Shown here: positions 1-64,000 of the stretch, piece by piece
Position numbering within the stretch: position 1 is the stretch's first letter
Layout of the letters: each line of letters opens with the position of its first letter
NCBI GenBank assembly: GCA_025617745.1
Contig: CM046858.1
Span: forward strand, 50,103,925-50,167,924
DNA length: 64,000 nucleotides
Direction of reading: 5' to 3'
Source of the DNA: Heliocidaris erythrogramma
Taxonomy: Eukaryota > Echinodermata > Echinoidea > Camarodonta > Echinometridae
Translations under genes and position numbers: made by a program
The notes under the pieces: model-generated
The model's database searches: none
What the model was told of the DNA's origin: nothing
What the model saw: the letters and a program-made list of their open reading frames with translations, nothing else

Positions 1-890
1 TTCTGGTATCTCACTTCGCTGCCCGAATATGAAGTGGTGGAGCACGCCTTTTGCCAGAATATGAACTTTTCAAAATCTAATTTTTTGCGAGCGAGCGAAG
101 CAAGCGAGCATTTCTTTTTTTTTTTTTTTACTTTTTATAGAGAAAATTTACAGAAGTTACATAATAATATGGGAACCTCGCTGCCCAAATACGAATTGGT
201 GGTTGCCTAGGAATCAAGCGGTAAGTTGACCTAAATTAGATGAATTTGCAGGAGAAAATGGCCTATGACCAATACCCAATAATCATTTAGTGTTTAAATC
301 ATTATAAAAATCATCTAGCTTTTAAACAAATGATACTCGTACTGAAACAGAATGGTTTTGGATTGCAAAACGAGCAAAAATAGCGTCATCTTCAGCATAT
401 ATGTGAGATCCTATTTACATATCTATGACGCTTATCAAATGTCCCTTGCTGCACTCACTCTTATAATATTTAGATACAGGATGGTTTGGAAAGGCATATA
501 TATTAGCTGTGTTATGGGGATGTCTTTATATAAGTATCAAAGATAGCCTGAAGGTGAAATATACTTTTAAAAACAAAGATCACAAAAATACTTTAGCACT
601 TTACCGAACGGTACATGTTTCGAAGTCTTTAAACTTCAACATTCAGCCTGAGATTATTCCATCAGTGTCAATGGTATACTTTAACAAATGATAATACAGC
701 AGGCATACAGGGGACGCCGCCGTTTGCATAATTCATGTAACAGTCACGAATCGTATCTTATTTGGCTTAAAGTTTTGAAAATCTAACTTCCTTTTTTAAC
801 TTGAATATGGTATATACCTTAAGTCTCTAAACCCCCTCTCCGTTGCTTTCTTCCTTTTCTGAGGGTTATGGATATGATAGAACAGCCCCT
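1..890. other. AT-rich intergenic stretch
   Basis: No gene is supported here. A short GCGAGCGAGC-type low-complexity motif lies near 90-113 and a T-run follows it. The short open frames at 352-691 have no recognisable domain or codon signal and look like chance. Confidence 0.6.
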
Positions 891-894
891 GATG

Positions 895-1145
895 TCACGC
901 TGCTACAGCCCCCACCCACACACGCACAAACACACAGTCTTGTATTGCTTTATTTCCGAGGACAAGTATTGTTCCTCTATTGTTCCTCCGTCCTCGGACA
1001 GTCGACGGAAAAAAGCACAAATTCATTGTTCGACGTTCGAGGACTATTGTCCGGCTTCCGAGGACCATTTTTGTCATTATTTCTTTTTGTTCTCTGTCCG
1101 AAAATGTCGCCCACACACACACACACACACACACACACCTATACA
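895..1145. repeat. CCGAGGAC-motif repeat between CA microsatellites (copy 1)
   Basis: A core of about 170 bases (roughly 938-1108) carries several direct and inverted copies of the octamer CCGAGGAC / GTCCTCGG. It has CA-rich tracts on both sides, with a pure (CA)n run at 1111-1138. A second copy with the same order of motifs, again between CA tracts, is at 41380-41650. A dispersed non-coding repeat that carries or targets CA microsatellites is the simplest reading. Confidence 0.7.
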
Positions 1146-1246
1146 CAGGCTATGCCAACTATGAACTACTTTGACGAAAATCGGTATTATGTACTTGTAC
1201 CAAAAAAGCTGGGACAAATAATTGTGCAACGTGGTCGGACTGATGA

Positions 1247-1274
1247 GGGGGGGGGGGGGGGGGGGGGGGGGGGG
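1247..1274 (+). repeat. poly(G) tract, 28 G
   Basis: An uninterrupted run of 28 G is followed by T and five more G. Other long G/C runs are at 3530-3552, 9567-9582, 26654-26670, 32829-32851, 45675-45691, 58897-58916, 63427-63441 and 63704-63729. Lengths of such tracts are unreliable in assemblies. Confidence 0.95.
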
Positions 1275-1574
1275 TGGGGGTCCGGGGTGATGGTTCGCGT
1301 ACATTATTGGGGCACGCCTATTTTCTTTATTTAATCGAGCTACGACACAGCCGTGGGGGTGTCCTCCTTCCAATATTATGAGAATTTAAGGAGTTTAAAA
1401 TATTTCCAAATTCATTTAAGCAAAAATAAGAAGATAAGACAATTTTTAATTGTCACTGGATTCAAAACAAATCAAAACTTAATATTTCAGGAAAATTGTC
1501 AACTATTTTTATTTTTAAGATGCTACGATCAAGTATATATAAAATTCCGTGGGTAAAAAAAAATTGCCAGACCT

Positions 1575-1945
1575 TCAAAATTCGCTCAGTGGGGGGAGTG
1601 GGGGGAGTGAGGGGGAGTGGGGGAGTGAGGGGGAGTGGGGGGAGTGGGGGGAGTGGGGGAGAGGGGGGAGTGGGGGGAGTGGGGGGAGTGGGGGGAGTGG
1701 GGGGGAATGGTGGGAGTGGGGGGGGGGAGTGGGGGAGTGCGGGGAGTGCGGGGAGTGGGGGGAGGTTATGGGGGTCCAGTTCCCCTCCATAATTCCCTGA
1801 CAAGCAAAAAAAAGGTCTTCATTCTAAAAGGGGGGGCACAATCAAGAAAATGGCGGATCGTCTATGGTCAAAATGCGTACTTTTCTTCCAAAGGGGGGGG
1901 GGGAGACGGGCCGGAAGTGCCCCTCCCCCTGGATCCGCCAATGCA
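1575..1945. repeat. Dispersed repeat with internal GGGGGAGT minisatellite (copy 1)
   Basis: The outer parts match the repeat at 16686-16910, sharing the segments beginning CTTCAAAATTCGCTCAGT and AATGGCGGATCGTCTATGGT. In this copy about 175 bases of GGGGGAGT-type tandem units (1590-1765) sit where the other copy has only a short G-run. Open frames across it are translation of simple repeat, not genes. Confidence 0.85.
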
Positions 1946-2040
1946 TTTAACACCTGGGTGGAGAGGAGCAATGTAGATAAATTGTCTTGCTCAAGGGCAT
2001 AAGTACCGTGCCGGGGTTCGAACCTACGACCTTTGTAGAT
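1946..2040 (-). mobile_element. tRNA-derived SINE fragment
   Basis: Read on the minus strand, this piece has a B-box-like GGTTCGAA segment followed by the body found in the SINEs at 9113 and 48538 (AAGACA... then CACCCAGGTGT). It is truncated at both ends and lacks the A-box region. It abuts the end of the preceding dispersed repeat. Confidence 0.65.
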
Positions 2041-2559
2041 TGTCATCTACAACATCAACATCAACAACTGCATCCGCTTTGGATTTATATCTAAATTGCT
2101 GCATAACAAGCTTTTAAAGCTTGCAAGAATTTTTTGTAAGAAGAATTTCAGCCATTACTGTTGTATTTGGTCTATGTATATTAAAATCAGACAAGTACAG
2201 TTTCCTCTCATTAATAACAAAAATGGGGAAACAAGCAATTAGTGATATTCATCACCAATATCTAATGATGTACAGAGTGTGCATCAGCTTTCATTTAACA
2301 AATTATAGTTGAAACGACTGTTATTAACTGGTAATCTATGTTTTTGACTTTTTAACTTACATAATAGTGTTGCATCTATACAGTCATTATAATAGGCCCT
2401 ATTGGCGGCATACGTACGTGTTCAACGGATCTTATATAGCTCTGTCCTTAACGGACTAATAGAAAAAATGGCAACAGGTTATAAAGGCCATTATTCAAAA
2501 AATCAACAAACCACTAAATGTGTCCATTTTTGAACAAAATGTTTGGGTTTGATGATGAT

Positions 2560-2745
2560 TTTGAATAATTGCCCATTGATATGGAAATGAAGATGAAGCA
2601 CCCATTCTGGTTTACTACCCGCAACGTAAAGGCTTACCTTCATAATGAGGAATTCTCCCTGTTCTCGGCTGCTTTTTGCGTCAAGAGTGTAGGCATAATA
2701 AATATCAGTTTTGTAACAAACACGTGATACATGTATCCTAGTATA
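2560..2745 (-). repeat. Dispersed repeat, also at 55127 and 62870
   Basis: The minus strand resembles 55127-55260: a GTTACAAAA...TGATCT-like start, then AAGGTGAGCCTTTAC-like and GCTTCATCTTCATTTCC-like segments. No coding potential is convincing. Superfamily is unknown. Confidence 0.55.
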
Positions 2746-2893
2746 CATATCACACAAAGATTAAAATGCTATAAGTTATAGGAGGAAAATAATTCATGTA
2801 ATAGACTCAAGTATTATTAATGAATGAATTATTTATATTTTTGCTAAACATTCTAAAGTTTGATCAGTTTGATCAGTTTGATAAGTCGTGTAC

Positions 2894-3101
2894 ACTATGA
2901 ACACGATAACAAAGAGAGTGGACAAAATATAGAGCTCCTCATTGTACCCTCCACAATTGCTCTGGTAGACAAAATAACATCCCTTCACTGCTATTATGTA
3001 AAATCAGTAGAACAGGTGAATATGCATGGACACCTGTTCTGCATATTTTTGCATGAGGAGCTGTATATTTTGTCCGCTTCTTTGTTCGCCATGTTCATAG
3101 T
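2894..3101. mobile_element. Palindromic MITE with ~48-bp terminal inverted repeats
   Basis: The left end begins ACTATGAACA and the right end finishes TGTTCATAGT. The two arms (2894-2942 and 3053-3101) are imperfect reverse complements, and an internal AGAACAGGTG / CACCTGTTCT pair makes most of the element one hairpin. Related copies are at 61242-61475 and, split by insertions, at 59861-61231. No ORF is present, so it must be non-autonomous if mobile. Confidence 0.85.
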
Positions 3102-4346
3102 AGTAATAGTTATGAGATATGAAATGTCATGAATGAAGGACTTGATTTATTCATTATCAAGCATTTTGATTTGTTCAACCGTTTCCAAACATGCCAAAGG
3201 GATCTGAAATTCAAGGAGCTTTTGGACGGAGTGTTTTGCTACCTAATAAAGAAGATTGCCGTGTTAGGTGTTCGTGTCAATATTGCCACGACTCACTGGA
3301 CCAGTTTATTGACGTCATCAAAATAGATGTATTATATATATATATATACGAGCAATCAAGACAGATGAAAAAATACTTATATCCAGAATTTATTAAGAGC
3401 AGAAACAACAGGTCCATTAAAATAATGATTAAAAAAGAAAGAGTGAAATTAATCATAACATGAATATTTGAACGGAAATGATATCAAACAACAGCAACAT
3501 TCAATATGGTCCAAAGCAGGAAAATACGTCCCCCCCCCCCCCCCCCCCCCCCTGTTCTTCCCCCTTCCCGAAATCTGTGCGAGTAGCGTCATAACGCTAA
3601 TTTCTCGCTTTACAAGGAATCTGAAGACAAGGAGTGGCAGGAAATCTACAAATACATATTTAAAAGTTAACTTACCTGTTATCTGCCTGGAGGCTTGAGG
3701 TTTGCTCCAGACCAAGATGATTAGTATCCAAGAACGTAAAACCAGATTCATATCCATATTCAATTATCCAATGGAATATGACATAAACTAATCACGAGAA
3801 AGTAACAGCTCCAGAAAATCAGGTTCTAAGGATTGTAATGGTGTTCCTTTCATTCTTTATCTCCATCGTTCTTCGCCAAAAGTTTTACATTTTCATTCGA
3901 TTTTCACTATGTGACAGTACTGCTGTGATAGTCCACACAGCATCCCCTCGGTTCCTGTATTATCTATGAACTATAGGATTCAGTAATATCGTCTGAAGTT
4001 TGAAATTCTACCAGTATCCAAATACTTTTTATATATAACTGCCTCATTCAATACAGCACTTTAGGAAAACACAAGTTCCTGTTCAGCATGCGATTGGCGA
4101 ATTGAATCATACTGTGCTCGGATGCTAATCATGCTATAAGTTTAATATGCCAAATAAAAAGCACATTAACTTCCTCATAGGAGGTTTGTTTTTCACTATT
4201 AATGAATCATAATTATATAATTCTATTTACCGTGGTTATTTGCATGTGCCGTTTCCGTTGTCTTTGAAGCGAGCACACCGCATTCGCAAGAAGATAGCAG
4301 AGTGAACCGGGCGGAAACATCCCATACGGATGTGATGACGAATAAG
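3102..4346. other. Intergenic stretch with poly(C)
   Basis: A run of 23 C lies at 3530-3552 and a TA-rich microsatellite near 3335-3347. I see no gene, RNA or clear transposon boundary in the rest. Confidence 0.55.
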
Positions 4347-4394
4347 GGCTGGTCACATTTGTCCGATAACTATAACGATAACGATATTTTTCAT

Positions 4395-6160
4395 TAATAG
4401 TCTCCCGTACACACGGGTTCCATTTCCATTTCACTTTCTGGTCTCCAGTGACAAGTCTTTTGACCCACATCACTCTTTGTACCTTCACAAAAAGTCTAAA
4501 GTTCAGTATTTTCAATTTTCCTTGTTTGTAATCAAGATACAAAGTACTTTATATTGTTATCTTGTCCTTCTCTCGCATAGAAGTTAAAGCAGATTTCATC
4601 AATTTCTTTGAAAACCCATTCAGGTATCGGAGTTTAATAGAGCTCACAAATATCAATTTGGCATATGCATATGTGTTTAGCAAGTCAATTTTTCCAATCA
4701 GAGTGAGATCTCTTTGTTTCCACCAATTTAACAATTTCTTAATTTTGCTCAAAATCTCTTTGTAATTCATCTTTTCAGCAACGTCAGGATTTAATGAAAA
4801 ATAAATACCTAATATTTTTACAATGTCAACTGCCTTTCCAGAATGATAAAAATTTGCAGAGCCAACATATGGCCCCAGAGGCAAAATAAATGTTTTATTT
4901 CCATTAATCTTAAGTCCGGATGTTTTCCTTAAGCTCTCTAGGATTACCTCCAATCTATAAAATGAGTCTATATCTCGTACAAATATTGTCATATCATCTG
5001 CATAAAGGATCTGCTTCATTTCCGTTACATCAAAGCGAATACAATTACCAAGTTATCTTTTCGAATGCAATGGGTTAGACATTCGATACATAAAATGAAT
5101 AAATAAGGAGACAGCGGATCTCCTTGTCTCAAACCCCGTTCTACTTTGAAATAAGCGGTTGATTTCCCCCGTTGAAAACACAACTTTGAGCTTTAGTATA
5201 TACTTTAGCCCATTTACTAAACATTGGTCCAAACCCAAAGGAAGTAAGCAATTTTTGAAGAAACATATGCAAATTGAATCGAAGGCTTTTTCAAAGTCTA
5301 TTGCCAAAAGATATACTGGTTTATTAAACTTTGACGTGTGAAAAATCATGTCTTATTTCTTCACCAATGTTTCTATCATTTAAATAACCTATTTGATCGA
5401 CTGACACAATATTATTCAAAATCGTTTTTAAGCTTTGAGAAAATGAGATAATTGCTTGTTTTTGAGAAGGAGATAATTTTATAGTATCATTACAAGCGTT
5501 AACGACGTCACTGACTACCTGCCAGAATGTAATGTAAAATTCTACATTCAATCCATCATTTCCTGGGGATTTATTCATCTGCATTTTTTTTAGAATTTCA
5601 AAACAATCTCCTTGGTTAATTTTTCCTTCACAGTGATTCTCTGAATTTCGGGTAAGTTGGGTAAGCTTTTAGGGGAAAAAAAATGTTCTCACATAATCCT
5701 ACTTCTGATTCAGCATACAATGCTAAATAAAACTTTCTGATTTCCTGCAAAATATCACTTTCATCATCAATTATATTTTCATTCACCTTTAACTCTTTAA
5801 TAACATTTTACCCCCATTGGAATATAGTAATTGCTTAAAATATGCTGTTTCCTTTTCTCCAGTTTCAAACCATGGCGCTCGAGATCTGATTTGTACCCCT
5901 TCATTTATATAAACATTTTTTTTCTTTTTTTTCTTTCCAGATTGTCAATCAATCCATTGTCCCTAATATGTGTTGGTAGTTTTAGTTCTTCCTCTAATTT
6001 TAAAATTTATCCATAACACTGTCTCTCCTAAACTTGCGGAAATAACCGTCCCAGTAATTCAATATACTTTGCGTAGAAGGATTTTCTTGGTGATACGCAA
6101 ATTGTTTCTTCGTGGCATTTCTTAATCGCCATATGTCTATATTTTGTTTTGTTCTTTATT
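4395..6160 (-). pseudogene. Degraded L1/Tx1-like LINE reverse transcriptase
   Basis: The minus strand carries, in order but in different frames, the segments of an L1-type ORF2: an IRSRAPWFETGEKETAYF-like stretch near 5830-5890, NKSPGNDGL near 5550-5580 (RT block 1), FEKAFDSI near 5270-5300 (palm block A), the catalytic YADDMTIF near 4975-5005, SGLKINGNKT near 4900-4925, WKQRDLTLIGKI near 4690-4730, and a DYKQGKLKILNF segment near 4500-4530. An intact element would copy its own RNA at a nicked target. Stops and frameshifts interrupt it repeatedly and no endonuclease domain is found, so it is a dead 5'-truncated copy. It lies wholly inside the inverted-repeat pair at 4347 and 6886. Confidence 0.85.
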
Positions 6161-6339
6161 GCATTCATTTAGTACAAATTAAAATCATACAACTTCATTT
6201 TTAGTTGATGTACATAACACAATTATCAGAATGTATAGAAAATTATACAACCTTCAGAAATACATAATATAATTAAATAAATAGTACATAGTACATTCAA
6301 ATTGATCATAACAAAAAGCTTGATATAAAGGGTAGAGCT

Positions 6340-6675
6340 ATTGTCTACAATGCAAAGGTCCGCACATGTCCGCAGCATAATGGAATATGCGTCTTTATGC
6401 TGGATAAATGCCTCCTCTACCATACTTAGCATGTTAGGCAACATTCAGAAAAAAAAACACTCAAGGCTATTTGAGGTAGTGTATCTTCTCCTGTCCACGC
6501 TGTTCTATTACCGACTGCAAAAACTCATCAATTGGACAGAAGCTTCATTCACACGGCTTCAAGGGTTTCGAACAGTCTCCCAAATCATGTTGTTGGAACG
6601 CCTTCCTGTACAGGACTAAATTCTTTTAAAAGGTGTGTGCATAGATTTCTTTTGGCAAATCGCATTTCACGACTT
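6340..6675 (+). pseudogene. 3' remnant of a non-LTR retrotransposon ORF
   Basis: Fragments in two frames match the C-terminal region that follows reverse transcriptase in many LINEs: a SIMEYASLCWINASSTILSM segment near 6373-6430, then FIHTASRVSNSLPNHVVG near 6535-6590 and a SFKRCVHRFLL ending near 6630-6660. The frames do not join and a central part is missing. Its strand is opposite to the L1-like remnant next to it, so the two are separate insertions. Confidence 0.7.
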
Positions 6676-6917
6676 CAATGTTTTACCTATTGCCCAATAT
6701 TTTTCCTTAAATTGTTTTTTTATATATGTTTTAAATGAGTTGCAGTGAACCATTGATTAGCCTTCTGGATCCTTGGTGTTTTGGCTGGCTATTGTTCACA
6801 CTTTGCATGTTATATACCAAAAAAATACTGAATGGATATTATAGATCATAGTTATCCCTATCGTTATTGGACAAATGTGACCAGCCTTCATTTATTTCAT
6901 TACATATGTGTCCGCTT

Positions 6918-7369
6918 CGTCGATACTGACAAATTCTCAAAATATTGACTGAACTAACGAAGTATGAAATAGGTATGAAAGAGCTCTAGGCTTTTTTATT
7001 TTTTATTTGAGAACCAGGAAAAAGGCTTGGGAAAAGCAAACAGAGACGCTCAGTTTACACATCCAGATTGGTGGTATTGGTTGTGGCTTGTGTGGCTTTT
7101 AATAGTAAAATAATTGTATTATCATAAATCAAACTACTAGTAATGAGGGGAGAGCACAACAATTCGTAATGCATGATAATCTCACTTTTTAGACTTGTAT
7201 TTTACCAAAACAAATTTTAAAAACATAAAAAGCCTTTTTCCTGGTTCTCAAATAAAAAATAAAATTAAAAAAAAGCCTAGAGCTCTTTCATACCTATTTC
7301 ATACTTCGTTTATTCTTCTTACAGTATATATAGTTCAGTCAATATTTTGAGAATTTGTCAGTATCGACG
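6918..7369. mobile_element. Fold-back element with ~110-140-bp inverted arms
   Basis: The left arm begins CGTCGATACTGAC (6918) and runs to about 7028. The right arm (7228-7369) is its reverse complement, differing mainly by a short insertion near 7310-7330. The arms share AGTATGAAATAGGTATGAAA and GAGAACCAGGAAAAAGGC. About 200 bases without coding potential separate them. Confidence 0.85.
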
Positions 7370-8179
7370 TATGGATATTCTTCAGAGATGGCTGCAGTAG
7401 GCTACGGAAGAGTGAAAAAAAGGTGGAACTACTGCTGCAGGCTAGAAATAGAAAGTTATGGAACAGTATGATCGCAAAATATATGCGCCTAGACAGAGAG
7501 AGAGGGAGAGATAGAAACAATGTTGACTTTGAATGAAAAATGGGGATTTCCCCAAACCGTTACCCGATCTTCACGTCACCATTTATTATTCTCGCTTTTG
7601 AATGTTAACGTTGGAAACCTATTGTTATGAAACAGAATGTCAATAACGCTAAATATTATAAGTGCTCCATAAACCAGAGACGGGGTTAAGTTAAAATTGG
7701 GTCAAGGCGTAGTACCTAACAGGGTAGTTAGGGCCCTCTTGCCATGTCTGGTGCCAAGTTGCACTTTGAACAAGGCCTGTGATAACTCGGGATTGCTCGG
7801 ACTAACTCGGGACAGATTTAAATAACTTTATGTATATAACTTGTACCGACTCAACAACGTTTTGAAAACATGTTTTTCTAACTTTGTAATCTTTTTGATT
7901 TTAGTTGTAATTTTCATAATTATCTAACAAGATCTCTGAGTGACATGCATATCCTAGACATAGAACAGTTGCATTTCAACAACAATTTTCGTTTTTCTGG
8001 CCCCAAACTCTCGAACAACTTAAAAGACTATTTAAACATGTTCTTCACTCCATAGATTTACTCGTACTGTTAAAAAAATACGCGTACAATATAGTCAGTA
8101 GCACATATTGCAGATTTCTTTTAGATTTTTGTGTATGTTATAATTGTTGTATAATATTATATATGTAAATATACTTTGC
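7370..8179. other. Intergenic stretch
   Basis: No gene is seen. A few AACTCGGG motifs near 7785-7810 resemble the motif family at 28240-29690. The rest is AT-rich and unremarkable. Confidence 0.5.
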
Positions 8180-8833
8180 TTTTGTAAAGGACGTGAGAAT
8201 TAGGCTGCATTTTGGCTGAGATGAGAAGTTCTCCAGTTTAAAAATTGGTTATGGTATGATGAGTTTATGATAGATTATGATGGATATGGGTTTGTGCGGT
8301 ATATGGCACGGTGTTATGTAATAAAATGTTTATGCATCGGTAATCATAATTTGACTAAGGAAGTTTTAAAAGCATTACCCGCTGTTAATCTGTGGTAATC
8401 AGTCAATCAGCTTAGTTAAGAAAGAAATACCCCTATGACAATGGAAAACACCTTCTGGAATCGTGACATATCACACACACCCACACACACCCCCACACAC
8501 AACCACACAATACACATATAACCACCCCCCCCCCCCAAAGGAAAAAAAAAACTACCAGGAGCACCGTTACAATTTCCACAGACATCAACACCAGATAATA
8601 CGGTACTGTCAAAACAACCATAATCGAATTGTGATTAAAAAGACAATACATGATCACTCATGCATGAACATTTGAATTCATGAGCCATGTCATTCACTGC
8701 ACAAACCCTTATCCATCATGATTTACCATAAACTCATCAGACAATCAGCAATTTCTAAACTGGATAACTTTTCACTGCACCCAAGGTGGATAGCCAGTTC
8801 CTGCGCAACCTAATTTTCATGTCCTTTACAAAA
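8180..8833. mobile_element. Fold-back element with >150-bp diverged inverted arms
   Basis: The ends are TTTTGTAAAGGAC (8180) and GTCCTTTACAAAA (8833). The left arm, about 8180-8350, aligns with the reverse complement of about 8650-8833 over shared pieces such as GATGAGTTTATG and GGGTTTGTGC. The centre holds a CA-rich stretch (8472-8510) and a C-run. No ORF of note. Confidence 0.8.
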
Positions 8834-9112
8834 ATGGGCAGTGCTCACTTAAAGCATATACATTTTTAGGACTTTTTGGTGTCACATGACAGAAGAGGCT
8901 TGCAGCTATCCATATATACATAATTTTTGGTTCCAAAATGCGATAAAAAATTATTTGGGGGCCATTTTAAAAGTGTATCGGTTTGGGGGGAGGACACTCG
9001 ACATATACGAAATGTGAAAAATCAATTAAATTGAATGAGAGAAATAATTTGCGTAGCTAAATTCATTGTTCCTCCTTACTGACTTCCTTTTAGTGGAAAT
9101 AAATAAGGTAGA

Positions 9113-9262
9113 GGTGTCGTGGTCTAGTGGATACGTCACCGGACTGTGGATCACATGGTTCGCGGTTCGAGTCCCACCGCGGCACTAATGTCCTTTGGCA
9201 AGACATTAATTTACATTGGCCACTCTCCACCCAGGTGTAGTAAATGGGTACCTGGTAGGAAT
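9113..9262 (+). mobile_element. tRNA-derived SINE, 3'-truncated
   Basis: The head is tRNA-like: an A-box TGGTCTAGTGG near 9120 and a B-box GGTTCGAGTCC near 9167, ending in a CGGCAC that pairs with the GTGTCG start. The body continues TCCTTTGGCAAGACATTA and CACCCAGGTGTA. A close relative on the minus strand at 48538-48822 has the full 3' part. This copy stops near 9262, where the 3' end of the LINE on the opposite strand begins. Confidence 0.8.
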
Positions 9263-9832
9263 TTATTCAAGGTTTCTCAAGGTTTCTTTATTTTCCACAT
9301 TTTTTTCAGTATTTTACATATACACAAATTTATATTACATAATATCAAACAAAATTACGATAAGAAGTGTTTACATGAATGGAAAATTTTTAAAACAATT
9401 ATACTATCATAATTTCGGTGATATCAGGCATAGTAAAGAAACAAAAGTGGAGGAGTCTATTAAAAAGCACAGCTTGTATTTTATAGACCCCTTTGTGAGA
9501 AAAAATATACTTACAAATGCTCTAAGTTTATGGAAATAATTACGAAATATATATACTCTGCACTACCCCCCCCCCCCCCCTTACACTACAAAACAGAATA
9601 ATTGTGACAGTAGTATGTGTAGAAATAAATATATTGGAAATGATAACAGGCGATGACTTCAGTAGGAGAGAAGAAAGAGAGAGAGAGACAGACAGACAGA
9701 TAGAGAAGGAAGATGAAGAAGGAAGATGAAGGATGGGGACGTTATACATTTTAATCCTTTCTGCAATGATGATCTTTTCATTCCAGCTCAATTTTTGGTT
9801 CGAAATGAATTTTCCCTGTTATTTTTTACCAT
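9263..9832 (-). other. Presumed 3' UTR of the full-length LINE
   Basis: Between the LINE stop codon and the SINE is non-coding DNA with a 16-base C-run (9567-9582) and a GA-rich tract (9660-9735). On the minus strand it ends with AATAAA motifs beside a short tandem AAACCTTGA repeat (9258-9290), which could be the 3' terminus used for target-primed reverse transcription. The exact end is inferred. Confidence 0.5.
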
Positions 9833-12800
9833 TTAGCAGTTACATGTATATCTATTCAGCAGGAATGTTTTTAGTCTACGTTTAAATGAAAAAATGGTGG
9901 GAGCTGATTTAATAGTATTATTTAAAGAGTTCCAGAACTGTGGTCCGGTATATATAAAAGTCTTTTGTGCAGTAGCTGTCCTGGTCATTGGTAGATGTAG
10001 CATATTTGATTGTCTCGTGGGGTATTTGTGTACTTCATTATTTTTCAAAAATATTTGCAATAAATTTTCTGGTAACTGATTTTTTTCCAATTGGTACATA
10101 AGACAACCGAGATTGTACAAGTATAATTCATCAATTTTTAGGACCTTGTTATTATAAAAGAGAATGTTAGTTTGAGAACGATAGCTTTTATTGCAAATGA
10201 TTCTCATTAGCCTCTTTTGTAGTAACATAACTTTATTGAGATTTTGTTTAATAGAGTAGCCCCATGCGAGTATACCATAATTCAAAAGGGATAAGACAAG
10301 AGTGCAGTATAATACATGCAAGGTGGGCTGTGGAAAAAAATGTTTAATTTTGTTAATGACACCGGTGTTGCGTGATACCTTCTTACATAATTGAATAACA
10401 TGAGATTTCCAGGAAAGACGGTCATCAATTGTAATACCCAGAAATTTGGTATTGGTTACCTGGGTAAGTACATGGTTGTTGAGAATTATAGGTTCTGGAA
10501 GTGCAGTAATACTTTTACTAAATATCATGAAATGGGTTTTATCAAGGTTAAGGGAAAGTTTATTTGCTGTTATCCAAATTGCTACGTTTTTTAACTCAAT
10601 GTTGACGATTTCTGTGAGCAGGTGTGGATCATGATTGGTAAAAAATATGTTAGAATCATCAGCAAAGAGTATAAAGGATAATAGTCTGGATGAAAGATAA
10701 AAATCATTAATATACAATATAAATAGTAGCGGGCCTAATATGGAGCCTTGTGGTACTCCGCACGTTATGTCTCCTAAAGTGGATGAACAGTTATTAATAA
10801 CTACAAATTGTTTCCTGTTTGTAAGGTAATTCCTGAACCACTCCAAGGCCTTTCCTCTAATCCCATAGTGATTCAATTTATGTAAAAGTATATCATGATT
10901 CACTGTGTCAAAGGCCTTGGAGAAGTCCAGGAATATGCCGATTGTGTGGGAATGATGGTCAAGTGCGTTCGTAACCTTGTCGATAAGAGTCAGTAACGCA
11001 TGTGTGGTATTATGCTGTTCACGAAAGCCAAATTGAACATTACTCAGTATGTTATATTCATCAAGAAAACTAATTGTTCTGTTATACATGATCTTTTCCA
11101 GGATCTTGGAAAAAGTTGTTAGTAACGAGATAGGACGATAGTTAGTGATCTGATGGGTATCACCCTTTTTAAATATTGGGACGACTTTTGCAATTTTCAT
11201 TTGGTTTGGTACTATACCCGAGGATAAAGATATGTTATAAATATGTGACAGAGGAACAATGATGTCTGGCAAGATATGCTTTAGCAAAGTATTAGTTATA
11301 TTATCGAATCCAGGGCTCTTGTGGTTTTTAAGTTTTAGTGCAATTCCAGTAATTTCAGCAGAGTCTGTTGGGTACAAAAATAATGTATTAGGGTTAGGTT
11401 GGTTCATGTAATCCATAAAATGTTTATTGGTACTAGGTATGTTTTCGGCTAGGTTTTTTCCGATGTTTACGAAGTAATTATTAAAACTTTCTACAATTAC
11501 TTTTGAGTCATCAATTAAGTTACCATTAACTTTGACAGTGTTAATTAGCCTTTTTTGGTCATTCTTCTTGAGGACACCGTTTATAATTTTCCAGGTACCT
11601 TTCATATCGTTTTTGCTAGAAAGTATTTTGACGGCATAATAATTCTTTTTAGCACTTCTTAGGAGACTAGTTAAAACATTTTTGTATTTTGTATATTTTA
11701 TTCGTGTTTGATGAGTATTGTCGCGCTTATATTTGTAATACAGTTTATTTTTCTTATTTATAGATCTTAAGAGGGCTTTAGTAATCCATGGTGATCGAGG
11801 ATTTTTTTTGTAATTTGATTTTGTATTTGTAGTTTCTGGAATGATTTCATTATATACAAGTGTTAACGTCTCCATAAATTTGTCAAATGATTCATTACAA
11901 TTTTCTGTTTCTAAAACATCGGTCCAGTCAAGAGAACGTAATCTTTCCTTAAGACGAGCAATACTATCATGGGTCAGGCTACGTGGTCTTAGAGATGGAA
12001 GTTGTGTATATTTAGTAGGATCAGGAAATTTAGCAAAAATAGGGAAGTGATCCGTGATATCTGTGATTAATATTCCAACTTCAGGATATGGGTGAACATT
12101 TGATAATATGTGATCTATAAGTGTTGCTGAGTGTTCAGTTATTCTTGTAGGTCTAACTATTAATGGGACAAGAGAGTGTGAAAGAGTGAGATCAAGATAG
12201 CTATGAGTCAGATTATCGTTAAGATTAAGTAGGTCAATATTAAGATCTCCCATTATGAAACACTGTCTATTCGTTAGAAGGGGGTTGGATAAAATTGATT
12301 CAAATTGGTCTAAAAAATCATTACAACTGGTGCTAGGAGGTCGATAGATGATACCAATTAAAATAGCTTTCTTTCCAGGATTAAGGATTTCAATAAAAAG
12401 ACTTTCTAAAGCTGAAGTTATATTCATGTCAGTGTGTATCTTAAATTGGTACCTTGTAGAAATATATGCCGCAACCCCTCCCCCTCTGCTTGGCCTATTA
12501 TTTGTGATTAGTGTATAACCAGGTAGGGATAGAAGAGAACATGTATTGTCGGTTAACCAGGTTTCAGAAAGTCCTATGACAGATGCATTATATTTGATAT
12601 TTTCTAATGTCATACGGAGGTTGTCAAAATTTCTGTTTAAACTTCTGATGTTAAAATGTAGCATGGAAAATTTGGTTTCTGTTATATTGAATTCAGCTGC
12701 AAACTGCTCTTCGTTATAATATTGGGCAACATTATTGGGCACTTCATCATTTAAGTCAAAATCATATTCAAAGACAGCTTGTTGTCTGTTAAAAAGATCA

Positions 12801-12946
12801 GTTATGTCATTTATAGAGTCGTTATGATTTGTACTTGAGTCATGGCTAAAGTTATTATTATCATCATCATGTAGGCCTACAGCAAAAACAGAGGTATTTT
12901 CGTCATCACTTACAAAAGGCAATATATCTGTAGGTAAACTATCCAT
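9833..12946 (-). CDS. LINE (CR1/L2/Rex-like group) endonuclease-reverse transcriptase, intact
   Basis: An uninterrupted 1037-codon ORF. Residues 1-85 are acidic and Asn/Asp-rich. An apurinic-like (EEP) endonuclease follows at about 90-310, with MLHFNIRSLN, GLSETWL, RGGGVAAYIS, IYRPPST, MGDLNIDLL and, at its end, ITDHFPI. The reverse transcriptase spans about 470-780: KSPGFDNI, PIFKKGD, NYRPISLL, the palm-A FLDFSKAFDTVNHDIL, GVPQGSILGPLLF, the catalytic FADDSNIF and LGITIDDRLSW. A C-terminal region with GPQFWNSLNN closes it. No RNase H is seen, which fits the CR1/L2 side of the Jockey superfamily, but the exact clade is not settled. The protein would nick target DNA and copy the element RNA. 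No separate ORF1 was recognised. The absence of stops over 3.1 kb implies a young or still competent copy. Confidence 0.93.
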   Translation of the reverse strand: MDSLPTDILPFVSDDENTSVFAVGLHDDDNNNFSHDSSTNHNDSINDITDLFNRQQAVFEYDFDLNDEVPNNVAQYYNEEQFAAEFNITETKFSMLHFNIRSLNRNFDNLRMTLENIKYNASVIGLSETWLTDNTCSLLSLPGYTLITNNRPSRGGGVAAYISTRYQFKIHTDMNITSALESLFIEILNPGKKAILIGIIYRPPSTSCNDFLDQFESILSNPLLTNRQCFIMGDLNIDLLNLNDNLTHSYLDLTLSHSLVPLIVRPTRITEHSATLIDHILSNVHPYPEVGILITDITDHFPIFAKFPDPTKYTQLPSLRPRSLTHDSIARLKERLRSLDWTDVLETENCNESFDKFMETLTLVYNEIIPETTNTKSNYKKNPRSPWITKALLRSINKKNKLYYKYKRDNTHQTRIKYTKYKNVLTSLLRSAKKNYYAVKILSSKNDMKGTWKIINGVLKKNDQKRLINTVKVNGNLIDDSKVIVESFNNYFVNIGKNLAENIPSTNKHFMDYMNQPNPNTLFLYPTDSAEITGIALKLKNHKSPGFDNITNTLLKHILPDIIVPLSHIYNISLSSGIVPNQMKIAKVVPIFKKGDTHQITNYRPISLLTTFSKILEKIMYNRTISFLDEYNILSNVQFGFREQHNTTHALLTLIDKVTNALDHHSHTIGIFLDFSKAFDTVNHDILLHKLNHYGIRGKALEWFRNYLTNRKQFVVINNCSSTLGDITCGVPQGSILGPLLFILYINDFYLSSRLLSFILFADDSNIFFTNHDPHLLTEIVNIELKNVAIWITANKLSLNLDKTHFMIFSKSITALPEPIILNNHVLTQVTNTKFLGITIDDRLSWKSHVIQLCKKVSRNTGVINKIKHFFPQPTLHVLYCTLVLSLLNYGILAWGYSIKQNLNKVMLLQKRLMRIICNKSYRSQTNILFYNNKVLKIDELYLYNLGCLMYQLEKNQLPENLLQIFLKNNEVHKYPTRQSNMLHLPMTRTATAQKTFIYTGPQFWNSLNNTIKSAPTIFSFKRRLKTFLLNRYTCNC

Positions 12947-14120
12947 TTGAAAAAGATATACGCGTCAAGCGGAAGTTGAAAAGTATGCAGAAGTTTTTAA
13001 ATGCTTGTGTCCCCATAGAAGAATGAGATGAAGAGAAAGGTGTTAGAAAAGGGCCATAAAAAGGAAAAGGAATAGTTGAAGAACGAGATGATAGAAGAGA
13101 ACAATGAACATAAAAAAGAATAAAAGGAATGTAACGACAGAGTACGAATAGTAGGGATAGATACAATGAGTAAAACAGACAAAGCAAAATTATGAGTGCA
13201 CAGAGTATTAGCGGTTCAAGTGTATACATTCCTGAAGATTTTTGCACAAAATTTTCACTACGTTTTGCTGATGCTGGGCCCCTCAAATGAAATAGGTAAA
13301 TGCGTATTGACCGATGAATTCATGCATACACACTCAGAAATGCCGGCTAAAAATCACTAGGCCATTCAATAAATGAACCCACCACCAACCGTTGGCAAAA
13401 AGCAAAAAACAGACAAACAAACAAATTCATATGTTTTACATGTATACCTCTTCCAACCAACAGCTGGCAGGCCCATATCCTAAACAACCCGACGACCCCC
13501 AACCAACACCTCTGAGAATGTAGAAGCAAATAAATTAAGGATACGTTTTGTCTATTGCCTCTTGCTCTTAAATCGTACCATGTTTGCACAGTATACATTT
13601 CATCTACCAGAAAAAGGCCATTGTACCCCCAACAGCCAGAATGTAACCCGCATAGGTCAGTCGCTTTTAGGGCGGTCAAGCACAGAGCACCAAAACGCAA
13701 AAAGCATACCCGCCCGCTGCCCCGGCCACTGAACCCAAAACAACAGAGTCCGCCCATGCCGTGGGCGAAATCACTCAAGCAAAGGGCACGAGCAAGGCAG
13801 ATCCGGTCCCCGGCGCCGCATCAATGTCCAGCACGAGACCATGCTGAACCAACAACCCGGTCAGTACGACGTCGCACCCCGGTACTCTATAGCGTACCGA
13901 ACCTGCGCCAAACACAGGACCCGCCTCGATCGCGCCCCCGCCCAAACGACCCCGCCGCAAAAATACAGGCGCACGCCCTGCTGCTCAGAAACATCAACCC
14001 GGACGACGCACCTCGCTACTCCATTATGACTAGCAACGCATATAGTGCATGTAAATGGCAACCAAACTAGTGGGGGAAAAACAAATAGTAACAAAACCAC
14101 AAGAGGCAAATGCACCATGT
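12947..14120 (-). promoter_or_regulatory. Candidate LINE 5' UTR with CpG-rich block
   Basis: Directly upstream of the LINE start, about 600 bases are AT-rich; then 13480-14060 is strikingly GC- and CpG-rich, the only such block of this size in the window. LINEs often carry an internal promoter at their 5' end, so this could be it. The frames open here on both strands (for example 13555-14070 plus) are proline/arginine-rich by composition and match nothing I know. An unrelated CpG-island promoter cannot be excluded. Confidence 0.4.
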
Positions 14121-16079
14121 TCAGTCAGGTCACGAGACAAAAAATGCATTGAAAACATGCATTATACAATATGAAATGAAAAGAAAAAGGCCATAATTAT
14201 GATTAAAAATTTGTATGTACCCATGCATTCAGAGATCCCCAAAGACGAAACAAAACCACCCGGCAATTCAGCCAATCATAGCATGCTTAGTTTACGTCAA
14301 GCCTTCATTAGCAGAAGTATTGTGCAATTGCTGTAGCAGGAAACTTATGAATAGAAAGTAGGTCGTAACGAGGGTCCCGTTGCAGGGCTACATATAGATT
14401 CAGTACATTACTTGTATGAGCATTCAGGCCATTCAAATGCATAACAAATGTACATAAAATGAGGTATTTAAGTAATGCATTCATGCCAGTAGAGTATAAT
14501 TCATGTGCAAATAGATAGGAATACATTAAACATTAAACATTGCTGCAATGACCCCCACATACCATATTATCGGTTGGTGCATGTTTAGTGACTGAAGGGT
14601 ATGATACCCAAGATTTAATTTAAGGAGTACTACTGTCTTTAGTCGACATTTTTTTTTTTTTCGTAAGTTGGTGACAAAAATACTCAGTGGTGGTAGTGCA
14701 CAGGTGAAGACTCTCATATTCAAAACGAAAGTATTAATAAAGAACTATAGTTGGTGATTTTAGCTAAACATGAACCAAGGGATAATCTATTCAAATACAA
14801 GAAGCGTACTTCACAATGATTACCATTTGGCATGCAGTGTAACAGTAAAAGGTTTTAAGCAACATGAGCAAAAATATGAGATAAGGTGCTTCAATGAAGC
14901 CTTTTACTGGGAATCGAGATACAACTCTTGCGCATGTTGATGGATAAGGGAGAGAATTAAAACAGACATACAAGCGAATCATAGACTCAGTTAGCATATA
15001 GAAATGACTCACATGCACGCGTGGCCTGAGAGTGTATAGAGCTTCAAAATCAGCTCTCGAACTTTTCAAGGATAGAAAATAAAGTTTTGTAAATATCTAG
15101 TAAAGGGCTAGAAACTACAGAACTTTACTCTATAATAGTTGAGGTCTGGAGTGTAAGAATTAGATAAATCAGTTGCTGAGTCAAATATTTCGACCTCGTT
15201 ATGACTTGGTGATTACTAGTTACAGCTTAATTTATAATTTTCCTCATATCTCAAGATTATTGAGCATAATTTGTATAGTCCGATAATGGGTGCTCTTTTA
15301 AGTTGCTTCGTAACAGGCATGTTGTCTTCATGTACAGCAAGTTATCAAGCATTGCCAAACATGAAGTTCAAACAGAGCATAAGGCATGATTCATTTTACA
15401 GTTCGTGCTTATTGTTGCCTTACATTTAATAAACTTACTAGGCTGGAAAGAACTTAACATGAAATTTATTAATGACTCAGACATATAGGATTATTTCAGA
15501 GATGTGGAACATGTTAAGTCATATATTTCTATATACGTCACTCTCAAGAAGATTAGAAGTGATATAAAAAGAAAATTATCTTTCGTTTCACATAAAAGAA
15601 ATAACATGGTGTAGCACTTCATGCTATATTTTTTTTTAAATCTCCTGTAAGAGGCCTGTGTTAGTGAGATTTGGATTAGATGGCATAGTCATTATATTAT
15701 AGGGTAACGGGCATGTTTGTCATTTTGACCTCATTTCAAGTCAAAATGAATTTTGGATTTAACTGTTTATGCCAAGTTAATAATATTTATTATTTAAGCT
15801 TAGGAAATTAACTTTCTTGTTAATTGGAGTATGCAACCTCCCGACAAGAATTAGCTTTCTTGTCAAGAAGTTGCATATTCGCGATGCCTCAGAGGACACG
15901 TGTGTGTTTCTCAAGCATAAAAGCCTATAATATAATCAGGTCATCATGCAATCTTTTTGATATAGGCAAATTTATACCAAAAAAAGGTGAAGAGCATCTT
16001 ACGCAAGAGGCATAAACAGAACTAATGTTTTTTTCTGTACATTCCATGTGATTCACTGGATTTATAAGTATGTAAAAGT
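14121..16079. other. Intergenic stretch
   Basis: About 2 kb of AT-rich DNA. I see no gene, RNA gene or bounded repeat. Short ORFs at 14308-15069 and 15824-16015 show no domain. Confidence 0.5.
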
Positions 16080-16285
16080 TTAGGCCATTCCTTGAATGCT
16101 TTCAGCGCCTTATAGGCAGCTGGGCTAAAGGCAGGGTAATAATACTACTACGGCGCTTAGGAACATTGTATTAAGCGCAATATAAATGTTATGTATGTAT
16201 ATGTATTATTATTATTATTATTATTAAATAACTGCAGGGATTGCAAAAACTGTCTCAGCCGGAAGTCGAACCCGGGTCTTTGGCA
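16080..16285 (+). mobile_element. SINE 3' tail with (ATT)n end, plus adjacent tRNA-like B-box
   Basis: The segment 16080-16226 matches the 3' part of the SINE at 48538: GCTTTCAGCGCC, GGCTAAAGGCAGGGTAATA, TAAGCGCAATATAAA and a closing ATT repeat. Immediately after it, 16240-16280 read on the minus strand gives GGGTTCGACTTCCGGCTGAGAC, split here as GGGTTCGACTTCC then GGCTGAGAC, a second truncated tRNA-like piece. Confidence 0.65.
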
Positions 16286-16428
16286 AAATGAATTTAGCTA
16301 CGCAAATTATTTCTCCCATTCAAATTAATTGATATATCGTAGTATGTAAATTTACCGTAGAGTTGCCGATGCTATAGTATTCGAACAAATTTCTCACACA
16401 ATAATAAAATTCGTCTACAAATGAAGTA

Positions 16429-16561
16429 ATAATTCACTTACACCAGCTAACAACTCATTCGACTCGGGGCAATATGTTTCTGTTGCGGGCAATATATTCT
16501 GATATAACAAATAAGAAGTATGTTCCTTTTTTTGAGTTGTTAGCTGGTGTAAGTGAATTAT
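16429..16561. repeat. Perfect 29-bp inverted repeat with 75-base loop
   Basis: The arm 16429-16457 is the exact reverse complement of 16533-16561 (core CACCAGCTAACAACTCA / TGAGTTGTTAGCTGGTG). The loop contains two GGGCAATAT motifs. It could be a very short fold-back element or a hairpin transcript; nothing shows transcription. Confidence 0.85.
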
Positions 16562-16685
16562 AATTCTTTTAAGGGCAATATTTTCGATATCCACCGAAAG
16601 TAGAGCCAGTCAATATTATTATTACCTAGACTCTATAATCATCTATATGCCTATTTTGTAGCAATTACTAACACGTCAAACCCAA

Positions 16686-16910
16686 ACCTTCAAAATTCGC
16701 TCAGTAGGGGGGTTATGGGGGTCCAGTTTCCCTCCATAATTCCCTGACAAGATAAAAAAAAAAAAAAAAAAAAAGGTCTTCATTCTAAAAGGGGGGCACA
16801 ATCGAGAAAATGGCGGATCGTCTATGGTCAAAATGCATACTTTTCTTCAAAAGGGGGGGGGGGGGGGCACGGGCCGTAAGTGCCCCCCCCCCCCCCGGAT
16901 CCGTCAATGC
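16686..16910. repeat. Dispersed repeat, unexpanded copy of 1575-1945
   Basis: Same outer sequence as the repeat at 1575, but only a short G-run lies between CGCTCAGTA and GTTATGGGGGTCC. G- and C-runs at 16852-16895 lie near its other end. This copy shows the state before the minisatellite expansion. Confidence 0.85.
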
Positions 16911-17352
16911 TATATGTAATCTGGGCCAAGCAATTGTGACGTAAATTGTTTTACATGTACATGTACAAATTAGTATTTCATAAAATAATTTACAAAGCAT
17001 TTAACGCGTACACACTACTGCGCGTATGCACTTTGATTAAAAGCGCGCTGACAAAAAAGGGTGGAATATGGCAAAAAAAAGTTGCCCTCTTTTTTAGTAC
17101 ATTGGTTTATGGGGAAAACCCAGAAGAGGGCAATATGGCAAATATTGCCCGCTCCGGTGAAGGATTGGGAGTTGCGTATATACGGCTTTTTATTTTGCAG
17201 CTAAAAGTGCCCCATATAGGTAATAATATAGTATATTATATACCGGTATGTTAAATTTTATATGTCATAACAACAACATTTCGTTCAGTTAAAGTGACAA
17301 TAAATTTAAGCTCCTAATGGCGCCATCTTTCAACAGGATGTGATAAGTGTCT

Positions 17353-17540
17353 GTGCTGGGCGTTGTGGCGTGCGCCTGTAATCCAGCTACCAGTGGAAGT
17401 TATAAACTGATTCAGCGGACCCAGGTTCGAGACTGAGTCACGTCTTTCGGATGGTGACGTTAAAGGTCGGTCCCAGAGGTAAATAATCATATCTGATTGA
17501 TACACGTCTGTAAAAACCCAATTACACACATACACACACG
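17353..17540 (+). mobile_element. SINE with 7SL-RNA-like head (copy 1)
   Basis: The first ~35 bases (GGCGTTGTGGCG, TGCGCCTGTAATCC, AGCTACC) match the conserved 5' Alu domain of metazoan 7SL (SRP) RNA, which contains a pol III A-box-like segment. GGTTCGAGACT near 17421 is B-box-like. A body with CGTCTTTCGGATGGTGACG and AAAGGTCGGTCCC follows, and a CA-rich tail. A nearly identical inverted copy is at 44602-44789. The high identity means recent spread. Non-coding; the open frames across both copies are shadows. Confidence 0.8.
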
Positions 17541-17691
17541 TGCCTCTAATTTTTCCATCATGCCCCAGTTTGTAGAAGTTTGTAGAAGCTTGGAATGTAT
17601 CTGTAGGCAATTTTCCACATGTGCAACGTCAAAATTAAGTGTTTGAAATATAAACTGTACTTATTTACCAAACAGCTGTTTGTCGAAATTC

Positions 17692-17719
17692 AAAATTAAT
17701 TGCAATTGCAATTAATTTT
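17692..17719. repeat. 28-bp perfect palindrome
   Basis: The sequence is its own reverse complement, centred on GCAATTGC, flanked by TTAATT steps. It lies about 130 bases beyond the stop codon of the receptor gene. AT-rich palindromes of this size arise by chance seldom, but no function is evident. Confidence 0.9.
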
Positions 17720-17851
17720 CAAATTATAATCTCAATTTAGCAGTTACTGTAAGGTGGCGCTGTTCAGGTTTTGCCAGTTAAATGCCATTTTAAAGTAAAG
17801 ACGACACAAACAAGGCAAATTTACCACCCTCCGCCCTTTCTGTTTGAGTTT

Positions 17852-18581
17852 CTATGTAGAACTATAGATAGGATTTTCTATCATTACAGAGTTATCAACC
17901 TCATTGCCCCTATGAGATTTATCAGGCATAGCGTACATTGCTTCTACAGCGTCACGCTTTCCGGCGCGATTTTGATCACGTCGGTTTTTATCTGGTAGCG
18001 CGTACAAGTCCTTTTTATCTCTAACAACAAAGTTAGATGCTTCCATACCGATCGGTTTCAGACGGTTCTTTGTGGAAGTACCGTATAGCGTAGCGTATTG
18101 CTCCGACGATGGCTTCCCCATGCTCGAGTATACCGTCATCGCTCTTCTGTCTGGCATAGCGTACTTCGGCGAAGGACCGTCTGCTTTGTCAGGCGAGGTA
18201 TACGTCATGGGTCTAGAAGAAGTGGATTTAGCTGAGAGGTCAGGCATGGCATAGAGAGCTGATGGGCCTGATATTGCTTCCTCCAAGAAGGATTTATTCT
18301 CCGTGTTCATGTAATAGGGTTCTTTATTGTTCATCGCTTCGGGGAGGTTCACGTACTTGCGTTCGTCCAGTTCATTTTCAGGGTCTTGCTCCAACTCTGT
18401 ACCCTTGCTCACATAATACGAATCTTCTTCTTTGTCGTCAGGTCTGTTAGATGGTGAGATATCGCCTGGATTTGTTGAGCTGATATTCGACATGTCAACG
18501 TATCCACGTTCGCGGCCATCGTTACCAGCACCGATCCGTGTTGTTGGCTGTTCGCCTGAAGAGGGCCCTTTTTTATTTTCC
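17852..18581 (-). CDS. Receptor last exon: tyrosine-rich cytoplasmic tail
   Basis: This 730-base exon starts after a TCTCTAG acceptor. Its first base completes an Arg codon begun in the transmembrane exon, followed by 242 residues and a stop. The tail has 15 tyrosines. Visible motifs are YVDM (27, YxxM type), YVNL (76) and YMNT (90) of YxN type, YATL (162), four YA(M/L)PD repeats (110, 140, 193, 216) and a final NPIY (236-239). YxxM and YxN are known SH2 ligands for PI3-kinase and Grb2, and NPxY binds PTB domains; their use here is inference. No kinase domain is present, so the protein must signal through partners. The YAMPD repeats match no named motif I know. Confidence 0.88.
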
Positions 18582-19595
18582 CTAGAGACAACAAGGTAGA
18601 AACAAAAAGAAAATATTTTTTTTAAGAATTCGTACACATTATTTAACGTTATTCGGTTTTCAGTTTTTTTATGTTTATATTCAGTTTACAGGCCACATTT
18701 TTCTATTTTCTTTAAATTATCTAAATTTGCCAGCAAATCTCTGGTGTACCGACTAAATTAACACACATCTTTTTCTTCTCCTACATATTTTCAGACTTGA
18801 ACCTACGTATAGTAACACTAAAATATAATGAAATGTACCGACAACAACACAAAAAACAAATAACTACTTTCGATATGTTAAAGTGAACATTTTATAAACC
18901 CGCTCACTTATCTTCTTTGAAAAAACGTATCGTCTAAAGAAATATTGGTGAATTTGCATAATGATGATGAAAAATGGGCTATACTTGAAGATAGAAATTG
19001 TTTGTTTGCATGCTTGTTTGTCGTATTAGAGCTGACATTAGGTAGATTACTTTCTTACACTGTCAGTCTCAAGATGTTGCCATTGTGATAGCATGAGCTG
19101 AGTAGCCATTAATTAATTTTTAATAAATCTTGTTTACTTTATATCATATTGCGTTCTCCTCCCATGGGCAAAATAAACATTGATATAAATACAATTGTTT
19201 TTTCATCATCTCCTTATCATTATCGAAATTTATCATCGTAAATATTTTATAAACACATTACATTTATAATTATAATGTTTGTCATCAAATCAATTCAATC
19301 TTTATTATCCATAACATGCATATTACAAATATGAATACGAAGGCAGATACAAATAATGTATTAAAAGGAGAAAAAATAAATAAAAATAAAACAATCAAAA
19401 CAATCACTGTGGATCTTTTTTTTTACATCATAGTGTCGAGGTAAAAAAATGGGTAAAATAATGCTCTGGTAGAAAACTGAACTGGATGTGTGTCGGCAAA
19501 CTTGGATGGCCCCCTCTCCTCCCCCCCCCCCCAAAAAAAATGGCTGCGCCACTGTTTTTAGCCCATCTTTGGTAACTATGACCACTAACTTGTAC

Positions 19596-19677
19596 CTTCT
19601 CCTGCAAGATATGACGATAACTACGATGGTAAGTATTAACAGAAATGTTCCTCCCCCACCGGCACCGGCATACAGTG
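19596..19677 (-). CDS. Receptor exon: transmembrane segment
   Basis: An 82-base exon with acceptor TTGCTTCCAG and donor GTACAAG, entering in phase 1 and leaving in phase 2. It encodes a Gly-rich turn (AGAGGGG), a hydrophobic stretch TFLLILTIVVIVI of about 15-20 residues, and a Cys-Arg-Arg stop-transfer. With the next exon the membrane border becomes C-R-R-R-E. This fixes the topology: SRCR and WSC modules outside, tyrosine tail inside. Confidence 0.85.
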
Positions 19678-19827
19678 CTGGAAGCAAGAAAAGAGCATCG
19701 TACTATGAAGATAAATGAAATATCACTGAAAGTAAAAAGAAAGAGAAATTAGTTCATTTTATCCACCTCCATTGTACATTTTAGTGTATATAAGCTGATT
19801 GTCAATGAATTCAAAGAATGTTCATAC

Positions 19828-19881
19828 CTATACTTCCTGTGTCTGCAGGCTTCGATGGAACGATTGATGTCAATACCGGTC
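19828..19881 (-). CDS. Receptor exon: short extracellular stalk
   Basis: A 54-base exon, phase 1 in and out, acceptor GGCGAAG and donor GTATGAA. It encodes about 18 Pro/Ser/Thr-containing residues (PVLTSIVPSKPADTGSI). Phase agreement with both neighbours is the main support; it has no domain of its own. The acceptor lacks a strong pyrimidine tract, though TTTTCTTCT lies just upstream. Confidence 0.65.
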
Positions 19882-20287
19882 CTTCGCCAGAAGAAAATGT
19901 AATCAAGGAAATAATGTCAAATGTAGTAGTATGTATAATATACATGTATACATATACGCACCTGACATAATAAAATACTCCGTTGAACACAAATATCGAA
20001 AGATATTGCACAATGTATTTCAAATTTTCATCAGGAAATCGTCCTTGATCAGATATCATTTCCTGATGAAGCCTTAAACAACGATATTAATGTTTAACTT
20101 AATATTTTACTTTGTCAAGTGTTTCTATTTTGTGAGTCACCGTGTGGCAGACTTTTTTAATTATATACATATATATATATATATATAATTGTAAGGAAAC
20201 AACATATACAACAGCTTTGGCAACTCTCGTGGAAATAATTATAATTGTCAGAAATGAAAATGAGAAAATAATGGTTACGTAGCTTAA

Positions 20288-21115
20288 AGGAGTGTTAACC
20301 CCAAAATGTAAATATAATTATGTTCAAAGGTGTAATATATTCTTAATCACTGGCCTGTATCACTTTGGAAATAAAATATCAGAAAAGGGTTTAAATCAAG
20401 ACATTCTAGCACACGGTATCATCTACTAACATTTTATAAGGGGCTGCCATTTTCTTGATACGGAGTTGTACATGAACAATTGTAAACCGCTCCGGTAGGA
20501 ACATATTTTTAATCCTATAGCTAATTTGCTTCTCTTCATTAAAAAAAAATCCCATATATGAAGGAAAATACATAAGAGGTGTATACATATATTCTAAAAT
20601 TTGAAAGTTATAGATTTCTTTTTAAATTCTCTGGTTTTTCTAAATAGAAATTGATTTCTTGTGCTTGCTTGGCAGAGCAGTACATAATTCATACAACCCG
20701 CATTCTGACTATTGAAGTCCATTATCTCAAAGCAGCTGAATGCATAGTTTGTCACTCAGGAAAGTTGTCATCCATAAATTTGAATTATTTTGCTCCGTCG
20801 CGTACGTCATAGTATCAAGAAAATAGATTTATATTTAGTAAACTAGTAATTTTCAAAGAAATATAAAACACATTTTTGTTTTTAGAATATATGTATATAG
20901 CTGTTAAATATTTTAAATCTCAAATGGAAATATCTTTATGTACAAATCAAGGAAATGGCAGCCCCCAGGTATCGCTAGCAGACGATAAATTTTGCTGAGA
21001 AAATCTTGATTTATTATAAATACCCATCTCGTATATAAAACTACGTAGGACAAGAAGAAGGAATAGATTACATCTTTGAACATAAGCACATTTATATTTG
21101 GAGGTTAATTCCCTC
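20288..21115. mobile_element. TTAA-flanked fold-back element
   Basis: TTAA lies at 20284-20287 and 21116-21119. The inward sequences are diverged inverted repeats over more than 150 bases; shared pieces include ATGTTCAAAG, TGTAAT and GGGGCTGCCATTT. No transposase is encoded. TTAA duplication is known for piggyBac and Kolobok families. It lies in the intron between the stalk and linker exons. Confidence 0.75.
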
Positions 21116-21123
21116 TTAAATCC

Positions 21124-21327
21124 AAGTTCCCCAGAGCTGTCAGAGCTGAAGATTTGTCAATATGTCGGTCAATTGAAGCTGGTGTCGCCGAAATCACTGG
21201 CCCGTCTCCGTGGTCTAGTGGTTAAGGCATTGGCGTTCTAAGTCAACGACCGGGTTTGATTCCCGACGGAGACATTTTTTCAGCCTCTGCAAAATTTTCA
21301 AAAAGGGAGGACAGCTCTGGGGAACTT
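21124..21327. repeat. Hairpin: 18-bp perfect inverted repeats around a tRNA-like gene
   Basis: AAGTTCCCCAGAGCTGTC at 21124-21141 is exactly inverted at 21310-21327. The 168 bases between hold a near-complete tRNA-like sequence. The left end lies only five bases from the TTAA of the preceding fold-back element, and the right end abuts the AAT tail of a LINE. Confidence 0.85.
21204..21273 (+). tRNA. tRNA-Arg(TCT)-like sequence or pseudogene
   Basis: A 7-bp acceptor stem is perfect (GTCTCCG / CGGAGAC). The D-arm has GTCTAGTGGTTAAGGC (A-box), and the anticodon stem TTGGC / GTCAA holds loop GTTCTAA, giving anticodon TCT. The T-arm (GGGTTTGATTCCC region) has one weak pair and TTT in place of the usual TTC. 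No long SINE body follows. It is either a solitary tRNA relic or the head of a short SINE; the inverted repeats around it make a normal tRNA gene less likely. Confidence 0.55.
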
Positions 21328-21655
21328 TGTTAATAATAATAATAATAATACCATACTTATAAAGCGCATATCACAATATGTCTCTATGCGCTGTAAGAAA
21401 AGAGAAAGAAAGGCATATAGGGTCAAAAACCTGCTCAACATTCCTCCTCATTTAACACTGGAAGGTACTTTTAAATGTTTTAAGACGCATCTTAAAATTA
21501 TCAACACTATCACAACTTTTAAGGTTTTCTGGCAATTTGTTCCAAAGTTCAGCTGATGCAGCCTGAAACGAGGGAGAACCATAGAATTTGGTATTAATAT
21601 GTGGAGTTGTGAGGAGAGACTTTTGAGAAGATCTGAGATTTCTTAAGCTACGCAA
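21328..21655 (-). pseudogene. 5'-truncated LINE (CR1/L2-like) 3' end
   Basis: A 67-codon frame on the minus strand (21452-21655) matches the C-terminal end of CR1/L2-type ORF2 (LLTTPHINTKFYGSPSF, AELWNKLPENLK, FKMRLKTF). About 120 bases of 3' UTR follow, ending GCGCTTTATAAGTATGG and an ATT repeat. That tail has the same layout as the end of the SINEs at 16080 and 48538. Confidence 0.8.
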
Positions 21656-21769
21656 CCATTATTCTCTCATTTTCATTTCTCACAATCATTTATTTATATA
21701 TATATATGTAGAAAAATAAAGTTCACAACATCATATAGAATACACACACAAGAAGCATGTTTTTATGAA

Positions 21770-21870
21770 AATTCACAAGCGCTTTCGATTTAATCTCTTC
21801 AGGTGAATGAGCCATTGATAGTTTTGACATGCTTTTATATACACGTATAGTACAGTAATATGCAAATGGG
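21770..21870 (-). ncRNA. Hammerhead-ribozyme-like core, Penelope-type remnant
   Basis: On the minus strand CTGAAGA (21796-21802), a GATT/AATC stem and GAAA (21783-21786) follow in order: the two conserved strands of a hammerhead core. Penelope-like retroelements are known to carry such motifs in their terminal repeats. I did not find a complete set of three helices with a cleavage site, nor a reverse transcriptase nearby, so this is a fragment at best. Confidence 0.4.
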
Positions 21871-21996
21871 CAATGTGTGTGGCATTGTCCAGTAGTTTTT
21901 TTGACGGCTTAATAAGTCTTTGTTTAAATCTTTGTTTAAATGTATTGAAGTTTAATGACCTAGGTATTATTACTCCAGTAAGAAGAGACAAATTAC

Positions 21997-22135
21997 CAGG
22001 AGATTGTGTAGCAATCACTGACGTTCCTCCTCCTGAGACGCTGATTGTCTTTTGATTCGTGGTTTGTTCATGTGTTGAGCTTAATGCATTTGATCCAAGT
22101 GTTGGAGTAGATAATCCTGGGTTTGTAATAATTTT
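21997..22135 (-). pseudogene. Truncated duplicate of the Thr/Ser-rich linker exon
   Basis: About 140 bases, together with flanking intron, repeat 22346-22480 with few changes, including the donor site after CAATCTCCTG. The 5' third of the exon with its acceptor is absent. With no acceptor it should not be spliced in. It records a local duplication of this receptor exon. Confidence 0.75.
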
Positions 22136-22345
22136 TGAGGAAAATACATAATTGGTGTTTGTATTTTAAGGATCATCATCATCATCGACAAACATTTCAC
22201 TTAAAATACGGCTGATTTACTGAAATATTAATATCTCGGTGGGAATACAGTAATAAATTTGTTAACGGTTGACATTAATATTATTACTTGTATTGAAGTT
22301 TTAATGACCTAGTTATTATTACTCCAGTAAGAAGAGACAAATTAC

Positions 22346-22510
22346 CAGGAGATTGTGTAGCAATCACTGACGTTCCTCCTCCTGAAACGCTGATTGTCTC
22401 TTGATTCGTGGTTTGTTCATGTGTTGAGCTTAATGCATTTGATCCAGGTGTTGGAGTAGATAATCCTGGGTTTGTAATAACTGTACTAACTGCTGAAATA
22501 GTCACGGAAA
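22346..22510 (-). CDS. Receptor exon: Thr/Ser-rich linker
   Basis: A 165-base exon, phase 1 in and out, acceptor CCGTACCAG and donor GTAATTT. It encodes 55 residues rich in Thr, Ser, Pro and Gly (segments SVTISAVSTV, LSTPTPGSNA, SVSGGGTSVI), expected to be an O-glycosylated spacer. Its start (FSVTI) resembles the exon at 37372-37530 (FSVII), which follows the other WSC exon in the same position. Confidence 0.8.
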
Positions 22511-22559
22511 CTGGTACGGAGAATGAAATGATTTGATAGTAAGAAAACAATAAAAAAGA

Positions 22560-23755
22560 AATATTTGTGCTATCGAACTATGCAGTGCGTATCAACATTG
22601 TACACCACACTAGATAATCGTGAACAGTACTACATGGACAAGAGTAAAGTGTAGTGTGCTCATGATAAAGATGCATTACCCATTTCTATGCTGCAACAGA
22701 TAATTCATCAACGTAGTTTGTTTTGTTTTTTTTATCTAGTCAAAATCTCAGATCTGTGTAGCTTAGGATGTAGTAAGGGCATGTGTTACAACAATTTCTC
22801 TTTCAGAAATTGATTTTGCACATTGGACTGTTAAAATGTGATTCACGAAGTTTGTGATTAAGATCATTGTCATCATCACACAGCCTTGGGCTCAGTTTTT
22901 TTTTTCTCATACTTTGCTGAGGTAAGCCTTTTACTCCATTAAAGTTATTCATGGTGAACAAAAAGTTATGTGGTTGCTATCTTTATCACTACAGCCCATT
23001 GTCCATTGTTTTGGAGTAACTTGTTCTTAAACACTGTGTCCTTCTATGTAAGCATGCATAATAGTAAACCACTGATTACATGTGTTATTCATGTGATGTT
23101 ATTAAACACACAAGATGGTACAATTAACCCATTGCCTACTGGAACCGGATGGTCCCTGTATTCAGTAGTCAATGAGTTAACAAACGGGTAGAGAGTATTA
23201 TTATTAGAGGTAAGAAGGGGGTAAGAAGGTATCATCAGAATGGATGTGTGCAGGTTTTTAGCATGTTCAGGGTTTTTATTCTCACGCTGCAACCTCTTAC
23301 AAAGAGATCAAACGACCTTCCAGAAACATATCAATAGGCTATTGATATCAACACATGAACTTATTAATGATGACTCCGAGACCATCATTTCGATCCATCG
23401 TCACATGTTTCCTAAAGAAATTATGTTTTCAGTTACATGTACCAGAAGGCCTATGTATCAAAAGTTACCCGTCATATTTATTGGACATATGCACTTTTTG
23501 CAAGACTTTGAAATGTTAACTTTATTATTTTGTGTCATAACATGTTTTGTGTCCAGGAACTATAATAGGATTAGAATCGCTTATTTCCATTTAAAAATAT
23601 GGCTTCATGTATGCAACGTAATAATTACCTGAGAATCAACAAGTCTCATGATGACATTTAATGAATTTAGTTCTATAAATTTAATTTGAGCAAGCCTCTT
23701 TTAATGAATTTTATGTTAATTCGCTATTTCACAATATACATTTTGCAAATCGACT
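22560..23755. other. Intron between linker and WSC exons
   Basis: No second gene is seen. The open frame at 23240-23632 (plus) shows no domain and is probably chance. Confidence 0.5.
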
Positions 23756-23758
23756 TAC

Positions 23759-24052
23759 GATTAAAAATGGCGATATTGCCTTTGCCTCCACAAGAGCTAG
23801 TTATATCTCCAGAACACATGTATTGACAATGTTCGTCTCCTACCCTCCCAAGACGGTCGTAGTCCGCAGTATTGTCACTGCAGTAGCATTCGTCACCGAG
23901 CGCTAATCCTGCGTACATGTAGACACCAGAACCCGTTGAATCCGTACAGAACTTGATGCACTTCCCAATTGTCATTTTATTATCTGTTTCCACCTCACCT
24001 GGCAGAGCTCGATTGGCGGCATTATCATTAAAGCATCCGATATAACGTTGAT
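23759..24052 (-). CDS. Receptor exon: WSC domain
   Basis: A 294-base exon, phase 1 in and out (acceptor TTTGTTTAG, donor GTAAGTC). It encodes one complete WSC domain of about 95 residues with all eight cysteines: RYIGCFND, GKCIKFC, ECYCSDN, HCQYMC and SSCGG, and the typical ending NIAIF. WSC domains bind carbohydrate in yeast stress sensors and occur in polycystin-1 and kremen proteins. A paralogous exon lies at 38085-38369. Confidence 0.93.
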
Positions 24053-24172
24053 CTAAACAAATGAAGTGTTAGCCGGAAAATAAATACAAGAAAAAAATCA
24101 TGTGAACTTCGCACTCCCAATGAATCTTACATATCATTCAAAATTCAGCTTCTGGTCAAACCCAGTGATAGG

Positions 24173-24987
24173 CCAGGAGTCTGTCCCGAAATCGTCACCC
24201 CATTTTACATATGAGATTTGACCCCTTAAAGTTGCTAAGACCACCCTATTGTGATTCACAAAAAGCTTGTCAGCTCGAACGAAGCCGCCTGGTTGGGCCC
24301 CCGGCCAAAATCGGGTCGATTTCAACCCATCTAACATATGCGCCAAACTTTGTCAGAAGGAAGGTGTATACTATACATTCCCAAAACACAAAACTGACAA
24401 AATTTTCCGTTTTGAGAAAGCAATACAATTTCACAATTTAATAGCCTATTAAGTTACAATACTCAAGATTGTACTAGTTAAATTTGACATGAATTGAATG
24501 AGACACTGGAGTTATTCAGTTTAAAATGCCTATAAATGGGTTTTCTTTACATCCAGAGCATTTTTGGCAGCAAAGCATGGTTTAGGGGCACTTTGGTGTT
24601 TTTACAGGGGCGTTTTACACCCCCAACCTGATGGAAAGTTTTGTAAGTTTTTATATTTTTGTAATGTACACCAATAATCTTCCTTCTGACAAAATTCGGT
24701 TCATGGGCCTTAAGGGGAAAAATTTGCCTAACCTTTTTTTGTCAGTTTTTGGTGTTTTGGTAATGCATAGTCATACACCTTCATTCTGACAAAGTTTGGC
24801 GCAAATGTTAGATGGATGGAAATCGATCCGACATTGTGTCCCCTTTTGAGGGCTCTGGGGGCCAAACCCAGTGGCTTCATTCGAGCTGACAACTTTTTTG
24901 TAAATTATAAATGGATAGTCTAAGTAACTTCAAGGGGTCAAATCTCATATTTATAATGGGGTGACTATTTCGGAACAGGCTCCCAGA
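24173..24987. mobile_element. Fold-back element with ~240-bp diverged arms, in a receptor intron
   Basis: Left arm about 24173-24410, right arm about 24730-24987, imperfect reverse complements sharing CCGAAAT.GTCACCCCA, GAGATTTGACCCCTT, TTGTCAGCTCGAA and GCGCCAAACTTTGTCAGAA. No ORF. It accounts for most of the intron between the WSC exon and the second SRCR exon. Confidence 0.8.
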
Positions 24988-25463
24988 CTATAAGAAGTTC
25001 AAAGAATATTAGCAGTAAAATGAAAATCGAAAGCGGCTCGTTGAACTTATTGTGAATTCACATATTTTTAGCCTCTATATGCCTTTTTTTCTTTCATGGG
25101 TAGGGGGTAAAGGCAACAAATTCAAATTTGATAATAACTTGATAGTTATTTATTTATTCGTATTATTTTTTTCTTATAATCATGTGTGTATTTTTAATAT
25201 ATCAAAATTAAACATCTAAAATATACAAAATGCCTAAAAAGAATTCAATTGAGTGATCAACCTAGGGGCCTCTTACATTCAAAATTTGCGTCTAAACAAA
25301 CTTCCCAAATTAAGCACAATTTCTAATGGTTAAACACTATTCTATCTGGATCGAGGAAACGTCAGCTTTATTTGTTCATTCCAATTATTACGTTGCCCTT
25401 CTCACGGCCTAATTTAAAATAAGTATCTATTTGTGTTGATAATACATTAATATATATATTTAC

Positions 25464-25544
25464 CGTAACATGTCGCGGCACCAGGTTTTGCATCTCCCGC
25501 ACATGAAATGGAGCGAAAGTCACAAGCATCTATTACCGCCTCAT
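25464..25544 (-). CDS. Receptor exon: SRCR domain, second half
   Basis: An 81-base exon, too short for an ORF scan, phase 1 in and out (acceptor GACAAGCAG, donor GTAAATA). Joined to the next upstream exon it reads ICKG-DEAVIDACDF, then ISCAGDAK and AATCY, giving the last three cysteines of an SRCR domain. The usual Trp-Gly-x-His motif is absent, so this half is diverged. Two-exon coding with six cysteines is the pattern of group A SRCR domains. Confidence 0.75.
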
Positions 25545-25839
25545 CTGCTTGTCAGATGGATTGATAGAGAAATAAATCACCGACAATGTGATAATTTTCT
25601 ACTCAGAGCAATATCGTTCCTTTCATATTTAAAGACTTTGCTTTTTAGAAAAATCCTTAAAAACTATACATGAGAGAAAATAATAATCTCAAATACCAAA
25701 TTAGGTAAAATGATAAGGAAATTTACGATCTCAGGATTATTTTAGGCCTATATTTCGCAAACTTCCATTTGTATTCTTGTAAAAGGGAGTAGCAATCATA
25801 TTTGGCAGTAGCCTATAGCTGATAGCAAGAAATGTATAC

Positions 25840-26058
25840 CTCCTTTGCAGATCAAGCGTCCTAGGGGCGTCAAGCTCTCGCTTCCAAACGTAGATTTTCG
25901 GATGTTCCTGTTCGCGCCGGAGAATCCCAACTGCCTACAGATCACAATCACCTCAGATATGTTAAGGTGTTGTCCACAGACAGCCTGCCAGGGTCCGTTA
26001 TCTGCTTTGTATTCTACAGTACCCTCGTTCGGCGATGACCCATTGAATAACCTCCAGT
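25840..26058 (-). CDS. Receptor exon: SRCR domain, first half
   Basis: A 219-base exon, phase 1 in and out (acceptor GAAAATAG, donor GTATACA). It encodes WRLFNGSSPNEGTVEY, WQAVCGQ, the hallmark EVIVICRQLGF, and ends LICKG. SRCR domains are secreted or cell-surface ligand-binding modules, much expanded in sea urchins and other invertebrate deuterostomes. Exons encoding the N-terminus and signal peptide were not found between here and 37 kb. Confidence 0.93.
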
Positions 26059-26932
26059 CTATTTTCAAAAGAACAAATAATCAAGCGTGATCATGTAATA
26101 ACAACTCTTATTGCCTTAATAATGGGGGTTACAAATTTCTTAAGAATTTATACTGCTGCCCTACAGCCCATAGCCTCCACGATACGTTATACTATTACAT
26201 TATTACTCTTTAGGTCATAGTGTCGTCCCTACAAAGCCTTTTATTAGCTTTGGTTGCATCATGAACAAGGTGCCGGTAGGGATGACGACAAAAATTAAAA
26301 GAAGGGGGCTCAGATAGAAAAAAAAAAACCTCAGAAAATGAGGAAAGGTTTTTCACATTTCTCGGAAAATCTCAAATATTTTTTTCTACCTTATTCATTA
26401 TCTTTGATTGTTTTGTTTTTATTATCGGGGCATGTTTGGCAGTTCATAAGGGACCACTGTCTCCCAACCCGGGAACACCGCCAGAGGCTGCCAGGATGTA
26501 CTGGTCAAGGGTAAAATTGAAATGAGAATTAAACCCTGGGAAATGTCCATTTTTTTTAATACGCACTGTACATCGTTTTACATCAAAATCATGCTGAGGG
26601 GGCAAAATAGATTATTTCAAGAAAGAAAATTTTAGATTATTGTGCTTAATTTGCCCCCCCCCCCCCCCCCTCTCCTTTGATAGAGGGAAAATCTGGTAGA
26701 GTTTTACAAGGTTGGGATACAATGCGCCTACATGCGTGTATATTTATAGCGACCATGTGAGAAGATTTCAGTGTTGGAATGGTGAAACCTCGCCTTTTAG
26801 CGCACTAAAAAGTTGAGAGGCAATACCGCATTAACTTCCTTTTCTTGGGGGGGGGGGGGCTAAACATATGGAAGCAAGCATCTGCGATCGACAAGGTTCC
26901 TGAAATATGTTAAGAAACGTTGGGTCTATTAA
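26059..26932. other. Intron or intergenic stretch
   Basis: No exon recognised. A C-run at 26654-26670 and a G-run near 26850 are present. If the cassettes at 26 and 41 kb belong to one gene, this is intron. Confidence 0.5.
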
Positions 26933-27247
26933 AGGGAGTGGCAAGTCGTAATCCATGGGCCTGACCAGTTGGCCTGACTCGGGAAAATTCGGATACAATC
27001 AGGTCCAATCGTGCGCTACCGAAGGAATGTTATTGCCGGATTCCTCGCGAATCCCTCCATACGCAACCGACCAATGAGATTCAAATACTGGAATAAAAAG
27101 AACGCGTGATCTTGTTTACTCAAATTTGGGTCAATGTGCGAACTTTTATTAGCTGCGCACGATAAATTGAAGTCGCTTTGAACTTTGATCCAGAGAAACG
27201 AGCAGCCAACTGTAAAAGCGCCCATAGATTGCGACTTGTCGCTCCCT
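26933..27247. mobile_element. TTAA-flanked MITE (copy 1)
   Basis: TTAA at 26929-26932 and 27248-27251 flanks ends AGGGAGTGGCAAGTCG and CGACTTGTCGCTCCCT. The terminal inverted repeats extend about 28 bases (ending near CCATGGGC / GCCCATAG). A similar copy is at 43131-43457. The 69-codon frame inside appears in both copies only because the DNA is conserved; it has no initiation context or domain. Confidence 0.9.
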
Positions 27248-28239
27248 TTAATATTTGAGAAAGCGTAGCGACCGAGTGAGAAAGTTTTAATTTTTAAATG
27301 CCGACAGTTCGCGTTCTATAACAAGTTTATTATAATTATATCGTTATAATGTGAAATCATTTCATGTAATTGTTGTCTTTCTTCACTTGCGAGGGGGGTC
27401 CGAGGGGCAAATGAATGATTGGGGGCAACTGCCTCCTCTGACCCCCCCCCCCCCCCCCCACCCCCGCCCCCGCTTCCGGCGCCTATACCCATCATTAACC
27501 AAAAAATAAGATGGTAACTTTATTTGTGTTTAGGTCGTCGGAAAATCAAGTGTCTTTTCTCATGTTCAAACAAAGAATGACCAGATAATATATACTTAAG
27601 ATGCCTTGGGGAAAATGGGACGGCAAGACGCCTAAGGTCTTCTGACTTACCTAAGGCATTTCCTAGCTGTGGTGGCTTAACCCAAAGCAGGATGGAGAGT
27701 AGCATGCAGTGACAAACCTGGTTTATATCCATTATGAACTTTTATGAATTAAGGTGAACTTTAGCTTCAGAACCTACAATGCCGTTTCACTGCTGTCGCT
27801 CCACTTGTTTTTGCGAAATTTAACGTTTTCCGCAAATCTGAATGGTATTAATATTTTCTCAGGTTGGCTTCTCTGCAAGCTACGCGTAGAATATAACATA
27901 TTTTGGCTGCAAAAACAAAAGCAACTGCATATATTGCATAGCGTCTACGTTCAATCAAAATGCAAGTGTTACAACGGGTATTTAAGCCCGTGGACTTCCT
28001 CAAAGCACAACTGAGTGCATTTGAAACACTTACGCATACATTTGTCTATTCTTAGTTTGTGTTCGCAACACCTCCTTCTAACATGATTAAATGTAATCCG
28101 AAACGCAACCCACTACAGCTGCTCCACGTTGTATTTGCACAAACATTTTGAGAAAGAAATGGAAAAACAGAGAATCGTTCTTTGTGGTACTATAATAATA
28201 ATAGCTCTTAAGTAGTGCGTTAAGTGACAAAATATTAAG
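27248..28239. other. Intergenic stretch
   Basis: A C-run at about 27444-27459 lies within a GC-rich phrase. No gene seen. Confidence 0.5.
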
Positions 28240-28670
28240 CAGCGTTCCCACTAGCCGATTTTTAGTCGCGAGTTAAGGCGGGTTGTGGCGAGTTGACTCA
28301 TAACAGCACCCGTGATAATCGTGCGGAGCTCTCCATGTAACTCGGGAGAACTCTTGCTAACTCGGCGCGACTCGGCCTAACTCGGCGCAACTATGCAACA
28401 ACTCAGTTAAAGGTTCCGATAGGTTTCCAAACAGCACCCGTGATAAGGTGAACATGTTCAAAATTTTACCCATCTCGGTGCGACTTGCCCTCAACTCGTT
28501 TGAACTTGTCATAAATGATGTTCGCATTAGTCGTAGTGAGCTCGTGATGAACTCTTCGTAAATCGCACGGTTACTCGCCACTTTAAGTTATAACTCTAGT
28601 ATTAAATATCATAATTGATAGGATTGAAGTAAATTGAATATATCATAGAGAAATGTGAGAAAATTACAAT

Positions 28671-28741
28671 GCCCCGACCGGGATTCGAACCCGGGACCCT
28701 GGATTACATGACCAGTGCTCTACTAACTGAGCTATCCGGGC
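28671..28741 (-). tRNA. tRNA-like sequence (minus copy of dimer)
   Basis: Reads GCCCGGATAGCTCAGT at the start (A-box), a loop CATGTAA that would place TGT (Thr) at the anticodon, a perfect T-arm CCGGGTTCGAATCCCGG, and a TCGGGGC end. The acceptor has one G-G mismatch, the anticodon stem is imperfect and position 33 is A. Probably a pseudogene or SINE head rather than a working tRNA. Confidence 0.6.
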
Positions 28742-29154
28742 TCCCGTCGAAGCAACGTAACAATCTCACATATAGCCCCTCTCTTTCCATCTAGCGTAGG
28801 GGGTACATCCATACCAATTCCATGCGTACGCTATATAATGGCCTACCAATGAGACAGGTCTTCCCTCTAAAGTCGGGCAAATCCATGCCAACGAATTTCT
28901 ATAGAGGACAATTTAAATTTCTCACATTTCTTTATGATATATTCAATTTACTTCAATCCTATCAATTATGATATTTAATTTAAATTGTCCTCTATAGAAA
29001 TTCGTTGGCATGGATTTGCCCGACTTTAGAGGGAAGACCTGTCACATTGGTAGGCCATTATATAGCGTACGCATGGAATTGGTATGGATGTACCCCCTAC
29101 GCTCGATGGAAAGAGAGGGGCTATATGTGAGATTGTTACGTTGCTTCGACGGGA

Positions 29155-29225
29155 GCCCGGATAGCTCAGTTGGTAGAGCACTGGTCATGTAATCCAGGGT
29201 CCCGGGTTCGAATCCCGGTCGGGGC
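29155..29225 (+). tRNA. tRNA-like sequence (plus copy of dimer)
   Basis: Same 71-base body as at 28671-28741 in opposite orientation, with one difference in the D-loop (TTGG instead of TTAG). It shares the acceptor mismatch and atypical anticodon arm. Confidence 0.6.
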
Positions 29226-29690
29226 ATTGTAATTTTCTCACATTTCTCTATGATATATTCAACTCTAGTATTGTACGCGTTTCCAAGAGTTGAGAACAAG
29301 CACTGCGATTTTATTGCGAGTTACATCGAGTTGTACACGAGGTTGACGCGAGTTAAGGACGGGTATGACGAGTGACAAGGAGTTTACATGAGCCTCTCCC
29401 GAGTTTCTTGTTAGCCTATTTCGAGTGTAAAAGTGCAACCTAATCACCTGCTGATGCCAGCCTGTCTTGCATTAAAACAATGCCCAAAGATTCCCAAAGA
29501 TATTTCTTATCTCAATCGTACGTAACTCATACACAACTCGTACAAAGTTTGTAAAACGATCGTGATAACTCGCGGGAAGATCGATACACGTCGTACGTAG
29601 ATCATCGTAACCCGGTGTGACGTACTGAGATTGTACCGTGCTGAAATTGCGCTTGCGCATGCGCACACACGATTTGCGCACTTCGTAAAC

Positions 29691-30193
29691 ATTGTTCGGA
29701 AAGACTTGAGCTGTATAGCCCCAGCAAATAGGTAAGAATTTTACGGAATAAACGCTATTGAATTGGGCCTATTGACCCTAATGTGCCCAGACCCAGGCAA
29801 TCTCAGAACACTACAAACTCGGCACGCTTGCAGGCATTCTCAAATTGTAGTCCATTTCCCGCGCATGCGCAAAATAGCGGTATACATTTTGAGCACGGAT
29901 ACAATCTCAGCACGCCACACCTGAACGCACTCATTTGAACTCGACTAGTGTTCACAGCTGCCGTTGCTGTTTGTCGATTTGCATGTTTAAAAAAAAAATA
30001 CGAACAGTGACACTGAACTCTTGCTCGACTATGACATTCACACGTGTTGTAAGCAGAGGCGAATGGTATGGGCGAATGGTACGGGTGAGAGATATAGGGA
30101 CACGGTGTTTGAGTGTCTATGTGTGTGTTTACTAAACCTAAATGCATCAACAACCTATGTTGTTATCACTATCATTGTAGAGTAATAAAAAAG
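29691..30193. other. Intergenic stretch
   Basis: Contains two GCGCATGCGC-type palindromes at 29654 and 29861. The 116-codon minus frame at 29803-30153 has no recognised domain. Confidence 0.5.
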
Positions 30194-30380
30194 AACACGA
30201 TAAAAACTACTTTCGAAAAATAAACTCAAGACAATTTCAATAGCCCTGCCTATCACCTTTAGAAATGTGCGAACATTACAGCGGTGTATTACATAATCCG
30301 AACCTGATTCCTATGGGCAGTACAATAGGCCTTTGAAATTGCCCTTGAGTTTATTTTTCGAAAGTAGTTCTTATCGTGTT
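30194..30380. mobile_element. MITE with AACACGATAA ends (copy 1)
   Basis: Ends AACACGATAA and TTATCGTGTT; terminal inverted repeats run about 45 bases (shared TTTCGAAAAATAAACTCAAG). A nearly identical copy is at 60046-60233, where a 4-bp ATAA duplication is visible. Non-coding. Confidence 0.88.
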
Positions 30381-30539
30381 GAAGACACCATACCGTAAAA
30401 GGATTATCCCCACCCGAGTGATGTGTTTTCATGTGTGCTAATAGAACGTCTTCCTTTAATCGTAATCGAAAGTTGGACTATCTGCTAATGGCCTTTAAAC
30501 CACCCTTTACGCTTAAAAGCCTACCGTCGTTTGCACTTT

Positions 30540-30760
30540 GATTTGATTCCAGTTCATCGTGACAAAATTCCTCCCATCAAGCTTCTTCGTTTACTAACCA
30601 TCGTCTTCGGCGGACCGTTTGAATATTAATGAGTCAGAAAGAAGAGTATCTTGGGTATTTGATTGCAGTTCATCGTGACTTGGCCGTGCCTGTTGGTTAA
30701 GACGCTGCCCGGCAAACAGTAGATGACAGGTTCGAATCCCGCTGGTTCCAAATTTTTCTG
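30540..30760 (+). mobile_element. Probable tRNA-derived SINE with flanking near-repeat
   Basis: A B-box GGTTCGAATCCCG at about 30730 and an A-box-like TGTTGGTTAAGACG at about 30703 are spaced as in a tRNA. ATTTGATT.CAGTTCATCGTGAC occurs at 30540 and again at 30657 just before the tRNA-like part, as a 23-base near-identical direct repeat. Tail not defined. Confidence 0.45.
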
Positions 30761-33208
30761 ACTTGTGTTTTTCATTACAGATCGAGCATTCGATCTTTAA
30801 CACTGGGAGTAAAATGCCTAAAAAATATTGTTTACAAATATAAAATCAAATGAAGAAAATGCAGTGATTGAAATTTTTTGTGCGTCACCCGACAATGAAG
30901 AAGCCTTAGATATCATGGTAAGTCAAAATATAAAGGAACTAAATTACTCTTGTGAAAGAAGCAATCGACTAAATGAATAAAGAAAAATAGGTTAACATGT
31001 ACGAGTGCTATGACTTTGATGTATTGTGACATATTAACACAATACAGTAAATTGGAGCTGTAAACACACAAATTTGTAACGATAGTTATACTGCAAACAT
31101 TAAGAAGTCAGTTTATAAAACCACTCCGAGAACAATGGGGATAAAATTCTTAGCGTCTCTCATCATCATACATTAAACATTTAAAGGCGGTCAGTCGCCG
31201 GTTTCAATGGGGAAAAATCTGTGTTTGCTGATGCTGCAAAATAGTTCTTGCGCATACGAAACTAGGTCTAGTCGAAAGTCTATTGAGGATCAGCGAAATT
31301 TCCTTCTCCTCGGCAAAAATCCGCATAGATCGCTGTGATATGTACGTGTAAGTTTTACTGAATAGTGAACGGATACATGTTTTGCGCTATGTGTATCCTG
31401 CCTGTAATCTGCTGTCTGACGCCGTACCATTATATTTATACTATAGAACAAAGCAATTTCATCTTTATTATGGATGACACTTTCAGTATTTCGGAGTTAG
31501 CGACAGATATCTCAATTCTAAACATGGAGGGAGATTTGGAGCCGACTGCCTGTAAATGTTCAGGAAGCTAGCTGCTGCATAGCCCCGGACGCTGCCACGA
31601 AGTGGCAGCGTCCTGAGTGAAACCAGTACGATTCGGTGGGTCTCACAATCTACCAATGTTCAAATGACCATTTAAAAAATGGCCATGTAATTATTATTTT
31701 TTAATTAAAGTATCATATATACGATGCCACTTACCTAAACAGACTTTACGCAAATCAGCTTTTCCTAAAAAATGTGTAGAATCGATGAATGTCACTTTTT
31801 ACTCTCAATTTTCGAAACCAGTCCCATTCGCCATGTTGTTAAAGCCAAATTGAAAATAGGCACTTGCGCATGCGCCTATGAATGTTTATTACAATGACGG
31901 CATAGTTTTCGTCAATGGAATAATGAATATTCATATACCCACTGTAATCCGCCGATCGCTAGCGTATAGATCTAGCGCTCTCGCTCAAGCTCGTCTTAAT
32001 GAATATTCATAATCCTCCCTTCTTGTCTGTATTATAATTGGAGCTGCTGACGCATGCGCATTGCAAGCAAAACACCGACCTTCGGAAGTTTTTACTACAG
32101 GCTCTTGGAGATAAATATGCCTTTTTTGTATCATCCTCATTGAAAAGAAAGACGACAGTCAATCGTAAAGTATTGTAAGTACCTAAAATAGCCTAAAATC
32201 AACTGATTTCATGTTTCATGGCTATCATTTTGACAAACGACCTTGTAATTATGTGACATCCATGCGATCAAAGGACTGCGAAGCGCAGCCCGAACACTAC
32301 GTGTTCGGGCTGCCGCAGTAAGCTGCTGCAGTGCTGATACAAAACGGGCAGACGGATGTGCCCTTGCTAGAGTGACGGTGATCCCTGCACACTGCAGTGT
32401 TCCTGCGGGGAAATGTCGCCCGTGCACCAACCGGGAACCCGATGGCGATGACGATGAATCAACTTCAAATGTGAATAGATCATTATCGCAGCCTATTTAT
32501 CCGAACCAAGGTCTATGCAACAAATTCGATAATTTTTCTTGCGATTTGTCATTGTGTAATAACTAAATTAAGACTCAAGAGAAATAGAATTAAATTATAG
32601 TGTGAATGTGAGATGTGCACAGCCAGGGCCCAGGTCTGAGATAGTGTATTTGTAAGAATCTTCATTCAAATTGAAACTGAAAGAAGAAGGAAGAATGAGG
32701 AGGAGAAGAAGAAGAAGGAATCTATTTATAAATGAAGGTATGCCAAGATGTAATTAGAATCAACACCAGACATGTCAATTGGTGATTGGCAAACTGGCTT
32801 AACCTGTGTGAGCTGTGACGAAGTACCTCCCCCCCCCCCCCCCCCCCCCCCTGTAAAAAACCCAACATAAATTGATTTGAAGGGGGGAGTCTAGTACAGG
32901 CTTTTGCAAGTCAGAGTCACAGTATGTTTGAATGTATACACTGTACATGTATGTATATCTAATTGTGACTCCAAAGATTCAAATACACCTAGTGGTACCA
33001 GTTCACAAACAATATATATATCAATACAATGGAACCTATTAATTAATCCCTACAAATTTAATAATTTTATGATTTTTTCACCAAAACAGTATTTCCATAC
33101 TTGAATTTTGAACAGGGTGGAATGTGCACTTTACATTATTTGCATTATTTTTTCCCTACTTTATTCACTGGTGTTTTTCTTTTTTCTTACTCAATGTAGA
33201 AATTTGCG

Positions 33209-33726
33209 ATGGATCGAGAGAGAGCTGATATAGAACGCGTCACCATCCAGTTCCTCTGCAGATTCACGGATGTTTACTTGGATGCCGTAGCAGCTGTAGA
33301 GCCTACCCAACCTGCTGAAGAAAGGCCTGGACCAAGCAGCCGGCCTGCATCATGGTGGAAGATGTGTGCCCATGCCAAAGGAGGTAGAGAATGTGTGTGT
33401 GTTGCCATGTCCGCACCTGCGTCATGACTGCTCAATACTTCACTGATGCATTTCTAAATGGCAATGTCTTGGCTGCATGCATGGCAGCAAGCAACAATGT
33501 ATTTCCAAGGGACATTCCGAGGTTGAATGAATCGTACCGGCATTATACCTACAAACAATTCACGTATATATATTCACTAGGCCTAATATTCACCATGGGT
33601 ACTTGGAGCAGGAAACAGGAGAGTTGTTCCATCATGTGCTACACTGCGGATAAGGTATGCCTATCTATCCCCAACGAGGGCTTACAAGGGCTTTGTCAAT
33701 GGAGTACAAGATTGAAATCCATCTAA
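33209..33726 (+). pseudogene. Broken P2RX7_C (P2X7 ballast-like) domain gene
   Basis: Across three frames the region gives, in order, a CAHAKGGRECVCV / CVCC segment near 33370-33400, CVMTAQYFTDAFLNGNVLAA (33421-33480), a YRHYTYKQFTYIYSLG stretch (33537-33585), and LGAGNRRVVPSCATLRIR (33601-33655, other frame) followed by YKGFVNG. This order of cysteines, aromatic-rich helix and R-x-V-x-P-S-C is that of the cytoplasmic ballast domain of P2X7 receptors and its many stand-alone relatives in invertebrates. At least two frame breaks or unrecognised introns interrupt it. It is inside the TTAA element and so probably its cargo or part of its own protein. Confidence 0.6.
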
Positions 33727-34689
33727 CATCAACACTGGTCTTGATCTTTTTTATGTCTGCTTTTATTGTTGAAATTTAGATCTGCTGGACATAGAACTGT
33801 TATCCTTCTTTAAAAAATTGTTTATTATAGTTCCTGTTTATATTCACCTTTTTCTTGGTGATTGTAGTATGTATGTACCAAAGAAAGCATTTTCTGTGTG
33901 TAATCATTTAACATAATGTTTACGTTAACATTTATCAGAGAGGAAATATATTCATGTCATTTGAAACAAACAAAAAATGTTATCTGATAAAGGGTTTCCA
34001 TTATGACATTGTATAAACTTCATTTTAATCTATTTCCCCCTGTGTATTTCAACACATTCCATGACCATGAATATGCATGTCTTCTGTGATGTTTTTCTAT
34101 TTATGATGAATATTTAGTCTGATTTGTCATGCTGTTTTAGCTGAACTAGCAGTCCATTGGGTTTGCTACATGTTGTACATTGTGTGAAGTGAGATGCACA
34201 TGAATTACATAAACTTCAATAAGAATTTGGTGATCATAAAAAGTGGTTGATCAAACTGATTGTAATATATTGTATCAATGCATGTAGTTACAACCAAACA
34301 ATATCACTTGCCAGCGTATAAGTGAATGTGTGTGATGTACATTTATTAACATATCTTTTGTACCTGTGTTCCTGACTGTAATCATTGTATTTAGGTATTT
34401 ATGGTATTATAAACTGCAATATGTCAATGTTGCAATATTCAGTGAAAATACCCTTGCCATCATATTCCTGTGTGAATGTCCATAATATAATTCAATATGA
34501 AAACTATACATATGTTCAAAAAAAATCTGCCAGTGAACGTTGCCATTTTCAGTTGAATGTTTGGTAGCCTTTGACAATGTGATCACACCACATAGTGAAG
34601 TTGTTTTCCTTCCAAGATTTACTTTTATTGTGATCTGTTTACACTGTTTGTTTCAGAATTTGCTTATGCATAGATCCACAAACCTTTCC

Positions 34690-35140
34690 TGAAGTATGCC
34701 TACATGTATACTGTTGAATGTATAGTTTTACACTTCTGAGCTGATTTTTGTATTATATTTATTACAGTTTGATAAACATGTATTCTACATCCACAAACTT
34801 GCCTTGAAACATGCACATTTAGTGTTGAAATAATAGTTTTGCAATATGAAGTTGATTTCTTCTCATACTAGTTGTATAGATTTATCAGAAGTTATATAAT
34901 TTTTAAGAAACGTATGTATTATGCATACAGGGACATTTCTGTTTTTTTATATGCCATTTGCTATTCCATATGGTATGCCTATATACTGTTGAAAGTATAG
35001 TTTTATACTACTGAGCTGACTTTTGTATATATTTTAGTGTTGACAATATAGTTTCAATGTTCAGTTGATTTTTACTCTCACTTGGGTAGTTTTATTCCAA
35101 GTTATACATTATTTAAAAGAAACTTAAAAAGTATTACATA
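34690..35140 (+). repeat. AT-rich imperfect tandem repeat
   Basis: Segments around 34695-34755 and 34974-35030 share TATGCCTA...TATACTGTTGAA.GTATAGTTTTA and GAGCTGA.TTTTTGTAT; the following ~100 bases also correspond. The period is about 280 bases. Likely untranslated or spacer DNA of the transposon. Confidence 0.6.
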
Positions 35141-35324
35141 CAGGAACACCTTTTCTACTTTTCTTTTTCCTTGTGATTTGCCATTTGCAATGGCACTGCA
35201 TGTAACATGTAAGGAAGTACTAGTAAATGAAGACAGCATGAAAAAGTACTCTTCATTATGTGTACGTGTCAGAAGTTTTGAAGTATTGTAATCTACATTC
35301 CTTTTATTTCATTTTATTTTTGTA

Positions 35325-35494
35325 CAGTGGAGCATCATTAATGAACTTCTTGGGACCAAGGAAATAACCTCTTTATATCGAAACCTTGTTATACCAGGGC
35401 TAAAAACAATAGAATACAAAAAAGTGGGACTTGCAAAAATACTGTCTTGTAATGAGTATGTTATACCATTGTTCTTTATAAGGAGGTTCCACTG
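35325..35494. mobile_element. TA-flanked mariner/pogo-type MITE
   Basis: TA at 35323-35324 and 35495-35496 flanks ends CAGTGGAGCATCATTA and a right end that reads CAGTGGAACCTCCTTATAAA in reverse. The TA target and CAGTGGAAC-like ends fit Tc1/mariner/pogo. 170 bases, non-coding, nested within the TTAA transposon. Confidence 0.75.
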
Positions 35495-35534
35495 TACAAG
35501 GTATATATGTGGAGGAAGGCATATGGAGTGAGAT

Positions 35535-35950
35535 AGGAGAGAAGAGAAACAGGGGAGAGAACAAGGGAGAAAAATTATCAAGGTCATGAGAGAAAGAGAG
35601 AGTGAAAGATAAGATAGAGAAACGGAACGAGCTAGAATCAGGGCTGTCAAGTAAAGTTTTCCTCCTCAACAGCTCAAGTTTATCAATACAAAATTAAGAT
35701 TAATCAGGCCCCCTTTTTATTTCTTATTTTAAAAATTTCTGTCAACTCTTTGCACGATGGCCATTCACGAAGTTAGTGTCCAGTTTTTAAAGATCGATTC
35801 CCCTCTTTCGAAATCGGCCAGAGAAGAGAAAGAGGAGGGAGAGAGGAAGACAGAGAGAGAGAACAAGGGAGATAGGTCATGAAAAAAAGAGAGAAAGAGA
35901 GAGTGAAAGATAAGATAGAGAAACGGAACGTAAGTGAGAACAAACGAGAA
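35535..35950 (+). repeat. Duplicated GA-rich segment
   Basis: About 100 bases with GAGAGAACAAGGGAGA, AGAGAGAGTGAAAGATAAG and ATAGAGAAACGGAAC occur at 35545-35630 and again at 35840-35930. Frames here are purine-tract artefacts. Confidence 0.75.
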
Positions 35951-36442
35951 AGTGGAAGGGAATAATAGTGGGTGTAAGGCCATCGCCAGGGTTCACCTCC
36001 GGGGCGCACCCGGCGCTGGCGACCGTAGCCCGTTGAGGTACACTGTACGATTTGCAAATGGTGTGCAGCTCAAGCTGATACAACACGAACTTTTTATTCA
36101 AACTTTCCCTGGAGGAAACAAGCAGCCCACGTCCAAATTTATTTCTTTGTGTTCAATCCACAAATTGTACGCGCTGTGGATACGTAATCTCGTCTGACTG
36201 TCTCTCGTCTCGACCTCCATTTCGTTCGAAAACCGCTATTATTTTCGTGCCTCTAGTCTAGGCATAGGCCATAGCATGGAGTATCCCGAAACTGAAACAT
36301 AGCGTATTGCTGGCAAGCTCAGCTCTCGCCCCTGCGCTGGCAGGCTATTTACAAATTGTCCGAGCGATTCCGGAAATCTCCGAACTTGCCTTAGGTGGGA
36401 CAGCATAGAAACACACGGGCACCGACGACTGACCGCCTTTAA

Positions 36443-37371
36443 AAGAAACCTCAGCCTAAACGGTAAATGTATCTTAAAGATGTTATTGACTATAATATCA
36501 GATGAACTAAACAAATTCTCAACGAAATGTACCAGAAAGTCGTAAATATTCTTAGCATAAACAAGCCTTATGTTTGCGTCGCCGTTTTCTTGCACATCCC
36601 ACGAATGTGTGTCGTATGAGGCAAGATTGGATTCATTGGTCAACATTTTCAGGATATTACATGTTATTTTTCAGAAAAGTGAATTATTAAACGGCAATAT
36701 CACTTTACATGTAGATTAAAAAGAGTTTCAAAGCTGGTGATTGCCGACAATTTTCTTTTAAACAGGGGTGTCATTCTTGTCTAGGGTGACATCCTGACCC
36801 TGATATATCATGCCATGAGGACTACCCTTGCTATTTTCAGAAGTAAAAATACCATTTACCACTTTAAATTGTATTGAATCACGTGATTCCAGAGATGATT
36901 TTTGTTGCCTCTTTAAGCACTTAGGCGTCAGCTCACAAGAGCGGTCTGATGGGCCTTCTAAAAAGTTATCTGAGGGTTCACCACACCGACAACCCACGAA
37001 AGCGACACGTCTGTCTGTAGGATCCTCTAACTTTTCTGCGGATTCATGAGACCGGCATTTTCGGCCTCGGAGGCGGTCGGTCTACTGCGTTGCCGAACTT
37101 TATAAGCGTAATCGGGTATGATTATCAAACGTTACGTTATGGTAAAACAGCCTACCCCCTTACTTGTTAAGCCCCCCCCCCCCCCCGGAAATTGTTAATC
37201 TTTCTTTTTTATTCTTATTTGGATTTCAGATATTCTTATATTTATAAAACTCTTTAGAACATGTAAAGAACATTTTTCGTTTCATTTCGTTGCCTATCAG
37301 AGATTTTAGATTTACTGCCCCACTCTCCCACCTTAAAGATCTCTGGTGCCGCCCCTGCTGATAATGATTAC
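36443..37371 (-). other. Unassigned stretch with a 107-codon open frame
   Basis: The minus frame 36758-37081 is open for 107 codons and ends in TAA. It includes RGRKCRSHESAEKL, FVGCRCGEPSDN and SCELTPKCLKRQQ; five cysteines and many charged residues, no transmembrane segment, no ATG before residue ~40. It lies where the 3' exons of the upstream receptor cassette would be expected, but lacks the tyrosine motifs of the known tail. It could be an exon, a transposon piece or chance. A C-run lies at 37172-37186. Confidence 0.3.
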
Positions 37372-37530
37372 CAAACGTTGTCGATTCTGCTGATGTTGGG
37401 TCAGTAATTAGAACTGTGGTCAACTCACGGTCTGTAGTAGGATCAGCTCTTGTTGTAATCGTCGTTGTCATCAAATTTGTTAAAGGTGGTACTATCGTTT
37501 CTATGTCTGGTTGCGGTATTATCACTGAAA
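37372..37530 (-). CDS. Upstream cassette exon: Thr-rich linker
   Basis: A 159-base exon, phase 1 in and out (acceptor TTGCTATTCAG, donor GTAATCA). It encodes 53 residues, beginning FSVIIPQPDIET and rich in Thr (MTTTITTRADPTTDRELTT, 19 residues). It occupies the same place after a WSC exon as 22346-22510 and starts with a similar sequence, so the two are paralogous. Confidence 0.72.
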
Positions 37531-38084
37531 CTGAATAGCAAAATAGAAAGGAAAAAAAATACCATTCAGCGGCTTGAATACACTGGTGCAATGCACCCAA
37601 AAAAAAAGAGTTACAGGATCTTCAAAGCGCTGTGTCAATTTTTTACCGTAACATGACACTTTTTGATAAGTAACAAACCAGCAATCAAATAGTGATGATT
37701 TCGCAGATAAAGGTTCTTTGAAAATCACAAAAGGCTACACATTTACTCATCATACAGGTACTTAGCTATATACCAACATAATTTGTTCCATGTCTGCTAA
37801 AACAATAACGATTAGAGAAGAAACAGGTTATTGTTAATACCACATTGAATTTTACAATGTAATAAACCTCAGGATAAAAACTCTTCTTCTTGAAATAGGT
37901 ACAATACTATAATTATATAATTATATGATTATATTATTATTATTTGCAAGCTTTGAACATAAAACACAAATGGGATTGCAAAAGATAGATATATTATCCA
38001 TTTTCATTAATGTTTGTCTTGACCGTCTATAGTGCCCCCCCCCCCCTCAAAAAAAAAATTGTACATATATAGTGCCTAATGTAC

Positions 38085-38369
38085 GATTGAAAATGGCGAT
38101 TTTGTCGCTACCACCGCATGAGCTGTATATATCTCCAGCACAATGAAATTGACATCCATCATCTCCTACCTTCCCATTGCGATCATACTGTGCACTCGCA
38201 TCACCGCAGTAGCATTCTGTGCTGTTCCTTACCCCTGCGTAAACATACTCTGGTGTGAAGATGCAGTAATTGATGCACTGTTCAATGGTAAGTTCATCAG
38301 ATTTGGTCCAGTTGCCTTGCAGGACCCGACTGTTTTCCCCGTCGTTGAAGCATCCAAGATAGCGTTCAT
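38085..38369 (-). CDS. Upstream cassette exon: WSC domain
   Basis: A 285-base exon, phase 1 in and out (acceptor TTTGCTCTAG, donor GTACAT, a weak donor). It encodes a complete WSC domain with eight cysteines: RYLGCFND, EQCINYC, ECYCGDAS, GCQFHC and SSCGG, ending KIAIFN. It is clearly paralogous to 23759-24052 (shared VGD..CQ..C.GDI.SSCGG). Confidence 0.92.
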
Positions 38370-40487
38370 CTAGAGCAAAACAACAATCACTTGTTTTAAA
38401 CATTATTTTAGTGGGAGTTCTGTCCATTTGTATATTTTTTTGCAGATAATTCATGCCTACGAGGATCACACTTCAATTTTAATAATTGGCAAGAGCATTT
38501 AGGGAGAAGGACTAGCCCATCAATGGCAAAGTTGAGCGTTACATTGCACACAATTTGTCCGATCATAACATCCAACCACTAAATCTACACCCTTGCTAAT
38601 GAATGAAAAAAAAAGCAACAGAGTGACATGAACGGTAAAGTTTAAACCAAAGAATTCCCCCCCCCCCCAAAAAAAAGGAGGAAAAAAAAGGGTTGAAGGT
38701 GAACTATTTACAATACTCGTTTCTATATACTTAGTAATATAGTTATGGTTATTGCCCAAGGATCAAAATAATTTTGACTTTGAAACGGACCTAAAACGGC
38801 GTAGTACAGTTCTTAGCCCCTTAATCATGTCAAATGATTTTTAATATTTTCACCCCAAAAGTCTGATATCATTTTGATTACGAAAAAACAGGCGAAAAGA
38901 TGACCTCAATTTTTTTTTAAAGCTATCCGGTCAAAAATATCCCCCTCCTCCCGCCTTGCATGCTTTCCAAGTAATATCTTCAGTGTCCTTCCTTTGCAAA
39001 CTATTCATGTATCTGTAAGTGGTCTGTAAAAGCATAATGTAGCTTTAGATGAACTAATCCGAAGGACGTAATTATCTCAATTTCATTAAAGGTGTTACTC
39101 GGAGATGTACAAACAAATCAAAATGCAATAAATTTGGTATCAACGGAGAGGGGAAGATGCCCTAAAACATTTCATCAACATTCGAAATCCATAGGCTTTC
39201 ATAAATTAATATTATTCTGTTTCAAATGTGTGCCAAAATATTCGCATATTTTTGCCCCGCGAGCAGTTTCTTTTTCAATCTTGGAAATGTGACGTAATAC
39301 TCGGGACACACTTGCTTGCTTCTAGCTAGCTCACGATCACGTCAATACAGCGCCCGCACATAACGTTCACGGTTCGAGGTAAGCTACTGATTTCTTCCAA
39401 TCTTTGAAAATCTTGTAAACAAAATGTCTGATTTTGGCCCTGATTCAGATGTTAGAACCTGGAATCACACCGTCATTCCATCAATCACTGGGTGAATCAC
39501 TGCAGCAGCCACACACACATATACGATTCATACAGCTACAGTACAGTCAAGTCGTATACCGTAAGCTAGCTGTCCCGAGAATGACGTCATTTTTCTAGTG
39601 CAAGACTTATCGCTTTCGTGGCTCATCTGAGACCCTGTCAGGGGTCTTGAAAAAAAGTCCTGATAATCTTTTTGAACAAGCTTACATCTATAAAATTTAA
39701 TTTCATCGTATTCTTTGGGGGTTAGCTATCTAAAAATGTATAATTTGTCCTATTTCTTATTTTATGGGACATTTCTCCGGTTATCTGCTTTAAAAAAAGA
39801 AGAAACGTAGTACGCTTGTTCTTTTTTTTTAATTGTATGTTTTATTAGTTTGTTCTTAATCGTAAGTATAGTACGGGTATAATAACTTACATCGGCAAAG
39901 ACGAAATAGAACCCCAAAGTAATGTCTGATTTAAATTTTAAAAAGCAACATACAAAAATATTAAATAAATAGTATCCCGAACATCTTTGCAAGAAATGAA
40001 CCCAACTAATAATAATAATATTTACATCAACATTATATAGCGTGTAATTATGTCTCTGAGCGCTGAATAGTATTATTTCAGCCGCAGATTTAGATTCAAT
40101 TAATCTATTCATAACGGTTACCAATTTACTTCAAGATTAGCAAATGTAAACCTATGTCCTGCCAATGGATACGAACAATGTACTTTGCGATCCTTAGTTT
40201 GGATAAATACCGACTGGACCACGACCTCAAATACTTCACATTAGTGAGACATCTCAGAAAAAAACAGTTTTTGCCATTTATATTTGTCTTCACTATATTA
40301 TTTTAGGTGTGTCATTCATAATAAAAAAGGTAATTTTTAGTAAATTAGTACGATAACTACACATGTTCTAAGATATCTTACGCCAGCCACTCGAATGAAT
40401 GTCATTGCTCTGAAAGAAAACTGATCATAATGATTATGCATACTTATGGTTGTCACACCTCTAATTATTCACACCTCTAATTATTAC
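38370..40487. other. Intron of the upstream cassette
   Basis: About 2.1 kb with no exon recognised. It holds a decayed SINE (40010-40250) and, near 39270-39650, sequence with somewhat higher GC, including GCTAGCTAGC-like motifs. Confidence 0.55.
40010..40250 (-). mobile_element. Decayed SINE of the 9113/48538 type
   Basis: On the minus strand: a GTTCG...GGCAGGACA piece, TTTACATTTGCTAATC, GTAAATTGGTAACC, then CAGCGCTCAGAGACATAATTACACGC and ATATAATG, ending in an ATT repeat (40010-40022). The order matches the SINE at 48538 but with many substitutions, so the copy is old. Confidence 0.55.
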
Positions 40488-40571
40488 CGTAACAAACAGC
40501 CGCTCATGCGTTGTGTTCACCAGACACGCTAGATGGGCACTGAGAAGCCATTGTGCAGTCTTGCAGGTTAT
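40488..40571 (-). CDS. Upstream cassette exon: SRCR second half, with in-frame TGA
   Basis: An 84-base exon, phase 1 in and out (acceptor TTTTTCTGAAG, donor GTAATAA). Joined to the preceding exon it reads FTCAG-DNLQDCTMASQC, then SSVSGEHNA, a TGA stop at 40504-40506, and AAVCY. Length, phase, three cysteines and ending match the exon at 25464-25544, so the frame is right and the stop is real in this assembly. Either this cassette is dead, the exon is skipped (it is symmetric), or the TGA is an allele or error. Confidence 0.7.
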
Positions 40572-40609
40572 CTTCAGAAAAATGGATTTGAATTTCGTTT
40601 GTGATTACA

Positions 40610-40740
40610 GATAAACATAAAAGGTAGAAGAAGTAGAAGAAGAAAGAAGAAAAAGACTGAAGAAGAAAAAGAAGAATGAAAAGAAGGAGGAGAAACAGAA
40701 GAAGAAAAAAAAAGAATGAAGAGGAAAAGGAAGGAGAAAT
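40610..40740 (+). repeat. GAA-rich purine tract
   Basis: Imperfect AGAAGAAGA repeats within the short intron between the two SRCR half-exons. The Ser/Phe-rich frames across it are artefacts. Confidence 0.85.
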
Positions 40741-40895
40741 AGGAAGGAATACTGTGATTAAAATCTGTGATGAACATTTCATCCATTTACCATAAAATTT
40801 GGATGCTAGTCTGCTTTTACTTCATTGAACTGTAATCGATAACTAGAGGATGACTTTGAATAATGTGCATGTTCAAAGTAGGTGCAGGTTTATAC

Positions 40896-41117
40896 CTCCA
40901 GCGCAGGTGAAGTCTTTATTTTCAGTCATTAAATCGATTCCAAAAGGCGAGCTTCGGATGTTCCTATTCGCACCATTGAAACCAAGCTGCCTACAAATCA
41001 CCTTCACTTCATTGATACCAAGGTTGGTTCCACAAAGGGGGTGCCATGTCGTTCCATGATCGGAAGAGTAATAGACTTTGCCTTCACAGCGCGAAGATCC
41101 ATTTACCAATCGTACCT
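40896..41117 (-). CDS. Upstream cassette exon: SRCR first half
   Basis: A 222-base exon, phase 1 in and out (acceptor CTTGTGCAG, donor GTATAAA). It encodes VRLVNGSSRCEGKVYY, HPLCGTN, EVKVICRQLGFNGANRNIR and ends FTCAG. The stretch CRQLGF.GANRNIR is shared with 25840-26058, marking the two as duplicates. No signal peptide or earlier exon was found to the right. Confidence 0.92.
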
Positions 41118-41379
41118 CTGCACAAGGCAAAAATATTATATTATACTATATTTACTCATGAAAAGCCGTAGAGGGAAAATATGAGCACACCCACACACAC
41201 GCACACACACACATATATGTTTTTTATTTTTCGAATTTCAACCGATGACTCCACTATTGAATTGCGTCACAAAATTCATTGACGGAATAAACCTCACCAA
41301 TAATTGTTGACAACCGATGACCTATTGAATTACTACCGATGACATATTGTTCTCTTGTCATCGGTTTGAATGCGTACAC

Positions 41380-41650
41380 ATGTACACACCCACCCACACA
41401 CACACACACACACATACACACACTCACACGTTTACATGGCTTTACTTCCGAGGACAACTATTGTTCCTCTATTGTTACTCGTCCTCGGACAGTCGACGGA
41501 ATAAGGCATAAATTCATTGTTCGACGTCCGAGGACTATTGTCCGCCTTCCGAGGACCATTGTTGTCATGATTTTTTTTTTGTTCTCTGTCCGAAAATGTC
41601 CTCGGACATAATGCTAAACAAACGCACCCATACACATAACTCACACGTTT
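41380..41650. repeat. CCGAGGAC-motif repeat between CA microsatellites (copy 2)
   Basis: Same motif order as 895-1145, in the same orientation, with CA-rich tracts before (41389-41430) and after (41620-41650). GTCGACGGA, CGAGGACTATTGTCCG and TTCTCTGTCCGAAAATGTC are shared. This copy keeps the closing TCCTCGGACA that copy 1 has lost. Confidence 0.75.
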
Positions 41651-41939
41651 CCTTAAAACAAAAATCCTGTGTTAATTTTTTCCCCATGTCGTAAAATTCA
41701 ATAATATGAGAACCTATTTTATAATACTCCTCCAATTTATTTCTGCTTCAAAGAACATTATTCTGGGCCTTTATTTGCAGGTAATCAATTGATTTAAAGA
41801 GTGCAATTCAAGAGAGAACAGACCCTCCTTTAAAAATTAGCCTAAGGGAAAACAAGAATCGGAGAAACAGATAAGAGAACGTTCAGGGATAAGAAAACTA
41901 TATAAAATTACGTATTTTCTCTTCTTTATTATAGATTAA

Positions 41940-42000
41940 TAATTGGAGTCAAAAGGGGCCTGAGCTTTCGATCCTAGCCGAATCTTCGTCAGAGGCAAAA
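41940..42000 (-). ncRNA. Second hammerhead-like core, Penelope-type remnant
   Basis: On the minus strand CTGACGA (41986-41992), an imperfect GATTC/GGATC stem and GAAA (41966-41969) followed by GCTCAGG. The layout is that of 21770-21870, with a different stem. About 400 bases of purine-rich DNA follow (42050-42420) without a recognisable protein. Confidence 0.4.
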
Positions 42001-42419
42001 AGACAAACATAAAAAGCAAGACAAGCATATATATAGACTACAGACACAAAACAGATTACATGTGACAGGAACTGTAAGGGAGGAGCTGTGGACACAAAAC
42101 AATGGGAACAAAAGGGGAGTGTGGGGAGTCAAAAATCATGAGTCAAGTGGGTGTGGAGGGGGATTAAAACAAAATACAAAGGCGTGGAGATCCAAGGAGA
42201 GTAATGAGCCCCAAGCTCAAGGGTGGGTAACCTGTGAAAGCAAAGGATAAGTGGGGAGGCAACTTCAAACAGGATAAGGAACAATGCAAAGACAAGAGGA
42301 AGGAATAAGTACTTTACAAGTCCAGTGCAGTGGAGTGGTAGGGCAGAAAATAAAGAGGGAGTCGAGTTGTCAGACACCAAGTGCAAAATATTTGCTCTGG
42401 AAACTAAAGGCTAAGCTCA

Positions 42420-43062
42420 GGCTGCATGCAGCAATTTCTCTTTTCAAAATGAAATTAATCAGAGTATCTTCAGATTCGGTGGGGTTTCTCCTTTTATAGT
42501 GTCTTTTTTTTCGCTGCAACTTCTAAAGTTCGTTTAATCCTAAAAAAATGTTACGTAATGTAGAAACCATTCCCAGGCAAAATAGGCAAGATAACGATTA
42601 AAACGGTCTTTTTAATAAATAAAACTGGTTTCCTAGAAGTATGAGACTGTACACGACCGACCGTTTATCGGTGCTGCACAATAATGCATTGAAGTTAAAG
42701 TGTATGTGCAACGGTGTACATGAAGCTGACTTCCTCAAAATAACATTTCCTTGTTAGAACTGGCTAAAGGAGATGTCTGGACGATTTCTCACTTGCCCTA
42801 TATAAAGTGTTTCCCAAAAAAAGAAAACCGGATTTTCATGGTATACATTGTCTATCATAACGAATAATTTCCTTAATAAATTATACATCTATGAAAAGCT
42901 CTGCTTCTCTTCTTTCATTTGAATCACAACTTATTATCAATACTTAACGCATGATTGAATTAAAACAATGGAAAATGCTGGTACCAATATTTCATTTGCA
43001 CGAACAAATTGCTACTTTGAATGAGTTTTCAGGGCATTAATCGTAACCATTTAGAAAAAAAA
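42420..43062. other. Intergenic stretch
   Basis: No gene or bounded repeat recognised. Confidence 0.5.
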
Positions 43063-44243
43063 GAGATGTATGTCAGAGAACAAGTAAAATGAAAACATGC
43101 TTGATTTGTCCCAAATGAGTCGGTAGTTAAAGGGAGCGACAAGTCGCAATCTATGGGCGCTTTTACAGTTGGCTGCTCCTTTCTCTGGATCAAAGTTCAA
43201 AGCGACTTCAATTTATCGTGCGCAGCTAATAAAAGTTCGCACATTGACCCAAATTTGGGTAAACAAGATCGCGCGTTCTTTATTCCAGTATTTGAATCTC
43301 ATTGGTCGGTTGCGTATGGAGGGATTCGAGTTAACGATCGCGCGAGGAATCCGGCAATAACATTCCTTCGGTAGCGCACGATTGGACCTGATTGTATCCG
43401 AATTTCCCCGAGTCAGGCCAACTGGTCAGGCCCATGGATTACGACTTGCCACTCCCTTTAAGTAAATAAGGCATTCAGCTCTCCTAACCTAGCAACTGAC
43501 AATGGACTTTATGTTGCGCGTGATCATGCATCACGATTACGTCCACAACGTAATCTACAAAACTGTATATTTAAATGCTCCGAAAAATTTCACATTAATT
43601 AATTATGTAAATTTATGCATGAAATCCAAATTTTGCTCTAACTCATTGAGTAAATCTCAAAATATGTTAATTTTTGATCTAGACACTCTTTCCAGTATTC
43701 TTAGCAAATATACTTGAAAAAATCGGTATCAAAATTGATTTCTTATTTATTTTATTGCATTTACAATTTCTTAAGTTTCTTTGGTTTTTTTTTACTTTTG
43801 TTTTTTATTGATTTTTGGATGAAATTTGTCGGGGATACTTGCGCGAACATAAAGAGCATAAAATAAATTAATTTCAATCAGCAAATGTAAAAATATTCAT
43901 AGATTTCTAAATTTTGGGTGAATACACACTTTGTATTGAAATTATACATGAAATCACGTTTTTGAGCAATTTTCGGTCTGATGTGCAAGTACGAAATGTT
44001 GCGTAACTTCGGAACTACATGCGCGGACATCGCGAATTTGCTCTCAAAAGATGCGTGAGATTCGAAAGATAAACGTCATGAAACGCCGCGGCGACTGCTT
44101 TGCGCGTTGCGGAAATATCGCGAGGGTTAAGTCCATTGTCAGCTGTTAGGTCAGAAAAGTCACACGGCTTATTCCTCAACTATTCACTCATTTGGGTAGA
44201 AATCAAGCATGTTTTCAATTTACTTGTTATCTAGCATACATTT
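43063..44243. mobile_element. Long-TIR element, left arm split by a TTAA MITE
   Basis: Left arm 43063-43130 plus 43458-43513 aligns as a reverse complement with 44130-44243: shared pieces ACAAGTAAA.TGAAAACATG, CTTGATTT, CCCAAATGAGT and CTGACAATGGACTT. Between the two left parts sits the MITE 43131-43457, so it inserted later. The interior (43514-44130) is AT-rich with a CpG-containing right end; no transposase seen. Confidence 0.78.
43131..43457. mobile_element. TTAA-flanked MITE (copy 2)
   Basis: TTAA at 43127-43130 and 43458-43461 flanks ends AGGGAGCGACAAGTCGCAAT and ATTACGACTTGCCACTCCCT. Inverted relative to the copy at 26933-27247. Confidence 0.9.
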
Positions 44244-44340
44244 AGACCCATTCAATGTGCCAGTGAGGAACAATAATGTGTGTCGGAGGGAAGAACAGTT
44301 TTTCCTGGTTGATGAAATATGGGGTCCATTTTTCTGGTGG

Positions 44341-44364
44341 AACGCGTAACGCGCGTTACGCGTT
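44341..44364. repeat. 24-bp perfect GC-rich palindrome
   Basis: AACGCGTAACGC followed by its exact reverse complement, giving two ACGCGT sites around a central GCGC. Isolated in AT-rich DNA; role unknown. Confidence 0.9.
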
Positions 44365-44601
44365 AAGGGGTCCAAAAACGCTGAATTTCGACAAAAAGGG
44401 GTGCTTTTGACTAATCTGGCCGAAGTCAAACCTGTTTAGGGGTGTTGGATGATGAAAAACCGCCCAAAAATCCTCGTTTAGGGGTCTTTTTTCATCCAAG
44501 TATAAAGGGGGTATTTTGAAAACCCATGGACACGCATGTGTACACCAATATATCTGAGTCCCCCCCGGGATGAAACTACAGTAATGAGCAAAACGACCCC
44601 A

Positions 44602-44789
44602 GCGTGTGTGTAATGTGTGTAATTGGGTTTTTACAGACGTGTATCAATCAGATATGATTATTTACGTCTGGGACCGACCTTTAACGTCACCATCCGAAAG
44701 ACGTGACTCAGTCTCGAACCTGGGTCCGCTGAATCAGTTTATAACTTCCACTGGTAGCTGGATTACAGGCGCACGCCACAACGCCTAGC
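44602..44789 (-). mobile_element. SINE with 7SL-RNA-like head (copy 2)
   Basis: Reverse complement of 17353-17540 with very few differences over about 180 bases, including the 7SL-like head, the B-box-like GGTTCGAGACT and a CA-rich tail. The first few head bases differ (GCTAGGCG instead of GCTGGGCG). Confidence 0.82.
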
Positions 44790-45725
44790 GATCACAGGGA
44801 TGAAAACTATGGTGGCCCTGAAGGGACATCGCAAATCGTGAATACCTTTGCCAATATTCACGACTAACACTTTAATGTTGGCGAATAGCTGCGCCAATAT
44901 TGGTGAAGATATTAACTCACGACACAATTCATGACGATTCGCAAAGTTTATCGTGAATTTATTTTAAGTACATGTACATATAAAGCGGTCTATATCATTG
45001 GATGGAACTTGGCCAGAATCCAGCTGGAAAGCCAATTTGAGGAGTGTCACGAACTATAATGATCTCAAATTAAATTAAGATGACAAAATAATAGGAACAT
45101 AAAAATCATAAACTCTCCTGGAAAAATACGCAAGGGGTAGGTTCATAATCATGTTAAATATTATATATCATGCATGCTATCGCATCCATGTGCGGCGATT
45201 TCTTGTCACGGCTTGGGGGGGGAACTAGTCTTTACTATTGGTTGCTGTACAATTTTCAAAATTTCTGTGCATTTTCATTACAAAAAAAAAAAGAGAAAGT
45301 GAAAAGTTGATATTCCGGCAAAAGGCCTCCCCCCTTCGGCAATGGGCTGCAGCCCCCCCCCCCCCCCCTCCCACGACGAAATTCAAAGTTTCGGTATTCG
45401 GGCAACCACCACTTCATAGTTGGTCAGCCAGTGGAAAGAATATCCACATATAAAATTTTGAGCTGCGAAGTTCCGAGATAATTAGGGAACCTTTTGTATG
45501 TAACTTCTGTACATTTTCACTACGAAAAGTTATTATTTTTTTTTTACAAATTGAAAAGTTGATGCCTTGCGTAAACGGACCTATACGGGCAAGTACCCTA
45601 CATCTGTGATTTATTATTTGTGGGGGGGGGGGGATTAGGGTGTAGCATTTTTGTTGGCACATGGGTGTCACGCCCCCCCCCCCCCCCCCCCACCATTGAA
45701 AATGTTCTAGCGACGCCCCTGGGTC
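44790..45725. other. Intergenic stretch with C- and G-runs
   Basis: C-runs at 45353-45368 and 45675-45691 and a G-run near 45621-45633. No gene recognised. Confidence 0.55.
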
Positions 45726-45727
45726 GG

Positions 45728-46575
45728 CTGGCGCTCACAGAATATACCGAAATAAGAGAATAGGTGTAGGTTGAGAGCAAGGTCTAATCTATCGAAAAAT
45801 TGTATTTCATTACAAGTTAATGTTGTCAACCATAGCGGACTAGTCTTCTTACCGATGGTTATTTTCCATACTCCCCGTGATTATGCGACTAAAGGGGGAC
45901 TTTGAATTGATCCGTTAAATAATTACACAGAGAAAACGCTGTTTTAAAATGCAAACAGTTGTTTAGAATATATGAACTGAACAATCTGTTATACAGTTCA
46001 CATTGTAAACAATTTGTTTTATAAGTTTTAAGCAACCTTTTAAACAGCGTTTTTACTGTGTAGCGCTCACAGAAAATACCAAGCGACCAAGGTTTAATCT
46101 ACAAAAAAAAATATTTTATTAAAACCTATGTCTTTCCTATTTTCTTCTGAGTGCAGTAGCGGAATCATCAACCCGCTCCCCCTCTTTAATCCAATATTAT
46201 ATTACACTTTAAGTATGGAAATGTCCGTCTGCAGACTAGTTCGCTATGGTCAAGACATATAACTTTTAATGAAATATCATTTTTTCGATAGAGTAGACCT
46301 TGCTCTCCACCGAGTCGCTTTTTCAATATTTTCTCTGAGCGCTAGTCCGATTGACAGTATTAAAGTTGTCCGTCCCCTCCCTATAATACGCGAGGAGTAT
46401 ATGGAAAATAACAGACTGCAAGAAGACATTAGTCCGCTATGGTCAAAGAAAGATCAAAGACATATAACTTTTAACGAAATATAATTTTCTTTCGATAGAT
46501 GAAACCTTGCTTTTCAACCTCCACCTAGTTTCTTCTTTCGGTATTTTCTGTAAGCGCTAGCGGGCCGATTCACAA
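45728..46575. repeat. Four copies of a ~130-base unit in both orientations
   Basis: Two forward copies (about 45728-45860 and 46063-46150) begin GCGCTCACAGAA.ATACC and run through TCTAATCTATCGAAAAA. Two inverted copies (about 46228-46345 and 46430-46570) read CGCTATGGTCAA, TTTTCGATAGA, CCTTGCT and end TCTGAGCGCTAG or CTGTAAGCGCTAG. The outer pair can fold as a large imperfect stem. Confidence 0.7.
45926..46060. mobile_element. TA-flanked MITE
   Basis: TA at 45924-45925 and 46061-46062 flanks CACAGAGAAAACGCTGTTT and AAACAGCGTTTTTACTGTG, inverted repeats of about 25 bases. 135 bases, nested between two forward copies of the 130-base unit. Confidence 0.85.
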
Positions 46576-47889
46576 TTACCCCTTTATATATTTGAAGAAA
46601 AAAAAGGCTATAATACTATACTTCACAATATACCAATAACGGATTTATAAAATATATAACAAATGTTACTACGACAAAATGGTTTCTTCAGTCTGTGAGA
46701 AAATCAGGGCACTTTCTGAAAGAGAGCACTTTTGAATGCAATAAGAAATGAATGGTATAATATCTCCTGGAAAAAAATTTCGGTCAAAATAACAAAGAGT
46801 ATTGCAGTAAATTGAAAACGAAAAGTTTAGCAATAAAAAGCTGAAAAATAACTATAATATTGAAAACCACCTCTTTCTAGATGCCGATAAATACACATTA
46901 TAAACTTTCAAAACTAAGCATAAGAAAGCAATAAACTCATGATGGAACAAGGTAGATACAAATACTTCCGATTACATATAGAATATGCTCCTTATGTAAG
47001 ACTTCAGTAGAGGACTAACATCATATCTCTACTAAGAACTTAATTATTCAACCAGTTAAAGAGTGTGTTCCCGGATTTTTAAAGCATGTGTAATTATGAA
47101 AAGAAATTCTATTTAAAGGGAAGCTTGAGTTCTGGGAAAGGTAGAAAATAATTTGTGAGCTTTGTCATTCATAATTATTTTGTTAATTTGGAATATTATC
47201 ATAGTAGAAATGTCCCCTGAGAAGGACTGCTGTTCAAATGCAATAATATGACAAGAAACAGCTGAAATTTGGGGGCCGAACATTTGTGTGTAGTCATATA
47301 TACACATGTCTATGTGCAGTGCATGTGACTTTCGTCAGGACTGAGTCAGTTTCTTATCATGTTGGTGATTCCAAAATTGTACAGTGTACACCAATTCTTA
47401 ACTTATGTGCTATATGATCAACCTTTCCCAACTGCAATTTCTTTCACGATTCAATCTCATGACCAGAACTCAACTGTATATATTTAATATTAGGTAGTAA
47501 CGATATGGATGTAAGGAAACGTTATGTTTTATAGCAATATGTACACAGAAAGATCGATTCACGTCTAAAAAAGAAGTAATGATAAAAAAAAAATAATAAT
47601 ACAAATAAGAAAATTAAAATCAAAATTATCCAGATAATAGTAATAACAATTATGGTCCTTACCATAACTTCACCTATTTAACTATCATCGAGTGTTATTT
47701 CATATGTACAGTGCCTTAGTATTTTGATGTAACTTGCTCGTATATGTTTTGATGAGGTTTTATTTTCATTTTATATGCTTAGTATAATATGCTGTGGTTG
47801 ATATGGCTTTTACACCCGTTCTGTTCTACTTAGCAACATTAATTTATGTCGAGTGAAACCCGATATGATATTGTTTTGATATTTTGTCT
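46576..47889. other. AT-rich intergenic stretch
   Basis: No gene, RNA or bounded repeat recognised. Confidence 0.5.
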
Positions 47890-48128
47890 TTGTTTTGTGA
47901 GGTTTTGTTTGTATTCAACATGCTGCTTTTTTGTTATTGGTGATGTGTATTTGTTTATTTTAAGTGATAGCAACATTTCTTTCTGTAAAGTACGTAACAC
48001 GATAATGCAATTATGTTTTAATATGATTTACCTTTGCTTCGATTGTAGTTTTGCTTCTATTCATCATCCAGATATTTCCCACGTTTTGTTTTGTTTCTAA
48101 AGATAGCAATATTACTTTCCGGAGACTA

Positions 48129-49552
48129 CACTCTTAAAAATGCGGGGTCGCATATTGCGTTTCGGGGTTGTTTTCGATCAATAATGCTCCCGCTGCATTA
48201 AAATGACCAGTTTTCGCGTGGTCATTTTGACCTTGCAAAAACTGGTCATTTTAATGCACTCTAAAAAAGGACTGGTCAAAAAATGTACCAATGCGATTGG
48301 TCAACACCATATGGGTTATTTCCAAAAATATGTTGGTCACAACGTTCCAATTTCACTGGTTAATCACTAACCATTTGAAATATTTCTTATTCATCAGCAA
48401 AGTATTGGTCCGACTTCTACTTGGTTAAACGTTGGGCCATTGTCATGAATATTCATGATGTATCCTGAATACCCATGAGCAACCGTAAACAACCAGAATT
48501 TATATATATAAATGACACTTGATTTTTAAGTTTTTATAATAATAATATGCCCATTTATATAGCGCAGCCACTATATGGATATACTCTACTGCGCTTAATA
48601 CAAAGTATCACATTATTACCCCGGCTTTAGCCGAGCTGCCATAATAGGCGCTAAAGCATTTCAAGGAATTTCTTCCTACCGGGTACCCATTTACTTCACC
48701 TGGGTTGAGAGTGGCAAATGTAGATGAATGTCTTGCCAAAGGACATTAGCGCCGTGGCGGGATTCGAACCGCGAACCATGTGAGCCACAGTCCGGTGACG
48801 TATCCACTAGACCACGACACCTCTACAATGATTGCACTTTGAAATGTGATGAAAAATGTATGTATAAGCCTATTAATTATTATGTTGTACATATTCAAAC
48901 ATGTAATTAGGTTTAAGATCTAAAAATCTACATTAGAAAATTAAATTAAAATCTTTAACCACTTTTAGCAAGCACTGCAATACAGTCCCTATATAATAAA
49001 GTAAAGGTTTTCAGGATATATAGTTATAGGATGTAGGACTATAATAGGAGTAGGGTTAAAGTAGGATGATAGGGGCATGATATGCTATACGATAGGAGAG
49101 GATAGGTTATAGGTCATAGTGAGCAAAATATACAAAATATGTTATGTTATGATATTACTTGACTGACATTAGCTTCTTTTTTTTAATCTTTGAAACGTGG
49201 ATGGTACACGCGCATCCGGCAGAAGTATCAACCCCGTCCGACGGGAAATGACCACGTTGCGTGGTCGGAAGAAATGACCCCGTACGTTTTGACGGGGTTA
49301 TAAGGTAATGATCATTAGTATGCGGGGTCAAATTATGCGGGGTCAAGTTATGCAGAAATGACCACGCAATCGTGGTTAAATTTTGACCACATTCGGGGTC
49401 GAAATGTAACCACGCTATGTGGTTACTTTGGGTGACCCCCGCATGGCGGGGTCAATGTGACCACGCACGGGGTTTGTGCATAGTTGATCCCGCATGCGGG
49501 GTCATTTGGAACCCCGTTTGGGGTTATTTTTGACCACGCATTTTTAAGAGTG
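48129..49552. mobile_element. TA-flanked transposon with an array of small palindromes
   Basis: TA at 48127-48128 and 49553-49554 flanks CACTCTTAAAAATGC and its exact inverse at the right end. The right third (49225-49552) holds about ten imperfect palindromes of 15-20 bases built from GACCACG/CGTGGTC and GACCCCG/CGGGGTC half-sites, each with its own centre; related half-sites sit near the left end (48140-48260). No transposase frame is seen; a SINE is inserted at 48538-48822. Without the SINE the element would be about 1.1 kb. Confidence 0.8.
48538..48822 (-). mobile_element. Full-length tRNA-derived SINE
   Basis: On the minus strand the tRNA-like head reads GTGTCGTGGTCTAGTGGATA (A-box) and GGTTCGAATCCCG (B-box), then TCCTTTGGCAAGACATTC, CCCAGGTGAAGTAAATGGG, TAGCGCCTATTATGGCAGC, and a 3' end GCGCTATATAAATGGGC closing with an ATT/ATA repeat. 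It is the most complete of five related copies in the window (1946, 9113, 16080, 40010). Confidence 0.88.
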
Positions 49553-49800
49553 TATAATCCCACATGCGAATCAGTTCTGATATAATTTTCCTACGTGTTG
49601 CCAAGGTTGTGTTTCTATTCAATATGCTGCTATCATGTTCTGTTTTGTGTCTAAGGATAGCTACACTCTTTTTCAGTCAAGCATAATCTAATAATTATGT
49701 ATAACTTAGGTTTATTATAATGTGCCTTTATTTTATTGTATTCTGTTCCTACATCTTCAACATGCCTCTGCTGAGTTTTGTTTTGTTTTGTTTTTTATGA

Positions 49801-51596
49801 CAATCAGGATTTTATATCAATAAATTTGAATTGAATATGAAGTTGTGGCGTAGCCTGGGTTAGGTGATTGGTGGGACACTGGGGTCAGAAAGGGTACTGG
49901 TCATAGTCATGGAGTGGGGTTCAGTACATTTTTACTTTCCCCCTCTTCATTCTTCACCATTCTCCTACCTCCCACTCCCGAGCAATACGTTTAGGAAGGG
50001 GGCACAGTTTTGCCAGGTTGATGAAACTACTGCAGGTAGCAAAGCGACCGAGTGAGGAGGGAAAGGTTGGTGTGTGAGCCCATCATTCTCTTCTTGCACG
50101 TCCTTTCCCTCGCTGTTTTCTCACTTTGTTTCCTTTACCCGTTTTGTTCCAGTTAAATGGTTTCATGTGGAGTAGGGGAAGGGGGCATGATTTCCCCTCT
50201 GTGTCTCACATCCCCCGTTGTACTCCACTGACGCATTACCATAATGCACCGTCAATAAGTCATTACACTATAGCGACATTAATCAAAATTTATTCCAATA
50301 CTCACCTACCCATGGTTACTTCAATTCCCCTCTTAAGCTTGTTTTGAGCAAGTTGTGTTTAGGACAATAATACGCATTTCTTTGAAAAGAAGATTTCTAT
50401 AGCATAAAGTGAGCAAAACAAATCGTAATAATAAGCAAATGGAGAAAATGAAAGAGAAGTGTCGCTTTCTTGTCATGTTTATAAAGTATGTATGGGCTAC
50501 AATTTGAATTGTTATTTGCTCCACTAAAACTCGGATCAGAGTCTAAAAATTAATAGCACTACAAGTATCCAATCGTTTCCGTTTTGTCCAGAAGATTACT
50601 GGAAGGCATTTCCTCCCTTTTTTTTCTTTAGGGTTCTTCTTTTCATTTCCCTACCATTTTGTTTCATTTCTAAATATAACTACGAGGCAATGGTGGATAT
50701 TAGACCTTCCTTATCAGTAATTTCTCATAAACTCTTTTACACGTAATATAAGTTACAATTTAAACAAACAGGAAATTTAATCCTACTTTTTAGATTGCGT
50801 TAATCTTTACAAATTTGTACATGCTTATGTTCTTTATATAATAAGTCTTCAATGGCATTATAACATTAACATTCGTGTTGACTAAAGTCGCAGAGAAAAG
50901 CTGCGTGGTAAGTGCATTGGTTACTCCTTTACAAATGAGTCAGATCTTTATATGATAGTGGTGGATAAATCATGACTGAAAGAAACAGGGGAGACGTATT
51001 TCACGGAAAGAAAATGCCTCAGACAAGAGAAAAGTTATCATTCTCTGGATACTCATTTATATTCAATCAGCACCGAAAGGAAAACACACACAGTTCAGAA
51101 CTCAGTTGAAACATATCTTTTCACAACAACTTGTTTCATTTGTTTCATGTTGTACATTTACCTCTCAATAAGTATAGGTTTTCCCGGCCAATTTCGTAAA
51201 ATTATCATCCATTTTCGTTTTATGTGCATTCAAATTCGTGTGTTTGAAGCGGTGGAGTGACTCTGGTCAATCGATTTCATGTTTAGTGCTTTCCAATTCG
51301 CTTTTAGGCACCGAAATTAATGTTATACAAGTTCAAATTCGGATATAAGCATTCCATTTCGTGTTTAGGCATGAATTTCCACATCTGTGGATGGGTGGTG
51401 GGGTGGGGTGGGGTAAGAACTTATGGGTGGGGTAAGAACTTATAAGCACTTTCAATTTCGTTTTAGAGCTATCGATTTCCACAATTCTTGAGCATTCACT
51501 TTCGTAATACATATCTGTAATCTTTAATTTCATCATAATCATGATCATTATTTTTTATCTGTTTCATTGTGTATATTTACGTCTCATTAACTATAA
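49801..51596. other. Intergenic stretch
   Basis: No gene recognised. A GGGTGGGGTAAGAACTTAT direct repeat lies near 51400-51440. Confidence 0.5.
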
Positions 51597-51600
51597 TTAA

Positions 51601-51892
51601 AGGGATACGCCACCGGGCGGCCGTGGGGAAAGTCAGGATTACGTAAGCCCCATTCACTCGTACACAAGTTTGTGCGTCGAACGCGTCCGTTGGACTTAGT
51701 GGGATTACATTTCGACTGCACGAAGCCGACCGAATCTCGCACGAGAGCTCGAGCTCAGGCGGAGCGTGCATGTTTGTGCGGCGACCAGTCTATCCGAGGT
51801 TTGCGCCCCGCGGGGCAACGGCATGATTAGGTAACGATCACGGTGCCCTCTCGCGGCATTAAAACGTCTACAATCTGCGGTTGAGTATCCCT
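51601..51892. mobile_element. TTAA-flanked GC-rich MITE
   Basis: TTAA at 51597-51600 and 51893-51896 flanks AGGGATAC and GTATCCCT. 292 bases, CpG-rich (unlike its surroundings), non-coding. It shares its right TTAA with the next element. Confidence 0.8.
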
Positions 51893-52287
51893 TTAAAGGG
51901 TCACTAAAATAAAAAAATAATTGCCCATTTTTCGTAGGAAGGTGTCATCAGGAGCCAAAAAATATCTATCACACAATTTTTTATGCATTCAGTCATATTT
52001 TATAATCATTTGAAAAGTACATTTTTGCTGATTTACACAGTCATAAGCCCCGCCCCTAAAAAAAACCCATCGAAGCGACATCGTGATCACGTCATCTGTG
52101 ACGCATGAAAAGTAAGGGAAAATATTCCACTAACCTATACCGTGCGCGCCCGGAGGCCCCCGGCAGGCCCAGTCCGGTGCCGAGCATGATATTCACCGCA
52201 TCGACCATTTGCATTGCGTGTTTTCGTGTGTTTAATTCCTCACAATAACTTTGATTTTGGGACACAGTTTCATCAATAATACCTAAT

Positions 52288-52522
52288 CGGTGTATAGTTG
52301 CGGGCTGTAGCAAGACCCCTAAAGATGGTGTAAGCCTACATCATTTTCCTAAAGAAGAAAATCTACGGAAATTGTGGGTCGCAAATGTAAAGCTCACGCG
52401 GGCAGAGTGGCAAGGGCCGGCCAAGTGAGTGGAGTACAATCTGCAGCGATCACTTTGCCGAAGATGATTTTGAGGATCCTGGCCTGTATTCCGAATTTGG
52501 CATGAAGAGAAGGATAAGCTAG
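52288..52522 (+). pseudogene. THAP zinc-finger domain, frameshifted
   Basis: The C2CH pattern is visible: CIVAGC (C-x4-C) at the start, HHFPKEENLRKLW, LTRAEWQGP, and after a one-base shift near 52425 WSTICSDHFAEDDFE, giving C-x2-H. The frame then reaches TAG at 52520-52522. THAP domains bind DNA, in transposons the element's own ends. No ATG starts the frame, so an upstream exon or start is missing. Confidence 0.8.
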
Positions 52523-52615
52523 CCAAAATAAAAGATTCAGCTATTCCAAAAATCAGACTTGGAGTCAAGTCTTCCAATCTGTTTTTCAACGACAGCAGCT
52601 GCAGCAGCTTCACCC

Positions 52616-52689
52616 GTAGACCGAAAATTCTGTCTCTCGTTCGTTAGCTAAGACAACCTAACGAACGAGAGACAGCATTTTCGGTCTAC
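52616..52689. repeat. 32-bp-stem hairpin flanked by TTCACCC
   Basis: Arm 52616-52647 (starting GTAGACCGAAAAT) is the reverse complement of 52658-52689 with one mismatch; loop of 10 bases. TTCACCC lies directly before (52609-52615) and after (52690-52696). Confidence 0.92.
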
Positions 52690-52696
52690 TTCACCC

Positions 52697-52740
52697 GTAA
52701 CTCCAGGGAGCTCCAACGCGTTGGAGCTCCCTGGAGTTAC
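52697..52740. repeat. 44-bp perfect palindrome flanked by TTCACCC
   Basis: GTAACTCCAGGGAGCTCC... is exactly self-complementary over 44 bases with no loop, centred on ACGCGT. TTCACCC lies directly before (52690-52696) and after (52741-52747). It shares the middle TTCACCC with the preceding hairpin, and both inserts start GTA and end TAC. Confidence 0.93.
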
Positions 52741-53577
52741 TTCACCCACGGCCCTTCACCGTATTCTGCGAGGGGTTCAAACATATAATATGGTCGAATT
52801 TCCCTTTCCGCCACTCGAGCTTCTTTGCCTTCGGGGTCTGATAAATCATCTGATAAATAACAGTTCGTATCTGCATGGCTCAGAAAAGTCCTCCAACTCG
52901 CAATCGCGGGCACTTTTCCTCTCTCTATATAAGTTACTCGAATTCAGCCAAAATCTAAGTCAGTACTAACGTACTTTGTAAAGCGAAGTAAAAAAAAAAG
53001 CCGTAAGTGAAATACACAAAACAAAAGCGTTCACCAGTCGCTATGTACGAGGGGAACATAGTCACTGCCGTACTTTGTGTAGGACATAGTACATGAAGAC
53101 GCATAAAACGGCTGTGCACGCGTTTATGACCAATGCAAAATTTTCATTCGGCAAGCTCAGATGGATGAGAACATTGTTCAAAAGAAAAGCTAAAAAACTG
53201 TCTAAAAGCTGTATATTTGGGCAAAAGCGTTTTCTGATCTTGTAGAAAATATATTGCTAATGATTATTCACTCCTAAGATTATATTGATTAATTTCCTTT
53301 TTTCATAAATTGTCCGTTGAACAGAGGGGTCAAATACCGCATTCTGTGTACAATATTATATGCTGCAGCCTGCAGATCTTGTGCCTCTTACTTTTCATAC
53401 GTCACTTGGGGGGTAGCCAATCAGCTCCCGAGTTTTAAGGAACGGTCCCAAAACCTCTACTTTTCCCCATTTTCGCCAAAAACAAGACATAATTTGGACA
53501 ATCAATTGGCAGATTCGTGATTAGAAGGCCAGACTACATGGAAAGAGCACCCATTTTCTCTCTAATTTAGTCAACCT

Positions 53578-54626
53578 TTAAGCTCTATCGTCTATTGATT
53601 TTTTGTGCATATGAGCTGATGTGAAAATGACTTGCAATTATCTTTCAAATTATCTTGGGTTTTTTTTCTGCACAGTCCAATATTTGAACTGATGTGAAGC
53701 TAAAGTTCACAACAGACAAAAATATTTATAACTCGCGTTAGCTTCATTACCCCTTTGTTGGTGTACTTTGAGTCATATTTCACGCTATACAGTGATTTTC
53801 ACGTGAATGCACAGTCGTTAAAAGGATTTGCTTGAAAGGTAAAAAGTATTATATTTCATTTCCTCATTGTGTTTTTACACTTGCAGTAATAACGTGACAT
53901 TTACGCACAATACTTAAACGTTTCAATACCCTTGTTTTCAGTACATCAAAATGACCACAGGCGTGAGAAAGGGTCAAATAAAACGAAGTTCATAGTAAAG
54001 TGTAAATAACAGATTGTAAGAAATTAATTATGTTAAAATATAACATGGTACTTGTGTAAAATAGAAATCGTATGGAAAATAAAAATGTACATAAAATTAC
54101 AAAGCCTATATAGTTGAATAGCGTGACTAATATCAAATACGTTCAAAAGGCTGTTATGTTGTTATGCTTCTCCAAATGATTTGTAGCACTGTAGTAACCA
54201 CTAGAAGATTTATAAATGCATTGATTTCATATTAAATCTGAAAGTTTGATTATCAAGATATAATTATGCAAAGAAAAAAACACAACACTCTACTCATAAG
54301 AAAATGTTATGAGATTTACATCTGTATGCCCAAAGTCAAATTGGTAGATTATAGTTTTATGGTTATAAGGAAGATTAGACATTGTATGAAGAGAAACGTA
54401 GCATAAATCGAAGTAAGGTAATATCTAAATCATAAATTCCCCTCAATGAAAATCGTAAAACATTACAAAGAAAGGAATATATATACCCATAAACATGTAA
54501 CTTTATCTGCTTGTATCCAAATAAACGTAGCATTGTTTTAAACACTAGCTTCCATTACCTATTCACCTCTTAGACTTTATGGCCTTTAAAGTCTTGTCAT
54601 GGTATTTTTGCAGTATATTTCATTAT
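53578..54626. other. AT-rich intergenic stretch
   Basis: No gene, RNA or bounded repeat recognised up to the assembly gap. Confidence 0.5.
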
Positions 54627-55126
54627 NNNNNNNNNNNNNNNNNNNNNNNNNNNNNNNNNNNNNNNNNNNNNNNNNNNNNNNNNNNNNNNNNNNNNNNNNN
54701 NNNNNNNNNNNNNNNNNNNNNNNNNNNNNNNNNNNNNNNNNNNNNNNNNNNNNNNNNNNNNNNNNNNNNNNNNNNNNNNNNNNNNNNNNNNNNNNNNNNN
54801 NNNNNNNNNNNNNNNNNNNNNNNNNNNNNNNNNNNNNNNNNNNNNNNNNNNNNNNNNNNNNNNNNNNNNNNNNNNNNNNNNNNNNNNNNNNNNNNNNNNN
54901 NNNNNNNNNNNNNNNNNNNNNNNNNNNNNNNNNNNNNNNNNNNNNNNNNNNNNNNNNNNNNNNNNNNNNNNNNNNNNNNNNNNNNNNNNNNNNNNNNNNN
55001 NNNNNNNNNNNNNNNNNNNNNNNNNNNNNNNNNNNNNNNNNNNNNNNNNNNNNNNNNNNNNNNNNNNNNNNNNNNNNNNNNNNNNNNNNNNNNNNNNNNN
55101 NNNNNNNNNNNNNNNNNNNNNNNNNN
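54627..55126. other. Assembly gap, 500 N
   Basis: Exactly 500 undetermined bases; the round size suggests a scaffold gap of unknown true length. Any open frame spanning it is meaningless. Confidence 0.99.
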
Positions 55127-55420
55127 CATGTATTACGCGCCTGTTACAAAATTGATCTGCACCATTTTGAAGCAAAGAGCAGTGAAAAACATGGTGAATT
55201 TCTAATTATGAAGGTGAGCCTTTACATTGCGGGTAGAGTGTGGGTGCTTCATCTTCATTTCCACATGGAAAAAGTATTCAAAATGCCCGGGTAAATTATT
55301 CAAATTGTCCGCGCGCGGGAAATGGCCGTTCATGGTGTAGTGAGCGAACGTACGTACATGTATGTGTTCAGCACATTCCACCTCTGGTGTATAATCGTCC
55401 TGTTGGCAGACGTATTATAT
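55127..55420 (+). repeat. Dispersed repeat (copy with 62870 and 2560)
   Basis: From GGGTGCTTCATCTTCATTT (55239) to about 55410 the sequence matches 62876-63055 closely, including CCGCGCGCGGGAAATGGCC and TGTATAATCGTCCTGTTGGC. Its first part (55127-55260) matches the minus strand of 2560-2745. The left end is lost in the gap. Confidence 0.75.
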
Positions 55421-58400
55421 AGACGTGTATATGTACAGTGCACGTTTAAAAAAGGACTACATTTCCTGTGTGCAGCTAAAAAAACACTCCATAATTCCCA
55501 TGAAACGGAGTTGGGTATATACAGCTCGCTTGAATTGAGTTGAAGTGGCACAGTTGAAGTCATCTTGTGGCAGTGCATTCCACAGTCTGTTAGTATCTGG
55601 GAAGAATAGCCACTGAAAGCCAACAGCTACTGCATAGGAACAAGAATCCTGTCAGCCTGTGGGAGTGCCCGCGACTTTCGTGGATTACTGGGCGCATACC
55701 GTAGAACCACTCTTTCTTGGAGCAGTATGTGACACTTGGAACCATGTCTTTAATCATTTGTATACAGAATATTGGATTCATAGGATTGCTCTTCTTCGTG
55801 TGCCTTTTGTGGGGTAAGCTTATCAGACGACCCAAAAAAAAAACAAAAAAAAACAACAAACAACCAAAGCAAAAACATAACAGTCAGAAAGCGCTTAAAG
55901 TACATTCATTGTAGGATTTACTGGTTAAATCTACACTCACATAATAAATGCACAGACTTTGTAGATTGGTTATTTCAAAACGTTTGAATCAAATCTGCAA
56001 GAAAAGATGTAAAGTACGACGTAAAAAAAGGAAGAAAAAAAACCCCAACAAATCAGCCACTATGTGAAAAACTTCTTTTCATATTTTGTAAAAAAAAAGA
56101 CTCTTTCCCTTTTTACAGTTTGTTCTTACGATTGAATTGAAATGGTATTTATTAGAAATCCACACAGGCCAAGTACTGAATTACATGGAATGTGCAAATG
56201 AAAGCATAAAACAAGATATATGGTACACATTTTGAAATGCATTATAGTCATATAATAATATAGGGGAAGGAGAACAGGGGAGAGATAGAGAAAGGGAGAG
56301 ACGGAAAGAGCAGGAGAAAACGAAACAGACAGGCAGAGTTAGAGGGGAGATAATCTACAGATTAATGATTGTTAAAGACATAAATAAGAAAAGTTTGTAA
56401 TATTAAGGTGCTTATTACCAACATGGTTTGTCCAGCACATTTAACACATAGCTTAGTAGCTGGATTTTTCCTTGTGTTTTGTTTACTTATGAAAGAAATA
56501 TCATCTAATTCTTGCTCTTTGAAGTTCTGACTATGTAAACGAATGAAGGCTGGAATAATATCAAGATGAATACAAATTCCTTAATTTATTATGTTAAGCG
56601 TATCATAGAAAAATTGTGTTTTCATAATTTGGGTAAAAATATTGTATTAAAGTTGAAAATAGAAAGGCTAGTCCATGATAGTTGATGCGATATTTTTTTT
56701 TACTTTGGGTGCTGACGTAGAAAGTTATACCCCGCCATGTATTATGTGACGATAATGCCAATTTCAATAAATTGAGGTATATAGGCAAATTTACTTCAAA
56801 TTTGCAGGTACGTGAAGGTATTTTTCTTTAGTCAAAATTTTATATAGCAATTTTAGGTTAAGTGTAATACGATAACTTCATATCTAAAATTTCCAGGCGT
56901 CAAAAAATGAAAGTGCCCAGATGTGATATTAGGGCCCAGGTATTATAGGAAATGTCAAATCACATATACATTATATAGGTGTGAAGGGATAGGGAGAATA
57001 CATTATTAAAAATTTTGGGGCAAAAAGAAAAAAAAAGAAAAAATTTCCATCTTTTAGTAAAATGGGCCCATTTGAAGAAAATAAGTCATCGATGGACATT
57101 TAATGGACATTAATGTACGAATTATATCACATTGTGGTCAAGCGGTCATTACTCACTTTGGAATTCCCAAATTATGTGCCACAGCCCACAGGGGCCTACT
57201 TTGACAAATGAAAGAGCCTCACATACACCAGTTCATGTCTATCTTGGAATGTTATTCTTAACTACAGTGTAAAATGTGGTCGATTCTTTTAATTTATATC
57301 TTTTCAAAGTCATGATGTAGAATTTTTTTCCCCGTTTAATCATGCACCAAATACCTCCAGTTCACCATCAGTGAATGATGGGAAACGGTTATTCTTTACA
57401 CCTTTTTGGATTACATTATGATGTCCTGGAATATGTTGACTATAATGATGTGGTCAAAACTTGCTTATATCCCTTGATCTACTGAAGAGAACCATCAGAT
57501 TTTACTTCAAGACCTTACAAATAATGGTCTTGTATAATGTCTGAGAAAGAAATCAGTTACATTTGGGTTTTCAAGTCTTTCCTCTTTTCTAAATCTGTGA
57601 TATTATAGCTAAATATGCTGGATGAAAAGGAACATACTACAGCATTATTGGGCAAAAACTAACCTAAAGCACATATGTGAAATACATAATATCGCATACC
57701 ATAAACACAGTGAAAATGACATTGAAGATGTAAAGTTCATCATGTGAATAACGGGTAAGCCTGGGAACCGAACAGCATATCTAGAAATGTTGTTTTTAGG
57801 CAACTCAAACAACTCTGATACACTTACCGGCATATTTCAGCAGCAATATTTCAGAGAATATATCATTATTATCACCACAAAAATGTACACATGTTCCGAA
57901 TGGGATTATTGATTCATTTGCTTATACTGTTATTGTGACAAAAATACATGAATTCGAACAATGCTTTATTGATTAAAAAAAAAAATAACCAACAGCTACT
58001 GTTTTCAGCCGTACATGTATGTACCACCACAAAGTTCAATATTTTGTTTCCTACTTGTTTGTAATCAAGCAGTTCTAATTTAAACTATCATGCCAAACTT
58101 ATATAGAGAACAAGAAGGAAACGGCATTTATGATAATGTTAATTGCCTTTATAAATAGCGATGTTATCCCAGTACTACCGCCCTCCAAATTAAGGGTCTT
58201 GTTGGACAAGTCGAATAAAGGATTTAATTTAAGCAATTTTATTTATTTTTTTTAAAAAAGTTTTTCAGTCGATAGAAAGTTAGTATGAGTGGACATTTAA
58301 TCAAACAAATACTTTTGCCACTGGCGATGTGATGAACACAAAATGTCATATGACATCATTCACCATTTGGAAATGGCAGATTTTTATGGAAAAAAAAGGA

Positions 58401-58896
58401 GTTTCAACATTAAATAATTTTTTTACATTTTCTCACTCGATCGCGTTTCAATAAAATGTAATTTTTATTAACATTGCACTGGAGGAACTCTATGTACATC
58501 AAGACCCCAGATGTGTGGAGCAGGGGCTTACCCCTGTAAAGGGATAGAGGGCAAACTCGTTTTGTTTCCGCCCCTCGCTAGATTATTAAATAACTATGAA
58601 GCCTGGTCTATGTTCAGTCTTATGTAAATCATAAATTTGATTTGCCTGTGAATTGAAGTTAAGTGAATTATGCAAACATTCAATATTATGAGAACATTTT
58701 TTTTCGCTCGGTTACTGCGCTCTATCGCCTAATAACTTATTTCAAAGTCATGATACTACAGAATTTCTGTTCTATTCAAATTGTTCTGTCTTATAATTGT
58801 TTTGTTGTTGAATATTTATGTTTTAAACATGCACTGTGCCACATTTGATGAAAGTTGACCATGCCGATTTCGACTTCTCGTTGACACAAAGATTAA
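55421..58896. other. AT-rich intergenic stretch
   Basis: About 3.5 kb with no supported gene. A GA-rich tract (56265-56350) follows a LINE-like 3' tail phrase (56127-56160, TTGAATTGAAATGGTATTTATT). Short ORFs such as 55590-55859 have no domain. Confidence 0.5.
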
Positions 58897-58916
58897 GGGG
58901 GGGGGGGGGGGGGGGG
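58897..58916 (+). repeat. poly(G) tract, 20 G
   Basis: Uninterrupted run of 20 G. Confidence 0.95.
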
Positions 58917-59925
58917 AAGAATAGACATAAAGAAAGTTCTGACGAAATTAAGAGGTGATTTGTCAATGCTGACAGACCATGCGAAAGATATTCAAAGGTG
59001 GGTCTGATGTAAGGTTGTATAAAATATTCCCATAAATCCTTTATGCTTTCCTAATTTTGGTTAAAAATGAATATTATTCTGCTACACGTCTTGGTTACAA
59101 TATCTGAGATATAAAGATCCTTTTCCATATGATTTTTGATGGTGACTCCTACATGCCCTAGTGTAGTTTGAAATTTGAGACAATATTCAATTGGGATAAG
59201 TTGAGAAGATAGCCATTACGATGATTTACGTTTCTTATAAGGATATAGTCGGAATGATTACATTTGGATAGCTTGGGAGCACGTCGTTGTCAAGACGGAA
59301 TTGGGAGAGGCGACCATGTGAAATCGTTCAGGTGAAGAATGCAATAATGGATTACAGCCCTTACTATTGAAACCAGTCTGCGATATCACTCGGGAATGAA
59401 TAGGGTGAATTAGCTTCACAACAATGATTTTGCAACCTATTTTTATAATATTTCAGACAATGTATTGCATACATGTACTTCAAGACAACTGGGGATTTCC
59501 ACATACGTTGACGTTGTATAGTCTACCGTACGCGCCGTTTTGGGCGATCGCTATCTTTAGGCTACCAAGTTGCAATGGGTTATTTGTTTAAGTGAAATGT
59601 TAAACGTTGCGGAATCTGCATACCCGGAGAAGATCCAAAAGGCGCTGTGAATATTAGGCATACTGTCTCATCATATAGTTTTCTTTTTTATTGAACAATG
59701 TAATTCAATTCGTTCGATGTGGACTAATGTAGCCATACCCTACCCTTCCTTTCTCCCTTGTCAAGCTTACACCCTGTTGTCACTAATGATATCATCTGCA
59801 ATCGCTAGAGTACAATTCGATTAGTTTTGCTGGACAAAGATGTGGGGAACCTAATATACCATCACTATCAACATGACAAAGAGAGTGGACAAAATAATAA
59901 AACTCCGCATTCTACCCTCCACAAT

Positions 59926-61024
59926 AGGCATAGGCATTTTATATAGATTAGAATACCATCTCCAACCAAAGTCACTATTTATGCTCTATAATTCATGCAT
60001 TCTGTTCTATATATCTTACTGTAACATATGGGGGAATATTAATAAAACACGATAAAAACTATTTTGGAAAAATAAACTCAAGACAATTTCAATAGCCCTG
60101 TCTATCACCTTAAGAAATGTGCGAACATTACAATGGTGTATTACATAATCCGAACCTGATTTCTATGGGCAGTACAAATAGGCCTTTGAAATTGCCCTTG
60201 AGTTTATTTTTCGAAAGTAGTTCTTATCGTGTTATAAGATAAATTATGGCAATGTCGCGCCTCCAAAAGAAATCACTCCGTATCTGTACTCATTCACAAT
60301 ACCTAGCCCATACTGATCAAATATTTTATCAATTGAAAAGAGTAACAATTGCCGATATTCACCTCTTTCAAACTGCAATCTTTATGTACAAATTTTCGAC
60401 AAATACTATACCATTGCCTTTTCGTAATATCTTTACGTACAATAGAAATATTCATTCATATCCTACACGACACTCTTCTGATCTCCATTTAACCAATCCA
60501 AAAATAATGCTAGCCCATAAATCGATAAGACACCATGGCCCAGATGTTTGGAACGATTTACCTCACAATATTAATAATTTTGCATCACTTTATTATTTCA
60601 AAGCATTAATGAAAAAAAATACCTTTAATCAAAGTATTTGTAAAGATGAATAGTTTAAGAAGATATACGATTCGCGCACTTTTCACACGCACTTACACTT
60701 TCTCTTCTGTCTACACTGTTTTTTTTTCTTACAAACTCCGATTTATATCATTTTTGGAAATATATGTAATTATTTATAAGTGACACCCGTATACTAAGGT
60801 ATCATGTAACCCCCTCCCCCGGCTGCTATCCACTCAAGTATTCTTGCTTATGATAGCTGGCCCCTGCATTGATCTCGATTTATTGACTTCATAATTTCAA
60901 TATTATCTAAGTATACATATTCTTTTTGTAATTCACTTGTCACACTTTGTTATTTATTCTGATTGTATCATTATTCATATGCAATATTTGTATTTGATTT
61001 CTTAATAAATGCAGAAACAACTGC
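59926..61024 (+). pseudogene. 5'-truncated LINE 3' end, itself interrupted
   Basis: Before the inner MITE the frame encodes FMLYNSCILFYISYCN, and after it (60246-60653) KKSLRICTHSQYLAHTD, FQTAIFMYKFSTNTIPLPF, HSYPTRHSSDLH and GPDVWNDLPHNI, ending SICKDE. These are the post-RT C-terminal blocks of a CR1/L2-type LINE related to the intact ORF at 9833-12946. About 350 bases of 3' UTR follow. The inner MITE and 5' truncation make it non-functional. Confidence 0.82.
60046..60233. mobile_element. MITE with AACACGATAA ends (copy 2)
   Basis: Ends AACACGATAA and TTATCGTGTT, flanked by a 4-bp duplication ATAA (60042-60045 and 60234-60237). About 95% alike to 30194-30380. It interrupts the LINE frame. 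Confidence 0.9.
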
Positions 61025-61241
61025 TTAACAAAAATTGCTCCGGTAGACAAAAGAACATCCCTTCACTGCTATTAAAATAAGTAGAACATGTGAACATGCA
61101 TGTGACATCTGTTCTACATATTTTTACATAATAGCGGTGAAGGGATGTTCTGTGTACTACCAGAACCATTGTGAATTTTAGAACGAGGGGTTGTTTATTG
61201 TGTGCACTCTCTTTCTCCGCTATGTTCAAATGCATGCTATC

Positions 61242-61475
61242 ACTATGAACATGACGAACAAAGAAGCGGACAATTTATGCTGCTCCTCATTGTACCCTTC
61301 ACAATTGCACTGGTTAACAAAAGAACATCCATTCATAGCTATCCTGTAAAAATATGTAGAACAGGTGTCACATAATAGCAGTGAAGGGATATCCTTTTGT
61401 TTACTAGAGCTATTGTGGAGGGTACAATGAGGAGCTGCATAAATTGTCCGCTTTTTTTTTCACCGTGTTCATAGT
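61242..61475. mobile_element. 2894-type palindromic MITE, uninterrupted copy
   Basis: Ends ACTATGAACATGACGAAC and GTGTTCATAGT; inverted arms share GCGGACAATTTATGC and GGAGCAG / GAGGAGCTGC. It begins ten bases after the split copy ends. Confidence 0.85.
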
Positions 61476-61865
61476 GTATGTACATGTATTTCGAGAAGAG
61501 TGGAAATCCCCACATAGTTTGTCGTGCAGTTTTCCCTGTCATCAACGTACTGTATACATGTATACTTCAATACATGTGGGGATTCCCACTTGCGTTGGCG
61601 TTGTAGTCTATCTCACAGGCTTTTTTTGTCCGATCGCCAGGCTGCCAAATTGCATTGGATTCTTTGTATAGTGAAATTTGAAACGTTGCAGAATATGCAT
61701 ACCGGTTAAATAATATGAACAGAAGAAGATCCAAAAGACGGTATGGATATTAGGCATACTGTCTCATCATATAGTTTTCTTTTTGTATTATTGACCAATA
61801 CAATTCAAGTTGTTCGATGTGGACTGTTGTAACAATACCCTCTCTCTCCTTTCTCACTTGTCTAA

Positions 61866-62254
61866 AGGCATTGAGTAACTTTGTGGAGGCTTGATTTAAT
61901 AAATTGTTGAATATTGATATCTGTCTTGTATAATGATGTTCAGAATGATAAATAAATAGCCAGGCATAGAAAGGTTTTCAAATATATAATGCTATTATTA
62001 AGATATCTGCGACTGAATACTCCCATTTACGAAAGCGTATGGCCATACGCTTTAGTCTAACACTGAGTCAATGGGGAAAATGAGTCTGGCATTTTCCGGT
62101 CATGTCATATGTTTACTTTTGTGAAGCACATGATGATTTTGAAGTGCTTTTTTTCCACATGGGCTTCATTTTTACACCATATTACATACACTGATAACAT
62201 GTAAGGCCAGAAAGCTCAGATTTTATCAATCCTCCACAAAGTTACTCAATCACT
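61866..62254. mobile_element. TTAA-type MITE with paralogous empty site
   Basis: Inverted repeats ATTGAGTAACTTTGTGGAGG (61870-61889) and its exact inverse (62231-62250). Right flank TTAA at 62255-62258; left flank CTAA at 61862-61865, a one-base change. The homologous unit at 59750-59790 passes from CTTGTC to CACCCTG without the insertion. Non-coding, 389 bases. Confidence 0.85.
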
Positions 62255-62869
62255 TTAAGCCCTGCTGTCACTAATGATATCATCTGCAATCGCTTGAGTA
62301 TACAATTGGATATAGGATTATTTGCTTGTCAAAGATGTGGAAACCTAATACCATGCTATGTACCTGTATTTCAAGAAGAGTGGAAATCTCCACATCGTTA
62401 GTTCTGAAGTTTACCTAAAAGGTTCCTGTTTTTGTGCGGCTTTTTTTTCTTTGCTTTTAAAGCTACCAAGTTGCACTGAATAGAATTTAAGTGAACTGAC
62501 ATGCAAGCAAAGTTGCAGAGTAGACATAAACAGATAAACTTCCAACATGTCTGCGTATAAGACGATACTGTTGTATTAATATTAATGGCTCATCATAATT
62601 ATTTTAAAAAAATAATAAATCGACAATGCAGATTCCTTTTTCCTAACCATATGATTGCCGAAACGGGTCGGTGCGGCGCGGCGCGGTGGGGTGCGTTAAC
62701 TAGTCTTCCACATCAGTCGTTTATAATCGAATTTAAGAAATAGAAATTCCTACGCCATTGACGTAAACTAGTCTTACACATCAGTCTTTTAAATTGAAAT
62801 AATCAAAATTGAAGGTACAGAAGGCGTTGAAGGAAGTCACCGGCCACTGACAAAATAAACACTCGAACT

Positions 62870-63065
62870 GCGAACTGTGGGTGCTTCATCTTCATTTCCA
62901 CATGGAAAAAGTATTCAAAATACCCGGGTAAATTATTCAAATTGTCCGCGCGCGGGAAATGGCCATTCATTGTGTAGTGAGCGAACGTACATGTATGTAT
63001 ATGTATGTGTTCAGCACAGTCTCCCTCTAGTGTATAATCGTCCTGTTGGCAGACGTAGTACCAAA
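62870..63065 (+). repeat. Dispersed repeat (copy of 55239-55410)
   Basis: Near-identical to 55239-55410 over about 180 bases. It directly follows a phrase in which AACTAGTCTT.CACATCAGTC is repeated (62699 and 62768). Confidence 0.75.
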
Positions 63066-64000
63066 GAGTTTAAATACGAAGAGTGCTCAGTGCCGAAATA
63101 AAGCACGCGTATATATTGTGGTACATGTCGATCGGCCCAGAGGGAAAGGTTATAGTCTTAATCAAGATGTTTTTATTTTTTTACTTTCTTTATTTTTTTT
63201 TCTTTTTCTGGACAGCGCTTTTGCCTTTTGGTAAAGCCCTAACTAAAGGGCATAATCTCGATATTGTCCCTTCAAATAAAAACTTATGTCCCAAAACAGT
63301 TAGGAATCAACTCTAACTGCACCAGGGAGGAGAGGGAGAGAGTTGGGAGGGGGGCCTCGGACTAGATGTTTGTATTTTTGTTAAAGTTATTTGCTATGAA
63401 ATTTCTAGTAATATTTATGTGATGATGGGGGGGGGGGGGGGTCCAAACATGTTCCCTGATATTAAGCTCTATATGAGCAAACACTGCGATATTTGACGGG
63501 ATGTCGAGAAAAGTTATTTAAAAATAATAATGTGCTATCTTTATTTTCCTATTAAATCAGAATATTTCATTTGATATATTCCTTATATAAATATAAAGAT
63601 TACATTAAGAGTGGCGTATCCAAGATTATCCAGGAATGTACATACCCCTATGTGCCAGCCAAAACAAAATATGACATAATATGAAATGAAATGTGTACCC
63701 CCTCCCCCCCCCCCCCCCCCCCCCCCCCCGCACAGAAAGAATATAACCAACCATAACCAACTTACGGTAAGTTATTTGTAATATTCCGCTGTAGAAATGT
63801 GAGATGACAGGCGAATAAAACAGTATAGGGGCTTGCTCCGAAGCCATCACCAACGCAAAAGGGCCTTTACCGATTGTACGAAAAGGGGGATGCCCTCCGT
63901 GTTTTGAATTGAATTAACTAGTAACCAACAATATAGCAGCTGATGATATAATTACCAGTCCTATTCTGTCTTTGTAGGAATATCCCATTATACTTTTGCC
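63066..64000. other. Intergenic stretch with G- and C-runs
   Basis: G-run 63427-63441 and C-run of 26 at 63704-63729. No gene recognised. Confidence 0.6.

What the first reader, a model, noticed from the sequence alone, without database searches (positions are those of the whole stretch)
17852..41117. Undescribed-looking receptor architecture: [SRCR-WSC-Thr/Ser linker]n - TM - tail with YAMPD repeats
Seen: seven exons with consistent splice sites and phases give SRCR(group A, two exons)-WSC-linker-stalk-TM-cytoplasmic tail. The tail has 15 tyrosines with YxxM, YxN, NPxY and four YA(M/L)PD repeats. Known: SRCR and WSC are extracellular ligand/glycan-binding modules, and SRCR families are greatly expanded in echinoderms. 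Inferred: a single-pass pattern-recognition or adhesion receptor signalling by tyrosine phosphorylation through SH2/PTB adaptors. I know of no named family with this exact module order and YAMPD tail.
Basis: partly seen in the sequence, partly recalled or inferred. Interest (0 to 1): 0.85.

Follow-up and report, generated by a model that had tools for sequence, protein, structure and literature searches.

The report
SRCR-WSC receptor with YxxPD-repeat signalling tail
This stretch of an animal genome encodes most of a cell-surface receptor that joins two known ligand-binding modules to an inside tail with five near-identical tyrosine motifs, probably docking sites for signalling adaptors; the module pairing is already known in sea urchins, and one of the two copies here carries a stop codon.

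Summary
Eleven minus-strand exons with AG/GT ends and matching phases lie exactly between 41117 and 17852. The second SRCR-WSC-linker module plus stalk, TM and tail is open for 542 codons; Pfam finds SRCR (3.3e-12) and WSC (1e-15). The first module is not intact: its second SRCR exon has an in-frame TGA (40504-40506) and its WSC exon a weak donor. So '[SRCR-WSC-linker]n' has one intact unit here, and no signal-peptide exon could be told from chance.

The motifs use different synonymous codons in mostly unrelated flanks: motif-level constraint rather than a recent DNA repeat. YxxP is the Crk/CrkL SH2 consensus; best mechanism: ligand clustering, Src/Abl-type phosphorylation, Crk docking.

'Undescribed architecture' is only partly right: a 2024 survey counts 36 WSC domains among sea-urchin SRCR genes (PMC10855680). 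The tail may be the new part; no animal proteome could be searched. The phylum was not tested.

The parts
40896..41117 (-). SRCR1 exon a (module 1)
   Evidence: AG|GT ends, phase 1-1; Pfam SRCR 3.3e-9 for the ORF alone
40488..40571 (-). SRCR1 exon b; in-frame TGA at 40504-40506
   Evidence: 84 nt, phase 1-1; adding it with X at the stop extends the Pfam SRCR match to profile position 99 of 100, 43.7 bits
40504..40506 (-). in-frame TGA inside module 1
   Evidence: GGT (Gly) at the same ungapped position of SRCR2 exon b
38085..38369 (-). WSC1 exon, 8 Cys, weak donor (a better-scoring in-frame donor would end the exon at 38112)
   Evidence: Pfam WSC 1.8e-17; donor scores -5.52 and -0.47; Cys count
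37372..37530 (-). Thr/Ser-rich linker exon 1
25840..26058 (-). SRCR2 exon a
   Evidence: Pfam SRCR 8.8e-12
25464..25547 (-). SRCR2 exon b
   Evidence: completes six-Cys count
23759..24052 (-). WSC2 exon, 8 Cys
   Evidence: Pfam WSC 6.9e-17; Kremen-1 in PDB 4e-14 for the SRCR-WSC piece
22346..22510 (-). Thr/Ser-rich linker exon 2
21951..22131 (-). 181-nt tandem copy of linker exon 2, 98% identical, probably not an exon
   Evidence: none of the five AGs in 22300-22131, tried in phase 1, gives an open frame into it
19828..19881 (-). stalk exon (54 nt)
19596..19677 (-). transmembrane exon
   Evidence: KD-19 2.29; only hit of a TM-exon scan on this strand in 17852-41117, none on the other strand
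17852..18581 (-). cytoplasmic tail exon with stop; five YxxPD motifs
   Evidence: nearest AATAAA 657 nt past the stop

Best explanation
A gene on the minus strand encodes a single-pass receptor whose intact part here is SRCR (group A) - WSC - Thr/Ser linker - stalk - TM - 245-residue tail (counted from the Arg-Arg-Arg). Shown: the exon structure in the DNA, the domain matches, the TM segment and the five-fold YxxPD array. Inferred: SRCR and WSC together bind a polyanionic, protein or glycan ligand; the linker works as an O-glycosylated spacer; clustering by a multivalent ligand lets Src- or Abl-type kinases phosphorylate the YxxPD tyrosines; these then recruit several copies of a Crk/CrkL-type adaptor, so that the tail is a membrane-bound analogue of the p130Cas (BCAR1) substrate domain that drives Rac/Rap-dependent adhesion, movement or engulfment. 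YVDM and YVN/YMN could add PI3K and Grb2 docking, but these motifs are at chance frequency. The upstream module 1 is a degrading or allelic copy in this assembly.
For: Eleven exons with consistent ends and phases. SRCR and WSC matches, with CD163, LOXL2 and SCARA5 SRCR and Kremen-1 WSC among solved structures. The two modules diverged under constraint: dS 1.23, dN 0.49 over 195 aligned codons; pN/pS 0.59, bootstrap 0.48-0.73. YxxPD 5 seen, 0.094 expected, 0 of 20000 shuffles. Motif codons vary at wobble positions (Y TAT/TAC, A GCC/GCT/GCG, P CCT/CCA, D GAC/GAT) while the 24-nt flanks match at 1-10 of 24 over ten pairs. YxxP is the Crk/CrkL SH2 consensus, DCBLD1/2 receptors use such arrays (PMC6029619), and the specificity is pre-metazoan, with choanoflagellate transmembrane proteins carrying YxxP arrays (PMC5043372).
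Against: No transcript, homologous tail or animal proteome could be examined, so splicing and conservation of the tail are unproven. No signal-peptide exon stands out from the control strand. The Crk-type ligands whose measurement is described in the passages are pYDVP peptides; I saw no test of pYAMPD. One pair of motif flanks (tail-exon residues 110 and 140) shares 3 of 8 residues on the left and 2 of 8 on the right, so an old duplication is not excluded. The gene may be failing as a whole, as module 1 carries a stop. Four of ten donors (SRCR1a, linker 1, SRCR2a, TM) are mediocre, 85th-89th percentile, and WSC1 is at the 40th.
Confidence: 0.5

Rival explanations
1. Two tandem paralogues: module 1 is what is left of a neighbouring gene (or dead exons), and the receptor of module 2 has one SRCR-WSC unit with its own undiscovered first exon.
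For: In-frame TGA and weak WSC1 donor; 11.3 kb between the modules (exon ends); 253 of 359 (70.47%) sea-urchin SRCR genes are in tandem clusters and loss of an SRCR domain through a stop mutation is inferred there (PMC10855680, section read).
Against: No TM exon found for module 1 between 41117 and 26059; all module ends are phase 1, so one transcript is possible; no signal-peptide candidate between the modules on this strand even at a loose donor cut-off, while the candidates, weak as they are, lie upstream of module 1.
Confidence: 0.4
2. One gene with both modules, in which the TGA-bearing exon is skipped or ended early at an in-frame GT before the stop, giving a shortened SRCR1.
For: The exon is 84 nt with phase 1 at both ends; an alternative donor before the stop scores 1.72 against 0.60 for the normal one.
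Against: Skipping removes three cysteines of SRCR1 and the early donor removes the last one (positions).
Confidence: 0.2
3. Inhibitory or activating immune receptor of ITIM/ITAM type, as in the amphioxus WSC-bearing BbLcLRR.
For: BbLcLRR, a WSC-containing receptor, is phosphorylated by Lck and associates with phosphatases (PMC8211107, passages); 15 tail tyrosines.
Against: No ITAM; YxxL/I/V 2 observed, 1.565 expected; read directly, neither YVNL nor YATL has the I/V/L two residues before Tyr that the ITIM quoted needs.
Confidence: 0.12
4. Mechanosensor like fungal Wsc1 (WSC head, Ser/Thr spring, TM, tail).
For: Same order WSC - Ser/Thr-rich region - TM - tail (the Wsc1 order is recalled); Wsc1 is described as a mechanosensor (abstract starts listed).
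Against: Linker plus stalk is only 73 residues; animals have no cell wall; the tail is unlike what I recall of Wsc1 tails (not compared).
Confidence: 0.08

Closest known systems
SRCR superfamily mosaic genes with WSC domains of sea urchin and P. australis (PMC10855680)
   Same: SRCR and WSC in one gene; group A SRCR; tandem organisation and loss of an SRCR domain by a stop mutation
   Different: The order, the tail motifs and the exon layout of those SRCR-WSC proteins were not visible to me; in the sea-urchin cluster studied there each SRCR is in one exon, with one exception, here two
DCBLD1/DCBLD2
   Same: Transmembrane receptor with a multi-YxxP tail binding CRK/CRKL (PMC6029619)
   Different: Ectodomain is CUB-LCCL-discoidin; seven (DCBLD2) or eight (DCBLD1) intracellular YxxP
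p130Cas/BCAR1 substrate domain
   Same: Repeated YxxP in a region without detected domains
   Different: BCAR1 is a focal-adhesion protein with SH3 and FAT-like domains and 15 YxxP (PMC5043372)
Choanoflagellate transmembrane proteins with cytosolic YxxP repeats (PTSG_05573 and others)
   Same: Transmembrane, several YxxP in the cytosolic region (PMC5043372)
   Different: No SRCR or WSC mentioned in the passages seen
Kremen-1
   Same: WSC domain, single-pass protein (recalled)
   Different: Kringle-WSC-CUB, no SRCR
CD163/WC1
   Same: SRCR receptor with tyrosine-motif tail
   Different: Group B SRCR arrays, YEEL/YREM-type motifs (PMC2906472); no WSC (recalled)
Amphioxus BbLcLRR
   Same: WSC-bearing receptor with phosphotyrosine tail (PMC8211107)
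   Different: LRR ectodomain, ITIM or ITIM-like tail

Membership tests
SRCR superfamily, group A | Pfam SRCR match above cut-off | tested here: met
   47.0 bits (module 2) and 43.7 bits (module 1, X at the stop), cut-off 26.1
SRCR superfamily, group A | six conserved cysteines | tested here: met
   met by SRCR2 (six Cys); SRCR1 has seven and fails the strict count
WSC domain proteins | Pfam WSC match; eight Cys (the number is recalled) | tested here: met
Kremen | Kringle and CUB beside WSC | tested here: not met
   the spliced 542-aa protein has no Kringle or CUB match at E<=1
p130Cas/BCAR1 | N-terminal SH3 and C-terminal FAT-like domain | tested here: not met
   no Pfam match at E<=1 in the tail
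p130Cas/BCAR1 | repeated YxxP substrate region | tested here: met
   five YxxP, all YxxPD
DCBLD | CUB-LCCL-discoidin ectodomain | tested here: not met
   none of the three among the four families listed for the spliced protein; the 5' end of the gene is not known
ITAM receptors | YxxL/I x6-12 YxxL/I | tested here: not met
   0 found
Crk/CrkL-binding receptors | phosphorylation-dependent binding of the Crk SH2 | not testable with these tools
   needs bench work
CD163/WC1 | group B SRCR arrays | tested here: not met
   SRCR2 has six Cys and SRCR1 seven, neither with eight; group B is given as 6-8 Cys in one paper and eight in another, so the count alone is not absolute
any secreted or membrane receptor | signal peptide | tested here: inconclusive
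   loose scan: 5 starts (3 frames) on the minus strand upstream of module 1, 0 between the modules; 3 and 1 on the plus strand over the same stretches

The most novel reading that the evidence does not exclude
A receptor class in which a BCAR1-like Crk-docking array is fused directly to an SRCR-WSC pattern-recognition ectodomain, so that ligand binding drives Crk-dependent engulfment or adhesion without a partner such as integrin or an ITAM chain, kept in shape by selection on the YxxPD motif while the rest of the tail drifts.
Probability: 0.3. Interest if true: 0.62.

Novelty: new variant of a known kind. Interest (0 to 1): 0.42.

Why it matters
Invertebrate SRCR genes are numerous and their signalling is, as far as I recall, mostly unknown. 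A tail with a clear, testable adaptor motif would link one of them to a known pathway (Crk to Rac/Rap) and would suggest a direct route from pattern recognition to cytoskeletal response. It would also be an animal counterpart of the YxxP-array transmembrane proteins reported from choanoflagellates (PMC5043372).

Tried and rejected
Searching the window's own genome: none held. Relatives of the tail in viral contigs: 13 pattern matches, none a relative; that collection is not expected to hold animal genes. The tail in PDB: 3 matches, E 0.66-0.93, unrelated molecules. Structure of WSC2: mean pLDDT 42.3, unusable, so no fold search was made. Signal-peptide exon: the first scan used a donor cut-off of 1.5 that only 3 of the model's own 10 donors would pass (scores), so I repeated it at -1 (9 of 10 pass): 5 starts in 3 frames on the minus strand upstream of 41117, 0 between the modules; the plus strand gave 3 and 1 over the same stretches. 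One minus-strand candidate, 41415-41298, lies in a GT-repeat. None accepted; an exon with another phase or donor would have been missed. A further module or a second TM/tail: none by tblastn of the domains at E<=1, none convincing by tblastn of TM, stalk and tail pieces at E<=20, where chance matches were numerous, nor by a Cys-rich exon scan. That scan itself missed SRCR2a and both SRCR b exons (under its four-Cys limit) and gave two extra minus-strand candidates, 37065-36799 (its ORF has no Pfam match) and 41444-41298 (not sent to Pfam), against three on the plus strand. Linker copy 21951-22131 as another exon: rejected. The TGA coordinates printed by my scripts are off because of an indexing slip; 40504-40506 follows from the ORF listing. 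The first dN/dS script timed out and was rewritten.

Papers: 'YAMPD' gave 3 papers that are irrelevant by title; SRCR with YxxP 1 paper, on TMPRSS2, listing only; SRCR with 'WSC domain' 2 papers; SRCR with 'WSC' 5. In the passages or sections that I saw of those five, I found no SRCR-WSC protein with this tail. Further searches gave listings, of which I opened only the papers named in the report: 5 papers; 4; 5; 16, 12 listed; 33, 8 listed; 19, 6 listed. The library lacks most subscription papers and I read no supplementary table.

Full report
WHAT IS THERE. On the minus strand there are eleven candidate exons: SRCR1a, SRCR1b, WSC1, linker 1, SRCR2a, SRCR2b, WSC2, linker 2, stalk, TM, tail. 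Ten begin in phase 1 and the tail in phase 2; all eleven are preceded by AG and the first ten are followed by GT. The ten donor scores lie between the 40th and 97th percentile of all GT on the strand; the lowest is WSC1, and four more (SRCR1a, linker 1, SRCR2a, TM) are at the 85th-89th. An AATAAA lies 657 nt past the stop.

DOMAINS. The two SRCR first exons match Pfam SRCR at 3.3e-9 and 8.8e-12, the WSC exons match WSC at 1.8e-17 and 6.9e-17. Joining the second SRCR exon raises the SRCR score from 37.4 to 43.7 bits (module 1, X at the stop) and from 45.7 to 47.0 (module 2), which supports the two-exon splice, more clearly in module 1. For the spliced 542-residue protein four families are listed at E<=1, and only SRCR and WSC pass their cut-offs. 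The SRCR-WSC piece finds CD163, LOXL2 and SCARA5 SRCR domains and the Kremen-1 WSC domain among solved structures. SRCR2 has six cysteines (group A); SRCR1 has seven, the extra one near its start, in the region of C1 (count; the C1 assignment is by eye). A 2024 survey names a seven-Cys, C1-bearing 'group C' found mostly in sponge, with two genes in sea urchin and one in sea star (PMC10855680, section read); whether SRCR1 belongs there was not tested.

THE PROBLEM WITH MODULE 1. The second SRCR exon of module 1 contains TGA in the frame that joins its neighbours, at 40504-40506, with five codons left before the exon end; the ungapped partner codon in module 2 is GGT. With the weak WSC1 donor this suggests a decaying copy, an allele or an assembly error. 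It could be bypassed by skipping the symmetric 84-nt exon (three cysteines lost) or by an earlier in-frame GT (the last cysteine lost). Loss of an SRCR domain by a stop mutation is inferred for a sea-urchin paralogue (PMC10855680, section read). Only one intact SRCR-WSC-linker unit can therefore be claimed.

CONSTRAINT. Between the modules, SRCR plus WSC give dS 1.23 and dN 0.49 over 195 aligned codons (gapped codons and the TGA left out); pN/pS 0.59, bootstrap 0.48-0.73 in 500 resamples. SRCR1b against SRCR2b is poor (6 of 27 identical, aligned without gaps), and the linkers are not conserved (13 of 48).

TAIL. The tail has 245 residues from the Arg-Arg-Arg, with 15 tyrosines. YxxPD occurs five times (expected 0.094; 0 of 20000 shuffles reach it), YxxP five times (89 of 20000), ITAM none; YxN, YxxM, YxxL/I/V and NPxY are at chance. 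The five motifs differ in synonymous positions, and their flanks match at 1-10 of 24 nucleotides over ten pairs; one pair (tail-exon residues 110 and 140) still shares 3 of 8 residues to the left. Recent DNA duplication would carry the flanks along; selection on the motif after an old duplication, or repeated origin of it, fits better. This is the strongest new result about the tail. No Pfam family matches it, and the three PDB matches have E 0.66-0.93.

MECHANISM. YxxP is the binding consensus of the Crk/CrkL SH2 domain, and DCBLD1/2 show how a receptor with seven or eight YxxP sites works: Src-family and Abl kinases phosphorylate them and CRKL binds (PMC6029619, abstract and passages). The specificity is pre-metazoan, and choanoflagellate transmembrane proteins with YxxP arrays are known (PMC5043372, abstract and passages). 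I therefore commit to a Crk-type docking tail at about 0.5. The downstream Rac/Rap step and the engulfment role are inference from general knowledge.

KNOWN OR NEW. The survey reports 36 WSC domains (8.96%) for the sea-urchin SRCR genes and lists WSC in its top-five table for S. purpuratus and P. australis (PMC10855680). So the pairing is not new. Whether any of those proteins has this order and tail I could not see. Papers seen: PMC10855680, abstract, passages and three sections; PMC6029619, PMC5043372, PMC8211107, PMC2906472, PMC3927609, PMC6767649, PMC3927612 and PMC8242945, passages only (with abstract text where a passage fell in it); the Wsc1 papers and the TMPRSS2 paper as listings with abstract starts only. 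Motif assignments for PI3K (YxxM) and Grb2 (YxN) are recalled.

LIMITS. No animal genome, transcript or proteome was available. The gene's 5' end could not be identified: signal-peptide candidates upstream of module 1 (5 starts in 3 frames) are about as many as on the control strand (3), and there is none between the modules. It may lie beyond the window, so more modules may exist upstream.

Noticed in passing
9833-12964 (-): Intact 1043-codon retrotransposon frame, endonuclease plus reverse transcriptase (RVT_1 1.6e-36), the longest stop-free run without N in the window, downstream of the receptor gene.
   Followed up: partly
4549-5668 (-): Broken reverse-transcriptase remnants of another element; RVT_1 is weak (8.4e-5 and 0.19, below its cut-off) in the two of three pieces tested, 4549-5052 and 5053-5352.
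   Followed up: partly
21951-22131: Recent 181-nt tandem copy (98%) of linker exon 2, start-to-start spacing 349 nt; keeps the donor but no usable acceptor was found.
   Followed up: yes
21204-21274 (+), 28670-28741 (-), 29155-29226 (+): tRNA-Arg(TCT) and two tRNA-Thr(TGT) within the span of the gene model: the first between linker 2 and stalk, the others between the two modules.
   Followed up: no
36758-37081 (-): Cys-containing 107-codon frame without a Pfam match, also picked up by the exon scan; may be repeat-derived.
   Followed up: partly
40896-41117 with 40488-40571 (-): SRCR1 has seven cysteines, as in the 'group C' reported mainly from sponge (PMC10855680).
   Followed up: partly
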